64,000 nt of DNA from a virus (IMGVR_UViG_3300008259_005066:62001-126000); one strand, 5' to 3'. Shown: positions 1 through 64,000, counted from the first letter of the stretch. The notes: generated by a model not told the origin, from the letters alone. Made by a program: numbers and translations.

Positions 1-191
1 TGTTTGTTGAGCAATTCAACTGAAACTTTGGCATCACCTTTGCCGGATTCCCATGTATGGGAAAAATGGGTGGCTTTTTCGAGAGGGCCGGCCCAGCGCC
101 ATTCTGGGCCTATCTTCACGATTATCTCAGGCAGTTCCTCATGCCACACAGAATCGATTTCGATATCGATCTTAGTTCTGTAGGTAGCCAT
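1..191 (-). CDS. Conserved phage protein, C-terminus cut by window
   Basis: The first 63 residues are visible, starting [15 protein letters not shown]; the rest lies beyond base 1. The start overlaps the last 20 bases of the radical SAM gene in another frame, the tight packing seen throughout the window. The segment looks beta-rich and somewhat acidic, with no signal peptide. I do not recognise the family. It may resemble the small binding-domain protein at 51321-51791, but that is a weak impression. Confidence 0.55.
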   Translation of the reverse strand, partial: MATYRTKIDIEIDSVWHEELPEIIVKIGPEWRWAGPLEKATHFSHTWESGKGDAKVSVELLNK

Positions 192-1494
192 GCTTGTCAA
201 GTATGTGGGCAAATTCTGGATACAACACACGAGCGTCAAATCCAAACACACGATCCCAGCGATCGAGATGCTGTACCAATGCTGACCAACGACGATCTCG
301 ATCATCAGGTTCTGGTAGATCCAATATCCGCAGTATTTGTAATATCTGATTTTTGGCCACCCTGCGGAAGTTGTTGGGGTCACTTTCGTTATAGTCAGAC
401 CACACATCGGCTTCATCCAGTGCATATCTTGTCAACAAATCAAGATATGGCAGTCGATACTGATCTCTTATGTTTTTGGGTACCACAGTGATATCAAGGA
501 AATCTGGATCTGTGCAGAGATTGCTTTTGATCAACAACCCCTTTTGCAAAGCCAACTCAATGACTTGCCAATAACTGCGCACTGTCAGCAATCCCGGTGC
601 TGGTCTCAAGGTCACTGTGATCGTGGTGCCATTGCACTCATTGATGTAATTCTCGATGTTGGCCAGCACCATGCTATTATCTGTGCCCTGGCGAGTGTAT
701 TCATTGAGCGTGTCCAGAGTTTCTATGCTGATCTCAAGACCCACCCTGGGGAACCGTTTGAGTTTTTCGATGATCTTTTTGTCAAAGGAAGTGCCATTGG
801 TCACGAAACTCATGCACACATCTGTGCGACCATGATCGATCAGGAAATCCACTAGATCATGGAACCGAGGTTGTATTATGGTCTCCCCGCCCATGAAATG
901 TATGTTCTTGAGTTTGGATATTGATACTAACTCCTCGCGGAATCTATTCCATACTTCTGGATCAGCGGTCCAATCCTGTGATACAGCACTGATCATGTTC
1001 CATTGACGATGTTGGCTGGCGATGCGGCTGGATGCTGACGGGTTACACATCTTGCAGGCGAGATTGCAGTAGTTGCCAAGATCAATGTGCAGATCGATTG
1101 GCATGCCATCATATGCACCTGCGTTGGATCGACTGTGTTCAAATTTTTCGAACCCAGGACTTTGCTGGTAACTTTCTGCAAAATTCTGCTTGGTGAATAT
1201 CACTGATTTCTGATTGCTACGATGCCGACGACTGGTGTCACTGACCTGTTCTTCGTGCCAGCATCTAGCACAATGATTCCATTGCTGATCCCCTAGCACT
1301 TGTAATCTAGCTTCACGCATGGGCACAGAATCATACCACTCCTTTATGGACATGTTCCTGATGTTGTATCGCTGTTTCAGCGATGTATCATAGGGAACAT
1401 TGGGAGTGGCATGACAGCAAAACGCCAAAGCGCCGTCCCAGTAGATATGTAATTCATACCACGGGCTGTTGCAGAATATTCTTTGATTAGACAT
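172..1494 (-). CDS. Radical SAM protein with N-terminal cysteine-rich (twitch/SPASM-like) domain
   Basis: Radical SAM enzymes use a 4Fe-4S cluster to cleave S-adenosylmethionine and start radical chemistry. The cluster motif CNLACKMC is seen (C143, C147, C150), followed by GGE in FMGGETIIQ. The first 80 residues carry further cysteines (C8, C26, C27, C75, C78) that could hold an auxiliary cluster, placed N-terminally rather than C-terminally as in classical SPASM proteins. At 440 aa it is a full-length protein. The substrate is unknown; such proteins are common in marine and freshwater T4-like phages without an assigned reaction. It starts 8 bases inside the end of the clpP gene, so it is probably cotranscribed with it. 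A second radical SAM gene enters at the other end of the window. Confidence 0.85.
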
Positions 1495-2077
1495 CTCGTT
1501 GGGTGATGATGCGATCAGCTAGGCCATACTCCACGGCCTGTTGTGCTGTCATCCAGTTGTCTCGATCCATATCTTTCTCCAGAGTCGCATAGTCTTTGCC
1601 GGTGTGCTGGACATAGAGTTCAGTCAAGGTCTTCTTCCAGCGCATGAGTTCTTTGTAACGGATCTCCACTTCAGTGACCTGTCCTTCAGCTCCACCCAGA
1701 GGTTGATGGATCATGTGCTGGCTGTGTGGCAGGATGAACCGCTTGCCAGCAGTGCCGGCGCAGGCCAGCATGGAGCCCATCGACGCGGCCAATCCACACA
1801 CTATGGTAGAAACATCACACTTGATGAACTGCATGGTATCATAGATGCTCATGCCCGCTGTGATTGACCCGCCTGGTGAGTTGATATAGAACAAGATGTC
1901 TCTGTCAGGATTTTCCGCTTCTAGGAACAGCATCTGCGCCACTATGAGGCTGGCTGAATGTGAGTTTACGTCTGTATCCAGCATGATGATGCGATCTCTC
2001 AGCAGGCGGCTGTAGATGTCATAACTGCGTTCTCCACGGCTAGTCTGTTCCAGCACGATAGGCACTAGATTGGGCAT
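1487..2077 (-). CDS. clpP: ATP-dependent Clp protease proteolytic subunit ClpP
   Basis: ClpP forms a 14-subunit serine peptidase barrel that degrades proteins unfolded by ClpX or ClpA. The catalytic triad is intact: S99 in GLAASMGS, H124 in MIHQPLGG and D173 in MDRDNWM. The N-terminal LVPIV segment that forms the axial gate is present, and 196 aa is the usual length. A strong Shine-Dalgarno (AAGGAGA) precedes the ATG, and a sigma70-like promoter lies just upstream. A ClpX is encoded at 27.6-28.8 kb and a second, divergent ClpP-like gene at 3.7 kb. Expected to act in the cytoplasm with phage or host ClpX; which proteins it removes is unknown. Confidence 0.95.
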
Positions 2078-2111
2078 TGTTTCTCCTTGTTGTAAGTAAG
2101 TATCCTAGATA

Positions 2112-2140
2112 AGTATAGCATACACTGAAAATATCTGCAA
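2112..2140 (-). promoter_or_regulatory. Sigma70-like promoter for clpP and the radical SAM gene
   Basis: On the minus strand TTGCAG (2135-2140) and TATACT (2112-2117) are separated by exactly 17 bases, and TG sits one base before the -10 box (extended -10). It lies 35 bases upstream of the clpP start and touches the start codon of the divergent gene at 2140. A host-type promoter would suggest early expression (inference). Confidence 0.6.
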
Positions 2141-3696
2141 TGAGAAACCTAATCGATATCATAGAAAACCTAGAAGAATCACGTGGACTCAGCGCCAGGA
2201 ATCCCGGTGAGGAATTCGTGCGCACCGGGAGCAAAGAGCAAGACGATCTCATAGTGTTCCAGGGCCTGCAATTCTATCCCGAATCTGGTGCCTATGACAG
2301 TTCTGAAGAAATGATGCAGGTTTTTGACAAACTCAAGGCCAAACTAAAACCCGGTGTAGAGCCCATAAATCGCCCCACAGCCGGCACCAAAGCATTTGGC
2401 TTGGCCACTTTTGATACAGCAGTGGGCCGCAGATACCTGGTAAAATTTGCCAAAGAGATCAACCCAATACGGACCAAGAACACATTTTTCCAGACCGCAG
2501 ACATACCTGGAGAGTTTACCTACAAGACAGCACGTGGCGAAAAAGAAACTGTGGGTTACAAGCCCAGCCAAGTGCTCACGGAATTCCGGAGCCAAACACC
2601 AGAATCTATCTATCAACAGATCATGGCCAAGTTCGGAGAAGACAGCCCCATTGGTCAAGCCACTCGCATATTCTACCAAGCCACAGACTTTCCCATCATC
2701 GTGCCCGGCGAAGGCATTGATTTCAACGGATTCCGGGACTACTTCTGCGAGATGCTACAGCCCGTGGCCTTGATCCAGGGCAAACCCATCACAGGCAACG
2801 CTGGCAAAGCCGCCGAAGTGTTCTTGGGTGGAAATTATTCTGATTGCGTGGTATCGTTCAACGAAGGCGTGAGTGGTGGCCTGTTTGACAGTCTGTTGAT
2901 CGCTCCCAATGGCAAGCAGATCAAACTCAGTTCCAAAGGCGCCAAAGGCGCCATGGCATCAGTGATCAACTTGTTGAAGTCTGCCCGAGAACTGCGCGAT
3001 GCAGGCCTTGGAGACATAGTGGATCAATATCAATCAGTGATAGATATCTTGGAAACCATAGAACAAGGCAATCACTGGAGCGGACCCATTGAACTGGCCA
3101 CACAGTTGGGTATCATCGACGAAGCCGAAGCCGGTGCCATCATACCCACGCTCACGCCTTTGACCCAGTCTGTGGACATCCGCAAGGTCCAAGGATTGAC
3201 TGACAATCTACGCCAGATCTACAATGACAGAACCGTCAAAGATGCCAGCAAGGTGGTTCCTTTGGAGCACATGGTGGCCAGCCTGGCATACAAAGTCTGC
3301 AACGAGATCAACACAAGAACCAATTTCTCTGACGCGGCCGCAGACATCCTCAACAATTCGGCCTTTGTGCAGATGTATACTGAAGCTGCCAAGAAAGGCA
3401 CGGACATCATCATCAAGGGTTTCCGCACTGTGTGGCCCAGCAAATTGTTCACACAAGTGACCATAGAAGCAGAGAAGAGTTACAGTTCTACTTCAAGTTC
3501 GGGTGGCAAGTTGGTGTTCAACATCAACAAAGAACCCAAGGCCGTGGCCAACGCAGACACATCAGGCGGCACTGAACCCGGTAGCGATCAGGACATCGCC
3601 GATTATCAAGCGCCAAGATCCGACATCAAAGCGTCAGACACAGTGGCAGTGGGTGATGAACGAGGTCTAGGAAGAAAACGCCGCAAGAACTTCTAA
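2140..3696 (+). CDS. Unknown 518-residue phage protein between two clpP genes
   Basis: A long open frame with no family I can name. It begins MRNLIDIIENLEES, an N-terminal amphipathic helix style common in T4-like structural and DNA-associated proteins. It has no signal peptide or membrane segment, contains a lysine/serine stretch (KLSSKGAKGAMAS) near residues 265-280, and ends in a basic tail (GRKRRKNF). It is divergent from clpP with only 62 bases between them and converges on the second ClpP-like gene with a 4-base overlap. A role as nuclease, DNA-binding or virion protein is possible; none is shown. Confidence 0.8.
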   Translation: MRNLIDIIENLEESRGLSARNPGEEFVRTGSKEQDDLIVFQGLQFYPESGAYDSSEEMMQVFDKLKAKLKPGVEPINRPTAGTKAFGLATFDTAVGRRYLVKFAKEINPIRTKNTFFQTADIPGEFTYKTARGEKETVGYKPSQVLTEFRSQTPESIYQQIMAKFGEDSPIGQATRIFYQATDFPIIVPGEGIDFNGFRDYFCEMLQPVALIQGKPITGNAGKAAEVFLGGNYSDCVVSFNEGVSGGLFDSLLIAPNGKQIKLSSKGAKGAMASVINLLKSARELRDAGLGDIVDQYQSVIDILETIEQGNHWSGPIELATQLGIIDEAEAGAIIPTLTPLTQSVDIRKVQGLTDNLRQIYNDRTVKDASKVVPLEHMVASLAYKVCNEINTRTNFSDAAADILNNSAFVQMYTEAAKKGTDIIIKGFRTVWPSKLFTQVTIEAEKSYSSTSSSGGKLVFNINKEPKAVANADTSGGTEPGSDQDIADYQAPRSDIKASDTVAVGDERGLGRKRRKNF

Positions 3697-4274
3697 CGGC
3701 TGACGTTGGCTATGTGATCACAGATGCCCAGTGCCAGTGCTTCCTCGGCGCTGAGCCAAACATCATTGGCAGGCAACAATTTGGTTTTGATGGTATCTTC
3801 ATCCAGCCCAGTGGTAGCACTGTAGTGATCGATCATCCGTTGTTGGGCCAATCCAAATTCCTTGGTTATAGCAAACAGTTCGTGATGCTTGCCATCACTG
3901 CCCCATGAATACTGGTGGCTGAGTATGGAAGTGTTGGGCGTGAGCACTCTGCGAGTTTTGGTGCCTGCCAGGAATATCAACAGACCACAACTGGCTATCT
4001 GACCCAGGCCCACGGTTTTGATGGGGATCGAACTGCTGTTCATGACATCGATCAGCGCAAAGGCCTCTTCCATGTCTCCGCCACGACTGCAGATCATCAG
4101 TATGAGTTCTTTTTTCTTTTTCTTGACTATGTAGTTTTCATGCAAGATCCACTCAATGATGGGCAACATGGACTCAGCGTCTACTTCACCCATAAAAGTG
4201 TAGATGCCACTTTTTTTGAGATCGTCACCTGGCGAGTATGCAACATCGTCTTTGTCTTGGATCATGGTCGACAT
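3693..4274 (-). CDS. Second, divergent ClpP-family serine peptidase
   Basis: A ClpP/crotonase-fold peptidase of 193 aa that is clearly different from the ClpP at 1487-2077. A full triad can be traced: S95 in GQIASCGL, H120 in ILSHQYSW and D171 in PANDVWLSAEEA. The substrate-binding segment SRGGDMEEA matches the SPGGS element of ClpP. It lacks the canonical LVPIV gate at the N-terminus and has a lysine-rich patch (KKKKKE, residues 51-56). It may form mixed barrels with ClpP, work alone, or be a prohead-type protease; mixed barrels are known from bacteria with two ClpPs. A TATAAT box at 4307-4312 could be its -10 element, without a good -35. Confidence 0.85.
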   Translation of the reverse strand: MSTMIQDKDDVAYSPGDDLKKSGIYTFMGEVDAESMLPIIEWILHENYIVKKKKKELILMICSRGGDMEEAFALIDVMNSSSIPIKTVGLGQIASCGLLIFLAGTKTRRVLTPNTSILSHQYSWGSDGKHHELFAITKEFGLAQQRMIDHYSATTGLDEDTIKTKLLPANDVWLSAEEALALGICDHIANVSR

Positions 4275-4365
4275 ATTTTTGAGTAGTGAATTCGTTATAT
4301 ACGCATATTATAACAAATTTTTTTGGATTGCATACTACTTATGAGCAAATCCAAAATAGGCTAGT

Positions 4366-4653
4366 TTAATTAGGGCACTGATCTCCGCGCACCACTGCGA
4401 TTTCGTAGCGATCTAAAGCGGGTGGGTTGGCGCTGTCAAGGTTAAATCCTGCTCGGCCCGCCCATCCAATATAGGTATTGATCTGCACCCCTTGATCCGT
4501 GGGTTGCGCCAAGCGTTCATTGTTCAGCATGCCCGCTTGCTGATTGTCCAGATCCGAATAACGATGGCATCCACGCCAGATCATGTTGCGATTTTGGTCC
4601 CAAAAAGTAAACAACACCGCGGGTCTGCTGTGTATCAAGTGTTGGCGCACCAA
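4366..4653 (-). pseudogene. Out-of-frame C-terminal part of the LPP20-like gene
   Basis: A 95-codon stretch with only a TTG and no ribosome site at its 5' end. The same frame stays open upstream to at least base 4860, and from about 4790 it reads like protein (GYVTIKARPGTHGWSR, then FDDSITLALVRQHL). No ATG, GTG or TTG occurs in that upstream part. The simplest reading is that this is the C-terminus of the preceding secreted protein, shifted by one frame near the gggtttt run at 4783-4789 (CAAAACCC on the coding strand). It ends in ALDRYEIAVVRGDQCPN. Whether the shift is natural, programmed or an assembly error cannot be told here. Confidence 0.55.
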
Positions 4654-4661
4654 GGCCAGCG

Positions 4662-5465
4662 TTATGGAATCATCAAAAGCCGCGGTCCGGCTCCATCCAT
4701 GTGTGCCCGGTCGGGCCTTGATAGTGACGTAGCCTTGATATTGGCAATCACGGCGATATCTGCCCAGGCAGTCTCCGGCATTGGGTTTTGGCTCACCTGG
4801 CCCAGTGCTTCGTTGAGGCTTTGCACATAGGTGGGGCGCCAGCGCACCACGAAATTCAACTCCAGTTTCTTCTGGCGATCGTCACTGTAATACACCCTGG
4901 ATGGCAGTTTTTCTATGTCATAGGCCCGGTGCGGAAAATCCACCAAGACCTGGCGCAACAGAGCATCGCCATTTTTGCGGCTGTGATCTAGAGTTTGGGC
5001 CTGGGCAGTCAAACGATCGTTGTCTATGTGTCCGGGTTTTCGATGTTCGCCCAACAAACGATCAGCCAATCGGCTGCGGCGCACCCACACATCCACGGTC
5101 ATGACCACTAGACCGTTTTGTTGCTCTACGCTTTTGACTTCATAACTGTCCACGAAACCGGCCGCATGGGCTACCACTTCAGATCTTGTCAGTGTTCGAT
5201 CTTGCACTTCGCGTTCGGATGCTATGACCGACCCCACTGCTTGATCCACCGCGGCTCTCAGGGCCTGTATGCGGGCTTCTTCTGTGGTGCGCCCATGCCC
5301 TCGTGCGGTCACGAAGTAATGTGGATGGCCATCTTTGAGCAACCAAGGAACCACCTGTATGATGATGCTGACAGGATTGGGCTTCAGCGAATCAGGGGCA
5401 CTCTGTGCCACCACTGGCGCACTGACCAACAAGGTAGTGGCCAGTGCTAGAGCGACAATACGCAT
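4662..5465 (-). CDS. Secreted LPP20/FlgT-N-like protein, probably frameshifted at its end
   Basis: An export signal (MRIVALALATTLLVSAPVVAQ) without a lipobox cysteine targets the protein to the periplasm or outer membrane. Residues about 50-115 fit the LPP20/FlgT N-terminal pattern: a TARGHGRTTEEARIQAL segment, then AVGSVIASEREV and VVMTVDVWV strands. Its start overlaps the stop of the LpoB-like gene as TAATG, so translation is probably coupled. The last 40 or so residues, ending DGAGPRLLMIP, look unlike the rest and are probably out of frame; the adjacent frame continues as the natural C-terminus. It is the third gene of a three-gene envelope operon. Confidence 0.7.
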   Translation of the reverse strand: MRIVALALATTLLVSAPVVAQSAPDSLKPNPVSIIIQVVPWLLKDGHPHYFVTARGHGRTTEEARIQALRAAVDQAVGSVIASEREVQDRTLTRSEVVAHAAGFVDSYEVKSVEQQNGLVVMTVDVWVRRSRLADRLLGEHRKPGHIDNDRLTAQAQTLDHSRKNGDALLRQVLVDFPHRAYDIEKLPSRVYYSDDRQKKLELNFVVRWRPTYVQSLNEALGQVSQNPMPETAWADIAVIANIKATSLSRPDRAHMDGAGPRLLMIP

Positions 5466-6145
5466 TATCGCATCATTTCATTGAGTATGATCCGGCGCTG
5501 GCTGTTGTCTTTCCTATCCCAACGCACTGTTACCTGCACGTTGCGACCATCATTGATGATGCGGCCTTCTTTGAATACCACACCGCCCAAGATACCTGAA
5601 CGCTGGATAGATACTGTTTTGCGTAGATTGCTCTGGATGTTCACAGCATCGTTGCGCACGGCTGTGTTCTCTTCGCGATTGATCTCGCCAGATCGAGCGG
5701 CTTCTTCATCAGATGTTTCAAAAGCGAAATCCTGATTCTTGTTTGTGGCGAACTTGTTGGTCTTGTTGTCGCGAGCCTTTTCTAAATTCTTGGTCACTGT
5801 GTCCAGGAACCTTTTGGAATTGATGGTCTCAGGATGCAAGAACGAACTCATGCGATCTTTGGCCAGCACATAGGCCGCTTCGGTGGCCGATTGCACTGCA
5901 CGTTCCGAGTTGCCTTGAACTGGAGCATAGCCAGTGGCTTCTACAGCATCCAGGTCACCCAACAGTGAATAGATGACTTTGACACCTTCACGTTTGAAGT
6001 CCGATGCGGCACGTTGCTCAGAGATAGCCTGTTGTGGGCCTGGGTTCACTGTGCGATTGGGACCTACGTCTGTGGTCTTGGTAGAACTACAGGCCGAAAG
6101 ACCCAGGGCGGCGATCAAGGCCATGGCTAGGATTGACTTGTTCAT
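5465..6145 (-). CDS. LpoB-like outer-membrane lipoprotein
   Basis: The protein starts MNKSILAMALIAALG and has a lipobox, LSAC, giving a predicted lipoprotein of 226 aa. The segment around DFKREGVKVIYSLLGDL and the C-terminal NVQVTVRWDRKDNSQRR resemble the LpoB/CsgG-like periplasmic domain; LpoB activates the peptidoglycan synthase PBP1b in Enterobacteria. The start was chosen because its ATG overlaps the stop of the small lipoprotein gene upstream (ATGA); longer in-frame starts would lie inside that gene. Role in the phage is unknown: it could alter cell-wall synthesis or the cell surface during infection. Confidence 0.6.
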   Translation of the reverse strand: MNKSILAMALIAALGLSACSSTKTTDVGPNRTVNPGPQQAISEQRAASDFKREGVKVIYSLLGDLDAVEATGYAPVQGNSERAVQSATEAAYVLAKDRMSSFLHPETINSKRFLDTVTKNLEKARDNKTNKFATNKNQDFAFETSDEEAARSGEINREENTAVRNDAVNIQSNLRKTVSIQRSGILGGVVFKEGRIINDGRNVQVTVRWDRKDNSQRRIILNEMMR

Positions 6146-6267
6146 TTGTTTTTGATCCATTCTCCGGCTTTGGAAAGATCTTGGCCGGCGCCGGAAACCG
6201 CGCCACCGATCGTGCCACAACCAACCAAAAGGCTGGCCACCAATACTGCAAAAACCAAGTGCTTCAT
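6142..6267 (-). CDS. Entericidin-like small lipoprotein
   Basis: A 41-residue protein: MKHLVFAVLVASLLVGC is a signal peptide with lipobox, followed by the glycine-rich GTIGGAVSGAGQDL segment typical of the entericidin A/B family. Entericidins are tiny outer-membrane lipoproteins linked to programmed lysis in E. coli. A strong ribosome site (AAGGAG) lies 6 bases before the ATG. The stop overlaps the next start as ATGA. It is first in the lipoprotein operon. In a phage it could aid lysis or block superinfection (inference). Confidence 0.7.
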   Translation of the reverse strand: MKHLVFAVLVASLLVGCGTIGGAVSGAGQDLSKAGEWIKNK

Positions 6268-6292
6268 GCGAACTCCTTAAAGATTGGTCATA

Positions 6293-6335
6293 AAAAATCC
6301 TACTATGTGTGTATTATTACACAAGTAGGATTTTT
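6293..6335 (-). terminator. Rho-independent terminator after the phasin-like gene
   Basis: Perfect 12-base inverted repeat AAAAATCCTACT/AGTAGGATTTTT with an inner GTGT/ACAC extension, A-rich on one side and T-rich on the other, so it could work in both directions. It separates the phasin-like gene from the lipoprotein operon. Confidence 0.8.
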
Positions 6336-6369
6336 GGTCTAGTGACCGGTTAACCGTTTTTTTACCAAA

Positions 6370-6645
6370 TTACTTGGTTTTGGTCTGGGATGTGTAGGCT
6401 TTCATGATACCCTCACCGAATTTGACATAGTCAAATTTAGCGGCTTCCTGGGCATGCTTGATGGTTTCTTGCACAACCGTGGTGCCAGCATCCAAAGTGG
6501 CCTTGGCGGCTTTTTTGGTATATTCGGATTGGTTGTCAATGAACTCATTCAATGCTGTGGCAATCTTTTCGTCAGTTACGAAAGTCTTGACAAATTGCTT
6601 CTTGCCGGTCTGGACTGCATCGATGGTCGCGTCTAATGTAAACAT
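6370..6645 (-). CDS. Phasin-like small helical protein
   Basis: A 91-residue alpha-helical protein with the heptad-like, alanine-rich pattern of phasins: KAAKATLDAGTTVVQETI then AAKFDYVKFGEGIMKAY. Phasins coat polyhydroxyalkanoate granules in bacteria. It is shorter than most bacterial phasins (about 110-190 aa), so the call is tentative; a generic helical virion or scaffold protein is the alternative. The ribosome site AAGGAGA is strong and a terminator follows, so the gene is a single-gene unit with the hallmarks of high expression. Its promoter region has a palindrome shared with the isocitrate lyase promoter. Confidence 0.45.
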   Translation of the reverse strand: MFTLDATIDAVQTGKKQFVKTFVTDEKIATALNEFIDNQSEYTKKAAKATLDAGTTVVQETIKHAQEAAKFDYVKFGEGIMKAYTSQTKTK

Positions 6646-6661
6646 AGTGTTTCTCCTTGAG

Positions 6662-6694
6662 TTAAGCGAGTTTACTGCTAGAGACCCGCCCCAT
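6662..6694 (-). CDS. Possible 10-residue leader peptide
   Basis: A ribosome site (AAAGGAGA) is followed by an ATG and the ten codons MGRVSSSKLA, with the stop 6 bases before the ribosome site of the phasin-like gene. It could be a regulatory leader or chance. No tandem rare codons or attenuator hairpin are seen. Confidence 0.25.
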   Translation of the reverse strand: MGRVSSSKLA

Positions 6695-6724
6695 GCGGCA
6701 TCTCCTTTGAACTATTATATATGA

Positions 6725-6749
6725 TAATTATTGCACTGCACAATAATTA
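6725..6749. promoter_or_regulatory. Inverted repeat in divergent promoter region (candidate operator)
   Basis: Nine-base perfect inverted repeat TAATTATTG/CAATAATTA around CACTGCA; it contains ATTGCACTGCA. On the minus strand it overlaps a possible -35 (TTGTGC) placed 18 bases before a TATAAT box that would serve the phasin-like gene. The core resembles the palindrome at 10747-10759 upstream of isocitrate lyase. Confidence 0.45.
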
Positions 6750-6804
6750 ATCTACCCAGATAATAGTGTTTTGGCTAAGTAATTTTATCAAAATGGAGGA
6801 CTGC

Positions 6805-7185
6805 ATGGCTTGGACTGCTACACTCAACATCGTCAACAACACCCAATATAACCTAACCGTTAACCACAACACAGTGGGTGATTTAACTACTATCGCACCT
6901 GGTCAGTCATGGTCCTGGACCACATCTGATCCAAACAATACCAACGCCTTGCGTTTTTGGACAGTTCCGGAACAGTGGTATATGCAAGGTTCAGTGGCCT
7001 ATGGTCCCATGGCCGGAGTATACATGGACCGTGGCTGGATGGCACCCACGGATCAGACCATCCGCTTGGATGCCGATGTCAATGGCACAGGATTCTCACA
7101 GACCCAAAACGGTGGAGCCACTGTGGTGCCTTGGAACGGATTTGAATCCGGTGGCACGATCAATATGAAGTTTTCTAAGACTTGA
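6805..7185 (+). CDS. Unknown small beta-sandwich-like protein
   Basis: Start chosen at 6805 because TGGAGGA precedes that ATG at proper spacing; a longer in-frame start at 6766 has none. The 126-residue product has no signal peptide and reads as alternating beta strands rich in Asn, Thr, Gly and Trp (WTATLNIVNNTQYNL, APGQSWSWTTSD, GGTINMKFSKT). It looks like a compact lectin- or aegerolysin-like sandwich, but no family motif confirms this. It is divergent from the phasin-like gene, sharing the candidate operator, and overlaps the desaturase gene end by 11 bases. Confidence 0.75.
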   Translation: MAWTATLNIVNNTQYNLTVNHNTVGDLTTIAPGQSWSWTTSDPNNTNALRFWTVPEQWYMQGSVAYGPMAGVYMDRGWMAPTDQTIRLDADVNGTGFSQTQNGGATVVPWNGFESGGTINMKFSKT

Positions 7186-7885
7186 TGTTGTAGGCCAAAC
7201 CAAATCGTTCTAGCCCTTTGATATAAGTCCATCCTAGATCCCATTCCCAGGGTTTTTGGCTGAGTTTAGGCGAAGCTGGATCAGCATGATGATTGTTGTG
7301 TAGTTCTTCACCACCGATGAAGAATGCCCAGGGCACAATATTAGTGGAATAGTCTTTGGTTTGAGTGTTCCTATAACCCCACCAGTGTCCCAGGCCGTTT
7401 ATGACGCCGGCTGCCCACAGTGGGATCCAAATCATCTGCCATAGCCAAGGCAACCAACCCCAGTCCCAGCCCCAAATCATGCAGTTGATAAAGAACATCA
7501 AGGTCACCCCCAACCAGTTGAATGGTGCATAGATGTGACGCTCTACCCAGTCATCGGGCGTGCCCACACCATACTGGTTGACCATGGCTTTGTCTTTTGC
7601 GGCCCAGGCATAGTAAAAAGCACCGCCTAATAAAATCTGCCAAATTCCTTCATTTTGCGGACTGTGCGGATCACCTTCCGCGTCAGTGAATCTGTGATGT
7701 TTTCTGTGTGTGGCCACCCACTGTTTGGTGACCATGCCTGTGGTGAGCCACAGCCAAAATCTCATGAAATGTGCCACACGTGGATCAAATGTCACACCTC
7801 TATGTGCCTGGCTACGATGCAAGTAAAGTGTGACACAAGCTATGGTGATGTGTGTCATCACCAGGATGTATATGAATAGGAGCAT
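7175..7885 (-). CDS. Acyl-lipid/acyl-CoA delta-9-type fatty acid desaturase
   Basis: Membrane di-iron desaturase that introduces a double bond into fatty acyl chains. The three histidine boxes are present: HRSQAH (H23-H28), HRKHH (60-64) and HNNHH (196-200), with hydrophobic segments before box 1 and between boxes 2 and 3. The 236-residue length is short for the family but complete. The start at 7885 lies 4 bases after the stop of the upstream gene and begins with a hydrophobic helix, MLLFIYILVM; earlier in-frame ATGs would lie inside the neighbour. A phage copy would change membrane fluidity during infection (inference). Confidence 0.9.
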   Translation of the reverse strand: MLLFIYILVMTHITIACVTLYLHRSQAHRGVTFDPRVAHFMRFWLWLTTGMVTKQWVATHRKHHRFTDAEGDPHSPQNEGIWQILLGGAFYYAWAAKDKAMVNQYGVGTPDDWVERHIYAPFNWLGVTLMFFINCMIWGWDWGWLPWLWQMIWIPLWAAGVINGLGHWWGYRNTQTKDYSTNIVPWAFFIGGEELHNNHHADPASPKLSQKPWEWDLGWTYIKGLERFGLAYNIKS

Positions 7886-7889
7886 CAAA

Positions 7890-8501
7890 TTACTTATCCT
7901 TGATCCAGAAGCCCAATCTACTACCAGCAGGGCTGTGATACCACTGTGTACCGGGAGGCTGTTGTTGGCTGGATTCGGGCCATACAGGCCAGATCTCATC
8001 ACTATCATGATTGGCGAAATCATCATTGTATCGTAGATGCACTTCGATCACTGTATCGCCGATGTATTCTACGTTGATCCATTCCTGATAATACTTGAGA
8101 TCGTGCAACATCCCAGGAAAAGGCCGATCTAAATCCGTTCGACACCACCGTGAAAAACGATCCAATCTCCGAGGATCATCTCTGAAACCTTGCACCGTGA
8201 GATGCTGTTGGCCCCAATGGTAGTCCACTGACACATGCGGACCTTCGAGCACCTGGGTCCAGAAAAATCCATCGGGCACTGTGTCACTGTCACCTTTTTC
8301 CATCCACACGATCTGCGCACCTCGACTCATCATGCGGATGTTGGTGATAGGTCTTATCACATATTCTCCGGACCATGGTACGGGAATACCAGCCGGTCCA
8401 GCGGCGATGCCCTGTCTTCGTGCCACTATGAGTTTGTCATAGACCCACAACCACTGTGGTGGGCATGAGTCATACACGTCGCGATCGCTGACGAACTGCA
8501 T
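7890..8501 (-). CDS. Conserved hypothetical phage protein
   Basis: Start at 8501 overlaps the aldolase stop as TGATG; a GTG at 8504 is an alternative. The 203-residue protein is soluble and tryptophan-rich, with YDKLIVARRQGIAAGP, then GEYVIRPITNIRMMSRGA and GPHVSVDYHWGQQ. The order (a K/R-bearing helix, a strand ending in an invariant-looking RP, then an acidic VDYHWG strand) is faintly like ATP-grasp proteins, but I cannot identify the nucleotide-binding loop and do not assign it. Confidence 0.75.
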   Translation of the reverse strand: MQFVSDRDVYDSCPPQWLWVYDKLIVARRQGIAAGPAGIPVPWSGEYVIRPITNIRMMSRGAQIVWMEKGDSDTVPDGFFWTQVLEGPHVSVDYHWGQQHLTVQGFRDDPRRLDRFSRWCRTDLDRPFPGMLHDLKYYQEWINVEYIGDTVIEVHLRYNDDFANHDSDEIWPVWPESSQQQPPGTQWYHSPAGSRLGFWIKDK

Positions 8502-9130
8502 CACGCTCCCGAGGCCAACACTATCTTGCAGATATGTTCCAGCCGTTCTATGTGTTCAAACGCACGCCACGGTGAGGTATCGATAGCAACCACACCATGT
8601 CCACGGATGCCCACGATGTCAAAGGCGATGTTGCCTTGTTGATCTAATTGTAAATTTTCGTGGCAACGATCTGCCAGTTCTTGGCTTATAGGCGGCACAT
8701 CTCCCACATTGGGTGCTACCTTGGTATATCTACTGAGTTCTGGAAAGTCCGCAACAATGTCGCCTAAATTGATGCCACGGTGCATGGCCGCCACACAGTA
8801 TGTTGGATGCAAGTGAACTACCACACGCACCTCCGAGGCATGTTGTCCCATGCGTCGTTGCAGTCCAAAGTGCAAAGGAATCTCGCCGCTGGGTTTGAGA
8901 TTGGCGCTGATGTCAGTGTAATAATCTTCTCGCCAGAGAGACACTGGACCATTTTCAAGAATCATGATCTTCTTGAACTGGTCTGGTTGTAGGGTCTGCT
9001 TTCTCACTCCTGATGGTGTGATGTAGAAATGATCTCGATCATGATGCCGAATGCTGACGTTGCCGTCTCGACTGGTGATCCAGTTGCGGCGGTATGCCTC
9101 TACTAATGTTTCACATATGGTTTCTAACAT
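8501..9130 (-). CDS. Class II aldolase/adducin-family protein
   Basis: Zinc-dependent family that includes fuculose-phosphate aldolase, ribulose-5-phosphate 4-epimerase and methylthioribulose-1-phosphate dehydratase. The metal histidines are visible in VVHLHPTYCVA (HxH) and GHGVVAIDTSPWRAFEHIE, and the catalytic acid in PSGEIPLHF. DGNVSIR and YITPSGV are the usual phosphate-binding segments. At 209 aa it is full length. Substrate cannot be told from sequence. It sits one base after a small membrane protein gene, in the same chain as isocitrate lyase, so the two are probably cotranscribed. Confidence 0.88.
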   Translation of the reverse strand: MLETICETLVEAYRRNWITSRDGNVSIRHHDRDHFYITPSGVRKQTLQPDQFKKIMILENGPVSLWREDYYTDISANLKPSGEIPLHFGLQRRMGQHASEVRVVVHLHPTYCVAAMHRGINLGDIVADFPELSRYTKVAPNVGDVPPISQELADRCHENLQLDQQGNIAFDIVGIRGHGVVAIDTSPWRAFEHIERLEHICKIVLASGA

Positions 9131-9131
9131 T

Positions 9132-9326
9132 TTACCAGTGCCTTATGACATTTGCTATTATGAATCCGCAAGTGATCACATGGATCACTATCCAGAACGT
9201 TTTGAGGCAGAGTGCTACCCTTGCTTCTCTCATGGTCAAGATGGGCACTCTAGGGCGGTCTTCGTCAGTGTTGCCCATGACATGACCTGTGGCTCGAGCC
9301 CAGATGCGTTCAATGCTACGCATCAT
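9132..9326 (-). CDS. Small membrane protein
   Basis: A 64-residue protein with a charged N-terminal half and one C-terminal membrane helix (FWIVIHVITCGFIIANVI). The start at 9326 overlaps the previous stop as ATGA; upstream in-frame ATGs exist but lack this coupling. It lies between isocitrate lyase and the aldolase. Function unknown. Confidence 0.6.
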   Translation of the reverse strand: MMRSIERIWARATGHVMGNTDEDRPRVPILTMREARVALCLKTFWIVIHVITCGFIIANVIRHW

Positions 9327-9433
9327 TGCAGATTGATCCATATCGCAATGGCCAGACCTGCACACCATAATACCGAGATCACAGCGTATTTGATCTTTTT
9401 GCGTCGAGATACTCTAGACCAAGTGCTTGCCAT
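9323..9433 (-). CDS. Very small membrane protein downstream of aceA
   Basis: A 36-residue frame: a basic N-terminus (WSRVSRRKKIKY) then one membrane helix (AVISVLWCAGLAIAIWINL). Its ATG overlaps the isocitrate lyase stop as TGATG and its own stop overlaps the next gene as ATGA, which argues for a real coupled gene. Function unknown. Confidence 0.6.
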   Translation of the reverse strand: MASTWSRVSRRKKIKYAVISVLWCAGLAIAIWINLQ

Positions 9434-10710
9434 CAGTGGAACTGTTCTTCTTCTGTTGAGCCTTTGAGAGCCTGGGTGGAAGCATCAGCCTCCACTGTGG
9501 TAGTCACGCGGTCAAAGTAACTGGTTCCTACTTCTCTCTGATGTTTGACAGCTTCGAAACCACGGCTCGCATCCGCGAACTCACGCTCTTGTAACTCCAC
9601 GAAAGCAGACATGCCGTCCCTAGCATAGCCATGAGCAAGGTCAAACATGCCATGATTAAGAGCATGGAATCCAGCAAGTGTGATGAATTGAAAACGGTAA
9701 CCCATTGCTCCAAGTTCACGTTGGAAACGGCCAATTGTGTCTGCATCTAGGTTCTTCCTCCAGTTGAATGATGGTGAGCAGTTGTAGGCTAACATCTTGC
9801 CCGGAAACTGTCGGTGTATGGCTTCGGCGAATCGCTTGGCGAAGTCGAGGTCGGGTTTGCCTGTTTCGCACCATACGAGATCTGCGTAAGGACAGTAGGC
9901 CAGGGCTCTACTGACTGCTTGGTCGAATCCTGCTCGGGTCCGATAGAAACCCTCCACAGTTCTTTCACCAGTAAGAAAAGGAACGTCGTTAGGATCAATA
10001 TCTGAAGTGATAAGATCGCCGGCTTCGGCATCTGTTCTAGCAATAACAAGACTAGGCACTCCCATAACATCAGAAGCGAGACGAGCGGCAATAAGTTTAT
10101 TGATGGCTTCTCGTGTTGGAACAAGGACTTTTCCTCCCATGTGTCCGCATTTCTTTACGGACGCTAATTGATCTTCAAAATGCACACCTGCGGCCCCGGC
10201 TTCGATCATGGCCTTCATGAGTTCGAACGCATTGAGCACACCACCAAATCCTGCCTCTGCGTCAGCCACGATGGGTGCGAAAAAATCTCGATCTTCTTGG
10301 TCTTCCATCCAGGCGATCTGATCTGCTCTGGTAAAAGCATTGTTGATCCTACGCACCACTGCTGGCACAGAGTCTGCGGGATACAGGCTCTGATCAGGAT
10401 ACATGGCGCCAGCCAAGTTGGCATCAGCGGCCACTTGCCACCCACTCAAATATATAGCCTTCAAACCGGCCTTGACCTGTTGCAGGGCTTGCATGCCCGT
10501 GAGTGCTCCCAGGGTGTTGACATAATCTTGTTCATGTAGCAAACGCCACAATTTTTCGGCGCCACGCCGTGCCAGACTGTATTCTATGGGGTTGGAACCT
10601 TGCAAACGCACCACGTCCTCGGCTGAATAATCACGTTTGATTCCGGTCCAGCGCGGGTTTTCTGTCCATTCTTGTTGCAGTTTGTATACCTTCCATCTAC
10701 GGTCTTGCAT
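9433..10710 (-). CDS. aceA: Isocitrate lyase
   Basis: Cleaves isocitrate to succinate and glyoxylate, the first step of the glyoxylate bypass, which conserves carbon during growth on acetate, fatty acids or stored polyhydroxyalkanoate. The catalytic signature KKCGHMGG is intact (C188), as are the metal-site segment [11 protein letters not shown] and the C-terminal GSTEEEQFH typical of bacterial enzymes. At 425 aa it is full length, with no sign of decay. The start at 10710 has a near-perfect ribosome site (AGGAGGA). No malate synthase is visible in the window, so glyoxylate would have to be used by host enzymes. A rare gene for a phage. Confidence 0.97.
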
Positions 10711-10746
10711 GGTGTTTCCTCCTGTTGAGCCAGGATATTTAGTTAC

Positions 10747-10759
10747 ATTGCAGTGCAAT
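10747..10759. promoter_or_regulatory. Palindrome ATTGCA-G-TGCAAT, candidate operator
   Basis: Perfect palindrome in the 107-base divergent region, 37 bases upstream of aceA and 59 upstream of the plus-strand gene at 10818. On the plus strand TTGCAG within it could be a -35 for GATAAT 18 bases on. The core ATTGCANTGCA recurs at 6730-6740 before the phasin-like gene. Confidence 0.5.
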
Positions 10760-10817
10760 ATGCTAGGTTTCGATAATATGCTGTGTAAATACACTATATA
10801 AAACAAAGGAGACTGCA

Positions 10818-11051
10818 ATGCTCGCATTTTTAAAAAAGTTTTTTGGTTCCAAGCCCACCGTAAGTCCTTGCCCAGAGGCCCCTTACAAAGTTGAAGCACC
10901 ACAGACCACACCTGGTGTGATACCTATGTCCACACAATACTCCGAGGCTGCGGCGCCTAAGAAAAAACCGGCTGCCAAAAAACCTGCTGGGGAAAAGAAA
11001 CCTGCTGTCCGTGCCAAAGCAGTGAGAGCCAAGAAACCTGCTGCCAAATGA
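10818..11051 (+). CDS. Small protein with histone H1-like Lys/Ala/Pro tail
   Basis: A 77-residue protein with an amphipathic N-terminus ([12 protein letters not shown]), a short linker and a basic low-complexity tail of KKPAAKK-type repeats from about residue 49. Such tails bind nucleic acid non-specifically, as in AlgP or histone H1. A strong ribosome site (AAAGGAGA) precedes the ATG. The stop overlaps the SpeD-like start as ATGA. Possible role in genome or nucleoid condensation; unproven. Confidence 0.7.
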
Positions 11052-11410
11052 GTTCCCACTGGGGTTATCATCTGATGTTGGATTGTAGTGGTTGTGATAT
11101 TGAATCTATATCCAACCGCGACAACATCTATAGATTCGTCAAGGATCTAGTGGATCGTATCGATATGACAGCACACGGAGAACCCGTGATCGAACATCTC
11201 CTGCCCGGAGACCCCAAACAGGGCTACAGCCTCATGCAGTTGATCACCACATCAAATATCTGTGGCCATTTCATGGAACTAGATGGCACGGCCTATTTTG
11301 ATGTGTTCAGTTGCAGAACTTTTGATATTGAAACTGCCAAGGCCGTGGTCGATGAATATTTCCATCCCAGAAAGATGCGTGTCAATTTCCTGACTAGACA
11401 CGCCGATTAG
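11048..11410 (+). CDS. S-adenosylmethionine decarboxylase-like (SpeD fold) protein
   Basis: SpeD makes decarboxylated AdoMet for spermidine synthesis and matures by self-cleavage before a serine. The 120-residue protein has the SpeD layout: GYHLMLDCSGC at the start, a central LITTSNICGHFMEL where SpeD has a ...ESHISIHTWPE-type cleavage segment, and AYFDVFSC matching the AAVDVFTC strand. Serine is retained but the usual following histidine is asparagine, so maturation and activity are uncertain; it could be a related non-decarboxylase. No spermidine synthase is in the window. Confidence 0.65.
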   Translation: MSSHWGYHLMLDCSGCDIESISNRDNIYRFVKDLVDRIDMTAHGEPVIEHLLPGDPKQGYSLMQLITTSNICGHFMELDGTAYFDVFSCRTFDIETAKAVVDEYFHPRKMRVNFLTRHAD

Positions 11411-12188
11411 CGAAATAACTCCGCAAGTATCCTAGGCCTTTGTATTCGATCACAGCATCAGTCATGCTCATCACACTGCTGATGATCCTTTGTTTTTTAT
11501 CTGCGTCTTGGAACACATCCCGTAGTGGTATCATGTAGACTCTGATCAAAAACAGCGCGGCTTGACTGTGTATGGGTATAGTGGTCTGGCGTTCCGATCT
11601 GAACCACATGTCATCTATTGTCTCCGTGGACCATGCTTCTACACCACTGGGATGTCTGCTCAACGCAGGACGGTTGGCTATACTCCACACTGATCTTATG
11701 AAAGGACCCCGGGTAGTGATCATACGTGCGATGTGTCCAGATGCCTTGTTGACTATGTCAAAGTCTGGCACGGGTTCATGTATTTCAAGGAAAGTCTTGT
11801 TGACTTTGGTTTGAGGATCCCACCCCGATGGCAAGCACACACTCAGTATCTGTGCAGAGAGTTCGCCGGCACGATTGGGTGCCCATATCACAAAGTCTTC
11901 CTGTAGTGCCCGAGTTAGTTGCCACACAGGAGCATCTCCTTGGATCACAGGTGCAGTGGGATCATATTTTCTCAGTGCATCTACGGCTTGATAAACCAGT
12001 TCACGACTGGCTGAATCTCCATATACCGGATTGTAGTTGTTGAGTTTGGCGTCTTGATATCGATCAAAATCCCTGTCCGTGGTCAGTATGGACTCACCGG
12101 GTTGCCAAGGTCGCATGTGCGGCCGCATGGCATAGGGAACTTCTACATCAAAAGGGATATCACACAGTGACGTGCTTGGCGAAACCAT
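11394..12188 (-). CDS. Heme-dependent oxidative N-demethylase-like protein (DUF3445/HODM family)
   Basis: The family (PF11927) is named for the alpha subunit of a heme enzyme that oxidatively demethylates dimethylamine in Pseudomonas. Features that fit: QEDFVIWAPNR, then ILSVCLPSGWDPQTKVNK, FLEIHEPVP, and the late FRSERQTTIPI followed by ALFLIRVYMIPL. At 264 aa it is close to family length. It overlaps the UV endonuclease gene by 29 bases and converges on the SpeD-like gene. The true substrate of most family members is unknown. A methylamine link to the host is inference. Confidence 0.75.
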   Translation of the reverse strand: MVSPSTSLCDIPFDVEVPYAMRPHMRPWQPGESILTTDRDFDRYQDAKLNNYNPVYGDSASRELVYQAVDALRKYDPTAPVIQGDAPVWQLTRALQEDFVIWAPNRAGELSAQILSVCLPSGWDPQTKVNKTFLEIHEPVPDFDIVNKASGHIARMITTRGPFIRSVWSIANRPALSRHPSGVEAWSTETIDDMWFRSERQTTIPIHSQAALFLIRVYMIPLRDVFQDADKKQRIISSVMSMTDAVIEYKGLGYLRSYFANRRV

Positions 12189-13179
12189 CTCTTGCTAGAT
12201 TTTTACCTTTGGCCTCGCACTGGATGTCAAACTGATCGGAGAAACCAGCGGCCCAGTCGTTCACAGCCGAATTCCAATAGAAATCCGAGTGGGCGCGGAG
12301 TTGCTGTTTTTTATGACCTCGTGCAAGAAGTCCAGCAAGATCTGGGCGAACTCGGGGATCATGATCAACAAGAATATCTTCGCGACTAACACTGTAATGC
12401 ATAGCAGGGCGAACGTCACGCCAAGACTCAACCACACGCTGAACACGATCATCTTGGGGATCGATGTATTCTCCTGTTTTGACCCAATGGTGATGAATGT
12501 CCAGCACAAGAGCCACGTTATCAGCCACAAGCAAAGTAAGGTCCAAACCATTTGATATCTCGTCGTTTTCGATAGTTATGAGATTGCGTGCCTCGGGGCT
12601 AAGTTTGCCCAGGCTACGCAAGAATTTTTCAGGCCCACCCTTGCCCGACAGGTGAACATTGATCTTGAAGCCATGATCATGCCAGGTGGCGCCATAGCCC
12701 ATCCAGCGGGCCATGTCTGCATGATATTCAAACTCTTGGATGCTACGTTCCACGATGCCGTCGTTCTCTGATGCTAACACACAGAACTGTCCAGGATGGA
12801 ATGAAAGTCTTACTCCCAACTCTCGGGCACGGGCACCCACAGGAGCAAAGATCTTTTCTAGGTGTCGTTGGATGTCTGCTTGTTGCCACCAGTCAATCCA
12901 GTTGGGTTCTGTGTAGCCTTGTAGCATTTCAGACCCCAGTCGAACCATGCGTAGATGATGAGGTAGACTGCCCACACGTTCTACCATGTTGAGAGCGGCC
13001 TGTGCATTGTGATTCATGATGTCCCACTGGCGCTGTTCTGCTTGGTCTGCATGCTCACGCAACCAACGCATGGTAGTGCTCCGCCCATTGAGTTCACGAT
13101 TCTTGGCATTGACTTTCATGCCAGCAGTTTCACTGGGATCGTCTAACCATTTACAACAAAAACCAATTCGAGCAGTCAT
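12160..13179 (-). CDS. uvsE: UV damage endonuclease (UvsE/UVDE family)
   Basis: UVDE nicks DNA 5' of UV photoproducts to start alternative excision repair. It is a TIM-barrel metalloenzyme; the expected motifs are present: ARIGFCCK at the start, VRLSFHPGQFCVL, FKINVHLSGK, ITIENDE and LVLDIHHHWV, ending with RAHSDFYWN. At 339 aa it is full length. Known in several large phages and bacteria exposed to sunlight, consistent with a surface-water phage (inference). It lies 18 bases after the preceding gene in the same direction. Confidence 0.93.
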   Translation of the reverse strand: MTARIGFCCKWLDDPSETAGMKVNAKNRELNGRSTTMRWLREHADQAEQRQWDIMNHNAQAALNMVERVGSLPHHLRMVRLGSEMLQGYTEPNWIDWWQQADIQRHLEKIFAPVGARARELGVRLSFHPGQFCVLASENDGIVERSIQEFEYHADMARWMGYGATWHDHGFKINVHLSGKGGPEKFLRSLGKLSPEARNLITIENDEISNGLDLTLLVADNVALVLDIHHHWVKTGEYIDPQDDRVQRVVESWRDVRPAMHYSVSREDILVDHDPRVRPDLAGLLARGHKKQQLRAHSDFYWNSAVNDWAAGFSDQFDIQCEAKGKNLARDGFAKHVTV

Positions 13180-13197
13180 GAAAGCCTAGAAGAGTTA

Positions 13198-13746
13198 TCA
13201 ATTAAGTAATTGTAACACGGCTTCAAATTTATCGCAAGTGAGATTGGGGATTTTGGTCAGGCTTGCATCCAAATCATTGGCATGATCAATCAAGACAAAT
13301 TGGGTTTGAGGATAGGTATTTAGGGTGGCCCGAAAAGCATTAAGGTAATTGGTTTTCTTATGCTTTTGGAACTTGTCTGTTTCGGTAATCTTGCTGACAT
13401 CGTAACCAAAAAGCAAAACCAAATCTGCGGAGTCAGCCACGAGATGCATGGACACGATCTCTTCAGGGTGGTCGAACTCTCCTGGAAAATCTCCATCATA
13501 TAGATTTACCTTGGAAGGTCTGTTCAACGCACCATAGTTCTTGTTGGGTATGTAGAGATTGCACACAGCATGGAACGCTCTTTTTATCAATTCGTCGGCC
13601 TTGGAAAAATCGTGGCACAGAACATTGTCTGTCTGCCAGGCACGCCATGTGCGCCAAGATCCCCAGAGAGCCCCTATGTCTTTGAGTTGCCCAGGCTCGA
13701 TATGAGTTGCCGAGAACTCGTCGGCCAGCACACACACTATCCTCAC
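13198..13746 (-). CDS. Conserved hypothetical protein
   Basis: GTG start at 13746 chosen because it overlaps the tail-fibre stop as GTGA. The 182-residue protein has a strand RIVCVLADEF, a WGSWRTWRAW segment, CHDFSKADELI and CNLYIPNKNYG, and a C-terminal hydrophobic strand FVLIDHANDLDA. The alternating pattern suggests an alpha/beta, perhaps SGNH- or Rossmann-like fold. No catalytic motif is recognised. Placed between tail fibre and UV endonuclease genes. Confidence 0.7.
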   Translation of the reverse strand: MRIVCVLADEFSATHIEPGQLKDIGALWGSWRTWRAWQTDNVLCHDFSKADELIKRAFHAVCNLYIPNKNYGALNRPSKVNLYDGDFPGEFDHPEEIVSMHLVADSADLVLLFGYDVSKITETDKFQKHKKTNYLNAFRATLNTYPQTQFVLIDHANDLDASLTKIPNLTCDKFEAVLQLLN

Positions 13747-15035
13747 TGTGACATCCTCACAGTTTGCCAACGGAATGCACCAAGACATACCCATGCAAAG
13801 ATACCATCACTGGCATTGGTATTAAACACTATGTCACCCTTGGTGCCACTGTAACCGGGCACTTCAGTGCTCCATGACAAGCGATTACGTGCTATCCGCA
13901 GTTGTTGCACAGTGACCATGCCATCACTGTCTACTTCTATGTGATTCTGGCGATTGACACCGATCACCAAATTTTGTTTTCGATTGCTGCCAATGAAACT
14001 GGTGTTCTTGCTGTATTTGCCCAGAGCGAGATTGGTTTCTTCGTCCCATACGCTGAGTGCGCTGTCAGGTTCTTGTGTGTTGACGCCAACGCGATTTTTT
14101 TGCACAGTTAAAGTCTTGGCTAGATTTGTGGTCCCCGATACTTCGAGATTTTCCACTGTGCCTAGTTTCTTGATATTGCTATTGACCACTCCGGCACTGA
14201 GAGTGTTGCCCGTGACCAATGGGTGCCCATCCACTGTGATGTTTTCGATTTCAATGCCGGATTTGGTAGAATCAATCACTGTGGCGATCAATTCGCTGGC
14301 GAAATCCTGTTTGATGCGGTCATAGGTAACATTGCCCACATGGCGGCTGAGATCCTGCCAGGTTTGGTTGTCAGTGTTGATGCGACCTTGTATGCCCAGG
14401 TCACCTTGGACCAAGACATCTCCGTTGATCTTCACGTTATGTTCCACTGTGAGATCGTGTGTGACAGTTTCGTGCTCGATGACCACCACTCCGTCCATGA
14501 CTGTGAGTTGGGTGGAGCCGGATTGATCAACTATGCCCGCAGTGCGGAAATCTCTCTTGATAGCAGTGATCAACTGGTCTTTGTTTTCCATTATGGCCTG
14601 AGAAATCTTGGCATTTAGATCTATATCTCTCAAGAGATTGCGTAGGCGATCTTCTGTGCGCTGTGCTATCAGCGTTTCAATTTTGGTAACCCATTGCGGA
14701 TCCACAGACAGATTGTTGATGGTATTTTCAACAAAACGTTCTACGGCTAGATCCACTGTCTGGCGGATCTTGTCCTGATCAACATAGGAATTCAAATCAG
14801 GAACAAATCCGCTGGCAAACATTTCGCCTACTTTGTGTTCCACAGTGGTCACGAGATCAGGCAAGGTTCCGATATTGCTGAATCTAGCCGTGATACGATC
14901 CTGCACGAACCCAATGATCTGCTGTTCGAGATCCTGGAGCCATTCGGGTTGACTCACTGCCTGTTGCACCTGCAGTCGTGCTTCGTTGCGTATTTCTTGT
15001 TCGACTATGTGTGCCAGTTGTTGTGCGTCAAGCAT
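13743..15035 (-). CDS. Tail fibre protein
   Basis: Residues 1-165 are helical and probably coiled coil (repeated EQEIRNEARLQVQQAV-type segments). From about residue 175 the sequence turns to beta repeats (LTVMDGVVVIEHETVTHDL, then VEHNVKINGDVLVQGDLGI), the pattern of beta-helical fibre shafts. RVGVNTQEPDSALSVWD is a classic phage fibre element. The tip (WSTEVPGYSGTKGDI, then CLGAFRWQTVRM) is typical of receptor-facing ends. 430 aa. Its position next to sugar-modifying genes is in line with host recognition. Confidence 0.8.
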   Translation of the reverse strand: MLDAQQLAHIVEQEIRNEARLQVQQAVSQPEWLQDLEQQIIGFVQDRITARFSNIGTLPDLVTTVEHKVGEMFASGFVPDLNSYVDQDKIRQTVDLAVERFVENTINNLSVDPQWVTKIETLIAQRTEDRLRNLLRDIDLNAKISQAIMENKDQLITAIKRDFRTAGIVDQSGSTQLTVMDGVVVIEHETVTHDLTVEHNVKINGDVLVQGDLGIQGRINTDNQTWQDLSRHVGNVTYDRIKQDFASELIATVIDSTKSGIEIENITVDGHPLVTGNTLSAGVVNSNIKKLGTVENLEVSGTTNLAKTLTVQKNRVGVNTQEPDSALSVWDEETNLALGKYSKNTSFIGSNRKQNLVIGVNRQNHIEVDSDGMVTVQQLRIARNRLSWSTEVPGYSGTKGDIVFNTNASDGIFAWVCLGAFRWQTVRMSQ

Positions 15036-15948
15036 GCTCTCTCCATAGGTCCAGCGTCACGCAATGGAAACCACCGCCCAAGGTGCGACTGTGACTCAAT
15101 CGGTGTCCTATCACTGTGATACCGTGTTTTTCTAACTCTCTTTGTAGCACCCGTTGATCACTGTCCATGATCACTGTGTTAGGATCTACCACGAGCATAT
15201 TTAAGGCTATCCATTTAGAAGCATAGGGGTATTGATAAAATCCCTGTTCTTTGACATAGTCAACGTAGAGCACTTCCCAATCTTTCAAGGCCCTAGGCAG
15301 ATTTTCTGGTGTGACTCGTGCGGCATTGACAATGACCAATCCTTCTCTGATCGGGACTATGGTAGAATCTATATGCACGCCAGAATAAAAATTGCAAAGT
15401 TCTATCGTGATATGTGGAAATTGTTCGCACAGCCATTCATAGGCTTTACGATTGCCCGATGCACTTTCTAGATATAGCCAAGTATCGCCAAGTCTGCACA
15501 CATTGGCTGCGTCCAATATCATGCCTTCGTTGCGCGGCATGTGCAGATATCTTTCACAAGAATCAACTACATCATGATAGGCCGCCAATTCCATGTCTCT
15601 GCAAGGATACATCATGGCAGGATCCACTATGGTTTCGCCGGCTACCAATAATCTATCTCTGGGGCAATAGTTATACATCCCTCCCAAGGCAACAAAATCT
15701 ATTTCTTGTGGACGGTATACTTCTACACCTAGCCCAGTGAGTTTGTGTGCGAGATCATCCAGTTCAGATTCTGCTTCATCCACTATCCATTGTGGCACAG
15801 GACCTGATGGAACTGGTGTTTCTTTCCACAAGGTCTTTTCACTTTCCAGGGCAAACACAGGATCTTGGCTAGGCCAATTGGCATGCTTGGCAGATCCTAT
15901 CACTATGGATCGCAAAGGATCCCATTCATTGTAGCTAGATATTTTCAC
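15028..15948 (-). CDS. Amidinotransferase-superfamily protein (glycine amidinotransferase-like)
   Basis: Guanidine-modifying superfamily of beta/alpha-propeller enzymes that transfer an amidino group from arginine. The active-site residues are H192 in SGVHIDST and C296 in GGGFHCVTLDLWRE; ILDAANVCRLGD supplies the acidic element. The start is GTG, overlapping the previous stop as GTGA. 306 aa, shorter than mammalian AGAT but usual for phage and bacterial homologues. Acceptor unknown; hydrolysis of arginine derivatives cannot be excluded. A second, distant paralogue is at 50268-51320. Confidence 0.85.
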   Translation of the reverse strand: MKISSYNEWDPLRSIVIGSAKHANWPSQDPVFALESEKTLWKETPVPSGPVPQWIVDEAESELDDLAHKLTGLGVEVYRPQEIDFVALGGMYNYCPRDRLLVAGETIVDPAMMYPCRDMELAAYHDVVDSCERYLHMPRNEGMILDAANVCRLGDTWLYLESASGNRKAYEWLCEQFPHITIELCNFYSGVHIDSTIVPIREGLVIVNAARVTPENLPRALKDWEVLYVDYVKEQGFYQYPYASKWIALNMLVVDPNTVIMDSDQRVLQRELEKHGITVIGHRLSHSRTLGGGFHCVTLDLWREHA

Positions 15949-16478
15949 AGATGTCCTGTTATTTGTAGAGTGTAACGATCTTCAAGACCGATGTTGGCTG
16001 CCATGTGCGGCACATCATAAATCCATTCTGCCACTGTGCCTGCATGCCATTTGACCACAGGATCGCCCTGCACTTCTAGATAGTGTCCCGACTGCCAATC
16101 TTCCAACATCACCAATGCCCGGCGTATGTTGTATTCTTGACCTTCCAGTCCAAACAATTTTACATACTTTACATAACGATCTTGATGCACTGGCATCACT
16201 GTTCCGGAAGTCATTCTATAGTAAGATGTTCCAATATCTTTCCACCCCATGGCAGAAAAATAGTCTACGAAAAGATGATTCCAACTGGGTTGACGTCCTT
16301 TCATGTCTGCCATGGATCCACATATTTTGGGTTGATATCCTTGGGCCATCCATCGTCTCACATCTTCTGAATCGTTGAACGGCTCTTGGATGTAATCTAG
16401 ATGCTTGAATTCATCATCCCAAAAAACATCCAAACTGTAAATTTTATAATCCAGTCCGGCCATCTCGTGTGTTGCCAT
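15945..16478 (-). CDS. 2-oxoglutarate/Fe(II)-dependent oxygenase-like protein
   Basis: Double-stranded beta-helix hydroxylase. Iron ligands can be placed at H98 and D100 (MPVHQDRYV) and H158 (DVPHMAANIG), with R168 (EDRYTLQITG) for 2-oxoglutarate; this spacing fits aspartyl beta-hydroxylase-like enzymes. 177 aa from the first ATG, or 172 from an ATG at 16463; the gene overlaps the UDP-glucose dehydrogenase-like gene by 20-35 bases. Substrate unknown, perhaps a small molecule, sugar or protein side chain. Confidence 0.75.
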   Translation of the reverse strand: MATHEMAGLDYKIYSLDVFWDDEFKHLDYIQEPFNDSEDVRRWMAQGYQPKICGSMADMKGRQPSWNHLFVDYFSAMGWKDIGTSYYRMTSGTVMPVHQDRYVKYVKLFGLEGQEYNIRRALVMLEDWQSGHYLEVQGDPVVKWHAGTVAEWIYDVPHMAANIGLEDRYTLQITGHL

Positions 16479-17688
16479 AATGGATCACATTATATTGTGG
16501 TGTAGAAGGCATTTTCCGCCAAGGATCAACAATGACAGAACCATAGGCTATGGGAGAATAGAACGTGTCATCTCTCACATCACCAGTGTATCCATAGGTG
16601 ATTTGTCGATTGTGTGCCAGCAACAATACACAAGGACCAGTGATCGATTGGACTACATCGTCGCTGTCATCTGCCAAGGGATCTAAGTATTTCACAGAAT
16701 AACCGGCCTCCTTGATATAGAATCCTATCAACGTGGAGTAGCTACCGATACAGTAGGCAACATCAGGCTTGTATGCCTTGCCATGTATGACTATAGGCAA
16801 ATTCTTTTCTTTGGCTTGGTCTACTAAAAAGTGTGCTAGATTTTTTGCTTGTATTTCTCGAGCATGCATGATGGTGTCAAACAAGTCATAGCCAATGTCA
16901 TACTCTTCGGCCAACCAACGCAAGGCGATGTTGTCTCGAGGATGGCAAGCACCTGCATCGCCCATGCCCGCGGTCATGTATTTGGGTCCCATGATACGCA
17001 TGGTTGATTGGGCAAGGGCATCGGTCACAACATCCACATTGATGTTGCCAATCTTCAGCGCAAAATCCTGTATCATGTTCACCAGTCCAACCTTGGCAGA
17101 AATGAATGTGTTGTAGAAAATCTTGATGGCTTCGCACTCGTCCCAGGTACCTGTGACATAACGGGGATTGTTTTTCATCAACGGGCGATATAGATCGATT
17201 AGATCACGCATCTCAGATGCATCACCAGTTTCTGTCCCGATCATGACCATTTCGGGATTGGCCATATCCCATTTGACCGAGCCCATGGCTATGAGGTAAG
17301 GATTATAAAGGAACTGATGCTGTGGACCCAACAAGTTGGCAAAATGTCTGCGTGTGGTTCCCGGCAACACTGTAGAGATCAATACCACACGCTTGGGTGT
17401 GTCAGCATGTTCATTGATCTGACTAATAGCGTCTTTCACCGCATCATGCCCAAAGTCTCGAGGCTCCATGTGCGAGCTGGGCACTGATCCATCATAGCCC
17501 TCGGCGTGTGGAGTTGGCACAGCGATAAAGATCCAGTCGCTTTTTTTGACCACTTCGTCAATGCCACAAACTTCAACGGTATCACTATACCTCGGATATA
17601 TATCATACCCTCGGACTGTGTAACGTTCAGCAAATACCTCTGCACAGTCTAGACCCAGTTTTCCTAGACCAATAAAACCTATATTCAT
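16444..17688 (-). CDS. UDP-glucose/GDP-mannose dehydrogenase-family protein
   Basis: NAD-dependent enzymes that oxidise a nucleotide sugar twice to a uronic acid. The N-terminal Rossmann motif is GFIGLGKLGLD; IFIAVPTPH and STVLPGTTRR are family signatures, and GDAGACHPRDN carries the catalytic cysteine. A C-terminal UDP-binding domain follows (KAYKPDV, then PLADDSDD). 414 aa from the ATG at 17688, which has a GGAGGAA ribosome site. Probably supplies or modifies sugars for host surface or DNA; the neighbouring glycosyltransferase-like gene diverges from it with only 15 bases between. Confidence 0.9.
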   Translation of the reverse strand: MNIGFIGLGKLGLDCAEVFAERYTVRGYDIYPRYSDTVEVCGIDEVVKKSDWIFIAVPTPHAEGYDGSVPSSHMEPRDFGHDAVKDAISQINEHADTPKRVVLISTVLPGTTRRHFANLLGPQHQFLYNPYLIAMGSVKWDMANPEMVMIGTETGDASEMRDLIDLYRPLMKNNPRYVTGTWDECEAIKIFYNTFISAKVGLVNMIQDFALKIGNINVDVVTDALAQSTMRIMGPKYMTAGMGDAGACHPRDNIALRWLAEEYDIGYDLFDTIMHAREIQAKNLAHFLVDQAKEKNLPIVIHGKAYKPDVAYCIGSYSTLIGFYIKEAGYSVKYLDPLADDSDDVVQSITGPCVLLLAHNRQITYGYTGDVRDDTFYSPIAYGSVIVDPWRKMPSTPQYNVIHYGNTRDGRTGL

Positions 17689-17703
17689 TGTTTCCTCCAT
17701 TAA

Positions 17704-19005
17704 ATGACAGTGCCTGCTCATAATTTATACGATTTTATACATCAGGTCACAGAAAAACGTTTCTGGTTGTTGTATTTTTACCAATGGGGTAATAAAGATC
17801 TCAAGAACGTTTTGGACTACCAAAAGGACTATGAACACACAAAAGGACCCAATGGCATAGATAATCTGCTGGGAGAAACCTTCTTAGATCCAGATCAGAT
17901 AGGACTAAGCAGATTTTCATTGGCTAGGAATTTCCAACCGGTATTGTTTTGTCATGATCAAGAACCACTGAATTATGAACTGTATCAAGATGGACAGCCG
18001 TTGTTACACAAAACCGAAGAGTTCAATCGACAGGATTATAACTTTCCTGTGCAGGATCAAAATCTCAGAAACACCATAGTATGGTCTTGGCAAAAACAAT
18101 GGATCCTATTGCATTCTGAAATCAATTCCCCTCAACTGCAAAAATATGAATCCACTGGTCGTTATTGCGGCGCTTACTGGTGGAGCCATGCGTTGATTGC
18201 CCGTGATTGGTATAGATTTGCCCAACATGATCAAAGTCTCGAGAGAAAAAAGATCAAAAAAATATTTTTGATATATTGCAGAGATCAGACTGGTACCAGA
18301 CAATATCGCCAACAGGTCATGGATCATCTAAAACACAATGGACAATGTGATTTTGCAAATCCTACAACAGCAGATGCCATGGCCAGCGCCTATTATAACA
18401 GTGAAGATTTTTGCAAGACTGGTATAAGCCTGATCTTGGAAACTCTGTTTGAAGATCCAAGGATACACTTGACTGAGAAAACACTCAGGCCCATAGCCTG
18501 CGGACATCCATTTATCTTGGCTGCCGGACCCGGCGCCCTGGCAGTGTTAAAATACTATGGATTTGAGACTTTTAGCCCTTGGATTGATGAGTCATACGAT
18601 CATGAGTCCGATCATTCCACCCGCCTTGATCTCATACTCAAAGAGGTTGACAGGTTGTCTTCAATGGCTCCCGAACAACTCAATGAAATACTTGCTCATT
18701 GCTGGGCCGTGGCCCAGAGAAATAAACAACGGTTCTTTTCGGATAATTTCCTGAAATTCATAAAAGATGAACTTTACCATAACGTCATGCAAGCATATGG
18801 AAGGACCCAGAACAAATTGGATCCTTCATACTGGTGGTATGTGCGTCAATGGCGAAAGCAACACTTGCCTCAGAGTCCGCGATCTAACAAATACACCTTG
18901 CACCTGGTCAGACATCTACGACTCAACCAAGGGTCACTTGAACAATATCAGCGCCATGATCACAGCCTGGATGATGAATCCGGCACCAATTGTGACAATG
19001 TTTAA
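17704..19005 (+). CDS. Glycosyltransferase-like protein
   Basis: 433 aa. The C-terminal half has the nucleotide-sugar-binding pattern of GT-B-like transferases: LILETLFEDPRIHLTEKTLR, PIACGHPFILAAGPGAL and GFETFSPWIDESYD. The N-terminal half is aromatic and has no recognised motif. The donor and acceptor are unknown, but the divergent UDP-glucose dehydrogenase-like gene suggests a nucleotide sugar donor. No clear ribosome site precedes the ATG at 17704. The last 72 bases overlap the holin-like gene on the other strand. Confidence 0.65.
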   Translation: MTVPAHNLYDFIHQVTEKRFWLLYFYQWGNKDLKNVLDYQKDYEHTKGPNGIDNLLGETFLDPDQIGLSRFSLARNFQPVLFCHDQEPLNYELYQDGQPLLHKTEEFNRQDYNFPVQDQNLRNTIVWSWQKQWILLHSEINSPQLQKYESTGRYCGAYWWSHALIARDWYRFAQHDQSLERKKIKKIFLIYCRDQTGTRQYRQQVMDHLKHNGQCDFANPTTADAMASAYYNSEDFCKTGISLILETLFEDPRIHLTEKTLRPIACGHPFILAAGPGALAVLKYYGFETFSPWIDESYDHESDHSTRLDLILKEVDRLSSMAPEQLNEILAHCWAVAQRNKQRFFSDNFLKFIKDELYHNVMQAYGRTQNKLDPSYWWYVRQWRKQHLPQSPRSNKYTLHLVRHLRLNQGSLEQYQRHDHSLDDESGTNCDNV

Positions 19006-19257
19006 CGTATCCTTGAGCACCACTGCTCGTCCAAACAACAGCACCAGACCAGCCCACATAAACAGCACCACGTCTACAGAAGGAGTGCGATCACTGAGTC
19101 CCGTGAGTATGGCCAGCAATGTGGGTATGGTGGCCGAGTGGATCAGGATCACTGCCAGCCATCCCAGTGTTTCGGCTGAGACCGTGTGTAACTGATTGGC
19201 GAGATATTGGCTGAATCCTGCTCGGACATTTCCTATGAATTGGAAAAACTTGCTCAT
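18934..19257 (-). CDS. Holin-like membrane protein
   Basis: 107 residues with three hydrophobic helices: LGWLAVILIHSATIPTLLAI, VVLFMWAGLVLLFG and IVTIGAGFIIQAVIMALIL. The start at 19257 overlaps the stop of the cell-wall hydrolase gene as ATGA. Small size, three helices and coupling to an endolysin gene fit a holin that permeabilises the inner membrane at lysis time. No family motif confirms it. Confidence 0.6.
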   Translation of the reverse strand: MSKFFQFIGNVRAGFSQYLANQLHTVSAETLGWLAVILIHSATIPTLLAILTGLSDRTPSVDVVLFMWAGLVLLFGRAVVLKDTLNIVTIGAGFIIQAVIMALILFK

Positions 19258-19859
19258 GCGCCCTTCTCCTTCTTCTTGTAGAATCTGTGTGCTCCAAACT
19301 TGCCCACGTATTGCATGTTGGGCCAACCCGGATTTACATAGTCAGCATGGAAATACAGGGCCTCCTTGAGGCTGGGCAGTCGGAATCCCTCTAATAGGAC
19401 CTTCTTGGCCACTTCCATGCTCTCATCCCATAGTGCAGGGTGTATGGGTCGGACCTTGTGATGTGGTTCACAGTACCAAGAGAATTGGCATACGACCTTT
19501 TCGTATACCACGTTCTTTTGATAAACCACTCCACAGACGTCCTTGCCAAAACGACCGTCTTCTACGCGATTGATAGTGACTTGGGCCACACCCACTTTGC
19601 CTTCAAAAGGCTCAGAGGCGGCTTCCCAATAGATATTGCGGGCCAAGCATTCTAGTTGCTTGGAGCGATCCGCTGTGGACACGAAGCCTTGGCGCCATGA
19701 GGCCGCTTCGTTGTCAGATGCAAGAGCATCCAGACGCAAATTGGTGACTGTGATCAAGATCGATGCTACGATCATTAGGCCGATCACACGGGGCAGACTT
19801 ACAAAAAGTTTGGCCATGTCAACTTGGTGCGTTCTTGACTTTGATGTTGTCTCTGTCAT
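19254..19859 (-). CDS. Cell wall hydrolase, SleB/Hydrolase_2 type endolysin
   Basis: Lytic glycosylase-type domain that cuts peptidoglycan. The hydrolase signature is clear: LECLARNIYWEAASEPFEGK (E conserved after YW), VGVAQVTINRV, CGVVYQ and CQFSWYC. Residues 20-45 form an N-terminal signal or anchor (RVIGLMIVASILITVTN then LDALASD), so export could use the host Sec system, as for signal-anchor-release endolysins. Ribosome site AAGGAGGA is very strong. 201 aa. Followed by the holin-like gene, making a lysis cassette. Confidence 0.9.
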   Translation of the reverse strand: MTETTSKSRTHQVDMAKLFVSLPRVIGLMIVASILITVTNLRLDALASDNEAASWRQGFVSTADRSKQLECLARNIYWEAASEPFEGKVGVAQVTINRVEDGRFGKDVCGVVYQKNVVYEKVVCQFSWYCEPHHKVRPIHPALWDESMEVAKKVLLEGFRLPSLKEALYFHADYVNPGWPNMQYVGKFGAHRFYKKKEKGA

Positions 19860-20035
19860 AACTTCCTCCTTGTTTACAGGTTTCGAACCGTAGTAATATG
19901 TAAATCCAATATTACCACAGATATCGGCGTATATTACAAAATGGGCTATATTTAACCAACCGGCCCTGAATTTGTCTCATACAAGGTTTATTTTATGGTA
20001 TTTTTTGGTGGTTGTCAAAAAAAGTTTCTTCAGAA

Positions 20036-20356
20036 TCAAAATCGCTGAGATTTTGGAAGAAAATTCCCATTTACGATGTCAGAGGATTCACCCACGCCCA
20101 AGATACAACCGGTGACGCGACCATACTGCACCAGAGTCCAGGCTCCGGTGGTTTCATTGAGAAAAAGACTGAATTGGCTGGTGTCTTGACTACTTTTTCC
20201 GATCCACAGTGGAAACTCTCGATACTTGTCTTTCATCAAAGTTTCCACTATCTCCCGGAATGGGCCGCAGGTCACTGGTTTGTCCCGCTCGGTCCACTCG
20301 CTCGCCATCGCTGAGATCGGTAGGATGGCGAGGATGAGGGCGATGATTTTTTTCAC
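20036..20356 (-). CDS. Small secreted protein
   Basis: Begins with a GTG and a clear signal peptide (MKKIIALILAILPISAMA), then an 88-residue mature domain with two cysteines (TCGPF, GCILGVG) that could form a disulfide. Its first 167 bases overlap the end of the upstream membrane protein gene in another frame. Function unknown; candidates include a lysis accessory or virion-associated periplasmic protein. Confidence 0.7.
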   Translation of the reverse strand: MKKIIALILAILPISAMASEWTERDKPVTCGPFREIVETLMKDKYREFPLWIGKSSQDTSQFSLFLNETTGAWTLVQYGRVTGCILGVGESSDIVNGNFLPKSQRF

Positions 20357-20891
20357 AGATCTCAGGGTGTGGATCCTGTGCTGGTCCCATCTTGCCCGAG
20401 GATGCTACAAATGGTGCAGGTGCTCCAAAACTGGGTGCTGTAGGTGCGGCACCGGGTGCGCCGAATCCGCCCATGGGCTTGTTAAAACTCATTGATGCTC
20501 CGCCAAAACTGGCAGATGCACTCAGGCCTCCCATGCCACTGGTGCCGCTGTTGCTGGGATTACCACTCACAGGAGTAGATCTCGTGGCCGCTTCCAGGGC
20601 TTTCATCTTGGCTTCTTTATCGTCTTTGCCGGCCAACATGATGCCCGACAGCGTACCGGTAAGGAACGTAGCAATGGGTATGATCAGTTCAAAAAACTTC
20701 TGATCTATGGGGCTCATAGCGTTGAGTGGCTGGGTGACGAATATGATTGAATACAGCACCACAAACACTATGCCTGTCAGTGTCAGCGCCAAGCAAACAC
20801 CTATGAAAAAACGCAGGCGGGCCATGAGCTGATCTTCGGTGTAGATAAATGGATCTTCTTGATCTTTTTCTTTGAAAAATTTAAAAATCAT
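20190..20891 (-). CDS. Two-helix membrane protein with low-complexity tail
   Basis: Start at 20891 overlaps the preceding stop as ATGA. Two membrane helices (residues about 28-50 and 66-85) are followed by a Gly/Ala/Pro/Ser-rich stretch (GGFGAPGAAPTAPSFG). The final 58 residues are charged and read like a shadow of the secreted protein encoded in the other frame, so the tail may not be under protein-level selection. Similar two-helix proteins occur beside lysis genes in T4-like phages; role unknown. Confidence 0.65.
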   Translation of the reverse strand: MIFKFFKEKDQEDPFIYTEDQLMARLRFFIGVCLALTLTGIVFVVLYSIIFVTQPLNAMSPIDQKFFELIIPIATFLTGTLSGIMLAGKDDKEAKMKALEAATRSTPVSGNPSNSGTSGMGGLSASASFGGASMSFNKPMGGFGAPGAAPTAPSFGAPAPFVASSGKMGPAQDPHPEICEKNHRPHPRHPTDLSDGERVDRAGQTSDLRPIPGDSGNFDERQVSRVSTVDRKK

Positions 20892-21157
20892 TTGCAATTC
20901 GCTCCTAGAGTTGTTTGGGGTGCCGATGCAGTCGTAGTTCCAGCACTGGGCGGGCCTAGACGTGGATCGCGGCCACCTTTGAATATGTGATCTGGGCAGG
21001 TCCTTGTGACATCACAAGCGGGTAACTTACACATGTCTTTGTCCCAGTTGGCAGGATCTTGGCAGGGATAGCGGAATCTATCACCGCCAAATATGGCCAG
21101 CATCAAGGGCATGAAAATCAGCAAGGCCAACCATTTGAACAGTTTACGATCGTTCAT
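20888..21157 (-). CDS. Small membrane-anchored cysteine-rich protein
   Basis: 89 residues from the ATG at 21157, which has AGGAG. One helix (LFKWLALLIFMPLMLAIF) precedes a cysteine-containing region (RYPCQDPANWDKDMCKLPAC, then TCPDH), a pattern I recall from small proteins in cyanophages and other T4-like phages. Four to five cysteines suggest periplasmic disulfides. Function unknown. Confidence 0.7.
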   Translation of the reverse strand: MNDRKLFKWLALLIFMPLMLAIFGGDRFRYPCQDPANWDKDMCKLPACDVTRTCPDHIFKGGRDPRLGPPSAGTTTASAPQTTLGANCK

Positions 21158-21191
21158 TCGAGCTCCTAGTTTATTGTTTGCTGTATTTAAC

Positions 21192-21212
21192 AAAAAACCC
21201 GCCGAAGCGGGT
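21192..21212 (-). terminator. Rho-independent terminator
   Basis: Minus-strand hairpin ACCCGC-TTCG-GCGGGT with a stable UUCG tetraloop, followed by six T. It lies 8 bases after the stop of the coiled-coil gene at 21220 and before the next start at 21157. Confidence 0.88.
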
Positions 21213-21219
21213 CGAGCGC

Positions 21220-21699
21220 TTATTTGCCTGCCAAGGGATTATCTAGGGCTTTTTTGATCTTGTCGTCTACTTCTCGTCGCAGTTCGCGCACATCTTTTTC
21301 AGTTTCGCGCTGGCTTTGTTTGCTACTGCGCTCTACTTGTTCTACCACATTTTCTAGCCTGCGGATATCTTGCTTGAGATCGTTCTTGATGTCTTGCGTA
21401 TACTGTGTGCCTTTTTCTGAACTCTGTTGCACCAGTTCCAGTTTCTTGTAAATTTCTGTTAGATCTGGCGTGACATACTCAGCGATCTTTTTCTTCATGC
21501 TCTGGTAGTCTTTGTATACTTCAAAAGCTCCATACAATCCGCCCAACACAGACGATACTATGGTGGCAGCCACCATGAGTTTAGCTGGCGTAAACTCATA
21601 ACCTCCAATGGAGATCACTGTGTCTTTGCTGGCGTATTTTTTCACCGCCGCATCCATGTCATCGATCTTTTTGTTTACGTCTTTGATTTCTTCTCCCAT
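21220..21699 (-). CDS. Membrane-anchored coiled-coil protein
   Basis: 159 aa. An N-terminal helix (VNKKIDDMDAAVKKYASK), a glycine-rich membrane segment at 40-60 (LMVAATIVSSVLGGLYGAF), then a long heptad-rich coiled coil (residues 66-155). Strong ribosome site AAGGAGAAGG. Topology is that of spanin-like or tail-associated inner-membrane proteins. No named family. Confidence 0.75.
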   Translation of the reverse strand: MGEEIKDVNKKIDDMDAAVKKYASKDTVISIGGYEFTPAKLMVAATIVSSVLGGLYGAFEVYKDYQSMKKKIAEYVTPDLTEIYKKLELVQQSSEKGTQYTQDIKNDLKQDIRRLENVVEQVERSSKQSQRETEKDVRELRREVDDKIKKALDNPLAGK

Positions 21700-21766
21700 T
21701 TCCTTCTCCTTTTATTGCACGCCTCGTTGGCGTTGTAATTTTTTAGCGACTTGATCAGACCTCTGT

Positions 21767-21883
21767 TCATTGAGATCTATTCTGTATCGTGCCTTGTTTT
21801 ATTGCTATGCTCTGATGCTCCAACCAGATGCCCAACAAACCCACTAGCACTGCTACCACGGCAAATAATTTGGCCACGATCAT
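21767..21883 (-). CDS. Very small membrane protein, possibly truncated by a frameshift
   Basis: 38 residues, beginning MIVAKLFAVVAVLVGLLGIW, one membrane helix and a short tail. The ATG overlaps the upstream stop as ATGA. The neighbouring frame continues as ARYRIDLNEQRSDQVAKK to a stop at 21712, just before the next ribosome site, and has no start of its own; it reads like a natural helical tail, so a one-base shift may have shortened this gene. Confidence 0.5.
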   Translation of the reverse strand: MIVAKLFAVVAVLVGLLGIWLEHQSIAIKQGTIQNRSQ

Positions 21884-22323
21884 ACCTTATATAGTTTGAA
21901 AAAATATGTGAGCAAAGCAGCCACGCCCACGCAGTACCAGAACAGATCCTGCACCCGATGGCGATCTCTGTCAATAAACTTCATGTCTTGTGCATTCTGC
22001 GTCTGTATCTCCGTCTTGATCTTCTGCACTTGATTCCAAGCATCCTTGCCATGCTTCGCAGTCAAATCTGTTTTTAATTTTTTTACTAACTCTTCTCGTT
22101 GTAGTTCTTCTTCAAATTTACGTATGGCTGTGAGTTCTGCATTGATCAAGAGTTGTTCTTGTTGGCGCCGTTCCTGGACTCGCTTTTTCTGTTCATTCTG
22201 AACAGTTTTCTCCATGTCGCCTTGTATTTCGCCAACAAATTTACTGGTGTCATCTCCCAGTTTCTTGGCCTGTTTCAAGGCATTCAGGCCACCGGATAAA
22301 TCTTTGGGTATCTCCATGATCAT
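21880..22323 (-). CDS. Coiled-coil protein with C-terminal membrane helix
   Basis: 147 aa, mostly charged helix (EKTVQNEQKKRVQERRQQEQ), ending in one membrane helix (LFWYCVGVAALLTYFFKLY) with a one-residue cytoplasmic or periplasmic tail. Tail-anchored layout. ATG overlaps the previous stop as ATGA. Function unknown; conserved style in T4-like environmental phages. Confidence 0.75.
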   Translation of the reverse strand: MIMEIPKDLSGGLNALKQAKKLGDDTSKFVGEIQGDMEKTVQNEQKKRVQERRQQEQLLINAELTAIRKFEEELQREELVKKLKTDLTAKHGKDAWNQVQKIKTEIQTQNAQDMKFIDRDRHRVQDLFWYCVGVAALLTYFFKLYKV

Positions 22324-23861
22324 CTCGCATACTGTCTGTCGACCATGTCTGCATGGCGTCGGTCCGAAGCACCAGTGAGTCCCTGCAACAATCTGCGGTT
22401 ATCCACGTTCTGTTGTCCACGATAGATTTCTCTAGGTGCGTAAAATTGTGCATCTGGTAGGCGAGCCTGACCATAGGCTTCAAAGCCCGGCACAAAACTC
22501 ATGGTGGCCACTACATAAGATTGATTGGCCATCTGCTCATCCAAGGTCTTGGCCGAATCGGCTTCACGTATGGCTTCGCGACCACGTGCCACAGCATTTT
22601 CCATGGCAGCACGACGCTGGCGTTCGGCCAATTGTTTGCGTCGGTCGCTAGATTCTTCTTCGCGTTTCTTTTCTTCTTTCAGTGCGAGTTCACGCTCGGC
22701 CGCAGTGGCTTCTCGACCTTTTTTCTGCTGTTCTGACTCGGCAGAGGGTTTGGTCTGGATCTGTATGCTCAATGTGCCAGTAGGGCTGGCAGTGGTTTCA
22801 ACTTTCTTGGTAACCACAGTGTTGACTTGGCTGTCAGGTACAACTGCCACGCCGGTAGATACCGAGCCGTCAGTGGCTATGGTCAAGGTAGGTTCTGTGG
22901 TAGATACAGTTCCAGTCAATGATACCGAGCTGGTGGTCGTAGATGTGGTTGTCGTGGTCGTTGATGCGGCCTGTGTGTTTTGTTGCGTGACGTAGGCTGT
23001 GTTGTAACCAGGACAGGAACGATCATACAAGGGATTGGCCGTGCATTGTTGCGTAAAATAGGCCTGTTGATAGCCCGGACATGAAGGATCATACAAGGCA
23101 GAGATGCTACATTGTTGTGTGAGAAATGCCTGGGCATATCCCGGACAAGAAGCACTGAAAAGAGGATTGGCGCTACACATCGCAGTCTGGTAGCCAGGGC
23201 AAGTGGGATCACTGATGGGATTGATCGCACACTGGTCCGCATCATACAACAGTCTCACATCAGTGTTGCGCACACGCGGACCATAAAGACCCATCCAGAA
23301 AAGACTGTCCTTGCCAGTCCAGGTAACGTCGAGACTGGTTACCTGTCCGGTAGTATAGCCGCCGCTCTGAGAAAACAATTTGCGTCCTGAATCCAGCAAC
23401 CATGAGGATGCTGGTGTGATACCTTGCGGATAGTTGTAAGTATATGATTCCAAGGCCTTACCATTGTTGCCATTTAGCGAGATAGTGCTGAACAGAGTCC
23501 CTCCATACTGTCCCGGAGAATTTTGTATCTCCCAAGAATAGTCATAGCCCACCCATTTGATGCCGGTGCCGGCCAAAGCCGAGTTGATGGCAATGCTCTG
23601 TGCCACTGTGCCCATGATATAACTGAATCTAATGGTGTTGGTGTCACTGTTGTAGTAAGGACTGCCTGGCACATACACACCACCACCTTCCACAGCAGTG
23701 ATACCTGCTGTGTTCAGGACCTGGGCACTAGGTATACCCCAGGCTGTGCCCGCAGGATTGATCAGATTAGATGTAGCTGTTTGTGCCCGTGCCGGCTGGT
23801 GCAACCATAGCGCAAACGTGGCCACTGACCAGAAGATCCAGAACCGCAACCAGATGTTCAT
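22320..23861 (-). CDS. Large secreted protein with cysteine (CPGY) repeats
   Basis: 513 aa with a signal peptide (residues 1-26, cut near PARA-QT). Residues about 30-205 form a beta-rich domain (AVEGGGVYVPGSPYY, FSYIMGTVAQSI). Residues 209-290 hold four tandem repeats of about 22 residues with the pattern CxxNPLxDxxCPGYxxAYxTQQ. A threonine/serine linker follows, then a charged coiled coil (EREL ALKEEKKREEES type) and a C-terminal tail. Paired cysteines suggest an extracellular or periplasmic disulfide-bonded rod. Likely virion- or envelope-associated. ATG follows the previous stop directly. Confidence 0.75.
   Translation of the reverse strand: MNIWLRFWIFWSVATFALWLHQPARAQTATSNLINPAGTAWGIPSAQVLNTAGITAVEGGGVYVPGSPYYNSDTNTIRFSYIMGTVAQSIAINSALAGTGIKWVGYDYSWEIQNSPGQYGGTLFSTISLNGNNGKALESYTYNYPQGITPASSWLLDSGRKLFSQSGGYTTGQVTSLDVTWTGKDSLFWMGLYGPRVRNTDVRLLYDADQCAINPISDPTCPGYQTAMCSANPLFSASCPGYAQAFLTQQCSISALYDPSCPGYQQAYFTQQCTANPLYDRSCPGYNTAYVTQQNTQAASTTTTTTSTTTSSVSLTGTVSTTEPTLTIATDGSVSTGVAVVPDSQVNTVVTKKVETTASPTGTLSIQIQTKPSAESEQQKKGREATAAERELALKEEKKREEESSDRRKQLAERQRRAAMENAVARGREAIREADSAKTLDEQMANQSYVVATMSFVPGFEAYGQARLPDAQFYAPREIYRGQQNVDNRRLLQGLTGASDRRHADMVDRQYAR
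22995..23250 (-). repeat. Four tandem CPGY-containing codon repeats
   Basis: Within the secreted protein, CPGY occurs four times at spacings of about 66 bases (units ending near 23020, 23080, 23145 and 23205). Units share NPL or SAL, D/S-SCPGY and TQQC. The DNA copies have diverged, so this is an established protein repeat and not a fresh duplication. Confidence 0.8.
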
Positions 23862-24479
23862 TTATTTGCAACCCATTCTTTCTTTGATTGTAGGGTCGTT
23901 ACCGGCGTAATCTTTACAGGCAAAATCGTCTCGGCGTGGAGATTTTTCTGCGGGCTTGCTCAAGTCAATCACGGGCGGCTTGGTAGCATAATGCCCCACG
24001 TTTTCTTTCTTGGTAGAATCTAGCACACCTCTACGTTCCCACTCAGCACGAGCATCGGCGCCAATTTTACCTTCTACTGGGCAGGGTGTGCCAGCGGCCA
24101 TCATGGCAGTAAATATACGTTCATCTTGACACAGCGTGGCCACTGCGGCGACCTTCATGCCCATGTCATATAAATTCTTTGACAGTTTGATGCGTTCGCA
24201 GTTCATGTCACGCATGGTTCCCCCCATGGAGATACCCAGGATCTGAGTCTGCACAGCACCTGACGCGGCCACGGCACACACATCATTGTTGATGGTGGTC
24301 ACAGCGGGTGCCACTGCCGTTGGTGGCGGACTTTTGATAGTGGTTGTAGAACTGGAATTGGTAGTCGACGTAGACCTGCTGGTGGAATCTGTGATGATTG
24401 GATCGGTCTGTGCAACTACTGCGGTCATAGATAGTGATAAAACTACGCCCGCCCAGAGTTTTTTATAGTTATAAAACAT
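23862..24479 (-). CDS. Secreted protein with Ser/Thr-rich linker
   Basis: 205 aa with an N-terminal signal (LWAGVVLSLSMTAVVAQ), a Ser/Thr-rich region at 30-50, and a domain with six cysteines (NDVCAVAASG, RDMNCERI, ATLCQDER, GTPCPVEG, DFACKDY, ERMGCK). AGGAGC ribosome site. Immediately upstream of the CPGY-repeat protein gene, so the two exported proteins probably work together. Family unknown. Confidence 0.75.
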   Translation of the reverse strand: MFYNYKKLWAGVVLSLSMTAVVAQTDPIITDSTSRSTSTTNSSSTTTIKSPPPTAVAPAVTTINNDVCAVAASGAVQTQILGISMGGTMRDMNCERIKLSKNLYDMGMKVAAVATLCQDERIFTAMMAAGTPCPVEGKIGADARAEWERRGVLDSTKKENVGHYATKPPVIDLSKPAEKSPRRDDFACKDYAGNDPTIKERMGCK

Positions 24480-24554
24480 CTTTTGTCTAGCTCCTTAGGC
24501 GACATAATATTTAACGGAGCCAAGACAAAAAATAAGCGGTAGTTTTATTTGTTA

Positions 24555-24797
24555 CTAAGAGATTGGTATATTTTTTAGCAGATTGATGCAGTCGTTGAAC
24601 AGTATCTGTTGATCCAGTTCATCTGCTGACAGTTGGATGTTGTCAAGGCGTTGCAGATCTTCCATGAGTTCCTGGAATTCTGCTGAGTTGACATCACCTC
24701 GCGACAATGCATCACGATATTCCAAGGCTTTTTGCACTCGATATCCCAAGGCATTGTTTTGTCTGCAGAAATTTTCTACCACTTGTTGAATGTTCAT
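24555..24797 (-). CDS. Small helical protein
   Basis: 80 aa, soluble, acidic and helical (QQVVENFCRQNNALGYRVQK, EFQELMEDLQRLDN). ATG overlaps the lipoprotein stop as ATGA. No recognised family; perhaps a regulator or virion-associated factor. Confidence 0.65.
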   Translation of the reverse strand: MNIQQVVENFCRQNNALGYRVQKALEYRDALSRGDVNSAEFQELMEDLQRLDNIQLSADELDQQILFNDCINLLKNIPIS

Positions 24798-25186
24798 GCT
24801 CGAGGTCTCCTTCCACTCACTGACAACATCTTGCGAGCGGCTTCGTTTATGTTTTTAATTTTGGCACTACAGAAAAATTTACTAGGTGGTCGGTCTCCAC
24901 GATAGCGTTGATCAAAATCTCCCACTATTTCACTGAGATTACGATTCATCTCTTGTATCTTGGAATTGTCAGGCAAGCTGGCACTGTATGTGGTCAGCCA
25001 ATCTACTTTGTGGCGTATATCTCTGCTCACTGTTCTGATTTCTTCAGTGGCACATACTGCATCTGTCTTGGTCAGTTCGATGATGTCTACCAAACGGGCT
25101 TGCTCATTATAGTCAAAATAACTAGGGAATAAAGCACAAGCCGACAGTAAAAAAGCGACACTAACGGTCGCTACTAAATTTTTCAT
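24794..25186 (-). CDS. Lipoprotein
   Basis: 130 aa from the ATG at 25186, the only start that gives a proper signal: MKNLVATVSVAFLLSAC with lipobox LSAC. The mature part is helical with two further cysteines (DAVCATEE, KFFCSAKI). It overlaps the upstream gene by 26 bases. An outer-membrane location is expected. The pattern could suit an outer-membrane spanin or an exclusion lipoprotein, but nothing proves it. Confidence 0.7.
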   Translation of the reverse strand: MKNLVATVSVAFLLSACALFPSYFDYNEQARLVDIIELTKTDAVCATEEIRTVSRDIRHKVDWLTTYSASLPDNSKIQEMNRNLSEIVGDFDQRYRGDRPPSKFFCSAKIKNINEAARKMLSVSGRRPRA

Positions 25187-25535
25187 ATACGCCGTTCCAA
25201 TCCGGACCTGGGTCCTTGTGTTTATACTTAGCGATTCTCTGAGAAATTTCATCATAGAAGCTGTTCAGCGTGCCGCCCCAGCGTCCGTGTAGGTGTTCTA
25301 TGGCCTGTTCGCAGAAACCCCAATTCCGCTTGCGATAGTTTTCCATGAGTTTGGCATGGAGATTGATGATATTAGGCATGGTACCTATTTCTTCCAATCT
25401 CACTGCATCAGTGTCCAACACACAGAAACTGTCCAAAATCGGACCATTGGATTGTATCTGTATCTGATCCAGTTCCAACACCGTGTATTTGTCCTTCAAC
25501 CCCTCTGCTGTTTCTTTGCCAAATATTATGTGCAT
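25161..25535 (-). CDS. Conserved hypothetical phage protein
   Basis: 124 aa, soluble, starting MHIIFGKETAEGLKDKYTVL. The central ENYRKRNWGFCEQAIEHLHG and GGTLNSFYDEISQRI segments are the sort of conserved motif seen in T4-like marine phage proteins of unknown role. AT-rich 24-base gap separates it from the divergent metallophosphoesterase gene. Confidence 0.75.
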   Translation of the reverse strand: MHIIFGKETAEGLKDKYTVLELDQIQIQSNGPILDSFCVLDTDAVRLEEIGTMPNIINLHAKLMENYRKRNWGFCEQAIEHLHGRWGGTLNSFYDEISQRIAKYKHKDPGPDWNGVYEKFSSDR

Positions 25536-25559
25536 AAAAAATCCTTTTAAATATGTATC

Positions 25560-26351
25560 ATGCCAATAGCATTTGATTTAATTTCAGACCTCCATGTGGA
25601 AACTTGGGATCAACCATTTGATTGGGAAGGACAGGCCACTGCTACTCTTTGTGTGGTGGCCGGAGATGTGTCTCGAGACCGTGCCTTGGTCAAAGATGCT
25701 TTGGAAAAACTCAGCCAACGATATCGTGCAGTGATGTTCATAGATGGCAACGACGAGCATCGATGGACCTTGAACGATCTTGGGGACAGTTATCGCAGTC
25801 TAGTGGAAGAAATAAGCGACATACCCAATGTTACCTATCTCCAAGACAATGTAGTCATCGTTGATGGTGTAGCATTCCTGGGTACCAATGGTTGGTGGAG
25901 TTTCGATTTTGAACCTGGAGTGGACTATGATCAGACGCGGTTGTGGTTCCAAGACAGATACCAAGTTGATAGGACAGTTTCGGATGCCATAGAATCCATG
26001 AGCATGCAGGATTTCGCTTATCTGGCCAGATCAGTGCGTAGATTGCAGACGCATCAAGACGTGAAAAAAATAGTGTTGATCACCCATACTCCACCGCGTT
26101 TGGATCTCATACATCATGACATCGAGATAGCCGACAGCTATAGGATCAACTGTTCAGGCAACAGTTATATGACGCAGGTATTGGGCGAGGACACCGAGAG
26201 CAAGATCTCTACTTGGTGTTTTGGACACTACCACGGCGATGTTGATACCACCATACAAGGCATCAGATATGTCAACAACTGTAGAGGAAGAGGCAACACA
26301 CCTTGGTGCAAGCCTGTGTATTACCCTCGTAGGATTGAAATAAGTCTCTAG
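25560..26351 (+). CDS. Calcineurin-like metallophosphoesterase
   Basis: Di-metal phosphoesterase fold with motifs in order: DLHVE (near residue 10), VVAGDVSRD, GNDEHRW (canonical GNHE, here with Asp), LITHTPPR and the C-terminal GHYHGDVD. 263 aa. The substitution in the GNHE box alters a metal- or phosphate-binding histidine, although H46 follows directly. Substrates in this superfamily range from nucleic acids to small nucleotides; none can be assigned. Single plus-strand gene that converges on clpS with a 4-base overlap. Confidence 0.88.
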   Translation: MPIAFDLISDLHVETWDQPFDWEGQATATLCVVAGDVSRDRALVKDALEKLSQRYRAVMFIDGNDEHRWTLNDLGDSYRSLVEEISDIPNVTYLQDNVVIVDGVAFLGTNGWWSFDFEPGVDYDQTRLWFQDRYQVDRTVSDAIESMSMQDFAYLARSVRRLQTHQDVKKIVLITHTPPRLDLIHHDIEIADSYRINCSGNSYMTQVLGEDTESKISTWCFGHYHGDVDTTIQGIRYVNNCRGRGNTPWCKPVYYPRRIEISL

Positions 26352-26668
26352 GCCGAATCTGGCTCTAGTTTGACCTGTAAAGGATACCCGGCACCACGTG
26401 CCATCACAGTGACTTCGATGCCTTTTTGTTCGGCTATCTCATAGGGCAACACGGCCACCACTGCAGATCCTGCTTCATGGATGTCGAAAGTGATTTTTTC
26501 TGCTGTTGAGGGGCTGTAATCAAAATGTTCTACCAGGCTTTCAATCACGAATTCCATGGCAGTTTTATTGTCATTGATGTAGATAACTTTGAACATGGGA
26601 GGTTCTTTGAGCACCTCTCTGGGCCTGACGGTTGTTTTAGTTTTGGGTTGTGTAGCAGTTTCTGACAT
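26348..26668 (-). CDS. clpS: ClpS-like N-end-rule adaptor
   Basis: ClpS delivers proteins with N-degron residues to ClpAP in bacteria. The core is recognisable: MFKVIYINDNKTAMEFVIE with the N-degron pocket residues N and D (canonical NDD, here NDN) and the conserved Met, then FDIHEAGSAVV with the pocket histidine, and ARGAGYPLQVKLEPD at the end. 106 aa. No ClpA is in the window, so it must use host ClpA, an off-window ClpA, or an unusual partner. Expressed from the same strand as Hsp20, ClpX and ClpP. Confidence 0.9.
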   Translation of the reverse strand: MSETATQPKTKTTVRPREVLKEPPMFKVIYINDNKTAMEFVIESLVEHFDYSPSTAEKITFDIHEAGSAVVAVLPYEIAEQKGIEVTVMARGAGYPLQVKLEPDSA

Positions 26669-26727
26669 GTCGTTCCCTTTGTCCTCAGTAGAGGGCGGGT
26701 GCCCTCCACTGTATTTACGCTATTATA

Positions 26728-27165
26728 TTATTTTGCGTATGAGATTGCAATACGCTTTGGCTTCATTTCTTCGGGCACGATGCGCTGTAGATGCACGTTC
26801 AAGATGCCGTCTTTCATCACAGCATCGCGAACCTCTACATAATCAGCCAGTTGGAATGTGCGCAGGAACTTGCGAGCCGAGATACCGCGATGTAGATAGT
26901 TCAATTCTGAGTCATCGGTGTTCTTTTCACCGGTGATCACCAACTGTCCTTCATGGAAATCTACATTCACTTCACCTTCGGCAAACCCAGCCACTGCCAC
27001 CTGGATTTCATAGGTGTCTTCTCCTGTTTTCAGGATGTTGTAAGGCGGGTAGTTCTGGCTTTGCGCGGCATGGTCAAACTGATCCATGATACGGTCGAAC
27101 AAGCGGTCGACGCCAATGGTATTACGATAGAAGGGGGTGAGATCAAAAGATGTGATTTTAGTCAT
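26728..27165 (-). CDS. Small heat shock protein (Hsp20/IbpA type)
   Basis: ATP-independent holdase chaperone. The alpha-crystallin domain spans about residues 38-135 (YNILKTGEDTYEIQVAVAG, VITGEKNTDD, YLHRGISARKFLRTFQL, DGILNVHLQRI). The N-terminal TPFYRNTIGVDRLFDRI is the usual IbpA-like start. 145 aa. Ribosome site AAGGAGA, preceded by a leader with a stable hairpin and a T4-type late promoter octamer. Homologues occur in many T4-like cyanophages and may assist virion assembly (established for occurrence; role inferred). Confidence 0.95.
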   Translation of the reverse strand: MTKITSFDLTPFYRNTIGVDRLFDRIMDQFDHAAQSQNYPPYNILKTGEDTYEIQVAVAGFAEGEVNVDFHEGQLVITGEKNTDDSELNYLHRGISARKFLRTFQLADYVEVRDAVMKDGILNVHLQRIVPEEMKPKRIAISYAK

Positions 27166-27196
27166 AACATTCTCCTTTTTTAAGCAAGTTGACTAT

Positions 27197-27220
27197 GTAG
27201 GCCCGACCATCGGCACCTAC
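27197..27220 (-). promoter_or_regulatory. Hairpin in the hsp20 mRNA leader
   Basis: Minus-strand GTAGG-tg-CCGA-tgg-TCGG-g-CCTAC folds into an interrupted nine-pair stem directly after the late promoter and about 30 bases before the ATG. It leaves the ribosome site free, so it looks more like a 5' stabilising hairpin than a classical RNA thermometer. Confidence 0.45.
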
Positions 27221-27225
27221 AAATA

Positions 27226-27233
27226 TATTTATA
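27226..27233 (-). promoter_or_regulatory. T4-type late promoter octamer TATAAATA (hsp20)
   Basis: Exact T4 late consensus on the minus strand, 60 bases before the hsp20 start and in non-coding DNA. Late promoters of this type need phage sigma factor gp55, which is not in the window. Confidence 0.6.
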
Positions 27234-27252
27234 CAGGATTTTTTGAGAGTTG

Positions 27253-27504
27253 TCAATATCGCTCGCCGGCCACATTAACCAATTCATATTCCAACCAGCG
27301 CCGGAACTGTTCTGGTGGGTTCCATGTCATGGCCCACATGGTATAGGTTTCGTCGTGATCAAAAGCCACACGATGTTCGTATTTTATGGTTTTTTGCGTG
27401 TATCTCACACCATATTGTTCAGCCCAACTTTGCACCTGCTGTTTGATGAATTCCAGGGTGCGGTGATAGTCGCCGTGTTGTGGCAACCGGAACCGGATAT
27501 ACAT
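27253..27504 (-). CDS. Conserved small phage protein
   Basis: 83 aa, beginning MYIRFRLPQHGDYHRTLEFI; rich in aromatic and basic residues (VRYTQKTIKYEHRVAFDHDE, then WAMTWNPPEQFRRWLEYEL). Resembles in style the 67-residue protein at 30318-30521 (both pair an MxIRFRL/YVSVTT-like strand with W-rich helix). Start follows an in-frame stop, so the boundary is firm. Confidence 0.7.
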   Translation of the reverse strand: MYIRFRLPQHGDYHRTLEFIKQQVQSWAEQYGVRYTQKTIKYEHRVAFDHDETYTMWAMTWNPPEQFRRWLEYELVNVAGERY

Positions 27505-27556
27505 TAGAACTGGCCTTTTCTACATTGCCATCCGGAACGATCACTGTTTTACCCAA
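27419..27556 (-). CDS. Possible TTG-start small frame after clpX
   Basis: A perfect ribosome site (AAGGAGGAA) lies inside the last codons of clpX, followed after 6 bases by TTG and the sequence MGKTVIVPDGNVEKASS. The start looks natural, but the frame overlaps the next gene by 86 bases and its later codons look like a shadow. It may be a remnant of a longer gene, or the ribosome site may be accidental. Confidence 0.3.
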   Translation of the reverse strand: MGKTVIVPDGNVEKASSNVYPVPVATTRRLSPHPGIHQTAGAKLG

Positions 27557-27557
27557 A

Positions 27558-28757
27558 CTATTCCTCCTTGTAAACGGGTTGTGGGTTATTTATTTGCTCT
27601 CGGTTAATAACTACGCGGTTTATCCCCCGATCACGATAGCGTTTGATAGCGAACATGTGTGGCATCAACACACGCTCAAGTTCGCTGTGCAAGGCGCGGG
27701 CACCAGTACCGAAATCTGCAGAACGCTGTGCTATGGTGGTCAAGGCCTCGTTCTCGAAATCAAGATCTATGCTGTCTGAAGCAAACAGGTGTTGATATTG
27801 ACGTATCAATGAATTCTTGGTATCTGTGAGCACATGCACCAGATCATCCGTGGTCAGTTCATCTAGGCTGACCCAACTAGGGAAACGGCCGACGAATTCA
27901 GGTATCAGACCAAATTTTACCAGATCATCGGGCATGGTCTTTTGTAGATCCACGTCACCTGATACTTTGACTTCAGCATTGAATCCCATGGAGGACCCGA
28001 ACAGTCGTTTCTTCACTATCTGGTCTAGGCCCACGAATGCGCCGCCGGCAATGAACAGTATATTGGCAGTGTCTATTTCGATCATTTCGCCACCAGGGTG
28101 TTTGCGGCCGCCACCAGCCGGAACTCGGCATACTGTGCCTTCTACCAGCTTCAACAGGGCCTGTTGCACACCTTCACCACTCACATCTCTGGTGATAGAT
28201 GTTGATTCGCTTTTTCGAGCGATCTTGTCAATTTCATCAACAAATATTATACCACGACGACATTTTTCCACATCGCCACCAGCGGCAGTGAGCAATCGCT
28301 GTATGAGACTTTCTACATCATCGCCCACATATCCGTCTTCGGTTATGCTAGTGGCATCTGCGATGGCAAAAGGCACGTCGAGATAACGTGCCACGGTGCG
28401 AGCCAGCAGGGTCTTGCCCGATCCTGTGGGGCCCAGCATCAGGATATTGGCCTTGTCTAGTTCTATTTCAGGATCGCGATTCTGTATGCGTTTGTAATGA
28501 TTGGCGATGGCCACTGCCAAGACAACCTTGGCACGGTCCTGCCCTATCACATACTGATCTAGATAACGTTTGAGTTCTTGAGGATCAATGTCTGTGTGAT
28601 TGTGTTCTCTCGTTACCGGATCCTCTTGCAAGAGTTTTTGGCAAAGATCCACGCAATCGTTGCAGATGGCCACATCATTGGCCACTATGAGTTTTTTAAC
28701 ATCGTCTTTGTGTTTGTTGCAGAAACTGCAAAGTTCGTATGAAGTATCTTCTTTCAT
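27558..28757 (-). CDS. clpX: ClpX unfoldase, ATP-binding subunit
   Basis: AAA+ unfoldase that feeds substrates to ClpP. N-terminal zinc-binding domain with C10, C13, C32 and C35; Walker A GPTGSGKT (109-116); pore loop GYVGDD (142-147); Walker B IIFVDEID (170-177); RKH loop (218-220). The ClpP-docking loop, IGF in most bacteria, reads MGF here (257-259). 399 aa, full length with no defects, so it should be active. Its stop codon region carries a strong ribosome site. The start overlaps the membrane protein gene stop as ATGA. Confidence 0.97.
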   Translation of the reverse strand: MKEDTSYELCSFCNKHKDDVKKLIVANDVAICNDCVDLCQKLLQEDPVTREHNHTDIDPQELKRYLDQYVIGQDRAKVVLAVAIANHYKRIQNRDPEIELDKANILMLGPTGSGKTLLARTVARYLDVPFAIADATSITEDGYVGDDVESLIQRLLTAAGGDVEKCRRGIIFVDEIDKIARKSESTSITRDVSGEGVQQALLKLVEGTVCRVPAGGGRKHPGGEMIEIDTANILFIAGGAFVGLDQIVKKRLFGSSMGFNAEVKVSGDVDLQKTMPDDLVKFGLIPEFVGRFPSWVSLDELTTDDLVHVLTDTKNSLIRQYQHLFASDSIDLDFENEALTTIAQRSADFGTGARALHSELERVLMPHMFAIKRYRDRGINRVVINREQINNPQPVYKEE

Positions 28758-30313
28758 GCTGGACCGTTGAATTTGGGATCATCTCGTAGCCTAGCTTCTA
28801 TTTGTTGTCTTTCGTTTTCGTTGAGCAGATCAGCATCATACTCACCAGAACCGATCTTGGCGATTAGATATTCGATATACTCATCATTGTAGGTGAATGA
28901 ATCAGTGATTTCTTTGTCCACTTCAATCCATTTCGCACCATTCCATTTGAACAGTTTAGTTGGCAGGAAATCTACACGGATAAACGCATCCCCACGACCG
29001 GGAGTTGTAGGGAATCGTGTTCCAAAATCAACATTGGCATATTGTTCTTGATCATCTGCCTGCAGTTGTAGACTCTGTTCCCATGGTAGTCGTTCTATCT
29101 TGCCCTGTGCCAACAATTTTTCGTGTCTGTGTAAAGTGTCATCAGGATTGTCCGCTTTCCATTGGCGCTTGGCCCTTTTTACAGGATCTTTTTCTTCAGG
29201 AGTTTCTTCTTCATCGGCATCACCTACATACTGCACATCCGGACGCACAGTGACAATGTCCGGCATGTCGACATAAACAGGTTCACCGGGCCGATTATTT
29301 TCAACGATTTGTTTTGTTAGATCTTGCCCGCCCCATTGCGTAGGTGGGATAGCCACCATCGGAGCGGTGGGTTGAACATCAGCATCATCTCTGTCAGGTT
29401 GTCTAGCCAGATCCTGGGCAATAGGTTGGCCATCATCAGCATTGGTACCATTGGGTTGCCTCCATTTTTTTATTTTGTCGCGCCATTCGTTTATGCGATC
29501 CATCACTGGGCTGTCAGGTGGCGGATTTTCTGGTTCATCGGGATCATCTCGAGCACCGTATTTTTCCCACTTGTAACTCTCAGTGGCGGCCAACAACATG
29601 AATATGGCCAAGGGATCAAACACTACCACAAGTATTATGATCACCCAACGCACGGCCTTTTCCAGTAAGTTGGCATCAGGATTGTCTCCATAGATCAAGG
29701 CCGCTATGTATTTGATTGGACCTACCTCGGCTTCTACTTTGCGTAGATTTGCGGCTATGGGTGCCCGTTGTTCGTTTAATTTTGCTATCTCGGTCTGTGC
29801 GCGAGAGATGTCTCCTTGCAGGTTGCCACGCTCACGGGCCTGAGCACGGCGCAGTGCCGCGGCTTTGTCAGCACCCTTCTCGTCAGATGATCTGCTGAGT
29901 GTTTGGTCCACAGCCGCATCCATCTGGGCCAGGGCACGTCGGGCGGCTTCGATGTTGTCTCGCTGTGTCTTTATCTTTTCGTCTAGCAAGGCCACTTGTG
30001 CGGCCACATCCCCAGTGGGAACTGCTTGATCTAGATGGGCCTTTGACAGGAAGCCAAAGATGCCCATGGAAGTGATCAACATCAGCATACCCACCGCAGG
30101 CACCAAGTATATTTTCATGGCTCGTTTACAACGATGCCAGTATTCATGCAACCATACAGTGACCGTTAGTTTGGCTATCTCCAATATGGTTCCCATGACG
30201 GCCACAGGAATCACAGCCGCGGCAAATATGGCAGTGAGACCTATGATCGAATAGAATGCGGCGATGGCGCTGAGGCACAGCGCCACAGCCAGCATCAAGT
30301 ATGTGAGAAACAT
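28754..30313 (-). CDS. Large membrane protein with coiled coil
   Basis: 519 aa from the ATG at 30313, which follows the previous stop; earlier in-frame ATGs lie in that gene. Two to three helices in the first 95 residues (MLAVALCLSAIAAFYSIIG, IFAAAVIPVAVMGTI, IYLVPAVGMLMLITSMGIFG), a long coiled coil (about 105-200) and another helix pair (WVIIILVVVFDPLAIFMLLA), then a hydrophilic, acidic C-terminal half. Probably in the host inner membrane. I recall similar large membrane proteins in T4-like phages; role unknown. Upstream of clpX and coupled to it. Confidence 0.75.
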   Translation of the reverse strand: MFLTYLMLAVALCLSAIAAFYSIIGLTAIFAAAVIPVAVMGTILEIAKLTVTVWLHEYWHRCKRAMKIYLVPAVGMLMLITSMGIFGFLSKAHLDQAVPTGDVAAQVALLDEKIKTQRDNIEAARRALAQMDAAVDQTLSRSSDEKGADKAAALRRAQARERGNLQGDISRAQTEIAKLNEQRAPIAANLRKVEAEVGPIKYIAALIYGDNPDANLLEKAVRWVIIILVVVFDPLAIFMLLAATESYKWEKYGARDDPDEPENPPPDSPVMDRINEWRDKIKKWRQPNGTNADDGQPIAQDLARQPDRDDADVQPTAPMVAIPPTQWGGQDLTKQIVENNRPGEPVYVDMPDIVTVRPDVQYVGDADEEETPEEKDPVKRAKRQWKADNPDDTLHRHEKLLAQGKIERLPWEQSLQLQADDQEQYANVDFGTRFPTTPGRGDAFIRVDFLPTKLFKWNGAKWIEVDKEITDSFTYNDEYIEYLIAKIGSGEYDADLLNENERQQIEARLRDDPKFNGPA

Positions 30314-30317
30314 AGAA

Positions 30318-30521
30318 CTATTTACCGGCTTCAGGCACTTCAAACCATACGGATACTCCAGGACGATTTTTCCCGTAGCGAGAGTTTTCCGTGAGTTTTC
30401 TCTTTACTCGAGGTTGTGTGCGCCAGTTTTTTCCAAACCAATCTCGGCACTCTCGCATGATCGAATACCATTGCTCTTGTGTGGTGACGCTGACGTAGAT
30501 TCGATGTAGTCCTGGTTCCAT
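30318..30521 (-). CDS. Small phage protein
   Basis: 67 aa from the ATG at 30521 (MEPGLHRIYVSVTTQEQW). Basic and aromatic (ECRDWFGKNWRTQPRVKRKL). The region before it is AT-rich non-coding DNA. Function unknown. Confidence 0.65.
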   Translation of the reverse strand: MEPGLHRIYVSVTTQEQWYSIMRECRDWFGKNWRTQPRVKRKLTENSRYGKNRPGVSVWFEVPEAGK

Positions 30522-30540
30522 GATATTATTATAGCACAAT

Positions 30541-31050
30541 TCAATCCCAAGTTCTATGCTTTTCGGCCACCCACTCCAGACCGTCGTATTCTTCTATTTG
30601 CCATTCTACATCGGCGGGGATCTCAACTACCTTTAATGCCGCAAATCTGCCACCGGCATCAGCGCCCATTTCCTGCACCACTTGCACCAGCACAGGGTCA
30701 TCTCTATCTACGTCACGATCAGAAAATACCTGTTGATCATAGAGTTGATTATGCTGTTGTCTTTGGGCCATGGTCATCGAATGCCAAGTTTCAGCATCAG
30801 GTTCTTGTAGTTGCTGTTGTTTGGGCACCAACCAGTGTTTGGGTCCTACGAGTCCACCAAATCGATCATTTTCCTCGACGTAGTATTCTATGCCCTTGAT
30901 TTCTAAATAGCGTTTGATAGCGTCTGGACTGAGACCAAAACCGCCATGTTGTTTGTTGATCACAACATAGCGGATGCCTTGTATTTCATTAAGTAACTGC
31001 TTTTGTTCAGCAGAGAGATCGGGATCTTCCAATGCTTTCATCAGGACCAT
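30541..31050 (-). CDS. Conserved hypothetical phage protein
   Basis: 169 aa; an N-terminal alpha/beta segment (LNEIQGIRYVVINKQHGGFG then SPDAIKRYLEIKGIEYYVE) is a motif I recall from other phage proteins, followed by a C-terminal half ending in IEEYDGLEWVAEKHRTW. Its alternative ATG at 31041 overlaps the upstream stop as TGATG. No function known. Confidence 0.75.
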   Translation of the reverse strand: MVLMKALEDPDLSAEQKQLLNEIQGIRYVVINKQHGGFGLSPDAIKRYLEIKGIEYYVEENDRFGGLVGPKHWLVPKQQQLQEPDAETWHSMTMAQRQQHNQLYDQQVFSDRDVDRDDPVLVQVVQEMGADAGGRFAALKVVEIPADVEWQIEEYDGLEWVAEKHRTWD

Positions 31051-31256
31051 TTCAATTCAAACATAATTACATCCCGTTCGTCACGGAACAAATACCGAGC
31101 GATCAAATCATGGGTATGAGACACATCCGTCACGTCTACTACCTCATGTTTTTGATAACTGACACAATTTTTTTTGGCCCAGCGATGCGCTGATTCAAAA
31201 CGCTGTCCAGCCTGCTCGTATCCTATACCGCCGTCATCTAGCCAAACTTCTCGCAT
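31041..31256 (-). CDS. Small phage protein
   Basis: 71 aa from the ATG at 31256 (TGATG overlap with the upstream stop; a GTG at 31259 is also possible). It begins MREVWLDDGGIGYEQAGQRF and has the strand DVIMFELKW at its end. Soluble, histidine-rich centre (SHTHD). No family recognised. Confidence 0.7.
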   Translation of the reverse strand: MREVWLDDGGIGYEQAGQRFESAHRWAKKNCVSYQKHEVVDVTDVSHTHDLIARYLFRDERDVIMFELKWS

Positions 31257-31546
31257 CACACCGCTGTGCTGTTGCGATCATGGAATCGTTGGAACGTCAC
31301 TGCCATGTTCACGAAACGATCGCGATCTCGAGGATCCAAAGTGAAACAGTCAAAGTCACCATAGCGGCGATTGCGTCCAAACACATATTTCACAGCCAAC
31401 CACACACGCTGATACCAGGGTCTGTATGCAAGCAGATACACCGTGGTGTAGAGTTCACCATCATCAGGGTCATAGTCAAATCTCAAAGTGTGCTCGGCCG
31501 AATGGCACGAACAGGTATAATAGTCAGTTTTACAGGGTTGCATCAT
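31256..31546 (-). CDS. Small phage protein with cysteine motif
   Basis: 96 aa from the ATG at 31546, which has GGAGAG. N-terminal cysteines (PCKTDYYTCSCH) could bind metal, then FDYDPDDGELYTTVYLL and a short hydrophobic segment (VWLAVKYVFG). Overlaps the preceding gene by 17 bases. Function unknown. Confidence 0.65.
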   Translation of the reverse strand: MMQPCKTDYYTCSCHSAEHTLRFDYDPDDGELYTTVYLLAYRPWYQRVWLAVKYVFGRNRRYGDFDCFTLDPRDRDRFVNMAVTFQRFHDRNSTAV

Positions 31547-31817
31547 CTCTCCAGGTGTTGGTAACATCATCCCAATGACGACGATCATAGATCCTGACAT
31601 CCATGGTCCACCCAAAAACATTGATCATGAGCCACGGACCTGCATGATCAGTCTGTCGCCAGTTGAGATCTAGTTTGGCTTCTAGCCAATTAAATGCATA
31701 GTGGCTGAACTGCAATTCAAAGGTTTTATTGCGGAACATCTGCCAAGACCAACAGGCAATATTGCGGAAAGGCCTTGGCGGCCATGGATTGCGAAGCCGT
31801 ATATCGAGTTCTATCAT
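31530..31817 (-). CDS. Small tryptophan-rich phage protein
   Basis: 95 aa from the ATG at 31817 (TGATG overlap). Starts MIELDIRLRNPWPPRPFRN and contains nine tryptophans (NWLEAKLDLNWRQTD, GPWLMINVFGWTMDVRI). Beta-rich, soluble. No family recognised. Confidence 0.65.
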   Translation of the reverse strand: MIELDIRLRNPWPPRPFRNIACWSWQMFRNKTFELQFSHYAFNWLEAKLDLNWRQTDHAGPWLMINVFGWTMDVRIYDRRHWDDVTNTWRDDATL

Positions 31818-31966
31818 CAATAGATTCCTTTGCCGTTACGCCATGCCTCAAAGCACTGACGGGGATGACGTATCCACATCCAGGCTACAATAACGGGAAC
31901 GGCCACCAAGGCCGCTGGAATCAATAACCACGGGCTCAGTATGCGCCAATAGATCCTAAACTTCAT
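31817..31966 (-). CDS. Very small membrane protein
   Basis: 49 aa with one hydrophobic helix (WLLIPAALVAVPVIVAWMW) and a basic C-terminus (RHPRQCFEAWRNGKGIY). Start overlaps the preceding gene by 11 bases; its stop overlaps the next start. Real because it fits exactly in the overlap chain. Function unknown. Confidence 0.55.
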   Translation of the reverse strand: MKFRIYWRILSPWLLIPAALVAVPVIVAWMWIRHPRQCFEAWRNGKGIY

Positions 31967-32042
31967 ATCTCTGTCGGGCAAACATTTTACGGATGCGCCA
32001 TTTGATGTAAGCCCACCACTCAGAACGGGGAATATGTCTCAT
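31956..32042 (-). CDS. Tiny basic protein
   Basis: 28 residues, beginning MRHIPRSEWWAYIKW, amphipathic and basic. ATGA overlap with the previous stop is the main support. Could be translated only for coupling. Confidence 0.4.
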   Translation of the reverse strand: MRHIPRSEWWAYIKWRIRKMFARQRYEV

Positions 32043-32161
32043 GCTCGTCTTGCCTCCACGACAATACCAATTACAGCCAGTGTCAAACCGGCCACCAATG
32101 CCGCACCGTTGCCAGATATCAATGACTCCATTGATAATATGACCACTGCGAACCAAATCAT
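32039..32161 (-). CDS. Very small membrane protein
   Basis: 40 residues with two short hydrophobic stretches (MIWFAVVILSMESLI and LVAGLTLAVIGIVVEA). Follows the DNA ligase stop by 5 bases. Coupled downstream by ATGA. Function unknown. Confidence 0.5.
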   Translation of the reverse strand: MIWFAVVILSMESLISGNGAALVAGLTLAVIGIVVEARRA

Positions 32162-32166
32162 CAGAT

Positions 32167-33549
32167 TCAAATTTTTTCTCCAGGTTCAAACCCACGGAAT
32201 CTCACGAATCGTGGAAATCTCAGTGAGTATGATCCGTCTTGGTTTTGTGTGACTGCGTCCGCTTGGATTTCAACCAATCGACCAAGTAGGTCATCGCGAG
32301 CGGTCCAGAAGTCATCCCTATCGCTATCAGACAAACCACTGCCAACATTAACACGAATATTTCTGCCATTGTCATCTCCTTCACAAATTATAGCACCCAA
32401 TCGCTTTTCGTTGCGACCAGTTCCTTGTTCGAAACCCACGATTTCCAAATCCACTGTTATGGTGGGTTTCCACTTCATCCAAAAAGACGTTCGCTTGCAC
32501 TCATAGGGCGCATCCACCGACTTGATCATGATACCTTCATAGCCGGCCGTGACAGCATCTTGGGCGAATCGATCCATGATGTCATGACCTTCTCCGGTGT
32601 CGAGATCCACTTCCAGTCCGGGCATGATACGGAGGCAATCGGTCTGCTCTTGTAGCGGTTCCATTGCCCGGTTAAGTATGTCCAGTCTCTTGTGATGTTG
32701 TGCGTTCCAGAACCCACGCTCAAAATCTTCCAGAGGAATGATATCAAAGATATGATAAACCATGCCATCAGTTTGGGCATCGCTTTTACGATGTGCTTGA
32801 CGCATGAGTTTCTGGAATGACTCTCCCACGATCTCACCATCCAACACAAATCTACCACCTGAGTTCAGTCCGTGACGGAACACAGCCCTGCAATCTTCTA
32901 TGGCTTCAGCGATCTGCGGAAAGTTGTCAAAGGGTTTGCCGTTGCGGCTGTAGAGGTTCACTGTGCTACCGCTGACCACTGCCAGCACACGCACACCATC
33001 CAGTTTACATTCGATACGTTTTCGACCTTTCATCTTGGCCGGATGATCGCCCGAGTCTTGCGCCAGTTGGCAAGTGAACACCGGTATCTTCCATTCCGAG
33101 TTACCCAGCACTTTGTTTAAGGTCTTTTCTGAAATACCACAGCGGAGATCTTTGATCAGCACACGACGGGCCAGGCCGTTCCACTCGTCTGAGTCAAAAC
33201 GACCGGCCAGTTCGTCGATCCTATCACGTGCCTTGTTGCCAGTGATGCTACGGGTTCGGAGGCCTTCTGTGAGAGCCCAGAACTCAGTCCAGGGATTGTC
33301 TTTTCCTGTGAGTCCTTGGGTTTCTGGAACCTTCTTCACACCATAGACGAAATAAGGATTGTAGGTCAGGTAGCAGTTGTATAAAAAACACTGCGCCCCT
33401 GCCGACCCTAATCGAGCCGCTACCAGAGCCTTTTCGATCACTGCTTCTTTGTGTAGCCTAGAGTCTGAGCCTTCGAGATCTTGTATCCAATCTGCCGCCA
33501 CTTTTAATCCATTGAATTCATCATTGTGCCAATCGCGTGCCTGTGTCAT
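32167..33549 (-). CDS. 30: ATP-dependent DNA ligase (T4 gp30-like)
   Basis: Seals nicks in DNA, joining Okazaki fragments in phage replication. The adenylated lysine is K182 in ECKLDGVR (motif I); RFVLDGEIVG (motif III), EGIMIKS (motif IV region) and FWMKWKP (motif V) follow in order. The N-terminal region (residues 1-175) is the DNA-binding domain and the C-terminal part an OB fold (VDLEIVGFEQGTGRN). 460 aa, close to T4 gp30 (487). Start overlaps the upstream small gene stop as ATGA. Confidence 0.95.
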   Translation of the reverse strand: MTQARDWHNDEFNGLKVAADWIQDLEGSDSRLHKEAVIEKALVAARLGSAGAQCFLYNCYLTYNPYFVYGVKKVPETQGLTGKDNPWTEFWALTEGLRTRSITGNKARDRIDELAGRFDSDEWNGLARRVLIKDLRCGISEKTLNKVLGNSEWKIPVFTCQLAQDSGDHPAKMKGRKRIECKLDGVRVLAVVSGSTVNLYSRNGKPFDNFPQIAEAIEDCRAVFRHGLNSGGRFVLDGEIVGESFQKLMRQAHRKSDAQTDGMVYHIFDIIPLEDFERGFWNAQHHKRLDILNRAMEPLQEQTDCLRIMPGLEVDLDTGEGHDIMDRFAQDAVTAGYEGIMIKSVDAPYECKRTSFWMKWKPTITVDLEIVGFEQGTGRNEKRLGAIICEGDDNGRNIRVNVGSGLSDSDRDDFWTARDDLLGRLVEIQADAVTQNQDGSYSLRFPRFVRFRGFEPGEKI

Positions 33550-33722
33550 GCCTTTACCTTTGTATTTAGACTGTCAGCAGTCTTCATTTCATATTCGTTT
33601 AATATGTGAGAGATGATGCCGGTCTCGTCCATGACATAACCATACCGATTCCAGATGCGCTGGAGCACCTCGATGTCATCCAGTGTGAACGTGATCGATA
33701 AGGTGACATCTCGTTGTGTCAT
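33546..33722 (-). CDS. Small protein upstream of DNA ligase
   Basis: 58 aa: MTQRDVTLSITFTLDDIEVL then QRIWNRYGYVMDETGII. A short helical, possibly DNA-related protein. ATGA overlaps at both ends support reality. Function unknown. Confidence 0.6.
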   Translation of the reverse strand: MTQRDVTLSITFTLDDIEVLQRIWNRYGYVMDETGIISHILNEYEMKTADSLNTKVKA

Positions 33723-33919
33723 GCCGCCACCTGATCAAAAATGCTTTGCTGTAATTCAGCGACTTCATCTCTTGGCACATAAAAATCTGTGCGTGGATCC
33801 CAGTATTCACCGGCCTTGGGATCATAATACAGCACCCGGCCATTGGGATAGTGGAACGGACCTTCCAGCCCCGATCGTGGACCATAGTCCTGGTTGTGTC
33901 GGAAAACGTGATAGGCCAT
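33719..33919 (-). CDS. Small phage protein
   Basis: 66 aa from the ATG at 33919: MAYHVFRHNQDYGPRSGLEG then FHYPNGRVLYYDPKAGEYWD. Tyrosine-rich, beta-like. Longer in-frame starts would run through the upstream gene. Function unknown. Confidence 0.6.
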   Translation of the reverse strand: MAYHVFRHNQDYGPRSGLEGPFHYPNGRVLYYDPKAGEYWDPRTDFYVPRDEVAELQQSIFDQVAA

Positions 33920-33920
33920 G

Positions 33921-34094
33921 TTATTTGACCTCGGCGGCGCCGATGTTGCAAGCGGCAAAGAATCGATCCGAGTCAAATCTGCGATTGGCTTCTTTACAAG
34001 CAGATGCCACCGCGATAGCCGCTTGCAAACGGCAATGCGGATCCATGATAGAATCGATGTATTTGGCGAGTAGTTCAAAGTGTTTCTTAGACAT
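33921..34094 (-). CDS. Conserved small phage protein
   Basis: 57 aa: MSKKHFELLAKYIDSIMDP, then RLQAAIAVASACKEANRRFD and SDRFFAACNIG. This helix pattern (KHFE...ASACKxANxRFDxxRFxxAC) is one I recall in many phages, in which short proteins of this type have no known function. First gene of the ligase operon, downstream of a terminator. Confidence 0.7.
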   Translation of the reverse strand: MSKKHFELLAKYIDSIMDPHCRLQAAIAVASACKEANRRFDSDRFFAACNIGAAEVK

Positions 34095-34163
34095 ACTGTG
34101 GCTCCAAGTTGTTTACTATAACTCATATTATAGCAAAATGGCGATTTTTGGTCAACCACAAAA

Positions 34164-34187
34164 AAACCCTACTGTTTGTAGGGTTTT
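34164..34187 (-). terminator. Rho-independent terminator after the 734-residue structural gene
   Basis: AAACCCTAC-tgttt-GTAGGGTTT hairpin; on the minus strand it is followed by seven T. It lies 22 bases after the stop at 34209 and ahead of the ligase operon. Confidence 0.85.
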
Positions 34188-34208
34188 CGTAGGTTAGTGC
34201 CCACTGAC

Positions 34209-36413
34209 CTAGGAACGAATCACCAGGGCGTCGGCTTCTTCTTTGGTCAAAGTGTTCGGCGCCAGCGTTCCTGGGAACTGCGGTTGTTCTGTGGCCAGTG
34301 CTGTGTCCGTCTTGATGCCTGCATCATCCAATCTAGCTTGATTGCGACCCTCGCGCATGGCAGCGATCAAGGCCTGCCCTCCTAGGCTGTTGGCATTGGC
34401 CACACGCTCTAACCACATGGCCGGTCCGCCGAATTCAGTGTTTCTACCAAATTGAGGCAAGGACTGTCCAAAATTGATGGCAGTTGTGTCAGACGCTCTG
34501 AAATCTGTGACGATGAGATCTGCACGTTGTCTGTTGAGATATTCTCTGCCATACTGCTCTTGCCAGATTGTTTCGTTGGCGTTTACTGTTTGCGCATCTG
34601 GATAGTTTTCGTAGATGTCTGTTGACGCCACAGCGGTATAAGGAATGATTCCATTTAGCCATGCATCTTGAAAGGCAATATTGCCTGTAGCGCCATAATA
34701 AATGCCCGCGGCTGCCCATCCCACAGGGATCTCTATCTGGTAATCATCATTGGGCGGATCCACTGGTGTGGGGTTGGCAGTTGGACCAAATGTGCCTAGA
34801 CAGAATTGCTGGATGGTTTCGTAGATGCCCTGGCTTTGTGTGAATTCCGCAAAGGCACCATTGGCGTTGAGGCTGGTCAACAGCGGGCCATTGTCCTGGA
34901 GAGGCTGTCCTGAATTATAACCTGCGGCAAATCCCACGATGTCTGAAACTACATATGACCCATTGTTGCCAGTGGTCAACTGTATGCCAAAATCTTCGCC
35001 ATAGTAATTTTTCCAATAGTCAATCACCGGTTGGGTCACATATTCTTCCTGACCGGCTATCAAAGGCAAATCTCTGAGGTTTTCCAATTCCAGGACACTT
35101 GCGGCCAATGAATCACTGCTGGTATTTGAAATACCCTTGACCTGTAGGAAACTGCGGCCCAATGCGGAATTGGCCACTGCCAGGTCATCGGGTATGATAC
35201 CTTTGAGATTTTCTCCTAAGTCATTGAGTTCAGGATTGATGCTGCCACTTGCTTCATAGATACCACGGAAGCCAACAGACCCCACACGGATAGGCGTGGT
35301 CAGTGTGCTGGAGCTGGAGGCAAAAAGTTTTTGTGGATCAAGTAGGTCTTGACCTTTCTGCACAGCGACCTGTGTGTTGTTCAATATGCCTTTGACCTGT
35401 GTGACTTCAGTGGGCGTGAGTTTGGTCAGTTCTGTGTATATTTCTTTTTGTATGCCGGCGGGCAGATTTGCACCTTGTCGCGCTATCTGATTGAGATCAA
35501 TGCCGAGATCCTTGAGACGCAATTCTTCACGGCCCAATAAAGCATTGGTTATGTTCACTCCCAACTGCTGTGCGGTGCGGGGATCTACCTGGATGTTGCC
35601 CAGTTTGTCATAGAATGGGCCCAGTGTTCCACTGTTTTCAAGGTTGGCGATCAGTTGTCCTGGATAGCCAAGGAAATCAAGTTTGGCCCAGTCCACGGTG
35701 TTGCCTAGTTTGCTGATGTCATCGCCCAGACCTTCAAACCATTTGCTGACTCCATCCACGCCGGCAGTGATGGTATTTTCCATGTTGGTGAAGGTTTTGT
35801 TGAGATAGGTTCCGGCCGACTCGGCTGCGTTGATAAAGCCATTGGCTGTCTGCGCGAAAGAATTGGCAGCATTGAAAGCCTGACCTAGGATCTTGGGATC
35901 GCCAACCAACGCCCCTGCGACCAATGTACCAGTGCCCCCAAGAGTTTGGCTAGCCCAAGTGATACTTTCTTGGATAGCGGTCTTGAACACCCCTTCTGTG
36001 ACCGATGACAAAAATTGTGCTGTTTTTGGTCCCCAGGTTCCAGAAACTGAATTGAATACTTGTTTGCCGGCTGCGGCCGGGGCGGTGGCTAGATTGCTCC
36101 AGGCTTCTCTCATGGGCGCAGTGAATTCTAAAAAACTGTTGGTCATGGAATTGAGAGTGTCTCCCAGACCTCCGAGACCGCTGAACCACGATTGGCTCGC
36201 AGTATTTTCAATGATGCCCGACGCCACTGCTTCAGCAGTGCTCATGGAAAAGATTTCACCCGATGGAGTATACACAGTGACTAAACCTTCGGCCGCACTA
36301 CCGGCTGCGCCGGCCACAGGTGCTCCACCAAACACTTCTGCGAGGCCTCCGTTGGCGATAAATGCGCCAACCGCAGTCATTATGATCGAGGTGAGTGCGC
36401 CTGCGCAGGCCAT
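34209..36413 (-). CDS. Large virion structural protein
   Basis: 734 aa. Alanine/glycine-rich hydrophobic N-terminus (MACAGALTSIIMTAVGAFIA), long helical region with NSFAQTANGFINAAES-type repeats, then a beta-rich C-terminal half rich in Asn, Thr and Gly. It is directly after the PAAR gene and has its own terminator, so a baseplate, tail-tip or tape-associated role is likely (inference). No ATPase or enzyme motif is seen. Ribosome site AGGAATC. Confidence 0.75.
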   Translation of the reverse strand: MACAGALTSIIMTAVGAFIANGGLAEVFGGAPVAGAAGSAAEGLVTVYTPSGEIFSMSTAEAVASGIIENTASQSWFSGLGGLGDTLNSMTNSFLEFTAPMREAWSNLATAPAAAGKQVFNSVSGTWGPKTAQFLSSVTEGVFKTAIQESITWASQTLGGTGTLVAGALVGDPKILGQAFNAANSFAQTANGFINAAESAGTYLNKTFTNMENTITAGVDGVSKWFEGLGDDISKLGNTVDWAKLDFLGYPGQLIANLENSGTLGPFYDKLGNIQVDPRTAQQLGVNITNALLGREELRLKDLGIDLNQIARQGANLPAGIQKEIYTELTKLTPTEVTQVKGILNNTQVAVQKGQDLLDPQKLFASSSSTLTTPIRVGSVGFRGIYEASGSINPELNDLGENLKGIIPDDLAVANSALGRSFLQVKGISNTSSDSLAASVLELENLRDLPLIAGQEEYVTQPVIDYWKNYYGEDFGIQLTTGNNGSYVVSDIVGFAAGYNSGQPLQDNGPLLTSLNANGAFAEFTQSQGIYETIQQFCLGTFGPTANPTPVDPPNDDYQIEIPVGWAAAGIYYGATGNIAFQDAWLNGIIPYTAVASTDIYENYPDAQTVNANETIWQEQYGREYLNRQRADLIVTDFRASDTTAINFGQSLPQFGRNTEFGGPAMWLERVANANSLGGQALIAAMREGRNQARLDDAGIKTDTALATEQPQFPGTLAPNTLTKEEADALVIRS

Positions 36414-36704
36414 TTAGATTCCTACTATAACATCGAGACTTCCAAATGCCCGAGGATGAAAACAGGTGTCAGGTGACCCAACATAAACAATGGGTTTGCC
36501 TTCGGCCAGCACAGAAAGACTGCCCAGTGTGGTCAAAGCGGCGCAATGAATCTCGCAACCAGGTGCACCGCAACAAGGATGAGGTGTGACTAAAGTGCCT
36601 GTGGTGCAGGCCGGACGACCGTTGATCAGCACGCTGAGAGCGCCGGGGAATACTGCGAGACCCCCGGCTATGTTTGGGTCTCCGATTCTTACTGATGGTG
36701 GCAT
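36414..36704 (-). CDS. PAAR-domain tail spike tip protein
   Basis: PAAR proteins form the sharp tip of contractile tails (T4 gp5.4 and type VI secretion). 96 aa with the repeat pattern: MPPSVRIGDPNIAGG, SVLINGRPACTTGTLVTPHP, CCGAPGCEIHCAAL and SVLAEGKPIVYVGSPDTC. Cysteines and histidines in the middle can bind the structural metal. Stop is followed at once by the 734-residue gene. Confidence 0.9.
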   Translation of the reverse strand: MPPSVRIGDPNIAGGLAVFPGALSVLINGRPACTTGTLVTPHPCCGAPGCEIHCAALTTLGSLSVLAEGKPIVYVGSPDTCFHPRAFGSLDVIVGI

Positions 36705-36708
36705 GATG

Positions 36709-37014
36709 TTATCCTGTTATGATTTGTTTAGCAGGCGGAGTGGCGATTCCTGTGGTAGCCTCAATGTATTTGGACTTGACGTCTTCGCGTGTTTCTGCCT
36801 GCATCACTATCGTAGCAGTATTTATATGCACAGTTTTGTCCTGATTTGCTGAAAACAAACTGGGCATCATCTGAAGCCCTTGTGGGCCCAGGACCATGCT
36901 GATGGGTTGGGTAACTTCTATCACATCGCCGCAGATTTCTACGACTTTGGCGGTGATTTCTTCACCGCTGATTAATTTTAGAGTGTATATTTGGCTTCTT
37001 TGGAATACGTTCAT
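36709..37014 (-). CDS. Conserved phage protein, LSM-like
   Basis: 101 aa; the start FQRSQIYTLKLISGEEITAK then VVEICGDVIEVTQP and a later VHINTATIVMQAE strand give the five-stranded pattern of Sm-like folds (LkLisGeeitGkV...V...I.l). Such proteins are frequent in T4-like marine phages without known role. A TATAAATA octamer in its coding region (36819-36826) may serve the PAAR gene. Confidence 0.65.
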   Translation of the reverse strand: MNVFQRSQIYTLKLISGEEITAKVVEICGDVIEVTQPISMVLGPQGLQMMPSLFSANQDKTVHINTATIVMQAETREDVKSKYIEATTGIATPPAKQIITG

Positions 37015-37280
37015 ATGGTTCCTAGGTCTGTAAGATTCATGCGCTCGCGGATGTCCGTTCGCGTCAACTTACTTAAACCTTGGAACCCACCTTCCACAAA
37101 TAATTTGCCTTCAAAATAGATCTGCGGCACCGTGCGATGACCTTTTTCCTGGATGAACTGGCGTGCTTGCTCATCCTTTTCGATGTTGATTTCTTCGAAG
37201 GGTATGTCTTTGCTTTTCAAGTAATTTTTAGCATTGACACAAAACGGGCAAACGGTTTTTGAATACACAGTCAACATCAT
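37011..37280 (-). CDS. nrdC: Glutaredoxin
   Basis: 89 aa thioredoxin-fold redox protein with active site CPFC (C11-C14), TVPQIYF and GGFQGL (GSH-binding TVP and GG). Reduces ribonucleotide reductase between turnovers; encoded directly after nrdB, as in several T4-like phages. ATGA overlap with nrdB stop. Confidence 0.93.
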   Translation of the reverse strand: MMLTVYSKTVCPFCVNAKNYLKSKDIPFEEINIEKDEQARQFIQEKGHRTVPQIYFEGKLFVEGGFQGLSKLTRTDIRERMNLTDLGTI

Positions 37281-38404
37281 AGACTCATACCAGAAAAAGT
37301 AGCATCTGTGACATCCTGTTTGGTGCCGCCGATCACATAGGAAGTGATCTCAGTTTCTTGAGGTGCTACCTGCACTTCAGCACCTGCGATCCATTTGGCC
37401 GTCCATGGCAAAGGGTTGGATCCGCCGCGATAGCGATTGGGCAAACCAATGGCTGTCATGCGCTTGTGGGCGATCCACTCTACGTAATCGCACAACAACT
37501 GTTTGTTGAGACCGATCATGCTTCCGTCACGGAAAAGATACTCAGCCCACCGTTCTTCTTGTTCTACAGCTGACTCATACATGGTGATCATGTCGGCCTG
37601 TGTTTCTTGTTTGATTTTCACGTAATCTGGATCGTCTTGTGGCAACAGTTTAAGCAGAGTCTGTGTGAATCCTAGATGGACGTTTTCATCACGTGCGATC
37701 AGTTTGATGATCTTGGCATTGCCTTCCATCTTTTTCAACTCAGCAAATGCCCACGAGCAAGCGAACGAAACATAAAATCTTATGCCTTCCAACACATTGA
37801 CCGAGGCCACAGCCAACCATAGTCGTTTCTTCAGTTCATATTCAGTGATTTCCAGTGTCTTGCCGTTGACAGTGTGCCGGCCAACTCCCAACAGTTGATA
37901 GGCAGTGGAGTATTGTATGAGGTCATCATAGTATTTGGAACAGTCTGTTCCGCAGGTCACGATATCTTCGATGTCCAACATCTCATCAAATATCTTGCCG
38001 GGGTCGGAATAGATGTTGCGGATGATGTGTGTGTAACTACGGCTGTGTATGGTCTCATTGAAAGCCCAGGTCTCTATCCAGGTTTCTAATTCAGGCAGTG
38101 TAACCAAAGGCAAGAAGGCCAGATTGGGTGAACGACCTTGCACAGAATCCAGCAATATCTGGCGTTTGAGATTGCTGGTAAAGATGTGCTGTTCCCATGG
38201 TGTGAGATCCTTGAAATCCTTGGAGTCACGTAGCACATCTATTTCTTCTGGACGCCAGAAAAATCCCAACTGCTTGTCGGTGAGTTTGTCAAACTGACGA
38301 TACTTCAGTGTGTCATATCTTTGCATGCCTAGTCCGCCTTGAGGATCAAGAAAAGCCAAGCTCTTGGTGTGGTCACGATTCTTTTTTAGATTCAATACGC
38401 TCAT
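37277..38404 (-). CDS. nrdB: Ribonucleotide reductase class Ia, beta subunit
   Basis: Holds the di-iron tyrosyl radical for dNTP production. Ligands D86, E117 and H120 and radical tyrosine Y124 (WAFNETIHSRSYTH) are all present and match E. coli R2 positions by a 2-residue offset; the later ligands fall in the KIIKLIARDENVHLGF segment. 375 aa, full length. Follows nrdA by 12 bases and is followed by glutaredoxin, the classic phage order. Confidence 0.97.
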   Translation of the reverse strand: MSVLNLKKNRDHTKSLAFLDPQGGLGMQRYDTLKYRQFDKLTDKQLGFFWRPEEIDVLRDSKDFKDLTPWEQHIFTSNLKRQILLDSVQGRSPNLAFLPLVTLPELETWIETWAFNETIHSRSYTHIIRNIYSDPGKIFDEMLDIEDIVTCGTDCSKYYDDLIQYSTAYQLLGVGRHTVNGKTLEITEYELKKRLWLAVASVNVLEGIRFYVSFACSWAFAELKKMEGNAKIIKLIARDENVHLGFTQTLLKLLPQDDPDYVKIKQETQADMITMYESAVEQEERWAEYLFRDGSMIGLNKQLLCDYVEWIAHKRMTAIGLPNRYRGGSNPLPWTAKWIAGAEVQVAPQETEITSYVIGGTKQDVTDATFSGMSL

Positions 38405-38416
38405 TTATTATTCTCT

Positions 38417-40726
38417 TTATATTTTGCAACTGTCGCAGTCTTCATCTGCTTGTATCGAAGTGTCGGGGGCTTCGATCAGGATTTCCTGTCTGTTCATCCG
38501 ATCTGCGTCGATCTCCCCCGAGCCATCATAGGTGTTGAAATAATACAACTGCTTGCCACCATACTTATAGAACATGATCATGTGCTTGAGCATGTCACTC
38601 ATAGGGATCTTCTCATCTTCAAAGTGCTGTGGATTGTATGATGTATTCACAGAGATGCCTTGGTCGATATACTTCTGCAAGATAGCCATGATGCGTAGAT
38701 AGCCTTCGGGGCTTTTCTGATCCCACAGCAGTTCATACTTATTTTTGAGTTTGCGATATTCGGGCACTACTTGTTTGAGCACACCATCTTTGCTCTGCTT
38801 GATGGAAACATAACTGCGAGGAGGTTCCACACCATTGGTAGAGTTAGATATCTGTGCTGACGTCTCTGCTGGCATCAAGGCCATCAAGGTAGAATTCCGG
38901 ATGCCGTGTTTTTGTAACTGCTGACGCAGACCTTTCCAGTCCACTAGATCTCGATGCGGCACCAACTCGTCCACATCACGTTTGTAGGTATCCACGGGCA
39001 AGATGCCATCGTGATATCGGGTTTCAGGACTGCGAGGACAGGCGCCAAACTCTTGTGCTAGATCCGCTGATGCTTTGATGAGATAGTATGACCAGTGTTG
39101 CGCCCAACGATCCACTTCAGGCAGTGCTCCGGGGTCACTGTAACTTAGATCGTTCTTGGCCAACCAATAGGCCAGGTTGATGATGCCCACTCCTAGAGGT
39201 CTGCGATTTTCTGTGGCGATCTGCGCGGCCAGGATAGGATAGTTCTGATAACTCAACAATGCATCCAGACCTCGCACAGCCAAAGTGCAGGCACGTTCCA
39301 TGTCTTCGGGATCACGGAACACACCCCAGTTGATGGCGCTGAGTGTGCATAACGCGATCTCGCCGTCCTTGTCATGCACATCATTGAGTGGTTTGGTAGG
39401 TAAGGTGATCTCACAGCAGAGATTGCTCATTTTAATAGGCGCCAAGTCTGGCTTGAACGAGCCGTGAGTGTTGGCGTGATCAACGTTCTGGAGATAGATG
39501 CGTCCGGTATCTTTGCGCTCTTGCATGAATGCCGTGAACAGGTCGATGGCCTTGAGCTTTTTCTTACGGAGTTTGGTGTTGCGTTCGGCTGTTTCATACA
39601 GTTCACGGAAACGTTCCACATCAGTGAAGAAGGCTTCATACATCTCGGGCACATCATGCGGTGAGAACAGCGTGATATCCCCACCAGTCAACAGTCGCTC
39701 ATACATGACTTTGTTGAATTGCACACCATAGTCCATGTGGCGCACACGATTGTCTTCAGTGCCTTTGTTGTTCTTTAGCACCAGGAGATCTTCTACTTCG
39801 TAGTGCCAGATGGGATAATAAAGAGTGGCGGCTCCATTGCGCACGCCGCCTTGGCTACACGAGCGGGTAGCCGCCTGAAACATTTTGTAAAAAGGAATAA
39901 CACCTGTGTGATAAGCATCTCCATTGCGGATGGGTGACCCCAACGCACGTATGCGTCCTCCGCCGATGCCAATACCGGCTTTTTGGCTCACATACTTGAC
40001 CACGCTGGAAGAAGTGGCATTGATTGAATCAAGGCTGTCAGCGGTCTCGATCAGCACACATGATGAGAATTGACGGATAGGAGTGCGCACGCCGGCCATG
40101 ACCGGAGTGGGCAGTGATACCTGATGTGTGGAAATAGCGTCATAATAATCTCGCACCCACATCATGCGGCTTTCTCTTGGATAGTGTTGGAACAGCGTGG
40201 CCGCTATCAACACATAGGCCATCTGCGGAGTTTCAAACAGCTCCTTGGTCACACGATTCTGCACCAGATACTTGCCACGGAACTGTTCCATGGCCGCATA
40301 GGTCAGTTGTTCATCACGATCATGTCGAATGAATGAGTTGATGCGATCCCACTCATCATCGTTGTAGGCAGTGAGCAGTTCCGCGTCATAGAATCCTGCG
40401 GTGACATTTTTCTCGACCAGCTGCCGGATTGGCCAAGGTTGGAACTGGCCGTATACTTGTTTGCGTATATGGTAGCAGATCAGTCGGCCGGCCACAAACT
40501 GATAGTTGGGAGTGTCTTCAGTGATGAGATCCGCGGCGCTCTTGATCAGAGTCTCCTGGATGTCTGCGGTTTTCATTCCATTGTAAAACTGTATGTGACT
40601 TTTAATTTCTACTTCGCTGGCGCTTACGCCTGTGATGCCTTCTGTGGCCCAAAATACTACTTTATGCAACTTCTCGAGATCCAGAGGCTCCTTGCTTCCG
40701 TCTCTCTTTGTGATTTGTATGCTCAT
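38417..40726 (-). CDS. nrdA: Ribonucleotide reductase class Ia, alpha subunit
   Basis: Converts ribonucleoside diphosphates to deoxy forms. An N-terminal ATP-cone region (ITKRDGSKEPLD to about residue 90) is kept, so allosteric dATP control may remain. Catalytic cysteines can be seen in QFSSCVLIE, SNLCCEITLP and GEIALCTLSA. The C-terminal thiol shuttle is CDSCKI, a CxxC, in place of the CxxxxC of E. coli. 769 aa, full length and closely similar to gammaproteobacterial enzymes. Confidence 0.98.
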   Translation of the reverse strand: MSIQITKRDGSKEPLDLEKLHKVVFWATEGITGVSASEVEIKSHIQFYNGMKTADIQETLIKSAADLITEDTPNYQFVAGRLICYHIRKQVYGQFQPWPIRQLVEKNVTAGFYDAELLTAYNDDEWDRINSFIRHDRDEQLTYAAMEQFRGKYLVQNRVTKELFETPQMAYVLIAATLFQHYPRESRMMWVRDYYDAISTHQVSLPTPVMAGVRTPIRQFSSCVLIETADSLDSINATSSSVVKYVSQKAGIGIGGGRIRALGSPIRNGDAYHTGVIPFYKMFQAATRSCSQGGVRNGAATLYYPIWHYEVEDLLVLKNNKGTEDNRVRHMDYGVQFNKVMYERLLTGGDITLFSPHDVPEMYEAFFTDVERFRELYETAERNTKLRKKKLKAIDLFTAFMQERKDTGRIYLQNVDHANTHGSFKPDLAPIKMSNLCCEITLPTKPLNDVHDKDGEIALCTLSAINWGVFRDPEDMERACTLAVRGLDALLSYQNYPILAAQIATENRRPLGVGIINLAYWLAKNDLSYSDPGALPEVDRWAQHWSYYLIKASADLAQEFGACPRSPETRYHDGILPVDTYKRDVDELVPHRDLVDWKGLRQQLQKHGIRNSTLMALMPAETSAQISNSTNGVEPPRSYVSIKQSKDGVLKQVVPEYRKLKNKYELLWDQKSPEGYLRIMAILQKYIDQGISVNTSYNPQHFEDEKIPMSDMLKHMIMFYKYGGKQLYYFNTYDGSGEIDADRMNRQEILIEAPDTSIQADEDCDSCKI

Positions 40727-40733
40727 CGCTACC

Positions 40734-41165
40734 TCAATTGATTTTTTTTGTGACTGCTCGTGAATCCACGCTCTTCTTGATATTGACTGCTGGTGATGTG
40801 ATATTTAACAACTGCCCGGCTTCCCAATTCAGTATATATTTTCCCTCATTGACCAGGACTAAATTGTCCGCTGATTCGCCATTTACGGCTATTTCCACCT
40901 GGGTTATGTCTGATCTTGCCATCATATGTAGAGTATACACTATGCCCAGTGCTTTTGCAAGACTGCAGAAATGATTATCGGACAAAAGATCCCAGGGGTC
41001 CGGCCAATCGGCCATGTCATCCCAGTGGAGGTAATACGGAACCCATGGGCACTGTTGCCACCAATCATTCACTGCCAATAGGCATTGATCTAAGTCATTG
41101 CTGAGGTTGGCCTCTCTCAGTTGATACCAAGAAGCCAATCGGTCTTCATACCGGTTGGGCCACAC
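40734..41165 (-). CDS. Conserved hypothetical phage protein
   Basis: 143 aa. WYQLREANLSNDLDQCLLAV then WWQQCPWVPYYLHWDDMADW and PDPWDLLSDN is a pattern of a family widely seen in T4-like marine phages. Soluble, tryptophan-rich. The 7-base gap to nrdA and 2-base gap to the tailspike suggest cotranscription with both. Function unknown. Confidence 0.75.
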   Translation of the reverse strand: MWPNRYEDRLASWYQLREANLSNDLDQCLLAVNDWWQQCPWVPYYLHWDDMADWPDPWDLLSDNHFCSLAKALGIVYTLHMMARSDITQVEIAVNGESADNLVLVNEGKYILNWEAGQLLNITSPAVNIKKSVDSRAVTKKIN

Positions 41166-41167
41166 AG

Positions 41168-42778
41168 TTATCCTAGAGTGCTAACAGCGTATCGGAAACG
41201 GCCATTGGCCGTGATGGTGTAAGAGACTTCGATGTCAGAACCTACCTGGCTCACAGAAAGCGTGAGTCCGACAGGACCATTTTCAGTATAGTCATCAGTG
41301 AAAGACACAGGAAAAGTAGAACTGTCATCTATGTCTTCAGATACAATGACCAAGGTGCCGTAACGGACCTGAGTGGTTACTAGATCTTTGAAATTGTATC
41401 GCACTTCAAATGCTGAACCCAGCGCGGCAGGCAATGTCAACAAGGTGCCACTACCAACAGTTTTGTCTACCAGCACACCAGCTTCTTGTACCAAGGTGCC
41501 AAAGCGATATCTCTCGCCGGCTTCCATGGCAAAGACTTTTTTGTTGTCGATATTGATACGTGCTTTTAATTCATCTGCTGAAGAATCACGCTCAAACATA
41601 TCGCCAAAACTTACATTGTTGTCTGTGTCGATCAGTATGACGTTGAAATTGTCGGCGGCAGGATAGGCGCCGCCACGGAATTTGGTGGCCACGTCCAGGA
41701 ACATGTTGAATCCAGACATGTTGTTTTGCGCACCATCGATCTCGATGCCTTCGGCATAGATAGCGTCGAACAAGTTCTGTGTGATGCGGAAACCCTGCGG
41801 TCCTATATAGCCCGCAGTACCAGCACCAGTTCCTGTCAACAGCACACCTTGATACAGCGTGTTGAATTTGCTGTCAGTGACAGTGATACCAGAGATGGCA
41901 GCATCGCTGGATAAACCATAGGTCAGTCCTGAAAATTCGCAGGCCGTGAACGAAATATTCTCTGTGGGATAAGTTGTCGTGGATCCGAATGTGGCACCTG
42001 AGATGTCGTCTACATCGGTGTCAAGTTCGGCCTGCACCAATGGTCCAATGAATGCCACGTCTTGGAACAACACATTGGTGGCTTCCTGGATCGACACTAT
42101 GTTGAGTGTTTCTGCGGACTGGAAGCCCATGTCATAGATTTCTATGTTGGTAGGTGCAGTGGCATTGTTGTTGCCGATGTTGGGATAGACCTGCTGTAGA
42201 CTGTCTGCGGTCTGGGCCACATAAGTAGCAGTCAACGTGCTGTCACCAGTGGTGTCCAAGAATATGACCGAACTGCGGGCACCTTCGCCGTATAATTTAC
42301 AGAACGGGGGGATCTTTATGGTGGAAGTCACACGATACACACCAGCAGGGAAGAATATGCTACGTCTCACCTGTGGATTCTGTTCGCGGCAGAACATCTG
42401 GAACAGGGCACGGTTGATAGCATCAGTGTCGTCGCTGTCTCCGTCGCCCGTGGCACCAAAATCTTTGATCGATGCCATGTCATCCAGTTTGGATTGCAGT
42501 GTGCGCTCGATGGGGTCACCTGGTGTGGGGCCGGTCTGCACAGTGTATCCACCGGCTTCACCTTTGTAGGTGTAGGCTCCAGCTATGGCGAATATGTCAG
42601 AATATTGGGTGAGGATTTCAGTGTTGCCAATGGCAGGAGCACCTTCTTGTATGGTGCCATTGCCGATGAACAATCTGCGCTGGTCGATGACCCAGCCAAA
42701 CTCTGCGCCCGCTAGTTGCGGTAGATTTTCACTTAGACCTTTGCGTTGCGTGATACGCGATATCTGAACTATTGCCAT
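41168..42778 (-). CDS. Tailspike with pectate-lyase-type beta helix
   Basis: 536 aa. N-terminal attachment segment (RITQRKGLSENLPQLAGAEF then GWVIDQRRLFIGNGT) as found in phage fibre heads, then DFGATGDGDSDDTDAINRAL, the start signature of pectate-lyase-3 beta helices, followed by coils of parallel beta strands (to about residue 410) and a beta-sandwich C-terminus. Probably binds or cleaves surface polysaccharide. Catalytic residues cannot be assigned. CATAAATA at 42796-42803, a one-base variant of the late promoter, lies 18 bases upstream. Confidence 0.85.
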   Translation of the reverse strand: MAIVQISRITQRKGLSENLPQLAGAEFGWVIDQRRLFIGNGTIQEGAPAIGNTEILTQYSDIFAIAGAYTYKGEAGGYTVQTGPTPGDPIERTLQSKLDDMASIKDFGATGDGDSDDTDAINRALFQMFCREQNPQVRRSIFFPAGVYRVTSTIKIPPFCKLYGEGARSSVIFLDTTGDSTLTATYVAQTADSLQQVYPNIGNNNATAPTNIEIYDMGFQSAETLNIVSIQEATNVLFQDVAFIGPLVQAELDTDVDDISGATFGSTTTYPTENISFTACEFSGLTYGLSSDAAISGITVTDSKFNTLYQGVLLTGTGAGTAGYIGPQGFRITQNLFDAIYAEGIEIDGAQNNMSGFNMFLDVATKFRGGAYPAADNFNVILIDTDNNVSFGDMFERDSSADELKARINIDNKKVFAMEAGERYRFGTLVQEAGVLVDKTVGSGTLLTLPAALGSAFEVRYNFKDLVTTQVRYGTLVIVSEDIDDSSTFPVSFTDDYTENGPVGLTLSVSQVGSDIEVSYTITANGRFRYAVSTLG

Positions 42779-42798
42779 TCCACTCTCCGATTACCTAT

Positions 42799-43539
42799 TT
42801 ATGCGGTCAAGTAATAGAGCTCCAGGCGCCGCCACCACTGCTGTTCCCAATAATCAAAATCCGCCTCTTCCAGCACGAATTCCTGATATTCTGGGGGTTT
42901 TGTGATAGTAAACTGTGTGTCTATTTCAGGTTTTACACACATCAGCACCACGCCCTTGCGTATGCGGGTGCCATGCACTTCGTTGTGGGCCAGGGCATAG
43001 GCCACCAGTTGCAGGAAGTAATCTTCGATCCACTCCCGGCGCTTGGGTTTGTTGGTTTGTTTGTAATCTAGGATGCTTTGGCTGCCAAGATGGATTCCAG
43101 CACCGTCCGAAGTTCCTGCATAGAGATTGGGAAAGTAAAGCGGTATTTCCACACCCCAAAATTCTTCAACATTTTTAAGTCCTTGTTCAATCACTGTCAT
43201 GGCCATGGCATGACTGCTCCAGGCATAGGGATTAGTGCCCGCTGGTTTTATTTCACCGGTCTTGACATAGTGCTCAAGATATGTATGCATACGGGTTCCG
43301 CGATTGGCGGCCTCCGTGGTAATTTGCTGTGCTTGGGCCTCACCCACACGCTTTTTCCAATTGGCCAAAGCCTGTTTCTTTTCTTCGGGCTTGGTACGGT
43401 CAAGTATGGTAGTAACTGATGGTAACTTTTTACCATCGGGAGTGAGATACAGTCGTCGCCCATCTTCGCTGGTGCGATTCAAGGGCTCGTAGTTAAATTT
43501 TTGAATATACAATATTAGACTCGGAAACTTTCTCCGCAA
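42799..43539 (-). CDS. RecB/Cas4-like PD-(D/E)XK nuclease
   Basis: 246 aa. RGTRMHTYLEHYV supplies the helical histidine, AGTSDGAGIHL the first acidic residue and SILDYKQTNK the D-x-K core; EDYFLQLVAYALAH is the QxxxY helix typical of RecB-family nucleases. Likely an exonuclease for DNA processing or host DNA breakdown. The start at 43539 overlaps the IscA-like gene by 25 bases; a TTG at 43512 is an alternative. Confidence 0.88.
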   Translation of the reverse strand: MRRKFPSLILYIQKFNYEPLNRTSEDGRRLYLTPDGKKLPSVTTILDRTKPEEKKQALANWKKRVGEAQAQQITTEAANRGTRMHTYLEHYVKTGEIKPAGTNPYAWSSHAMAMTVIEQGLKNVEEFWGVEIPLYFPNLYAGTSDGAGIHLGSQSILDYKQTNKPKRREWIEDYFLQLVAYALAHNEVHGTRIRKGVVLMCVKPEIDTQFTITKPPEYQEFVLEEADFDYWEQQWWRRLELYYLTA

Positions 43540-43844
43540 CCACAGCGGTCGCGTTCGTTAGGGTTGATGAAATCAAATCCTTCGTTGAGGCCGTTTTTGA
43601 CCCATGCCATGGTCATGCCTTCGAGATAAGGACGATGCTTGGGATCCACATATATGCGCACACCGTTGATGTCATAGTGTGCCACGCAGTGCTCTCGCCC
43701 TTGATCCGTATCCACGTATTCCAGGGTATAGGCCAGACCCGAACAGCCTGTGGTGCGCACACCAATCTTGATGCCTAGGCCGCGTCCACGTCGGGCGATG
43801 TTTTCCTTAACGCGGCAGGCCGCTTCATCAGTGACTGTGATCAT
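43515..43844 (-). CDS. iscA: IscA/HesB-type iron-sulfur carrier
   Basis: A-type carrier that passes iron-sulfur clusters to apoproteins. The three conserved cysteines are C34 (RTTGCSGLAY), C101 and C103 (RCGCGESF). 109 aa. Start overlaps the iscU stop region by 17 bases, so the two are made together. Full length and intact. Confidence 0.95.
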   Translation of the reverse strand: MITVTDEAACRVKENIARRGRGLGIKIGVRTTGCSGLAYTLEYVDTDQGREHCVAHYDINGVRIYVDPKHRPYLEGMTMAWVKNGLNEGFDFINPNERDRCGCGESFRV

Positions 43845-44220
43845 GTTTTTTGCGATAGTCTTCTATGGCAGCCTTGATGGCATCCTCGGCCAAGATGGAG
43901 CAGTGGATCTTGACTGGTGGCAATGCTAGTTCTTCTGCGATTTGGCTGTTTCGGATTGTTCCTGCTTCATCAAGGGTTTTGCCTTTGACCCATTCTGTGA
44001 CCAGGCTCGAGCTCGCGATAGCCGATCCGCAGCCATACGTTTTAAAGCGTGCATCTGTAATAATACCTGTATCATCGTCCACCTTGATCTGTAATTTCAT
44101 TACATCCCCGCAAGCAGGTGCCCCAACCATACCAGTGCCAACGGTAGGATCAGACTTATCAAGAGCACCAACATTACGGGGGTTTTCATAGTGATCAATG
44201 ACCTTTTCTGAATAAGCCAT
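43828..44220 (-). CDS. iscU: IscU-type iron-sulfur cluster scaffold
   Basis: Scaffold on which iron-sulfur clusters are built with sulfur from a cysteine desulfurase. Cluster ligands C37 (GAPACGD), C64 (YGCGSAIAS) and C107 (KIHCSILAEDAI), with D39 and H106, are intact. 130 aa, full length, with the usual SEKVIDHYENPRNVG start. Ribosome site AGGAGG and a near-consensus sigma70 promoter precede it. No IscS is in the window, so host IscS must supply sulfur. It could support the radical SAM proteins or host enzymes (inference). Confidence 0.96.
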   Translation of the reverse strand: MAYSEKVIDHYENPRNVGALDKSDPTVGTGMVGAPACGDVMKLQIKVDDDTGIITDARFKTYGCGSAIASSSLVTEWVKGKTLDEAGTIRNSQIAEELALPPVKIHCSILAEDAIKAAIEDYRKKHDHSH

Positions 44221-44236
44221 ATCTACCTCCTATGTT

Positions 44237-44265
44237 AGTATACAGTAGTATTTACTTGATGTCAA
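44237..44265 (-). promoter_or_regulatory. Near-consensus sigma70 promoter for iscU-iscA
   Basis: Minus strand TTGACA (44260-44265), 17-base spacer, TATACT (44237-44242). It overlaps the 3' end of the upstream gene and is 17 bases before the iscU ATG. Consistent with early transcription by host polymerase. Confidence 0.72.
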
Positions 44266-44587
44266 TGGCCCGTTTGGCCATTTGGTTGACTTTTTTGCGG
44301 GCTTGATCCACTGACATGGTTTCGCCATCTGGTGTGATGGTTTGGGAACCTTTCCAGATGATATCATCACCCTGGATATTGGCGATGATATTGTTGAGTG
44401 GTGGTTGCGTAGACAAGGTCATCAAGCGTTCCCGATCCATGTTGATACCATTTTCTCTGGCTAGATCTATAAAGGCATCTACATTGTAAGGTTTGACCGC
44501 GGCTGTGTCCTGGGCTCGTTTGAGCAAAAACTGGCCTATGGCGGCCAGTCTCTGCACTGAGGGATCCTGGAACTCTCGGATCAGCAT
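44252..44587 (-). CDS. Conserved phage protein
   Basis: 111 aa: LAAIGQFLLKRAQDTAAVKP, then FIDLARENGINMDRERL and ANIQGDDIIWKG. Helical with a beta hairpin; a pattern I recall from T4-like marine phages next to internal or prohead-associated proteins. One base after the 335-residue gene stop. Function unknown. Confidence 0.7.
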   Translation of the reverse strand: MLIREFQDPSVQRLAAIGQFLLKRAQDTAAVKPYNVDAFIDLARENGINMDRERLMTLSTQPPLNNIIANIQGDDIIWKGSQTITPDGETMSVDQARKKVNQMAKRAIDIK

Positions 44588-44588
44588 G

Positions 44589-45596
44589 TTATCTACGCTC
44601 GCGGCCTAATGCTCGGGCTGGTAGTTCTTCAGCATCTACATCGAGATTGGCATCTAGGCTGAGGTCTGGAGTTTCACCGGTGTCAGCACCGGATACATCT
44701 CCGGTAGGAAGGGTAGCGGCTCCTGCGGCGCCAGCATCTTGTCCGGGAACCACTGGGGCTTGACCTGTGAGCACACCTTGTGCGGTTTCCAGCTGGGTCT
44801 TGGAACCCTGGAGGCCCTGGATGAGACCTTGTAGTGCGGCTGTGCAATCATTGTTAAACTGTTGTGCTTGATCCATACCAAGATCGTTACGGATCGAATC
44901 TACAAGTGCTGGCAAATCTTTGAACTGCATGGCCGAAACTTGTTCAATCATTTTTTGAACTTGGTCAACCATGTCTTGTGCGGCCAATACCACTTGAGCC
45001 TGTTGTATCTCGCTGGCTTCTTTGAGCCGGCGTGCTCGTTTGCCTTCCATGGCTGATGCCGTGGCTGTTTTCAACATCTGTTGTAGACGTGTGGCCTGCT
45101 GAGGATCTTTCATGGCAGCACCAATGCCAGCGGCAAAACCTGCCATGGCTTTCTTTTGGGTCTGATCCAAGGTCTTGCCCAGGGCGGCCTGTGATACTGC
45201 GCGAGCCAAAGGATTGGCCTGCGTGCCAGTGGCGGCAGCGGCTTTGCGTATTCCGCCCGACATAGATTTGGCGTCTGCTTGTGCGGCGGCAGCGGCCTGT
45301 CGTGGATCTTGTTGTGCCATGGCCATGCCAGGAGCGGCACCAGGTTGAGATTCTCGTATCCTGGACTCTAGAGCCTGTTCCATGACCACCATCTTTAGAT
45401 AAGCAGGATTCTTTTCACTGCGATGGAATTGTGGTGTGCCACGATGCTCACGGATCAGCCCGCGGATTTTTTTCAACATCTCTTTGGCCGTCTTGACGCT
45501 GACAGCGCCGACGTCTAACTGTTGACCAAAGTAACTTTCAAGCACTTTGCGTGTTTGTTGTGTTTTGGTTTTTGAGTCCAATTCTTGCAGTTTCAT
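44589..45596 (-). CDS. Putative virion internal or scaffold-type protein
   Basis: 335 aa, helical, Ala/Gln-rich. N-terminus QQTRKVLESYFGQQLDVGAV and KEMLKKIRGLIREHR; central AlaGln linkers; helical LKEASEIQQAQVVLAAQDMV; acidic C-terminus ending in PARALGRERR. Composition resembles phage prohead core or internal proteins. No enzymatic motif. Confidence 0.65.
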   Translation of the reverse strand: MKLQELDSKTKTQQTRKVLESYFGQQLDVGAVSVKTAKEMLKKIRGLIREHRGTPQFHRSEKNPAYLKMVVMEQALESRIRESQPGAAPGMAMAQQDPRQAAAAAQADAKSMSGGIRKAAAATGTQANPLARAVSQAALGKTLDQTQKKAMAGFAAGIGAAMKDPQQATRLQQMLKTATASAMEGKRARRLKEASEIQQAQVVLAAQDMVDQVQKMIEQVSAMQFKDLPALVDSIRNDLGMDQAQQFNNDCTAALQGLIQGLQGSKTQLETAQGVLTGQAPVVPGQDAGAAGAATLPTGDVSGADTGETPDLSLDANLDVDAEELPARALGRERR

Positions 45597-46029
45597 CTTT
45601 GAATCCTTTTTGTTGCCAGTATTTAGCCAGATTTACGCATTTGTCCAAGTGTTCTTGCAACCACTTCAAGCGTGTGTGGCTGTGTTGCAATCTGTCTTCC
45701 AGCACATATTTACGCTCAGTGTCTGTGGTGGTTTCTATCATGTGCCGGAAATATCTGATCTCATCTCTGCGGCGTTCTATTTCTTGATCAAACAGCATGA
45801 TCTCTTGTGTGAGGGTGAATTTGCCCAGTTTGTCGGCTATGCACCATGCCAGGGCCAGGCGTGCAGAACTGGGGCATGCGGCCAATGTGGCTCCACGATA
45901 CACTTCAAAATACTGGGCCTGTTTGACGATAGTATAGCGTCCAAATGCTTGATACCCATCGTTGACTGGCAGTATTGAGTTGGGATTGGCAAATACCTGT
46001 CTTGCTATGCGATCCAGCGTGGATTCCAC
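45538..46029 (-). CDS. Conserved phage protein
   Basis: GTG start at 46029 (VESTLDRIARQVFANPNSIL) chosen because everything upstream in this frame overlaps the coiled-coil gene on the same strand and reads as a shadow. NDGYQAFGRYTIV and SARLALAWCIADKLG are motifs I recall from T4-like marine phage proteins; a C-terminal helix (RRDEIRYFRHMIETTTDTER) follows. About 163 aa. Overlaps the next gene by 59 bases. Confidence 0.6.
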   Translation of the reverse strand: MESTLDRIARQVFANPNSILPVNDGYQAFGRYTIVKQAQYFEVYRGATLAACPSSARLALAWCIADKLGKFTLTQEIMLFDQEIERRRDEIRYFRHMIETTTDTERKYVLEDRLQHSHTRLKWLQEHLDKCVNLAKYWQQKGFKDETARIGLKNQNTTNTQSA

Positions 46030-46040
46030 GCGGTCTATGA

Positions 46041-46304
46041 TTATTTGATCACGTATGTGGTTATCATCCAGCCCAGGCTGGCCAGCAGGAACCCGATTAT
46101 TCCTATGCCCCACGATATGATCTGATCCGTGCGCTTGTCGGCCATTCTTTGCATCATGTCGTGAATCTCTCTGATCACGGTTTCGGTCTGTGTTACCTTT
46201 TGCTCCACGTTTTCCAGTTTTTCTTCCAGAAACTTGTATCTCTCCGCGCACAGTTCCACGTGAGTTTCTAGGCTTTTCTTTTCGATGTCCGTGGTCGTGA
46301 CCAT
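46041..46304 (-). CDS. Small coiled-coil membrane protein
   Basis: 87 aa: a charged coiled coil (ELCAERYKFLEEKLENVEQK) and a C-terminal membrane helix (IISWGIGIIGFLLASLGWM). A TATAAATA octamer lies 22 bases upstream, so it may be expressed late; single C-terminal helix with coiled coil fits a lysis or tail accessory. Not identified. Confidence 0.75.
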   Translation of the reverse strand: MVTTTDIEKKSLETHVELCAERYKFLEEKLENVEQKVTQTETVIREIHDMMQRMADKRTDQIISWGIGIIGFLLASLGWMITTYVIK

Positions 46305-46325
46305 GATCTTCCTTCGTTATGGATT

Positions 46326-46333
46326 TATTTATA
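46326..46333 (-). promoter_or_regulatory. T4-type late promoter octamer TATAAATA
   Basis: Exact consensus on the minus strand, 22 bases upstream of the coiled-coil membrane gene at 46304. Confidence 0.6.
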
Positions 46334-46336
46334 GAT

Positions 46337-46768
46337 TTAGGCATGATATATGGTGTTGGGGCTGTCCCCTAATGTTATGATCCTGGGTTCGAGATCAGAT
46401 GTTTCTTCTAGATCAATGATCATGGGTGTGCTGTCACTGTCCTGTTTAAGCACCCAAAATTCATCACCATCCACCAACCATTGCGCCTGCGGTTCTATCT
46501 CAAAATCAAAGTGCCAGGTTCGTTGATTGCCAAAGGGCCCTGTGTCCTGCACAGTGGGATCGCTGACATTGAACATTTGGGTGCGCAGTCCGATCAACTG
46601 CAATAAGGTGTCAAAATTCCTTTGTTGATTGCGTGCTCGTGCCAAGGACGCTGGGTCTGCCATGGTCAGTCCGTTGCGACTCACATAAGGAAACTGTGCG
46701 GCTTTGACGTGCCCATTTATCCCAGTAGCAGTGATATCAAACAAGGTATAGCATTCAATCTTTTGCAT
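46337..46768 (-). CDS. Conserved phage protein
   Basis: 143 aa, beginning MQKIECYTLFDITATGINGH, a motif found repeatedly in T4-like marine phages in my recollection. Beta-rich centre (RTWHFDFEIEPQAQWLVDGD) and an acidic tail. Perhaps virion or neck associated; unproven. Confidence 0.75.
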   Translation of the reverse strand: MQKIECYTLFDITATGINGHVKAAQFPYVSRNGLTMADPASLARARNQQRNFDTLLQLIGLRTQMFNVSDPTVQDTGPFGNQRTWHFDFEIEPQAQWLVDGDEFWVLKQDSDSTPMIIDLEETSDLEPRIITLGDSPNTIYHA

Positions 46769-46997
46769 ACTTGAGACTGTAGTAGATCCGTAGTTGATCC
46801 AACATCTGCTGTAGGGCAGGATCTTGCTGGGCTCTGCGCCGTATATCGCCCCACAGTTTGTCTTCTTTCAAGGCAGCCAGTTTGTCCTGGGTTTCCTGAT
46901 CGATGGATACCAATTCTCTATCCAGTTTGCCAGGATGCCTGCGATAGATAGTGTGTCCACCATCAGGACTTTCATATACGTATCGTTGATCTGCCAT
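46755..46997 (-). CDS. Conserved small phage protein
   Basis: 80 aa, beginning MADQRYVYESPDGGHTIYRR; then charged helices with QQDPALQQMLDQLRIYYSLK. Recurs in T4-like phages next to the 143-residue gene (recollection). Its stop overlaps that gene by 14 bases. Confidence 0.75.
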   Translation of the reverse strand: MADQRYVYESPDGGHTIYRRHPGKLDRELVSIDQETQDKLAALKEDKLWGDIRRRAQQDPALQQMLDQLRIYYSLKYAKD

Positions 46998-47017
46998 GCG
47001 GGTATTTAAGCCACAAA

Positions 47018-47044
47018 AAAACCCTAGTTAAAGAACTAGGGTTT
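47018..47044 (-). terminator. Rho-independent terminator
   Basis: AAACCCTAGTT-aaag-AACTAGGGTTT hairpin flanked by an A run on one side; on the minus strand it ends in seven T, closing the unit of the 127-residue protein at 47066. Confidence 0.88.
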
Positions 47045-47065
47045 CTTCTATACCAAAACTACAGA

Positions 47066-47449
47066 TTAGGTTGTGAGTTTGAAACCAGCGTTTGTGGCTG
47101 AGTCTAACTGGAAACCTGTGTAGGTGATGTTGGCTGCTGACAAGAAAGCGGCAGCGTTTGCGAATGCGCCTGTAGGATATACAGCCACTGACAATGCTAC
47201 GCCGTCAACTTGATACATAGCAACTGTGGATGTTTGCTGGATAGCCTGGATCACGTTTGCAACGTATTCTGCTACACCGCCTTCGCCGTTGATGCTGTTG
47301 TTAGCAACTGCACGGAAGAAGTCAAGTTTTGGACCTTGAGGCTGGACAGGAACACCGGCCAACGAAGTGGAAGGTGCGACTGGACCATTCTGTGTGTCTA
47401 GCGCGAATACTGGTTGCGAATCACCATTGGTGCGTGTAAATTGTGCCAT
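47066..47449 (-). CDS. Highly expressed late protein, unknown
   Basis: 127 aa with MAQFTRTNGDSQPVFALD at the start, PVQPQGPKLDFFRAV, and Ala-rich helices. The gene is a single unit with an exact late promoter 40 bases upstream, a strong ribosome site (TTAGGAGA) and a terminator, all signs of abundant late expression. A virion decoration or tail component is likely but not shown. Similar short proteins are common in T4-like marine phages (recollection). Confidence 0.8.
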   Translation of the reverse strand: MAQFTRTNGDSQPVFALDTQNGPVAPSTSLAGVPVQPQGPKLDFFRAVANNSINGEGGVAEYVANVIQAIQQTSTVAMYQVDGVALSVAVYPTGAFANAAAFLSAANITYTGFQLDSATNAGFKLTT

Positions 47450-47488
47450 TTTAAATCTCCTAATAAGTGGCCTTAGCGGGCCTACTTT

Positions 47489-47496
47489 TATTTATA
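47489..47496 (-). promoter_or_regulatory. T4-type late promoter octamer TATAAATA
   Basis: Exact consensus, 40 bases upstream of the 127-residue protein gene, in a non-coding leader that also contains a GGCC/GGCC stem. Confidence 0.68.
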
Positions 47497-47520
47497 CCGA
47501 AATGGTGAAATCGGGGGCTA

Positions 47521-49398
47521 TCAGGCTAGATCAGGATTGTTGCGGGCAAAGTTGGCTTGGCTGAAACGCATGCGATCCACGTATTTCATGCCCTGGCCCA
47601 CATAACCTTCGTGTCCGGGCTCGTCGTTGATGGATGCCTGCACATCATGTGCTTGGCTGTCTAACTGTCGCACCACTTGATTCTTCAAGGCGCTGAGATC
47701 CAAGAATGTCTGGAACACAGCGGCCACGCCCTGTTTGTTGAGATTGGCCCACTCAAATATGCGCGGTGCCTTGGCTGGTTCTCGTTCCTGCACCCAGGGA
47801 CCAAATCCCTGTATCAAGTTATCATAACTGCCAGCACGCACACGGGTGTTGATATACTGTTTCATCAACTGTGGTAAGTTGGTGATCTTGCGGGCACGCA
47901 GTTCTGCAGGGTTGAACAGCGCATCTATGGCCGCACCTTTGGATTTCAGTAGATCCTGTGTTTTCTTTACGGTCTTGGCGTCGAGTTTTATTTGCTGTGG
48001 TTCTCGCAGGCTGGGGTCCAAGATCAACAGGCCCGGAACCGGCTTCAGTGCCGCCGCACGTATGGGAGTGGCTGCCGCACCTGGCGCATCTAACTGTGTG
48101 TGGACGACCACTGCGGCATCACTGGCCGCGATCTGGCGACCAAGATCGCTGTCAGCATCCACTGAATATTTCACTGTGTTGGGCTGGAACACCCATTTGC
48201 CATTCTCTTGTTGAGGTTGTGCGCTGTAGAGCAAGTCTCCTTGAACATAGCCTCTGAAATCTGGAGGTGTGGCTGCTCTCAACAACGGAAACAGTTTTTG
48301 ATATAGTCCTATGAGTTCGCCACGCTCGCCGCCTCTGGCAGTCATGATGCGGGCGATCATATCAGGCGAAGTGGCCAGACCATCATAGCCCTTGGCCAGG
48401 AAACCGGCCTTGTCAGTGAGCACAAAATCACCGTTGGATTTGCGACCAAAGATGATAGCGGGTTTGCCATCCCATTTCACAGTGGCAGTGTCTGGTTGCT
48501 GTGCGGTATTTACAATGCCTGTGAGTGCTTGTTGTGCGCCGCGACTGCCCATGTCAAATACCATGTCTTCGGGATGCTCGATGCGCACACCTTCAGCGAT
48601 GATTTGCATGCCCTGATTCACGATCCTGTCGCGCAGGCGAGCCAAGAAATGCACTTCGGCTTCTTCTAAATTTTCATCAAAGGGCTGGCCTTCACGTTCC
48701 ATGTGCGCACGGAAGTCTGCTATCTTGCTGTCTTTGTTTGGATCCATTTTGAGAGCACGCATGATGCTCTCCACGGAATAGAGGTCTTTGGCCGATGCGG
48801 TGGGATTCAGCAACAGTTTGGCCACCGCGTCTGGATCGTCGGTGACAATGTCATTGGTGTTGCGATTTGCGATACCATCATTCTGATTGAGTTTGAAACC
48901 CATGGATTTGGCCATGGAGTTGATCATGATGTTGCGCAGGGCACCTTTGTAGGCACTGGCCGGATCGCTACGCAACACGAACTGATTCCAGCGTGGTTTA
49001 TTTGCGAACATGAAATCGGTCTGCACAAACCCACGACGTGGGTCACCACCAATGGCAGTGAGGAAATGCACAGATATTCCGGACTTCTTGATGTAGCGTT
49101 GTGGATCCACTCCTTGCTGTTTGGCCCAATCTCGCAGTCGATCTATCAATTGTTCTTTGGAGATTTTTGTGGCATCTATCTGCAGATCCAGATCACCTGA
49201 TGATTCCTTGCGACCGGTGGAACCCAACCAGCGTGCCGGTTGTCCATCTATGGAGTCTTTTTCTGTGGTAAAGTCAATGCCAGTGATGGGTTCTAGCCAC
49301 TGCACAGTGGGCATGATGTCGGCTTGCGCTATGCGTTGCGTGATGACCTGTCCTTGATCATCCTTGAATACGTTGCCACCTTCTAGTAATCTCATCAT
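47521..49398 (-). CDS. Large protein with nucleotidyltransferase- and ligase-like motifs
   Basis: 625 aa from the ATG at 49398 (ATGA overlap with upstream stop). N-terminal part has DLDLQIDATKIS and LIDRLRDW, the shape of a nucleotidyltransferase acidic motif. The centre has TATVKWDGKPAIIFGRKSNG, where KWDGKPA matches motif I (K-x-D-G) of adenylating DNA/RNA ligases. A C-terminal helical domain follows. Homologues are found in T4-like cyanophages as unnamed proteins (recollection). Activity is inference only; motifs III-V are not clear. Confidence 0.65.
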   Translation of the reverse strand: MMRLLEGGNVFKDDQGQVITQRIAQADIMPTVQWLEPITGIDFTTEKDSIDGQPARWLGSTGRKESSGDLDLQIDATKISKEQLIDRLRDWAKQQGVDPQRYIKKSGISVHFLTAIGGDPRRGFVQTDFMFANKPRWNQFVLRSDPASAYKGALRNIMINSMAKSMGFKLNQNDGIANRNTNDIVTDDPDAVAKLLLNPTASAKDLYSVESIMRALKMDPNKDSKIADFRAHMEREGQPFDENLEEAEVHFLARLRDRIVNQGMQIIAEGVRIEHPEDMVFDMGSRGAQQALTGIVNTAQQPDTATVKWDGKPAIIFGRKSNGDFVLTDKAGFLAKGYDGLATSPDMIARIMTARGGERGELIGLYQKLFPLLRAATPPDFRGYVQGDLLYSAQPQQENGKWVFQPNTVKYSVDADSDLGRQIAASDAAVVVHTQLDAPGAAATPIRAAALKPVPGLLILDPSLREPQQIKLDAKTVKKTQDLLKSKGAAIDALFNPAELRARKITNLPQLMKQYINTRVRAGSYDNLIQGFGPWVQEREPAKAPRIFEWANLNKQGVAAVFQTFLDLSALKNQVVRQLDSQAHDVQASINDEPGHEGYVGQGMKYVDRMRFSQANFARNNPDLA

Positions 49399-49784
49399 AT
49401 GGCCTGCGAAACTGTGGTGGACTTGATTTTGCCTGCGGCATCCTGTGAAAGACTGTTGTGCAATGGTGTGCCGGCGATGACCTGTTGGCCGCTGGCACTG
49501 GTCCAACGACCATTGGCCCAGGTGTAGATTTCGTCAGGAATCTCGGTAGTTCCTGCCCTGCCGCCACGCACCATCACATTGTATCCGTTAGGTATTTCCG
49601 GAGCCACTGCGGTTTTGCTGACTTTGTAGGCGGGCAAAAAATGCTTGGCCAGATATTCACGCATCTGTTCTATGGCTGGTTGGGTGATATACTTGTCCAT
49701 GTTGCGCTCATCCACAGCGACCTGTCCTTGCATGGCTTGCTCTAACCAGGCAGCCGCTCGTTTTTTGTATTCATCCGCATCCAT
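49395..49784 (-). CDS. Conserved phage protein, downstream half of a split pair
   Basis: 129 aa from the ATG at 49784 (MDADEYKKRAAAWLEQAMQG). A helical start, then GGRAGTTEIPDEIYTWANGR and a tail. The same frame is open upstream, RRQAKKINAGKTAGQV, joining without a stop to the frame overlapping the upstream gene end. So the natural protein may be one chain made by a -1 frameshift, or two genes. Confidence 0.6.
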   Translation of the reverse strand: MDADEYKKRAAAWLEQAMQGQVAVDERNMDKYITQPAIEQMREYLAKHFLPAYKVSKTAVAPEIPNGYNVMVRGGRAGTTEIPDEIYTWANGRWTSASGQQVIAGTPLHNSLSQDAAGKIKSTTVSQAI

Positions 49785-49810
49785 GACCTGTCCAGCAGTC
49801 TTGCCAGCGT

Positions 49811-49978
49811 TTATTTTCTTGGCCTGACGCCGGGTATTTTGCCCATGGCGCCTTTGATCGCGGCTCCGGCCTTGCCCATCATGGCCGAACGGCTTTGGGC
49901 CATGCGATCTTGCTCGGCACGCCCAATGGTGGCCAAATCTTGGAAAATACCTTCGTTAGTGACCTGTTTAACTTTCAT
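49811..49978 (-). CDS. Small protein ending at a slippery A-run and stop
   Basis: 55 aa, MKVKQVTNEGIFQDLATIGR then MAQSRSAMMGKAGAAIKGAM, ending PGVRPRK at AGA-AAA-TAA. A -1 slip on the A run would give AAA-ATA-AAC and read directly into the helical frame ahead of the downstream gene. Start overlaps the previous gene by 11 bases. Confidence 0.6.
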   Translation of the reverse strand: MKVKQVTNEGIFQDLATIGRAEQDRMAQSRSAMMGKAGAAIKGAMGKIPGVRPRK

Positions 49979-50213
49979 CGGTGCGTCTCACGGTCCTCGT
50001 GAATTTTGACGCATCCCGCATGCGTATGGCGTTGAGTAGCTTGCGCTGGAGATTTTCTGCCTGCTCTGGATCATAAGTGGCATCGATCTGCTCCATGAGC
50101 CTGATGGCGCCGGCAATGATGTTTGAAGCACGATTTTCTATCACGTGCCTGCGATCACGCTCGATATACATAGCATCGAGTTCTTCTAATATACTGCGGG
50201 TCTTTTTGTGCAT
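49968..50213 (-). CDS. Conserved small helical phage protein
   Basis: 81 aa: MHKKTRSILEELDAMYIERD then HVIENRASNIIAGAIRLMEQ. Entirely helical; a motif style common in T4-like phages beside the 625-residue protein. First minus-strand gene after the plus-strand island. Function unknown. Confidence 0.7.
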   Translation of the reverse strand: MHKKTRSILEELDAMYIERDRRHVIENRASNIIAGAIRLMEQIDATYDPEQAENLQRKLLNAIRMRDASKFTRTVRRTDES

Positions 50214-50267
50214 GATCCGAACCTTTAAATTATTTAGTAGATTTTACGTATCTGTAAATATCCTTAT

Positions 50268-51320
50268 ATGATAAGTCAACGTAAAGTTTCAAGTCACAGC
50301 CAATGGCAACCATTGAAAGAAGTATGGGTAGGTGGCACTTATCCTGCAGATTTTTACCAGCATCTTGGCAACAAATCCCACGATATTTTTGCAAAAATCA
50401 CTGAAATTACCAACAAAGATTTTGACAATCTAACAGACACATTGGAAAAATTAGGTGTCACAGTAGTCAGGCCTCAATTCGATCGTATAGACGACTTTTT
50501 AGACGAACATGATCATTTGCTTAAACCACCGGTAAGTCCATGCGACATAGCACTGACACTAGGAGATACTTTGCATCTCATGCCTCAATACACGTCCGAA
50601 GTAAATCCCTATCAACGTGCTGTAGATGATTATCGCCAAGCAGGACAAAAAATACATGTCATTGACCGTGCTACACCAGAACCATGGGCCTGGATGATTT
50701 TTGCCAGCGTGGTGCGGGCCGGAAAAGATATACTGATAGATTATCAGCCAAATATACCAGAATCAAAAAAATACACGTATCTGGTAGCACAGGAATTAGC
50801 CAAAGATTATAGAGTGCATCTCAGTGGCACTGGAGATCATAACGACGGAGTTTTTTGTCCGATTAGGCCAGGGCATATTTTTACGTCTCATTATAGAAAG
50901 GTCTATGACTCAAGTTTTCCAGGATGGTCTGTGTTCCATCTGCCAGACACCACATATAAAAATCTCCAACACGTTGGTATAGCCGACAAGTGGTATCTAC
51001 CCGGAGTAGACTACGGGCATTTCAACGCAGATATAATGGCCGTGGCAGAACAATGGTTAGGCAATCCGCAAGAAACTGTTTTTGAAGTCAATATGTTGGT
51101 AGTAGACGAAAAAAATATCATATGTGGCGCTTACGATGAAATGGCTTTTCAATATTTTGAATCTCTAGGTATCACTCCGCATTTGGTAGAATTTCAATCT
51201 AGATATTTTTGGGATGCCGGAATACACTGCGTTTGTAGTGATATACATCGATCAGGGGGCCGGGAGGATTATTGGCCTGAGCGCGGGGACAGCGGCATCT
51301 ATTATATAACGGAGTGGTAA
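50268..51320 (+). CDS. Second amidinotransferase-superfamily protein
   Basis: 350 aa, distant from the copy at 15028-15948. H191 in GTGDHNDGVFCP and C321 in AGIHCVCSDIHRSGG occupy the active-site positions; EVWVGGTYPADFY and VFEVNMLVVDEKNIICG are framework strands of the propeller. Product unknown; glycine amidinotransferase-like or arginine deiminase-like chemistry is possible. The stop abuts the next gene. Lower GC and A-rich codons compared with neighbours suggest separate acquisition (impression, not counted). Confidence 0.85.
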   Translation: MISQRKVSSHSQWQPLKEVWVGGTYPADFYQHLGNKSHDIFAKITEITNKDFDNLTDTLEKLGVTVVRPQFDRIDDFLDEHDHLLKPPVSPCDIALTLGDTLHLMPQYTSEVNPYQRAVDDYRQAGQKIHVIDRATPEPWAWMIFASVVRAGKDILIDYQPNIPESKKYTYLVAQELAKDYRVHLSGTGDHNDGVFCPIRPGHIFTSHYRKVYDSSFPGWSVFHLPDTTYKNLQHVGIADKWYLPGVDYGHFNADIMAVAEQWLGNPQETVFEVNMLVVDEKNIICGAYDEMAFQYFESLGITPHLVEFQSRYFWDAGIHCVCSDIHRSGGREDYWPERGDSGIYYITEW

Positions 51321-51791
51321 ATGAAAGAACGAATACGTTTTGAATTCGACATAAGATCAGAATTTTGGGATAAATTTCCCATGATAGAAATTTCCGTTGA
51401 TGATCGTATCAAATGCACAAAAACTCTAGATCAAAAGCAATGCAAATTATCCTTTGAGGATGATCTAGAATTTGATCGCCCACACACAGTATCTTTAAAG
51501 AGATTTAACAAAACAGATGATCAATGCGTGATTGATAACAATGGATCTCGGTTCGATCAATATGTTATCTTGAATCAAGTTTGTATTGATGGTATCGATG
51601 TGCAGAATCTCATCTGGCACCGCAGTTGGTTTGAACCTATCTATTCCACAGTATGGAAACAACAACAGATAGATGCTGGAGTTGCGTTGGAAGAAAAAAT
51701 CATCGGAGAAACTTGGTTAAGTCACAATGGGACATGGAAGTTTGAATTTTTCAGTCCTTTTTATAAATTTATTATCTCACAATTTGAGTAA
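51321..51791 (+). CDS. Small beta-rich domain protein
   Basis: 156 aa starting directly after the previous stop. Beta strands (RIRFEFDIRSEFWDKFPMIE, HTVSLKRFNKTDDQ), then VCIDGIDVQNLIWHRSWFEP and a W/Q-rich segment SPFYKFIISQFE. I recall similar carbohydrate-binding-like domains in environmental phage proteins; binding role is inference. Confidence 0.65.
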   Translation: MKERIRFEFDIRSEFWDKFPMIEISVDDRIKCTKTLDQKQCKLSFEDDLEFDRPHTVSLKRFNKTDDQCVIDNNGSRFDQYVILNQVCIDGIDVQNLIWHRSWFEPIYSTVWKQQQIDAGVALEEKIIGETWLSHNGTWKFEFFSPFYKFIISQFE

Positions 51792-51797
51792 ATCATC

Positions 51798-52628
51798 ATG
51801 ACATGGCAATTAACTAAAACAACAAAAACTCTCTTTCCTGTGAAAGATCAAAAAATGATATCATTGCGACAGTCATGGTATCACGATGCTCAAAGACAAA
51901 GCACCTATCAAGACTTTTTCCCGATGGCAAAAGAATGGTTCACATCAACCAAGATCAACGATATACAAGGGTGGGACGCTTTCCCTCATGTGGACGTGAC
52001 CATGGGATGCACACATTATATAGAAAGTTTTGTCCAAAAGCATGGATGGAATGGATTTCAGATACTCAAGAACGAATATGCTTATTATACCCTAATGGGC
52101 AAACATGGAGTAGAAGTCAATGACCTTGAGCCCAACAAGCCATTGATCATCACCATGCCCCATTGGACTTTTTGCGATGTCAGACCGGAGTGGGAGGATG
52201 TTCTAAGAATCTGCGAACAGAGGATGATTGATATCCACATCGATATGGCATGGATTGTCACTGCCAAAGATATCCATCTAGATCTCAATCATCCCTGCAT
52301 CAAAAGCATTGGTGTGAGTCTCAGCAAATTGAGCCTACAATGGAATCGAGTAGGACTACGATTCAGCAGGCAAAAATCCATGGATTCTGTGACAATATTC
52401 AACGACTACTACAAAGATACCAACACAGTGATCACTTCTATCGGTTGCTATTGGATTGATAATTTTGAAAGAGATTATCTATGGAATTCCTATGGCGGTC
52501 AACATCAAGAAATTTGTAGGACTTTAGATATCTTGCCAACAAAAATAATACATGTGGCCAAAGATAAAACAGGACAATCGTTAGGTATCGGTAAGATGCT
52601 TGGAGATGCGACTCCACACAGCGTATAA
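51798..52628 (+). CDS. Aminotransferase-like (PLP fold type I) protein
   Basis: 276 aa. IDIHIDMAWIV resembles the acidic strand that binds the PLP ring (D149), and GVSLSKLSLQWNRVGLRFSR matches the SxSKxxxxxGxRxG segment with the Schiff-base lysine (K177). It is shorter than a normal aminotransferase (about 350-400 aa), lacking part of the small domain, so it may be a degenerate or specialised member. Last gene of the plus-strand island, with a 48-base convergent overlap with the oxygenase gene. Confidence 0.5.
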   Translation: MTWQLTKTTKTLFPVKDQKMISLRQSWYHDAQRQSTYQDFFPMAKEWFTSTKINDIQGWDAFPHVDVTMGCTHYIESFVQKHGWNGFQILKNEYAYYTLMGKHGVEVNDLEPNKPLIITMPHWTFCDVRPEWEDVLRICEQRMIDIHIDMAWIVTAKDIHLDLNHPCIKSIGVSLSKLSLQWNRVGLRFSRQKSMDSVTIFNDYYKDTNTVITSIGCYWIDNFERDYLWNSYGGQHQEICRTLDILPTKIIHVAKDKTGQSLGIGKMLGDATPHSV

Positions 52629-53189
52629 GATGTAGCGGGTAGTTCCGGCTGAAACTACACTCTCTGACCTATGAGAGATTTTGTCTGTTCTATCATGTTG
52701 GATTAGATACCCTGAGTTGTGCTCACTGGGTATCAGGATCGGAGTGTGTTCCGATCCAAAGATTGTTCCCACCCCAGATGAAGTGTAGAGATATATTTGC
52801 ATGGCAACATCGATGTCAGGATTATCAGTGTGCCAACCAATTTCATATCCCGCTTCATCTTTCCAGAGCGATACTCCCCAGAAATGTTTATAGGGGTCTG
52901 TAAACGTTTCATTGATCAGATCTGTCGCAGAATCAAATATTTCATGCAACTCTTCTATCACTGTATCAAAATCCCAAGTGATTTTTTGTCTAGGAAGAGT
53001 TTCTTGACCTTCCACTGTTTGCCATTTGTCATTGGAAACCGATGAAACATACTGATTGAGTTTTTGTAATATCGCAAGATCTAAGACATCTGTTATCTGA
53101 TACAAATCTGCTATAGGGGTAGACAGTCTGTTGGAGATGCAAGACGCTAGATGTTTCTTGTTGTTCTCGATCAAATCCTGATCTATCAT
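52581..53189 (-). CDS. 2-oxoglutarate/Fe(II)-dependent oxygenase
   Basis: 202 aa. Iron ligands H120 and D122 (EIGWHTDNPDI) and H173 (KISHRSESV), with R185 (GTTRYILYAVW) for 2-oxoglutarate; MQIYLYTSSGVGTIFG is the beta-helix core. This resembles prolyl-hydroxylase-like enzymes known from T4-like marine phages. Substrate unknown. ATGA-coupled to the helicase. Confidence 0.88.
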   Translation of the reverse strand: MIDQDLIENNKKHLASCISNRLSTPIADLYQITDVLDLAILQKLNQYVSSVSNDKWQTVEGQETLPRQKITWDFDTVIEELHEIFDSATDLINETFTDPYKHFWGVSLWKDEAGYEIGWHTDNPDIDVAMQIYLYTSSGVGTIFGSEHTPILIPSEHNSGYLIQHDRTDKISHRSESVVSAGTTRYILYAVWSRISKHLTDT

Positions 53190-54583
53190 GACTGTTTGAT
53201 TTGTCCTAATAACTGTTTGAGTTTGTTTGATTGCACATCGGCTGTGACCTTGCCAACATCTTCAGCTGGTTCACTGTTGTCATCCTTCATAGTAGACTTG
53301 GCCTTGATTGATTCGTAGATGTTGGGTTTCTTGACAAATCCAGAACTTTGCTGTTGGTCTTCGCCTAAATCTCTGATACGCAGGCTTTCAATGTCAAACT
53401 CTAAATCTACCTTCTGTCCCACTCCACTCGATGAACGAGTCTTCATCAACTGTATCTGATAGCGACCACGTTCACGCATGGCTCGACTTGTGAAGATACC
53501 AAACACATTATCTGCTGTGTTGATCTTGGAAATACCACCCGATATATGGCTATGATCGAACTCAATCTCTTCCACTGCCGCACGATTCAACTGCGAAGCA
53601 GTGACAAACAATACATTGAGTTCTTTAGCCAAGTTGCGCAGTTCTTCTGAAACATACTTGTCTTTGACGAATAAATCATTGGGGCTAACTTTGGCACTCA
53701 CCGGCATGATCAAGTCTAGATAATCTACGCATAAAAAATCCACACGTTTCTTTGTCTTCACTTGCAGTTCTTTGAGATATGCACGGATATCATTCACTGT
53801 GCTCTGTGCTGGCATGTATTTGATCTGCAAGGCGCCGGCCTTCTTCTGCATCATCTTGACTTTCATTTCCACTGTATCGATATCTCGAAAAATTTCTTTG
53901 CTAGACGTATTGGTCATCATGGAGTCGATGCGCATGGAACAAAGACCTTCTGACAGTTCCAGCGTGATGTAACAACCGTTGAGCCCGGCCTGTGCCCAGT
54001 TCACTGCCAAGTTCTGCATGAACAAACTCTTGCCAGAACCTGAACCTCCTGCGAAAATCTGCAATTCACCTCGGTTGAATCCACCATACAGCAATTTGTC
54101 CAGGGCAGGCCATCCAGTAGAGTTCTGTCCATTATTATTTTTCAAGGCCAGCAGTCTCGATCGCGGATCTTCAAAGTAATCTGTGCCCAGATCCTTGGTC
54201 AATGATATTTGCACGGCATCCTTAATCAACTTCTCCACAGGATCAAAATTGCCCTTTTCCAAAAGGTCCGCCGACTTAAGGATCGCACGTTCCAATTCTT
54301 GTCGACGAGTGAATGATTCAAACTCTTCCATGAACCAGTCGAGATGCCCTTCATTGATATCGGGTATTTCTTGTAGGTCAACATTGGTCACTGCTCGAAC
54401 CTGTTTGCGATCAGGCAAAGTTTTGTGTTGATCACAGTGTTCTCGGATAAACTTCGCGGCACTACGCAGGCTGCGATCAAAGTTTTCTTCATTGAATATG
54501 TTCTGCACTCGCACGTAACTCTGTGCGTCCTGCATCATAAACTCCAGGAACAACTTTTGGACTTCTACGGAATAATCTTTCAT
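53186..54583 (-). CDS. 41: Replicative DNA helicase (T4 gp41/DnaB-like)
   Basis: Hexameric 5'-3' helicase that opens the replication fork. Walker A GGSGSGKS (179-186), Walker B segment VDFLCVDYLDLIM, then VTASQLNR (sensor-type H4 region) and a helical N-terminal domain for primase contacts. 465 aa, near T4 gp41 (475). Start overlaps the adjacent SGNH gene stop as ATGA. Confidence 0.96.
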   Translation of the reverse strand: MKDYSVEVQKLFLEFMMQDAQSYVRVQNIFNEENFDRSLRSAAKFIREHCDQHKTLPDRKQVRAVTNVDLQEIPDINEGHLDWFMEEFESFTRRQELERAILKSADLLEKGNFDPVEKLIKDAVQISLTKDLGTDYFEDPRSRLLALKNNNGQNSTGWPALDKLLYGGFNRGELQIFAGGSGSGKSLFMQNLAVNWAQAGLNGCYITLELSEGLCSMRIDSMMTNTSSKEIFRDIDTVEMKVKMMQKKAGALQIKYMPAQSTVNDIRAYLKELQVKTKKRVDFLCVDYLDLIMPVSAKVSPNDLFVKDKYVSEELRNLAKELNVLFVTASQLNRAAVEEIEFDHSHISGGISKINTADNVFGIFTSRAMRERGRYQIQLMKTRSSSGVGQKVDLEFDIESLRIRDLGEDQQQSSGFVKKPNIYESIKAKSTMKDDNSEPAEDVGKVTADVQSNKLKQLLGQIKQS

Positions 54584-55269
54584 TGGGTTTCTCTCGATGT
54601 ATCTATGTGTTGTTGTATCATGTCAGCGATTTTTCTATGCGTGGCAGCGCCCGGATGATCATCCAACGGTGCATGGTCCAGTTTGAGATCCACGATGCTG
54701 TGCCACGGGTTTACCCATTGTGTCCAGTCTATCAATTCAAGATTATTGCGCAACCGTTCACTGAAATCTCGAGTTTGATCATCATCTAGATCTTGATATA
54801 AGGTCTTGGCATAGTCACTGTGAGATTGATTGGTCAACATGTCTTGGGTCCAAGGAATCATGCCATTGATAAACCATATATCTTTTCCAGCATCATCGGA
54901 CATCTGTTGCAGTATCCTGGTATAGTCTATCAATGACATTATATTACTATAATCGTGATTAAGCAATTGATATTGGGCCACAAACTTTTTATCTATTAGA
55001 TTGCTATCAGTGTCGGCACCGATATAAAATCCCTGGTTGGCGCTGGGGTAAACCCAGTGTCTGTGCAAAGCACTCCATTGCACAAAATATCGATCATGTC
55101 GACGATCCAATAAAGCCTTGGCTGCTCGGGTAAAAATTTTTAGATTGCTGGATCCACCTTCGGCATCGTTGTCTGCATGGCCAATGAGATTGGGATAGAT
55201 CCTGGGATCATTTTGTTGGCTCTCGAAACCTGCACCCATGGTGATGCTACAGCCGCCAAAATAATTCAT
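54580..55269 (-). CDS. SGNH-hydrolase-like protein 1
   Basis: 229 aa from the ATG at 55269 (ATGA overlap). NYFGGCSITMGAGFES supplies a GCS block I with the nucleophile serine position, and the C-terminal DDHPGAATHRKIADMI the D-x-x-H pair. Fold is that of GDSL/SGNH esterases. Substrate unknown. Between helicase and primase genes. Confidence 0.65.
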   Translation of the reverse strand: MNYFGGCSITMGAGFESQQNDPRIYPNLIGHADNDAEGGSSNLKIFTRAAKALLDRRHDRYFVQWSALHRHWVYPSANQGFYIGADTDSNLIDKKFVAQYQLLNHDYSNIMSLIDYTRILQQMSDDAGKDIWFINGMIPWTQDMLTNQSHSDYAKTLYQDLDDDQTRDFSERLRNNLELIDWTQWVNPWHSIVDLKLDHAPLDDHPGAATHRKIADMIQQHIDTSRETQ

Positions 55270-55973
55270 AGCCATCCTAACTCCTGCATGCGAGGACACA
55301 ATACTTTTTCATACCAATGATGATTGCCCGCAGATCCATAGTGACCGTGCCATCCGTGAGTATCAAAGTCCACGGGACGATGGACATTTTTGTTAGTGCT
55401 GAAGTAGGTATCTTCAAACAGGATACTGTGCGGATCTGCTAAAAATCTTCTCTGTATACTGGCCAGTGTTGGCCACTCGGTCTTGGGCTGGAATGGTTCG
55501 GCGAGATTCACGATGAGATAATTGCTAGTCCATCCTTGGATATATCTAGTCAATAAAAATAATTCTCTAAGAGCCTGTGCTTCTTGCCAACTACGATTCC
55601 ATGACATTACATAGCCTTGGCCCAGCTGATGAGTAGTGACTTGCCTGAGCCCATCATGTTCTCGTAAGCATGGTTGATCTATGGGTTCTAGATTGCCAAA
55701 AAATCTATGATAACTAGGAGCCATACCATCATAATCATACACAGTAAATCTCTCGATAGGGGGCACACCCACTATTACATAATCGTTAGGACTAAATCCA
55801 GAACCAGCCACTATGAGATGTGATATGCTATCTACGTTGTTTCCTGGCCAACTGTAGTTTTCTACACTATCAACTTGCAAGGCAGCAGCCATTAAGCCCC
55901 ACCAAGAATCCTTGACATCTACACAGAATCCTGGTGTGCTATAACTGTCGCCATACACGATCAATCTAGACAT
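55266..55973 (-). CDS. SGNH-hydrolase-like protein 2
   Basis: 235 aa with YGDSYSTPGF (block I serine), NYSWPGNNVDS (block II-like), VIVGVPPIER (block III-like) and TRYIQGWTSN. The terminal DTHGWHGHYGSAGNHHW resembles the DxxH block. ATGA-type overlaps on both sides. Role unknown. Confidence 0.68.
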   Translation of the reverse strand: MSRLIVYGDSYSTPGFCVDVKDSWWGLMAAALQVDSVENYSWPGNNVDSISHLIVAGSGFSPNDYVIVGVPPIERFTVYDYDGMAPSYHRFFGNLEPIDQPCLREHDGLRQVTTHQLGQGYVMSWNRSWQEAQALRELFLLTRYIQGWTSNYLIVNLAEPFQPKTEWPTLASIQRRFLADPHSILFEDTYFSTNKNVHRPVDFDTHGWHGHYGSAGNHHWYEKVLCPRMQELGWL

Positions 55974-56955
55974 GGAGTTTCCTCATGAGATTCTTCCGAG
56001 CCATTTCAATTTTTATTTTACTGGTGCATCGATGCTGGAAAATATTCAACAGCGTGGCCAATCGTCCTTGGCGTATCACTGCATCGTTAACGTCCTTGAC
56101 ATCCGCTGGCCAGTCTGGTATGCTCACTGCCCAACCCAGTTCTATAGCACAATCTATCAACTTGAGACCGGCCTTGTCTTGATCGGGCACCACTGTGACT
56201 TCTCGACCAATACTGCGTATCAGTCTCGCTTGGGTATCATTGATTTCAGCATGCAATACTGCCAATCCACCGATGCTGAGAGCATCAAATATGCCTTCCA
56301 CCACGATCACATGCTGCCAATCTGGTCGCTGTAGATCTGTGCCAAACACATAGCCCTGTTGCATGTCGTGGACGTAGCGAGGATTATGATCATCAAAAAA
56401 TCTACGTGTGTGTCCTACTATGCGTCCATCATAGGTAAACGGTATGATCACACCTTGCCTACGACTGAATTTGTCATCAGGCCGGCCATGGATCATACCT
56501 ATGGGATAATCCTCGGGCACACAACGATCTCTGAGATACTGCCAATGCACTGACATGTCGCGATCCACCAATGCGAATTCTTCCGGCAGTTCTCGATCTT
56601 CAAACTCGATGCCCTGCACCACATTGGCAGTGCGCTGTCGATCATCCAGTATGCCTTGGATGTTTCGATGTTTGAGGCTTTCGAGATTTATATATTCTAT
56701 TTCTTGTTGTGGAACATTAAGCCATTGCAACAGTCTGCGAGCCTTGAATGAAAGATTGCGACCCAGGATGAAGCTGGCAGTGAATCCGCAATTGAAACAG
56801 TGGAAACTCCAACCTTGGTCAGTGGCCTTGATTCCACCGCGCTGTCGTCGATCCTGGCTTTCACCATTGTGAACACAACACGGAGCATTGAATGAAATCC
56901 AGCCAGAACTTGTGCTTTTGCGTTTGGCTGGTAGATAAGAAAATATGTCGATCAC
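55966..56955 (-). CDS. 61: DNA primase (T4 gp61-like)
   Basis: Makes RNA primers for lagging-strand synthesis. N-terminal zinc ribbon with C26, C27/H29, C53 and C56 (APCCVHNG then FHCFNCGF), a linker, and a TOPRIM catalytic domain containing VVEGIFDALSIGG and VVPDQDKAGLKL. 329 aa. Encoded two genes from gp41, as a primosome pair. Start overlaps the SGNH gene 3 stop as ATGA. Confidence 0.95.
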   Translation of the reverse strand: MIDIFSYLPAKRKSTSSGWISFNAPCCVHNGESQDRRQRGGIKATDQGWSFHCFNCGFTASFILGRNLSFKARRLLQWLNVPQQEIEYINLESLKHRNIQGILDDRQRTANVVQGIEFEDRELPEEFALVDRDMSVHWQYLRDRCVPEDYPIGMIHGRPDDKFSRRQGVIIPFTYDGRIVGHTRRFFDDHNPRYVHDMQQGYVFGTDLQRPDWQHVIVVEGIFDALSIGGLAVLHAEINDTQARLIRSIGREVTVVPDQDKAGLKLIDCAIELGWAVSIPDWPADVKDVNDAVIRQGRLATLLNIFQHRCTSKIKIEMARKNLMRKLHV

Positions 56956-57692
56956 TCTAACATTTTACTATGTTTTATGTGTTCGATCAAGTGGTCTGCA
57001 ATGATTTTATGACCCAATTCATTGGGATGTCCGCCGCGAGCAAACGGTTCTATGCCCAATTCTTTCTTTTTGTTGTATAATATTTCTTTGAAACTCAGTC
57101 CTGGATAGATCAGACTGGGCACTCGTAGAGAATAAGGATTGGGCAATGCGCTGACCTGTATTATCGGAATGCCATACCTGCTCTCGGCCTGATCAAATAG
57201 ATTGATGGATGTTTGGAAATTGTATTCTGCCCATTCTCTATGATAACTCATGCCCAGCCATAATCGTTGCAAAGAGAACCAGTTGTCATCTATGTCGGGG
57301 TTGGGTTGGAGCAACCAAGTTCCGTGCATGTGTCGATTCCATTGCGGATCCTTCATGCTAATTTGATGCTGTGGGTTAAACCAGCTTTGCCGTGTGCTAT
57401 CAGTGTGTGCCACGATAAACAGAACATCGTCGGTGCTCTGACCGTTGCGCAGATACCACATGAAGTTCCAGCGCATGCTTTCAAGGCTGGATCCCGGAAA
57501 AGCCATGTTGTCTAGTTCAAGATCAAATTCTTTGGCAATACGACCCGCAAAGCCATTGGCCAGCCTGTAAGGACGATTTTGATCGTAGTGATCTCGGAAT
57601 GCTTCTTCAGACAAGTCTCGGAATTCAGGAGCGATGAGTTCATCGCCATAGGTCCAACTACAGCCAAATGCCACTAACTTCCTAATCTTCAT
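56952..57692 (-). CDS. SGNH-hydrolase-like protein 3
   Basis: 246 aa. AFGCSWTYGDELI is block I (serine in GCS), NMAFPGSSLESMR block II (Gly), FIVAHTDSTR block III, and the C-terminal RGGHPNELGHKIIADHLI carries the histidine with an asparagine in the aspartate place. Full-length SGNH. Starts inside the 3' end of the structural gene at 57689 (ATGA). Confidence 0.72.
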   Translation of the reverse strand: MKIRKLVAFGCSWTYGDELIAPEFRDLSEEAFRDHYDQNRPYRLANGFAGRIAKEFDLELDNMAFPGSSLESMRWNFMWYLRNGQSTDDVLFIVAHTDSTRQSWFNPQHQISMKDPQWNRHMHGTWLLQPNPDIDDNWFSLQRLWLGMSYHREWAEYNFQTSINLFDQAESRYGIPIIQVSALPNPYSLRVPSLIYPGLSFKEILYNKKKELGIEPFARGGHPNELGHKIIADHLIEHIKHSKMLE

Positions 57693-58060
57693 CTATAGGC
57701 GATGGATGTAATGAATCCGTTGTTGATTTTGGCATTGGGATTATTGACGTATCCTGCGCCACCGGCTGTGACTATCACAGCATTGACATTGCCACCTGCA
57801 GTGGCCACGGCATATCCTTCAGCACCTGTGCCTTCGCCCACAAAGTCTACATTAGGGAATGGCGTGGAAATCCACTGACTACCAGAATTGTTCATGGTAA
57901 CATTGGTCACGGTGCCACCACTGACCACTGCATTGCCAATTTTGGCCTTGTAGCCATATTGATTTACTTCGAAACGACTGTCGCTGGCTGCCAACATCAT
58001 ACCATGGCCCCAATTGTGTGCTGGAACCCTGCGCCTTGACGTTGCCCGAGAAATTGTCAA
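57689..58060 (-). CDS. C-terminal segment of a virion protein, in a different frame
   Basis: The open frame from about 58000 reads SRFEVNQYGYKAKIGNAVVS then beta repeats with TAGGAGYVNNPNAKING; this is the glycine-rich pattern of phage structural proteins. Its apparent start has no ribosome site and lies inside the upstream gene. Probably the true C-terminus of the gene ending at 57879 after a one-base shift near 58000. Confidence 0.6.
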   Translation of the reverse strand: MTISRATSRRRVPAHNWGHGMMLAASDSRFEVNQYGYKAKIGNAVVSGGTVTNVTMNNSGSQWISTPFPNVDFVGEGTGAEGYAVATAGGNVNAVIVTAGGAGYVNNPNAKINNGFITSIAYR

Positions 58061-58631
58061 AGTCCATCTGGAAGGTTACAAGATCGCGACCTTGTGTATA
58101 CACCGCAGATGTATGATTGCGATTGGGATTGCTCTGGCTGATTTCCGGGTTGGTAGGAACAGTCATTATCTCACTGGGCACAAATGCAGGATACACTGAA
58201 TCTACTACATCGGCTGTGCCGCGGCCGCCGGAGTAGGCATTGGTAAACACAGGCTCGTAGAGTTCGCTGGTGGCTGAGTTACGTTCAAGGCTCCAGCCCA
58301 CGGGCTGTGCATCAACTTCGTCTAGATCGGTGCTGAGCAGAGTGACCTTGGCCCGGCCGTAAGCGGCACTGAGTATTTCTAGGTCTTTGCTCAACAAAAG
58401 TATATCACCATTGGTCGAGATCAATCGGAAAGTGATGGTAGACCCAGTGATGTTCACGGGTTTCTGATCTTGATTGACGAATTCAAACAGTATGACGTTG
58501 TCTACGCCACGATGGATTTTTAAATTTTTAGCATACACGGGTTGCCACCTCCGGTCAAAATAGGCACCACTGGTGTCGATCAAAATGACCTGCTGTCGCT
58601 GTTGATATAAATAGGCAGTGGTTGAATACAT
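57879..58631 (-). CDS. Virion structural protein, probably frameshifted near 58000
   Basis: Residues 1-210 read as a typical T4-like structural protein: YAKNLKIHRGVDNVILFEFV, NQDQKPVNITGSTITFRL, QPVGWSLERNS, and a STQLGPWYDVG strand. After that the frame becomes unlike protein (SKSIWLQGQNWQCSGQWW) and stops at 57879, while the +1 frame continues naturally to 57689. Total would be about 310 aa. A CATAAATA variant at 58648-58655 could serve as late promoter. Confidence 0.65.
   Translation of the reverse strand: MYSTTAYLYQQRQQVILIDTSGAYFDRRWQPVYAKNLKIHRGVDNVILFEFVNQDQKPVNITGSTITFRLISTNGDILLLSKDLEILSAAYGRAKVTLLSTDLDEVDAQPVGWSLERNSATSELYEPVFTNAYSGGRGTADVVDSVYPAFVPSEIMTVPTNPEISQSNPNRNHTSAVYTQGRDLVTFQMDFDNFSGNVKAQGSSTQLGPWYDVGSQRQSFRSKSIWLQGQNWQCSGQWWHRDQCYHEQFW
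58606..58613 (+). promoter_or_regulatory. T4-type late promoter octamer TATAAATA (plus strand)
   Basis: Exact consensus 40 bases upstream of the ATG at 58653, inside the divergent gene's start region. Confidence 0.5.
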
Positions 58632-58652
58632 AAGGTTTTCCTAACGATATTT

Positions 58653-59030
58653 ATGGGCTCTGAAATCTTCGCTAAAATAGCCGAACGCTACCCTTTCATA
58701 ACATTTTGCACCTATGCTGGCAATGAATACATCGGTGTGATACAGAACCGCGATGATGCTGTGACCACCATCTATGATTTTGGCAATATTCCCCACGCAG
58801 ATCTCAAGAAACTGTTCTTAGAATTGGCCAATACTTGGTGGTGGGAAAGCAATCGTAGCATACCTATCAATATATTCCTCAAGCAAGATTGGGAAGTATT
58901 CCGCCCTTATCTCAGGACATTTACCAACAAAGATCTGGAAATAGTGCATGGACCATGCACCAGCCTCACCGACATAGCCCGCAAAAAATCCAAACGCAAA
59001 TCAATCACCCTGGTTCGCAGGATCGATTAA
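58653..59030 (+). CDS. Conserved phage protein
   Basis: 125 aa, soluble. SEIFAKIAERYPFITFCTYA then NEYIGVIQNRDDAVTTIYDF and NTWWWESNRSIPINIFLK form a pattern I recall from T4-like phages. Ends with a basic segment (IARKKSKRKSITLVRRID). Converges with the polymerase-like gene with a 30-base overlap. Function unknown. Confidence 0.75.
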   Translation: MGSEIFAKIAERYPFITFCTYAGNEYIGVIQNRDDAVTTIYDFGNIPHADLKKLFLELANTWWWESNRSIPINIFLKQDWEVFRPYLRTFTNKDLEIVHGPCTSLTDIARKKSKRKSITLVRRID

Positions 59031-59579
59031 GTTCATGTGCAGTGCTACCAAAGCCGCATAACTGATAGCATGGCTTTTCTTGAAAGTATAACCACGGCTG
59101 TCGTCACCATCCCACACTGACTCAAACACTTCGGCCCATGGGAGATTTTGTAGATGGGCCTTGCCAGGGCGTATGATAGATATAAAAGCTGCCATCCTGG
59201 GTATAGAATCGGGTCTCATGATTGAGAGCAGGCCAGTGTAATTGCCCACATGCACCAATCGGCTGGCCCAGTCTGTATCAGTCCATAATTTTGTCCAAGG
59301 GGGCGATCGATCCAACATGTCTTTGTAATGATCCGGGCCCCGGACCAAAGAATACACGCTCATATTTAAAAAATCCAGTTTGAAGTAACCCCTAGATTCG
59401 GCTTCTTGATAGTCTATGGACGCACATTGATTGATAGGATCCCAAGGTATATCCGTGACATATACTCCGGAGTTGTGTCGTCGCACTTGAGATTCTACAT
59501 GTTGTCTCGCAGATCTGTGCTGTATCAGCGACAGGATCTTTTCTCTATCAGCGAAATCTATGTCAATGTCTGCGCTCAT
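59001..59579 (-). CDS. Miniature DNA polymerase III alpha-like protein
   Basis: 192 aa that align in order with the catalytic part of bacterial Pol III alpha: ADIDIDFADREKIL (PDFDVDF motif, D4-D8), RHNSGVYVTDIP (KHAGGVVIAP), ESRGYFKLDFLNMSVYSL (GLVKFDFLGLRTL, D69), AFISIIRPGK (ALFRPGP) and YTFKKSHAISYAAL (FNKSHAAAYALL). All three catalytic carboxylate positions are kept although about 800 residues of the normal enzyme are missing. ATG at 59579 overlaps the previous stop as TGATG. Whether it polymerises is unknown; a repair or clamp-linked role is possible. Confidence 0.7.
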   Translation of the reverse strand: MSADIDIDFADREKILSLIQHRSARQHVESQVRRHNSGVYVTDIPWDPINQCASIDYQEAESRGYFKLDFLNMSVYSLVRGPDHYKDMLDRSPPWTKLWTDTDWASRLVHVGNYTGLLSIMRPDSIPRMAAFISIIRPGKAHLQNLPWAEVFESVWDGDDSRGYTFKKSHAISYAALVALHMNLIDPANQGD

Positions 59580-60271
59580 CACCAACCTGCCTGTCGTAAC
59601 ATTTCGCGGGCATACTCTTGATCTGCCGGATAATCGCGGAATTTGCGTTGCCAGAATTCAGGATCGATCCAAGGCCATACTATGGCGATCTGCTCTTGGT
59701 CTAGATCATCCAGCAATTTTTGTCCGCTGTCGCAGTTATACAATACCCAAGCACTGATGCGGCCGGTGGACACAGCATAGGCCACGGCATTGCTGTTGCC
59801 ATATCTCAAACAATCCTGTGCCGGGTGCCCATGGGTTTCACTCCAGTCGATAGAATATTCTATGGCCCGAGCCAAGGCATCATTTACGCTTTCCTTGCGC
59901 ATGTATTCTGCGAGGTATTCTGCATACACGCTGTCTCTACACCAATGATCGATCTTTTTGTTTTTCTCTACCACCCAATCAATGAATCTGGCAGTGTTCA
60001 CAGCACGGATGGCCACACAATGACGGCCAAACTTTACAAAGGCTCGATAGTAAGGACTCTTGGCAAAATCATCAAAGGTTTTGAGTTTGGCAGAACCTTG
60101 CGTCATTTCGTAGAAACGCAGATAGGCCTGTAACCCCAACCGCACACCGGGCTCCTCTCGATCTTGATAACGGCGTTTTTGTTCGCACACATGCACAGCC
60201 AGGCTCTCGGGCCTGGCAAAAGTTTTTTCACAATATCTACAGACGTGGTCAGTCTTTGTTTCCGTGCTCAC
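59579..60271 (-). CDS. C2H2-type zinc-finger phage protein
   Basis: 230 aa with a GTG start. An N-terminal zinc finger (VCRYCEKTFARPESLAVHVC, Cx2C then HxxxC) precedes a helical domain with KSPYYRAFVKFGRHCVAIRA and TGRISAWVLYNCDSG. Found in T4-like phages beside replication genes (recollection). Probably DNA- or RNA-binding; no further assignment. Overlaps the gp62-like gene by 23 bases. Confidence 0.75.
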   Translation of the reverse strand: MSTETKTDHVCRYCEKTFARPESLAVHVCEQKRRYQDREEPGVRLGLQAYLRFYEMTQGSAKLKTFDDFAKSPYYRAFVKFGRHCVAIRAVNTARFIDWVVEKNKKIDHWCRDSVYAEYLAEYMRKESVNDALARAIEYSIDWSETHGHPAQDCLRYGNSNAVAYAVSTGRISAWVLYNCDSGQKLLDDLDQEQIAIVWPWIDPEFWQRKFRDYPADQEYAREMLRQAGW

Positions 60272-60689
60272 GTAGATACTCTTGTAGTTCTTTTTTGGTG
60301 ACCAACTTGGCCATGACTTCTATGTCAGACATCTTCCAGTTAGGATAGAGGTCTGTCAACGTTTTCTTTACTTCGCTGTTGCCGGCTTCTTTCTTCTTGG
60401 GAGCGATCCACTGATGCCGTTGTGTGCCCAGACCAGGACTCACTGCCGTGGCACATAACCATTGTAGTTTGGGGTGACGATTGATGGCAAAGAAGTTTTT
60501 GTTGAGATAGTGATTGGTGCTCTGCACATAGTATTCCTGCAATTCCTGACCGCCTTGTATGGCAGATCCCCAACGTATCATGAGATAGTTTGAAAACTTC
60601 TTGCGTTCTTCGTCAGTGAGTTCATCATAGAATGATCTGTTTTTACGATCAAACTCGGACATTTCGTTGCCGATGCTTAACTTATCCAT
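60249..60689 (-). CDS. 62: Clamp-loader small subunit, gp62-like
   Basis: 146 aa from the ATG at 60689 (TGATG overlap). NYLMIRWGSAIQGGQELQEY, NKNFFAINRHPKLQWLCATA and TKKELQEYLREHG follow the helical order of T4 gp62, the small clamp-loader subunit that works with gp44. Similarity is by pattern only, and gp44 is not in the window. Confidence 0.55.
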   Translation of the reverse strand: MDKLSIGNEMSEFDRKNRSFYDELTDEERKKFSNYLMIRWGSAIQGGQELQEYYVQSTNHYLNKNFFAINRHPKLQWLCATAVSPGLGTQRHQWIAPKKKEAGNSEVKKTLTDLYPNWKMSDIEVMAKLVTKKELQEYLREHGNKD

Positions 60690-61198
60690 CACCAAGCCTT
60701 GTTGTAGTCAACGATCTCACAGTTCCTGGAGATGTCCTTGACAAAATACACACAATCAGGTTCTGGATCCTCTGTGAGTGGCACACACAGCATCTGACCA
60801 TTTTTTAGTTTAGGGCAATACCATGCCACGTCGTGATAGACATCCACGATCTCTATGTCCAGGAAACTGGGGCGGAATGACGTCAGTGGATTGAACTGGA
60901 ACACTTTGAATCCGCGATCATTGATCGACGTCAACGGCAACATCTCTAGATCGCCCAAGTCGGGCTCACCTATCAGCACTTGCCAGTCTATGGGCATTTT
61001 GATCCTGTGGGATCCGATCTGTAGCACCAAGGCCGGTGAGTTGAAACTCTCAAGGAAGATCAGAGGAATATAGTGATAGTCTGGATCTGCGGGATCTGAG
61101 TTATCTAATATCGCGAAACGCATGTCATCCACTTCTTCGGGTAGCGCATCCAGATCATAGGCTGTGTTGTCTAGTGTGAGTATCTTCATAGTATCCAT
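60689..61198 (-). CDS. Conserved phage protein in the replication cluster
   Basis: 169 aa, beta-rich: MKILTLDNTAYDLDALPEEV, FNSPALVLQIGSHRIKMPID, LEMLPLTSINDRGFKVFQFN and CVYFVKDISRN. No RegA or Gp44 motifs. ATG overlaps the methyltransferase stop as TAATG. Function unknown. Confidence 0.75.
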   Translation of the reverse strand: MDTMKILTLDNTAYDLDALPEEVDDMRFAILDNSDPADPDYHYIPLIFLESFNSPALVLQIGSHRIKMPIDWQVLIGEPDLGDLEMLPLTSINDRGFKVFQFNPLTSFRPSFLDIEIVDVYHDVAWYCPKLKNGQMLCVPLTEDPEPDCVYFVKDISRNCEIVDYNKAW

Positions 61199-61803
61199 TA
61201 TACGATATAATTTCTGTATCCGCGACCGAGTATGACTCCATAATCTCTCGCGACAAGGACCCCAAATCCTTGCCCCAAAAGATAAGGAACCACGGCGCCA
61301 CCCTTGCCAATAAACACGCCATTGTATTCATAGGTATCATCAACACATATCACACATCGATCACTCATATGCGGCAATAGATTGACCATTTGAGTGACAT
61401 GTGCTGTTTGGCAGTTGATGTTGGTCATGATCAAGCCTTGCTGACTATACCAAGCGATTTGATCCTGGATCATTTGTTGCTGTCTATCAGTGCGCCAATC
61501 CCAGTCGAAGTTATCCAGATACAGCACCCGTATTTTTGACCCGGAATATTGAGCTGTCCATTGGGTGCCTTCGGCTTGCACAAATTCAGCAAGATGGCTG
61601 TGCTCCGGAGCGATAGTTTTGCGCAATCTATGTCTGGCATCTTGATCGAGATCCACAGACACAAATCTCATGTCATGTGTGTGGGCCAGATCTGCGAAAT
61701 AGGCACTGCTGCCTTCCCATCTATCCGACCCAATCTCTACGATAACCTCACCAGAGAACTTGCCCAATAGGTGTTCTCCCACTTGTTGATACAGTTTACC
61801 CAA
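61198..61803 (-). CDS. SAM-dependent methyltransferase-like protein
   Basis: 201 aa from a TTG at 61803 (no ATG before residue 45). VIVEIGSDRWEGSSAYFADL matches motif I of class I methyltransferases (ExGxxxG-like), and MRFVSVDLDQD the acidic second strand; VLYLDNFDWDWR is motif IV-like. Target unknown; may act on a sugar, peptide or DNA. Overlaps uvsW by 8 bases. Confidence 0.72.
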   Translation of the reverse strand: MGKLYQQVGEHLLGKFSGEVIVEIGSDRWEGSSAYFADLAHTHDMRFVSVDLDQDARHRLRKTIAPEHSHLAEFVQAEGTQWTAQYSGSKIRVLYLDNFDWDWRTDRQQQMIQDQIAWYSQQGLIMTNINCQTAHVTQMVNLLPHMSDRCVICVDDTYEYNGVFIGKGGAVVPYLLGQGFGVLVARDYGVILGRGYRNYIV

Positions 61804-63265
61804 TGGTCATCCACTCCAGTTTCTCGTGCGTGAAAGGATAACGGGCTTCTTTGTAGAACTGTTTGCGCTTGGTCAAGTGCCTTTTGGCGAATCGGCAGGT
61901 GGAGGTGATGTCCCAGATTTGGACGAAGTCTTTGTCCTCAGCTTTTCTAATGCCGCGCCCAATTGATTGTATAACTCGGACAAAGCTCTTTCCGGGTTCC
62001 ACAAGCACCAGATTGAAAATACGAGGAATATTGATACCAACAGCAGCCACGCCATAGGTAGCAACAATAATTTTATCGGTAGCTTCAGCCACTTCGTCAT
62101 ATTCATCCTGTCTGTCCTTTGCTTTGGTGGCGCCTGAAACAAACACAGCACGGTCGCCCAGTCGTTTTACTAGTTCTTGTCCGGCTGTGATACGATCTAC
62201 CAGCACGAGAGTGTTGCCTGTTTCGTTAACTTGCCGTATCAAACTGGCCATGGTATCCAACCGCCCTGATTCCTCTAAAAGATATTTCAGTTCGCTTTGA
62301 TAGTTGTTGTATTCCACATGGTCTACTAGTTGCACGATGTTGACATGGCACTGCGCCAGCACTCCTCTATCCTGCAGTTCAGCGGCGGCCAGTCGAGATA
62401 TCACTGGTCCTAGACTCACATGCAAGGCCTGGAATTCAAAATCTTCTTTGGGTATGGTTCCTGTCAATCCCCAACGGATTGGCACTTGCGCCATCACGCC
62501 TGTGAGCAGAGTTTTCAGTGCATCGGCCTTGGCCATGTGCACCTCGTCCACTATCACGCACACTACGCCTTCGATAAATTCACCAATGGTGATTTCTGCT
62601 GATTGATTTTTGGTGTTCTTTAACAGCACATTGAGACTCTGCCATGTGCAGATGGTGTGTGTGCGTCCAAACTCTTTGCGGTCTCCGAAGAACACACCCA
62701 CGTCCAGACCCATGTTGATGTAGTCTTTTTCTGTCTGTGTCACAAGACTTTTGTTAGGAACTATCACTATGCTACGACCATAAGGTGTCACAGCATGGCT
62801 CAGGGCGGCAGTCATGATTGTTTTGCCGGCGCCAGTGGCCACTTCTTGCAGGCATTGAGGGTTGGCAAGAAAGTTGTTGACTATGTCAACTTGGTAGTCT
62901 CGCATCATGACAGGTTCGCCGGCATTGGGATGTCCTTTGGGCCAAGAGATGTTAGAGAAAGTGTCTTCTTGCACTTGCTCAAACTCAAAGGTGGTGCGAT
63001 ACTCTCTTTGATCGTCCAGTTCTATGTCGTAACCATATTCTTCCAGCACTGGTATGATTTCAGGCAAGAGGTTTACGTAGGTGCTACCACCCAGTTGGAA
63101 AAAGGAGACCTTGCCATCCCATCGCCCCAATCTTACCGCTGGTAGGTATCTGGCGTAAGGAACATCATATTTGAACTTGTTGACTAGAGTGCGACGTGCA
63201 TCCAGTTCTAGCCCTTCTATCTTGACGTTGACTTCATCTCGTATGCTTAGTCGTGCAGTTCTCAT
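61796..63265 (-). CDS. uvsW: UvsW-type recombination and repair helicase
   Basis: SF2 helicase that reverses forks and processes R-loops; in T4 it also controls the switch to late replication. N-terminal DNA-binding domain (RLGRWDGKVSFFQLGG), then Walker A EVATGAGKTIM, DEAH-type VIVDEVHMAKA, LTGTIPKED (motif III), and motif VI IQSIGRGIRKAEDK. 489 aa from the ATG at 63265; a GTG at 63280 would sit within the promoter. The promoter predicts a transcript starting at or within a few bases of this ATG. Confidence 0.95.
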   Translation of the reverse strand: MRTARLSIRDEVNVKIEGLELDARRTLVNKFKYDVPYARYLPAVRLGRWDGKVSFFQLGGSTYVNLLPEIIPVLEEYGYDIELDDQREYRTTFEFEQVQEDTFSNISWPKGHPNAGEPVMMRDYQVDIVNNFLANPQCLQEVATGAGKTIMTAALSHAVTPYGRSIVIVPNKSLVTQTEKDYINMGLDVGVFFGDRKEFGRTHTICTWQSLNVLLKNTKNQSAEITIGEFIEGVVCVIVDEVHMAKADALKTLLTGVMAQVPIRWGLTGTIPKEDFEFQALHVSLGPVISRLAAAELQDRGVLAQCHVNIVQLVDHVEYNNYQSELKYLLEESGRLDTMASLIRQVNETGNTLVLVDRITAGQELVKRLGDRAVFVSGATKAKDRQDEYDEVAEATDKIIVATYGVAAVGINIPRIFNLVLVEPGKSFVRVIQSIGRGIRKAEDKDFVQIWDITSTCRFAKRHLTKRKQFYKEARYPFTHEKLEWMTIG

Positions 63266-63271
63266 TGTGAT

Positions 63272-63299
63272 ATTATACACTAATTTTGACGTGTGTCAA
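63272..63299 (-). promoter_or_regulatory. Consensus sigma70 promoter for uvsW, apparently leaderless
   Basis: Minus strand TTGACA (63294-63299), 16-base spacer, TATAAT (63272-63277), both exact consensus. The uvsW ATG starts 6 bases after the -10 box, where transcription would begin. The -35 lies in an inverted repeat TTTGAC-ACAC-GTCAAA (63285-63300). Confidence 0.75.
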
Positions 63300-63309
63300 A
63301 ATAATTTGA

Positions 63310-64000
63310 TTAATGTGCATCCATTGCCGTTAGGACCTCGTCAAACAGGCTACGGAAAATACCCAAATGTTTTTGGATTTGCGGTATATCAACTTTCCTA
63401 TGTTTCATAAGTTTGGAAAATCTATCCACAAACTGTTGCCGCCATTGCGGACTGAATTTAACCTTGTCTAACCCATCAATCAGATCTTGTATCCACTGCG
63501 TCTGCTTGGATATCAATCTAAATCTTTGATTGCAATCCTGTAGATACTGTTTCAGTTCGATTTTTTCAGAAACGGTAAGTATGTCCCAAGACCAGCATCC
63601 GGGCGATAGATTGTGCAAAGAAATTGGTGTGCGTTCTCGATTGGCCCAGTCCAAAGTGGCATGCAGATTTTGAATATTAAGCACCTGTGTGACCACATGA
63701 AAATTGAGTTTGATGTTTGATAGTTGTTTCAGTTTTTGGTAATTGCCGATCAAGGTATCCCAGGTGTAAGGGTAACGCATAAGAGCATAGGTTTCTTCTA
63801 TAGCATCTATGCTGATTTGCATTTCAATTGCTTTGATCTCTGTAAGCTTTTTCCAAAGTTCATCAGTCAATACGCTGGCATTGGTTACGATCCTGGCTTC
63901 GAGATTTTTTTCAATGATCTTGTTGCAAATTTTGACGTTGTTTTTGAATAAGAAAAATTCCCCGCCTATGAAACTGACCTGCTCGAGATCAGGTAGCAGA
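63310..64000 (-). CDS. Radical SAM protein, N-terminus cut by window end
   Basis: C-terminal 229 or so residues. The frame is open to the window edge and begins LLPDLEQVSFIGGEFFLFKN, where the FIGGE strand is the AdoMet-binding GGE motif; the CxxxCxxC cluster site should lie just beyond base 64000. KAIEMQISIDAIEETYALMR and NIKLNFHVVTQVLNIQNL are core barrel elements. Family and substrate as unknown as for the radical SAM protein at 172-1494. Confidence 0.8.
   Translation of the reverse strand, partial: LLPDLEQVSFIGGEFFLFKNNVKICNKIIEKNLEARIVTNASVLTDELWKKLTEIKAIEMQISIDAIEETYALMRYPYTWDTLIGNYQKLKQLSNIKLNFHVVTQVLNIQNLHATLDWANRERTPISLHNLSPGCWSWDILTVSEKIELKQYLQDCNQRFRLISKQTQWIQDLIDGLDKVKFSPQWRQQFVDRFSKLMKHRKVDIPQIQKHLGIFRSLFDEVLTAMDAH

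Follow-up and report, generated by a model that had tools for sequence, protein, structure and literature searches.

In most accounts, phages either borrow the proteases of their hosts or inhibit them. A viral locus with two ClpP-family peptidases, an unfoldase, an adaptor, and a small heat-shock protein raises two questions: does such a virus own a working Clp system, and what would its second peptidase do? The stretch that we analyzed in full, here called the window (64,000 nucleotides), covers bases 62001 to 126000 of a 209,518-base virus record. The source is a T4-like tailed phage, not a bacterial fragment, and at 188 to 194 kb the record encodes a T4-like major head protein (phrog_138), a prohead protease gp21 (phrog_207), and a portal protein (phrog_213). 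Helicase, primase, and ribonucleotide reductase ORFs were also seen on the record, recognized by eye only. Because a near-identical record, G001, is 315,778 bases long (20.6 kb around the clpP genes are common to both at 99.98%), the full genome is probably larger than 300 kb.

The first-pass annotation had proposed a phage-owned, near-complete Clp set that includes an N-degron adaptor and two distinct peptidases of the ClpP family, and family matches and motifs bore this out. Profile searches recovered all five genes where it had placed them, on the minus strand and matching curated families, and both catalytic triads were as it had described. In comparisons with relatives of ~70 to 94% protein identity, the five genes showed dN values of 0.06 to 0.28 and dS values of ~1 to 2.6 or saturated; this low dN against high dS indicates that all five are under purifying selection.

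ClpP1 (positions 1487 to 2077, minus strand; 196 aa) is a canonical ClpP peptidase. It scored 266.9 bits against PF00574 and above the cut-off of the NCBIfam subfamily PRK00277, and it starts close to the mature N terminus of E. coli ClpP, without a propeptide. The triad S99-H124-D173 was invariant in the 17 ClpP1 sequences that we aligned. The axial-loop motif was kept in 32/33 ClpP1 relatives, and the docking pocket (E. coli mature numbering) consisted of Y62 (33/33), F82 (32/33), L114 (33/33), and I, V, or L at position 189 (33/33). Judged by these motifs, ClpP1 should be competent for docking and should be a normal partner for ClpX and ClpA.

ClpP2 (positions 3693 to 4274, minus strand; 193 aa) is a divergent member of the family, with 98.9 bits against PF00574 (cut-off, 20.2) and scores under every NCBIfam ClpP cut-off, the best being 86.6 bits versus a cut-off of 228. 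Its triad, S95-H120-D171, was invariant in 26 aligned phage ClpP2 sequences. ClpP2 proteins were monophyletic, with 26 phage and four MAG-contig sequences grouping in a single clade (31 tree rows; SH-aLRT, 100); the clade is separate from both ClpP1 and the head-maturation proteases, and its deeper placement is unsure given the long branches and the three cellular references in the tree. Every listed Foldseek match of the ClpP2 AlphaFold model, itself weak (pLDDT 60), was a ClpP. Family scores, tree, and fold thus uphold the earlier assignment of this protein to the ClpP family and not to the prohead proteases. A scan of cellular genomes for ClpP2, limited in reach to two short peptide patterns, returned four small MAG contigs, which we interpreted as stray viral sequence. 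Among solved sequences, the ClpP2 profile scored best with 4jcr, which we take to be Listeria ClpP1, from an organism with two ClpPs (Listeria ClpP1/ClpP2: 4jcr, 4jcq, and 4ryf); its score was barely above those of other ClpPs (82 versus 71 to 79 bits) and points to no special kinship with the phage protein.

The features by which a motor would engage the barrel differ sharply between the two peptidases. The axial-loop motif was found in 0/31 ClpP2 sequences, against nearly all of the ClpP1 relatives. The ClpP2 pocket (E. coli mature numbering) has mostly M or I at position 62, S, A, or G at position 82, and T at position 114 (31/31); at position 189, most residues are polar or small (S, E, A, or K). 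Arg170, beside the catalytic Asp, is replaced in ClpP2; in ClpP, this residue helps to hold two like rings together. Against its three closest relatives, ClpP2 had a dN of 0.077 to 0.091 at a dS of 1.3 to 1.8. Since ClpP2 has kept its triad and a low dN and has lost the axial loop and pocket residues, it looks like an active peptidase that motors cannot grip. This clade, catalytically intact as far as the triad tells and devoid of the axial-loop motif and of key docking-pocket residues, appears to be new: we found no prior description of it in the literature searched, a limited set of openly accessible papers.

ClpX (positions 27558 to 28757, minus strand; 399 aa) scored 538 bits against NF003745 (cut-off, 359) and has the C4 zinc finger, Walker A and B motifs, the GYVG pore loop, the RKH loop, and a ClpP-docking loop of the IGF type, here MGF. 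The neighboring Hsp20/IbpA-like small heat-shock protein (positions 26728 to 27165, minus strand; 145 aa) scored 65.5 bits against PF00011 (cut-off, 20.8) and 135.9 bits against phrog_432. A DnaK partner was absent from 16 of the 17 records searched; the exception was G028, where DnaK lies between ClpX and Hsp20.

ClpS, the N-degron adaptor (positions 26348 to 26668, minus strand; 106 aa), scored 82 bits against PF02617, and at least 591 stretches of viral contigs were confirmed to encode ClpS. As in the bacterial ClpS/ClpA N-degron pathway, the residues that bind the amino group (N34, D35, and H66) are kept, each being invariant in 61/61 phage ClpS sequences. In the specificity pocket, the gatekeeper Met40 (PMC12493166) is present in the window copy and in 50/61. 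Unlike in the bacterial pathway, Met62 is changed to Thr in 60/61 sequences; by alignment offset in our analysis, Met62 corresponds to Met75 of Caulobacter ClpS, which lines the specificity pocket (PMC12493166). An altered N-terminus preference of phage ClpS is possible. We also considered a complete N-degron pathway with Leu/Phe-tRNA-protein transferase and rejected it, as PF03588 was absent from 21 records; this is a second difference from the bacterial pathway.

In bacteria, ClpS is an adaptor of ClpA, not of ClpX. The motor that ClpS serves is missing among the five genes of the window, and ClpA elsewhere on the record therefore matters. We found it at positions 10873 to 13103 of the record, ~52 kb beyond ClpP1 and split in two adjoining frames, with TIGR02639 scores of 324 and 429 bits versus a cut-off of 993; each half nevertheless scored higher with ClpA than with any other family, and intact relatives (779 to 892 bits) also fall below this cut-off. 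The clpA gene of the source contig has a 52-nt deletion relative to the copy in G001, which is intact. Walker motifs and an IGF-type docking loop were present in 21 distinct intact ClpA relatives (739 to 794 aa). Since ClpA is on the contig and intact in its near-identical relative, the phage type carries both ClpXP and ClpAPS pathways. A peptide deformylase and a DnaJ C-terminal-like protein adjoin ClpA; we rejected the deformylase as a core member of the set, as it occurred in only 4/21 records and is a local addition.

We then surveyed 46 phage records, seeded by ClpP2 or ClpS relatives, searching each for every family and computing gene order. All five genes were present in 32/46 records, with ClpA as well in 16/46 and all six genes in 13 of the 19 records larger than 200 kb, counts that are not independent because near-duplicates are likely within the groups G000/G001/G002, G007/G008/G009, G030/G031, G033/G034/G035, and G040/G041. 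The usual order, kept together with the strand across divergent genomes, was ClpX-Hsp20-ClpS...ClpP2-ClpP1...ClpA: Hsp20 followed ClpX by 1.2 to 4.0 kb, ClpS came 0.4 kb further in nearly all cases, ClpP2 usually lay 10 to 28 kb past ClpS, most records had ClpP1 no more than ~4 kb from ClpP2, and ClpA was usually ~47 to 73 kb beyond ClpP1. Exceptions to this order were G034, G040, and G041 (ClpP1 ~80 kb from ClpP2, with record ends allowed for) and the cultured phages. ClpP1 occurred without ClpP2 in five records of more than 200 kb (G027, G029, G036, PA5oct, and Atu_ph07), and the complete cyanophage BUCT-ZZ01 has ClpP2 without ClpP1, ClpX, ClpA, or ClpS. The set, called unusual at first pass, is in fact the rule among the related large phages surveyed, which are mostly uncultured.

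Cultured phages carry much of the same set. Sinorhizobium phage Phosso (PV764938; 469 kb) encodes ClpP1, a ClpP2 50% identical to that of the window, ClpX, ClpS, a small Hsp, and ClpA adjoined by a peptide deformylase; the genes are more scattered than in our locus, with ClpP1 and ClpP2 85 kb apart and ClpX 16 kb from Hsp20. Pseudomonas phage PA5oct (Wroclawvirus, Arenbergviridae) has ClpX, Hsp20, and ClpS clustered in the same order, and ClpP and ClpA elsewhere in the genome, but only one ClpP-family protein, and it encodes FtsH too. Agrobacterium phage Atu_ph07 (Polybotosvirus) has ClpX, ClpA, ClpP, ClpS, and Hsp20 but a single PF00574 match and so no ClpP2. On the question whether the five genes are standard in a described genus, the answer is thus yes for four of them, which PA5oct and Atu_ph07 have together with ClpA, and no for ClpP2. 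The general idea of phage Clp sets is already known: a 2018 paper reported seven Clp-family proteins, a DnaJ, and also ClpB in Atu_ph07 (PMC6102473), a 2021 review noted ClpP, ClpS, ClpA, and ClpX in jumbo phages (PMC7824862), and a 2025 paper listed ClpA among the near-core genes of another aquatic jumbo lineage (PMC12619734). In the same limited literature, we found no description of the full ClpXP and ClpAPS set as a conserved gene order.

Alongside the genes, motifs, purifying selection, and conserved order that we observed, we infer how the products might assemble, whether ClpP1 and ClpP2 pair, and what the substrates and timing could be. ClpX and ClpA would be the ATP-driven unfoldases of a virus-owned Clp protease system, and ClpP1 the barrel onto which they dock through their IGF-type loops. 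ClpS would pass substrates with bulky hydrophobic N termini to ClpA, and Hsp20 would hold misfolded proteins until they are refolded or discarded. ClpP2, the second peptidase, would have a working active site but probably could not receive a motor itself; most likely, one ring of ClpP2 and one of ClpP1 would stack into an asymmetric barrel that has a single docking head and an altered cleavage preference. Such a machine could supply the protein turnover and quality control of a long infection without reliance on host Clp genes.

The asymmetric barrel is our leading model because clpP2 and clpP1 are adjacent and their docking features are complementary. It resembles mycobacterial ClpP1P2, which also combines two ClpP types and can dock its ATPase on just one of the two rings; in M. 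smegmatis, the ATPase binds one face only, under the control of pocket composition and of a C-terminal extension of the nondocking ring (PMC6889138). The phage protein differs in lacking the axial loop, a feature that, in other ClpPs, has been linked to ClpX recognition (PMC9823225), together with several pocket residues, and the phage heteromer is hypothetical. Overall, we lean, by a modest degree, toward a virus-owned Clp system with an asymmetric ClpP1/ClpP2 barrel, the pairing step being its weakest part: gene order can persist in one lineage without physical partnership, and the broken clpA of the source contig also speaks against a self-standing machine. Further points against the model are the ClpP2 of BUCT-ZZ01, which stands alone, the phages that have ClpP1 only, and the low confidence of the ClpP2 structure model.

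The two proteins might instead be separate peptidases, ClpP1 working with ClpX and ClpA and ClpP2 forming its own barrel or ring, which would degrade peptides or unfolded protein when motor free or would use another, non-IGF partner. The missing docking features of ClpP2 fit this well. Since BUCT-ZZ01 encodes neither ClpP1 nor a Clp motor alongside its ClpP2, ClpP2 is not always in need of phage ClpP1, and the large phages with ClpP1 only indicate that ClpP1 is not in need of ClpP2. However, the two genes are neighbors in most genomes and occur together in the 32 records with the five-gene set, and ClpP2 lacks the arginine tied to contact between like rings, so that we consider two separate peptidases somewhat improbable.

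A different kind of explanation, which we hold to be decidedly less probable, is that phage ClpS, ClpX, and ClpPs mix with host ClpA, ClpX, and ClpP and redirect proteolysis to host regulators or defense proteins instead of building a machine of their own. According to a proposal in the 2021 review (PMC7824862), phage ClpS delivers targets to the ClpAP of the host, and both the broken clpA of the source contig and the BUCT-ZZ01 ClpP2, with no phage-encoded Clp partner, are in keeping with it. Against it, the presence of the whole set, including ClpA, in most records larger than 200 kb reads as self-sufficiency, and defense-system models (PADLOC) gave no more than weak AAA matches for ClpX and no counter-defense link. 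Finally, the PHROG groups that match ClpP1 and ClpP2 are labeled "head maturation protease," but a role for either in trimming capsid proteins is extremely unlikely, and we rejected ClpP2 as a prohead protease, since a separate gp21-type enzyme is encoded beside the portal and major head protein genes on the same contig and also in 15 of 22 related records searched, ClpP2 scored 56.4 bits with the ClpP-related head-maturation model versus its 86.6 bits as a ClpP, both proteins stand apart from head proteases in the tree, and the top fold matches of ClpP2 were all ClpP.

Returning to the virus-owned system with a paired barrel, the fact that many large phages conserve two motors, two peptidases, an N-degron adaptor, and a holding chaperone suggests a need for phage-owned protein turnover during infection. 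Candidate roles are the removal of host regulators or defense proteins, the turnover of early phage proteins, and quality control in a long infection; conservation across the lineage favors a core task over host-specific counter-defense. A bolder version, which we put forward tentatively and think rather doubtful, is that a virus-type ClpP2, as the motorless back ring of an asymmetric ClpP1-ClpP2 barrel, and a ClpS with a changed pocket provide large phages with an entire N-degron protease that selects its own substrates and runs separately from that of the host. In any case, phage ClpS with its changed specificity pocket might read other N termini, and the system is compact enough for clean testing of the role of a second ClpP, a question directly testable because cultured phages carry the set.

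We count a further gene as a neighbor of the two peptidase genes, not as an established part of the system. It lies between clpP2 and clpP1 (positions 2140 to 3696, plus strand), convergent, encodes a 518-aa protein, and has the same position in most related loci. The predicted model of this protein was partly confident (pLDDT 77); it had no match in the PDB, and its matches were all uncharacterized phage proteins.

We then looked into the gene lying between the two ClpP-family peptidase genes, clpP2 and clpP1, which encodes a 518-aa protein of unknown function (2140-3696, plus strand) and is convergent with them, an arrangement also found in most related loci. Searches of Pfam and the PDB with this protein returned no match. 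Its N terminus, a short helix followed by L-x-E, resembles the capsid-targeting signals of T4, and because of this likeness we propose that the protein may be a packaged head protein; the pattern occurred in 5/33 cases against a background of 4/137, weakly above it.

A peptide deformylase gene adjoins clpA outside the window (13066-13584 of L003, the stretch of the record holding clpA). The same adjacency was found in the related records G001 and G004 and in the cultured Sinorhizobium phage Phosso, with no further case among the 21 records searched. One relative, G028, carries a larger chaperone cluster, with a full DnaK (G028:C1:223318-225111, 865 bits) between ClpX and Hsp20. Small gaps separate our contig from the near-identical G001, one of 52 nt in clpA (L003 near 12100) and others near record positions of about 89.5 and 92.3 kb, and are therefore either strain deletions or assembly faults.

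The window also encodes, all on the minus strand, a Radical SAM/SPASM protein adjoining clpP1 (172-1494; several ORFs elsewhere in the record resemble it, as judged by eye), a fatty-acid desaturase (7175-8026, PF00487), a UvdE-type UV endonuclease (12160-13179; PF03851, phrog_8420), and adjoining IscA- and IscU-type iron-sulfur assembly proteins (43515-43844 and 43828-44220). A full isocitrate lyase (9433-10911, minus strand) scored 785.8 bits against NF011645 (cut-off, 562) and had no match in a PHROG search; the enzyme is present in 6/24 related records, and a phage C48C1 protein is 59% identical to it.
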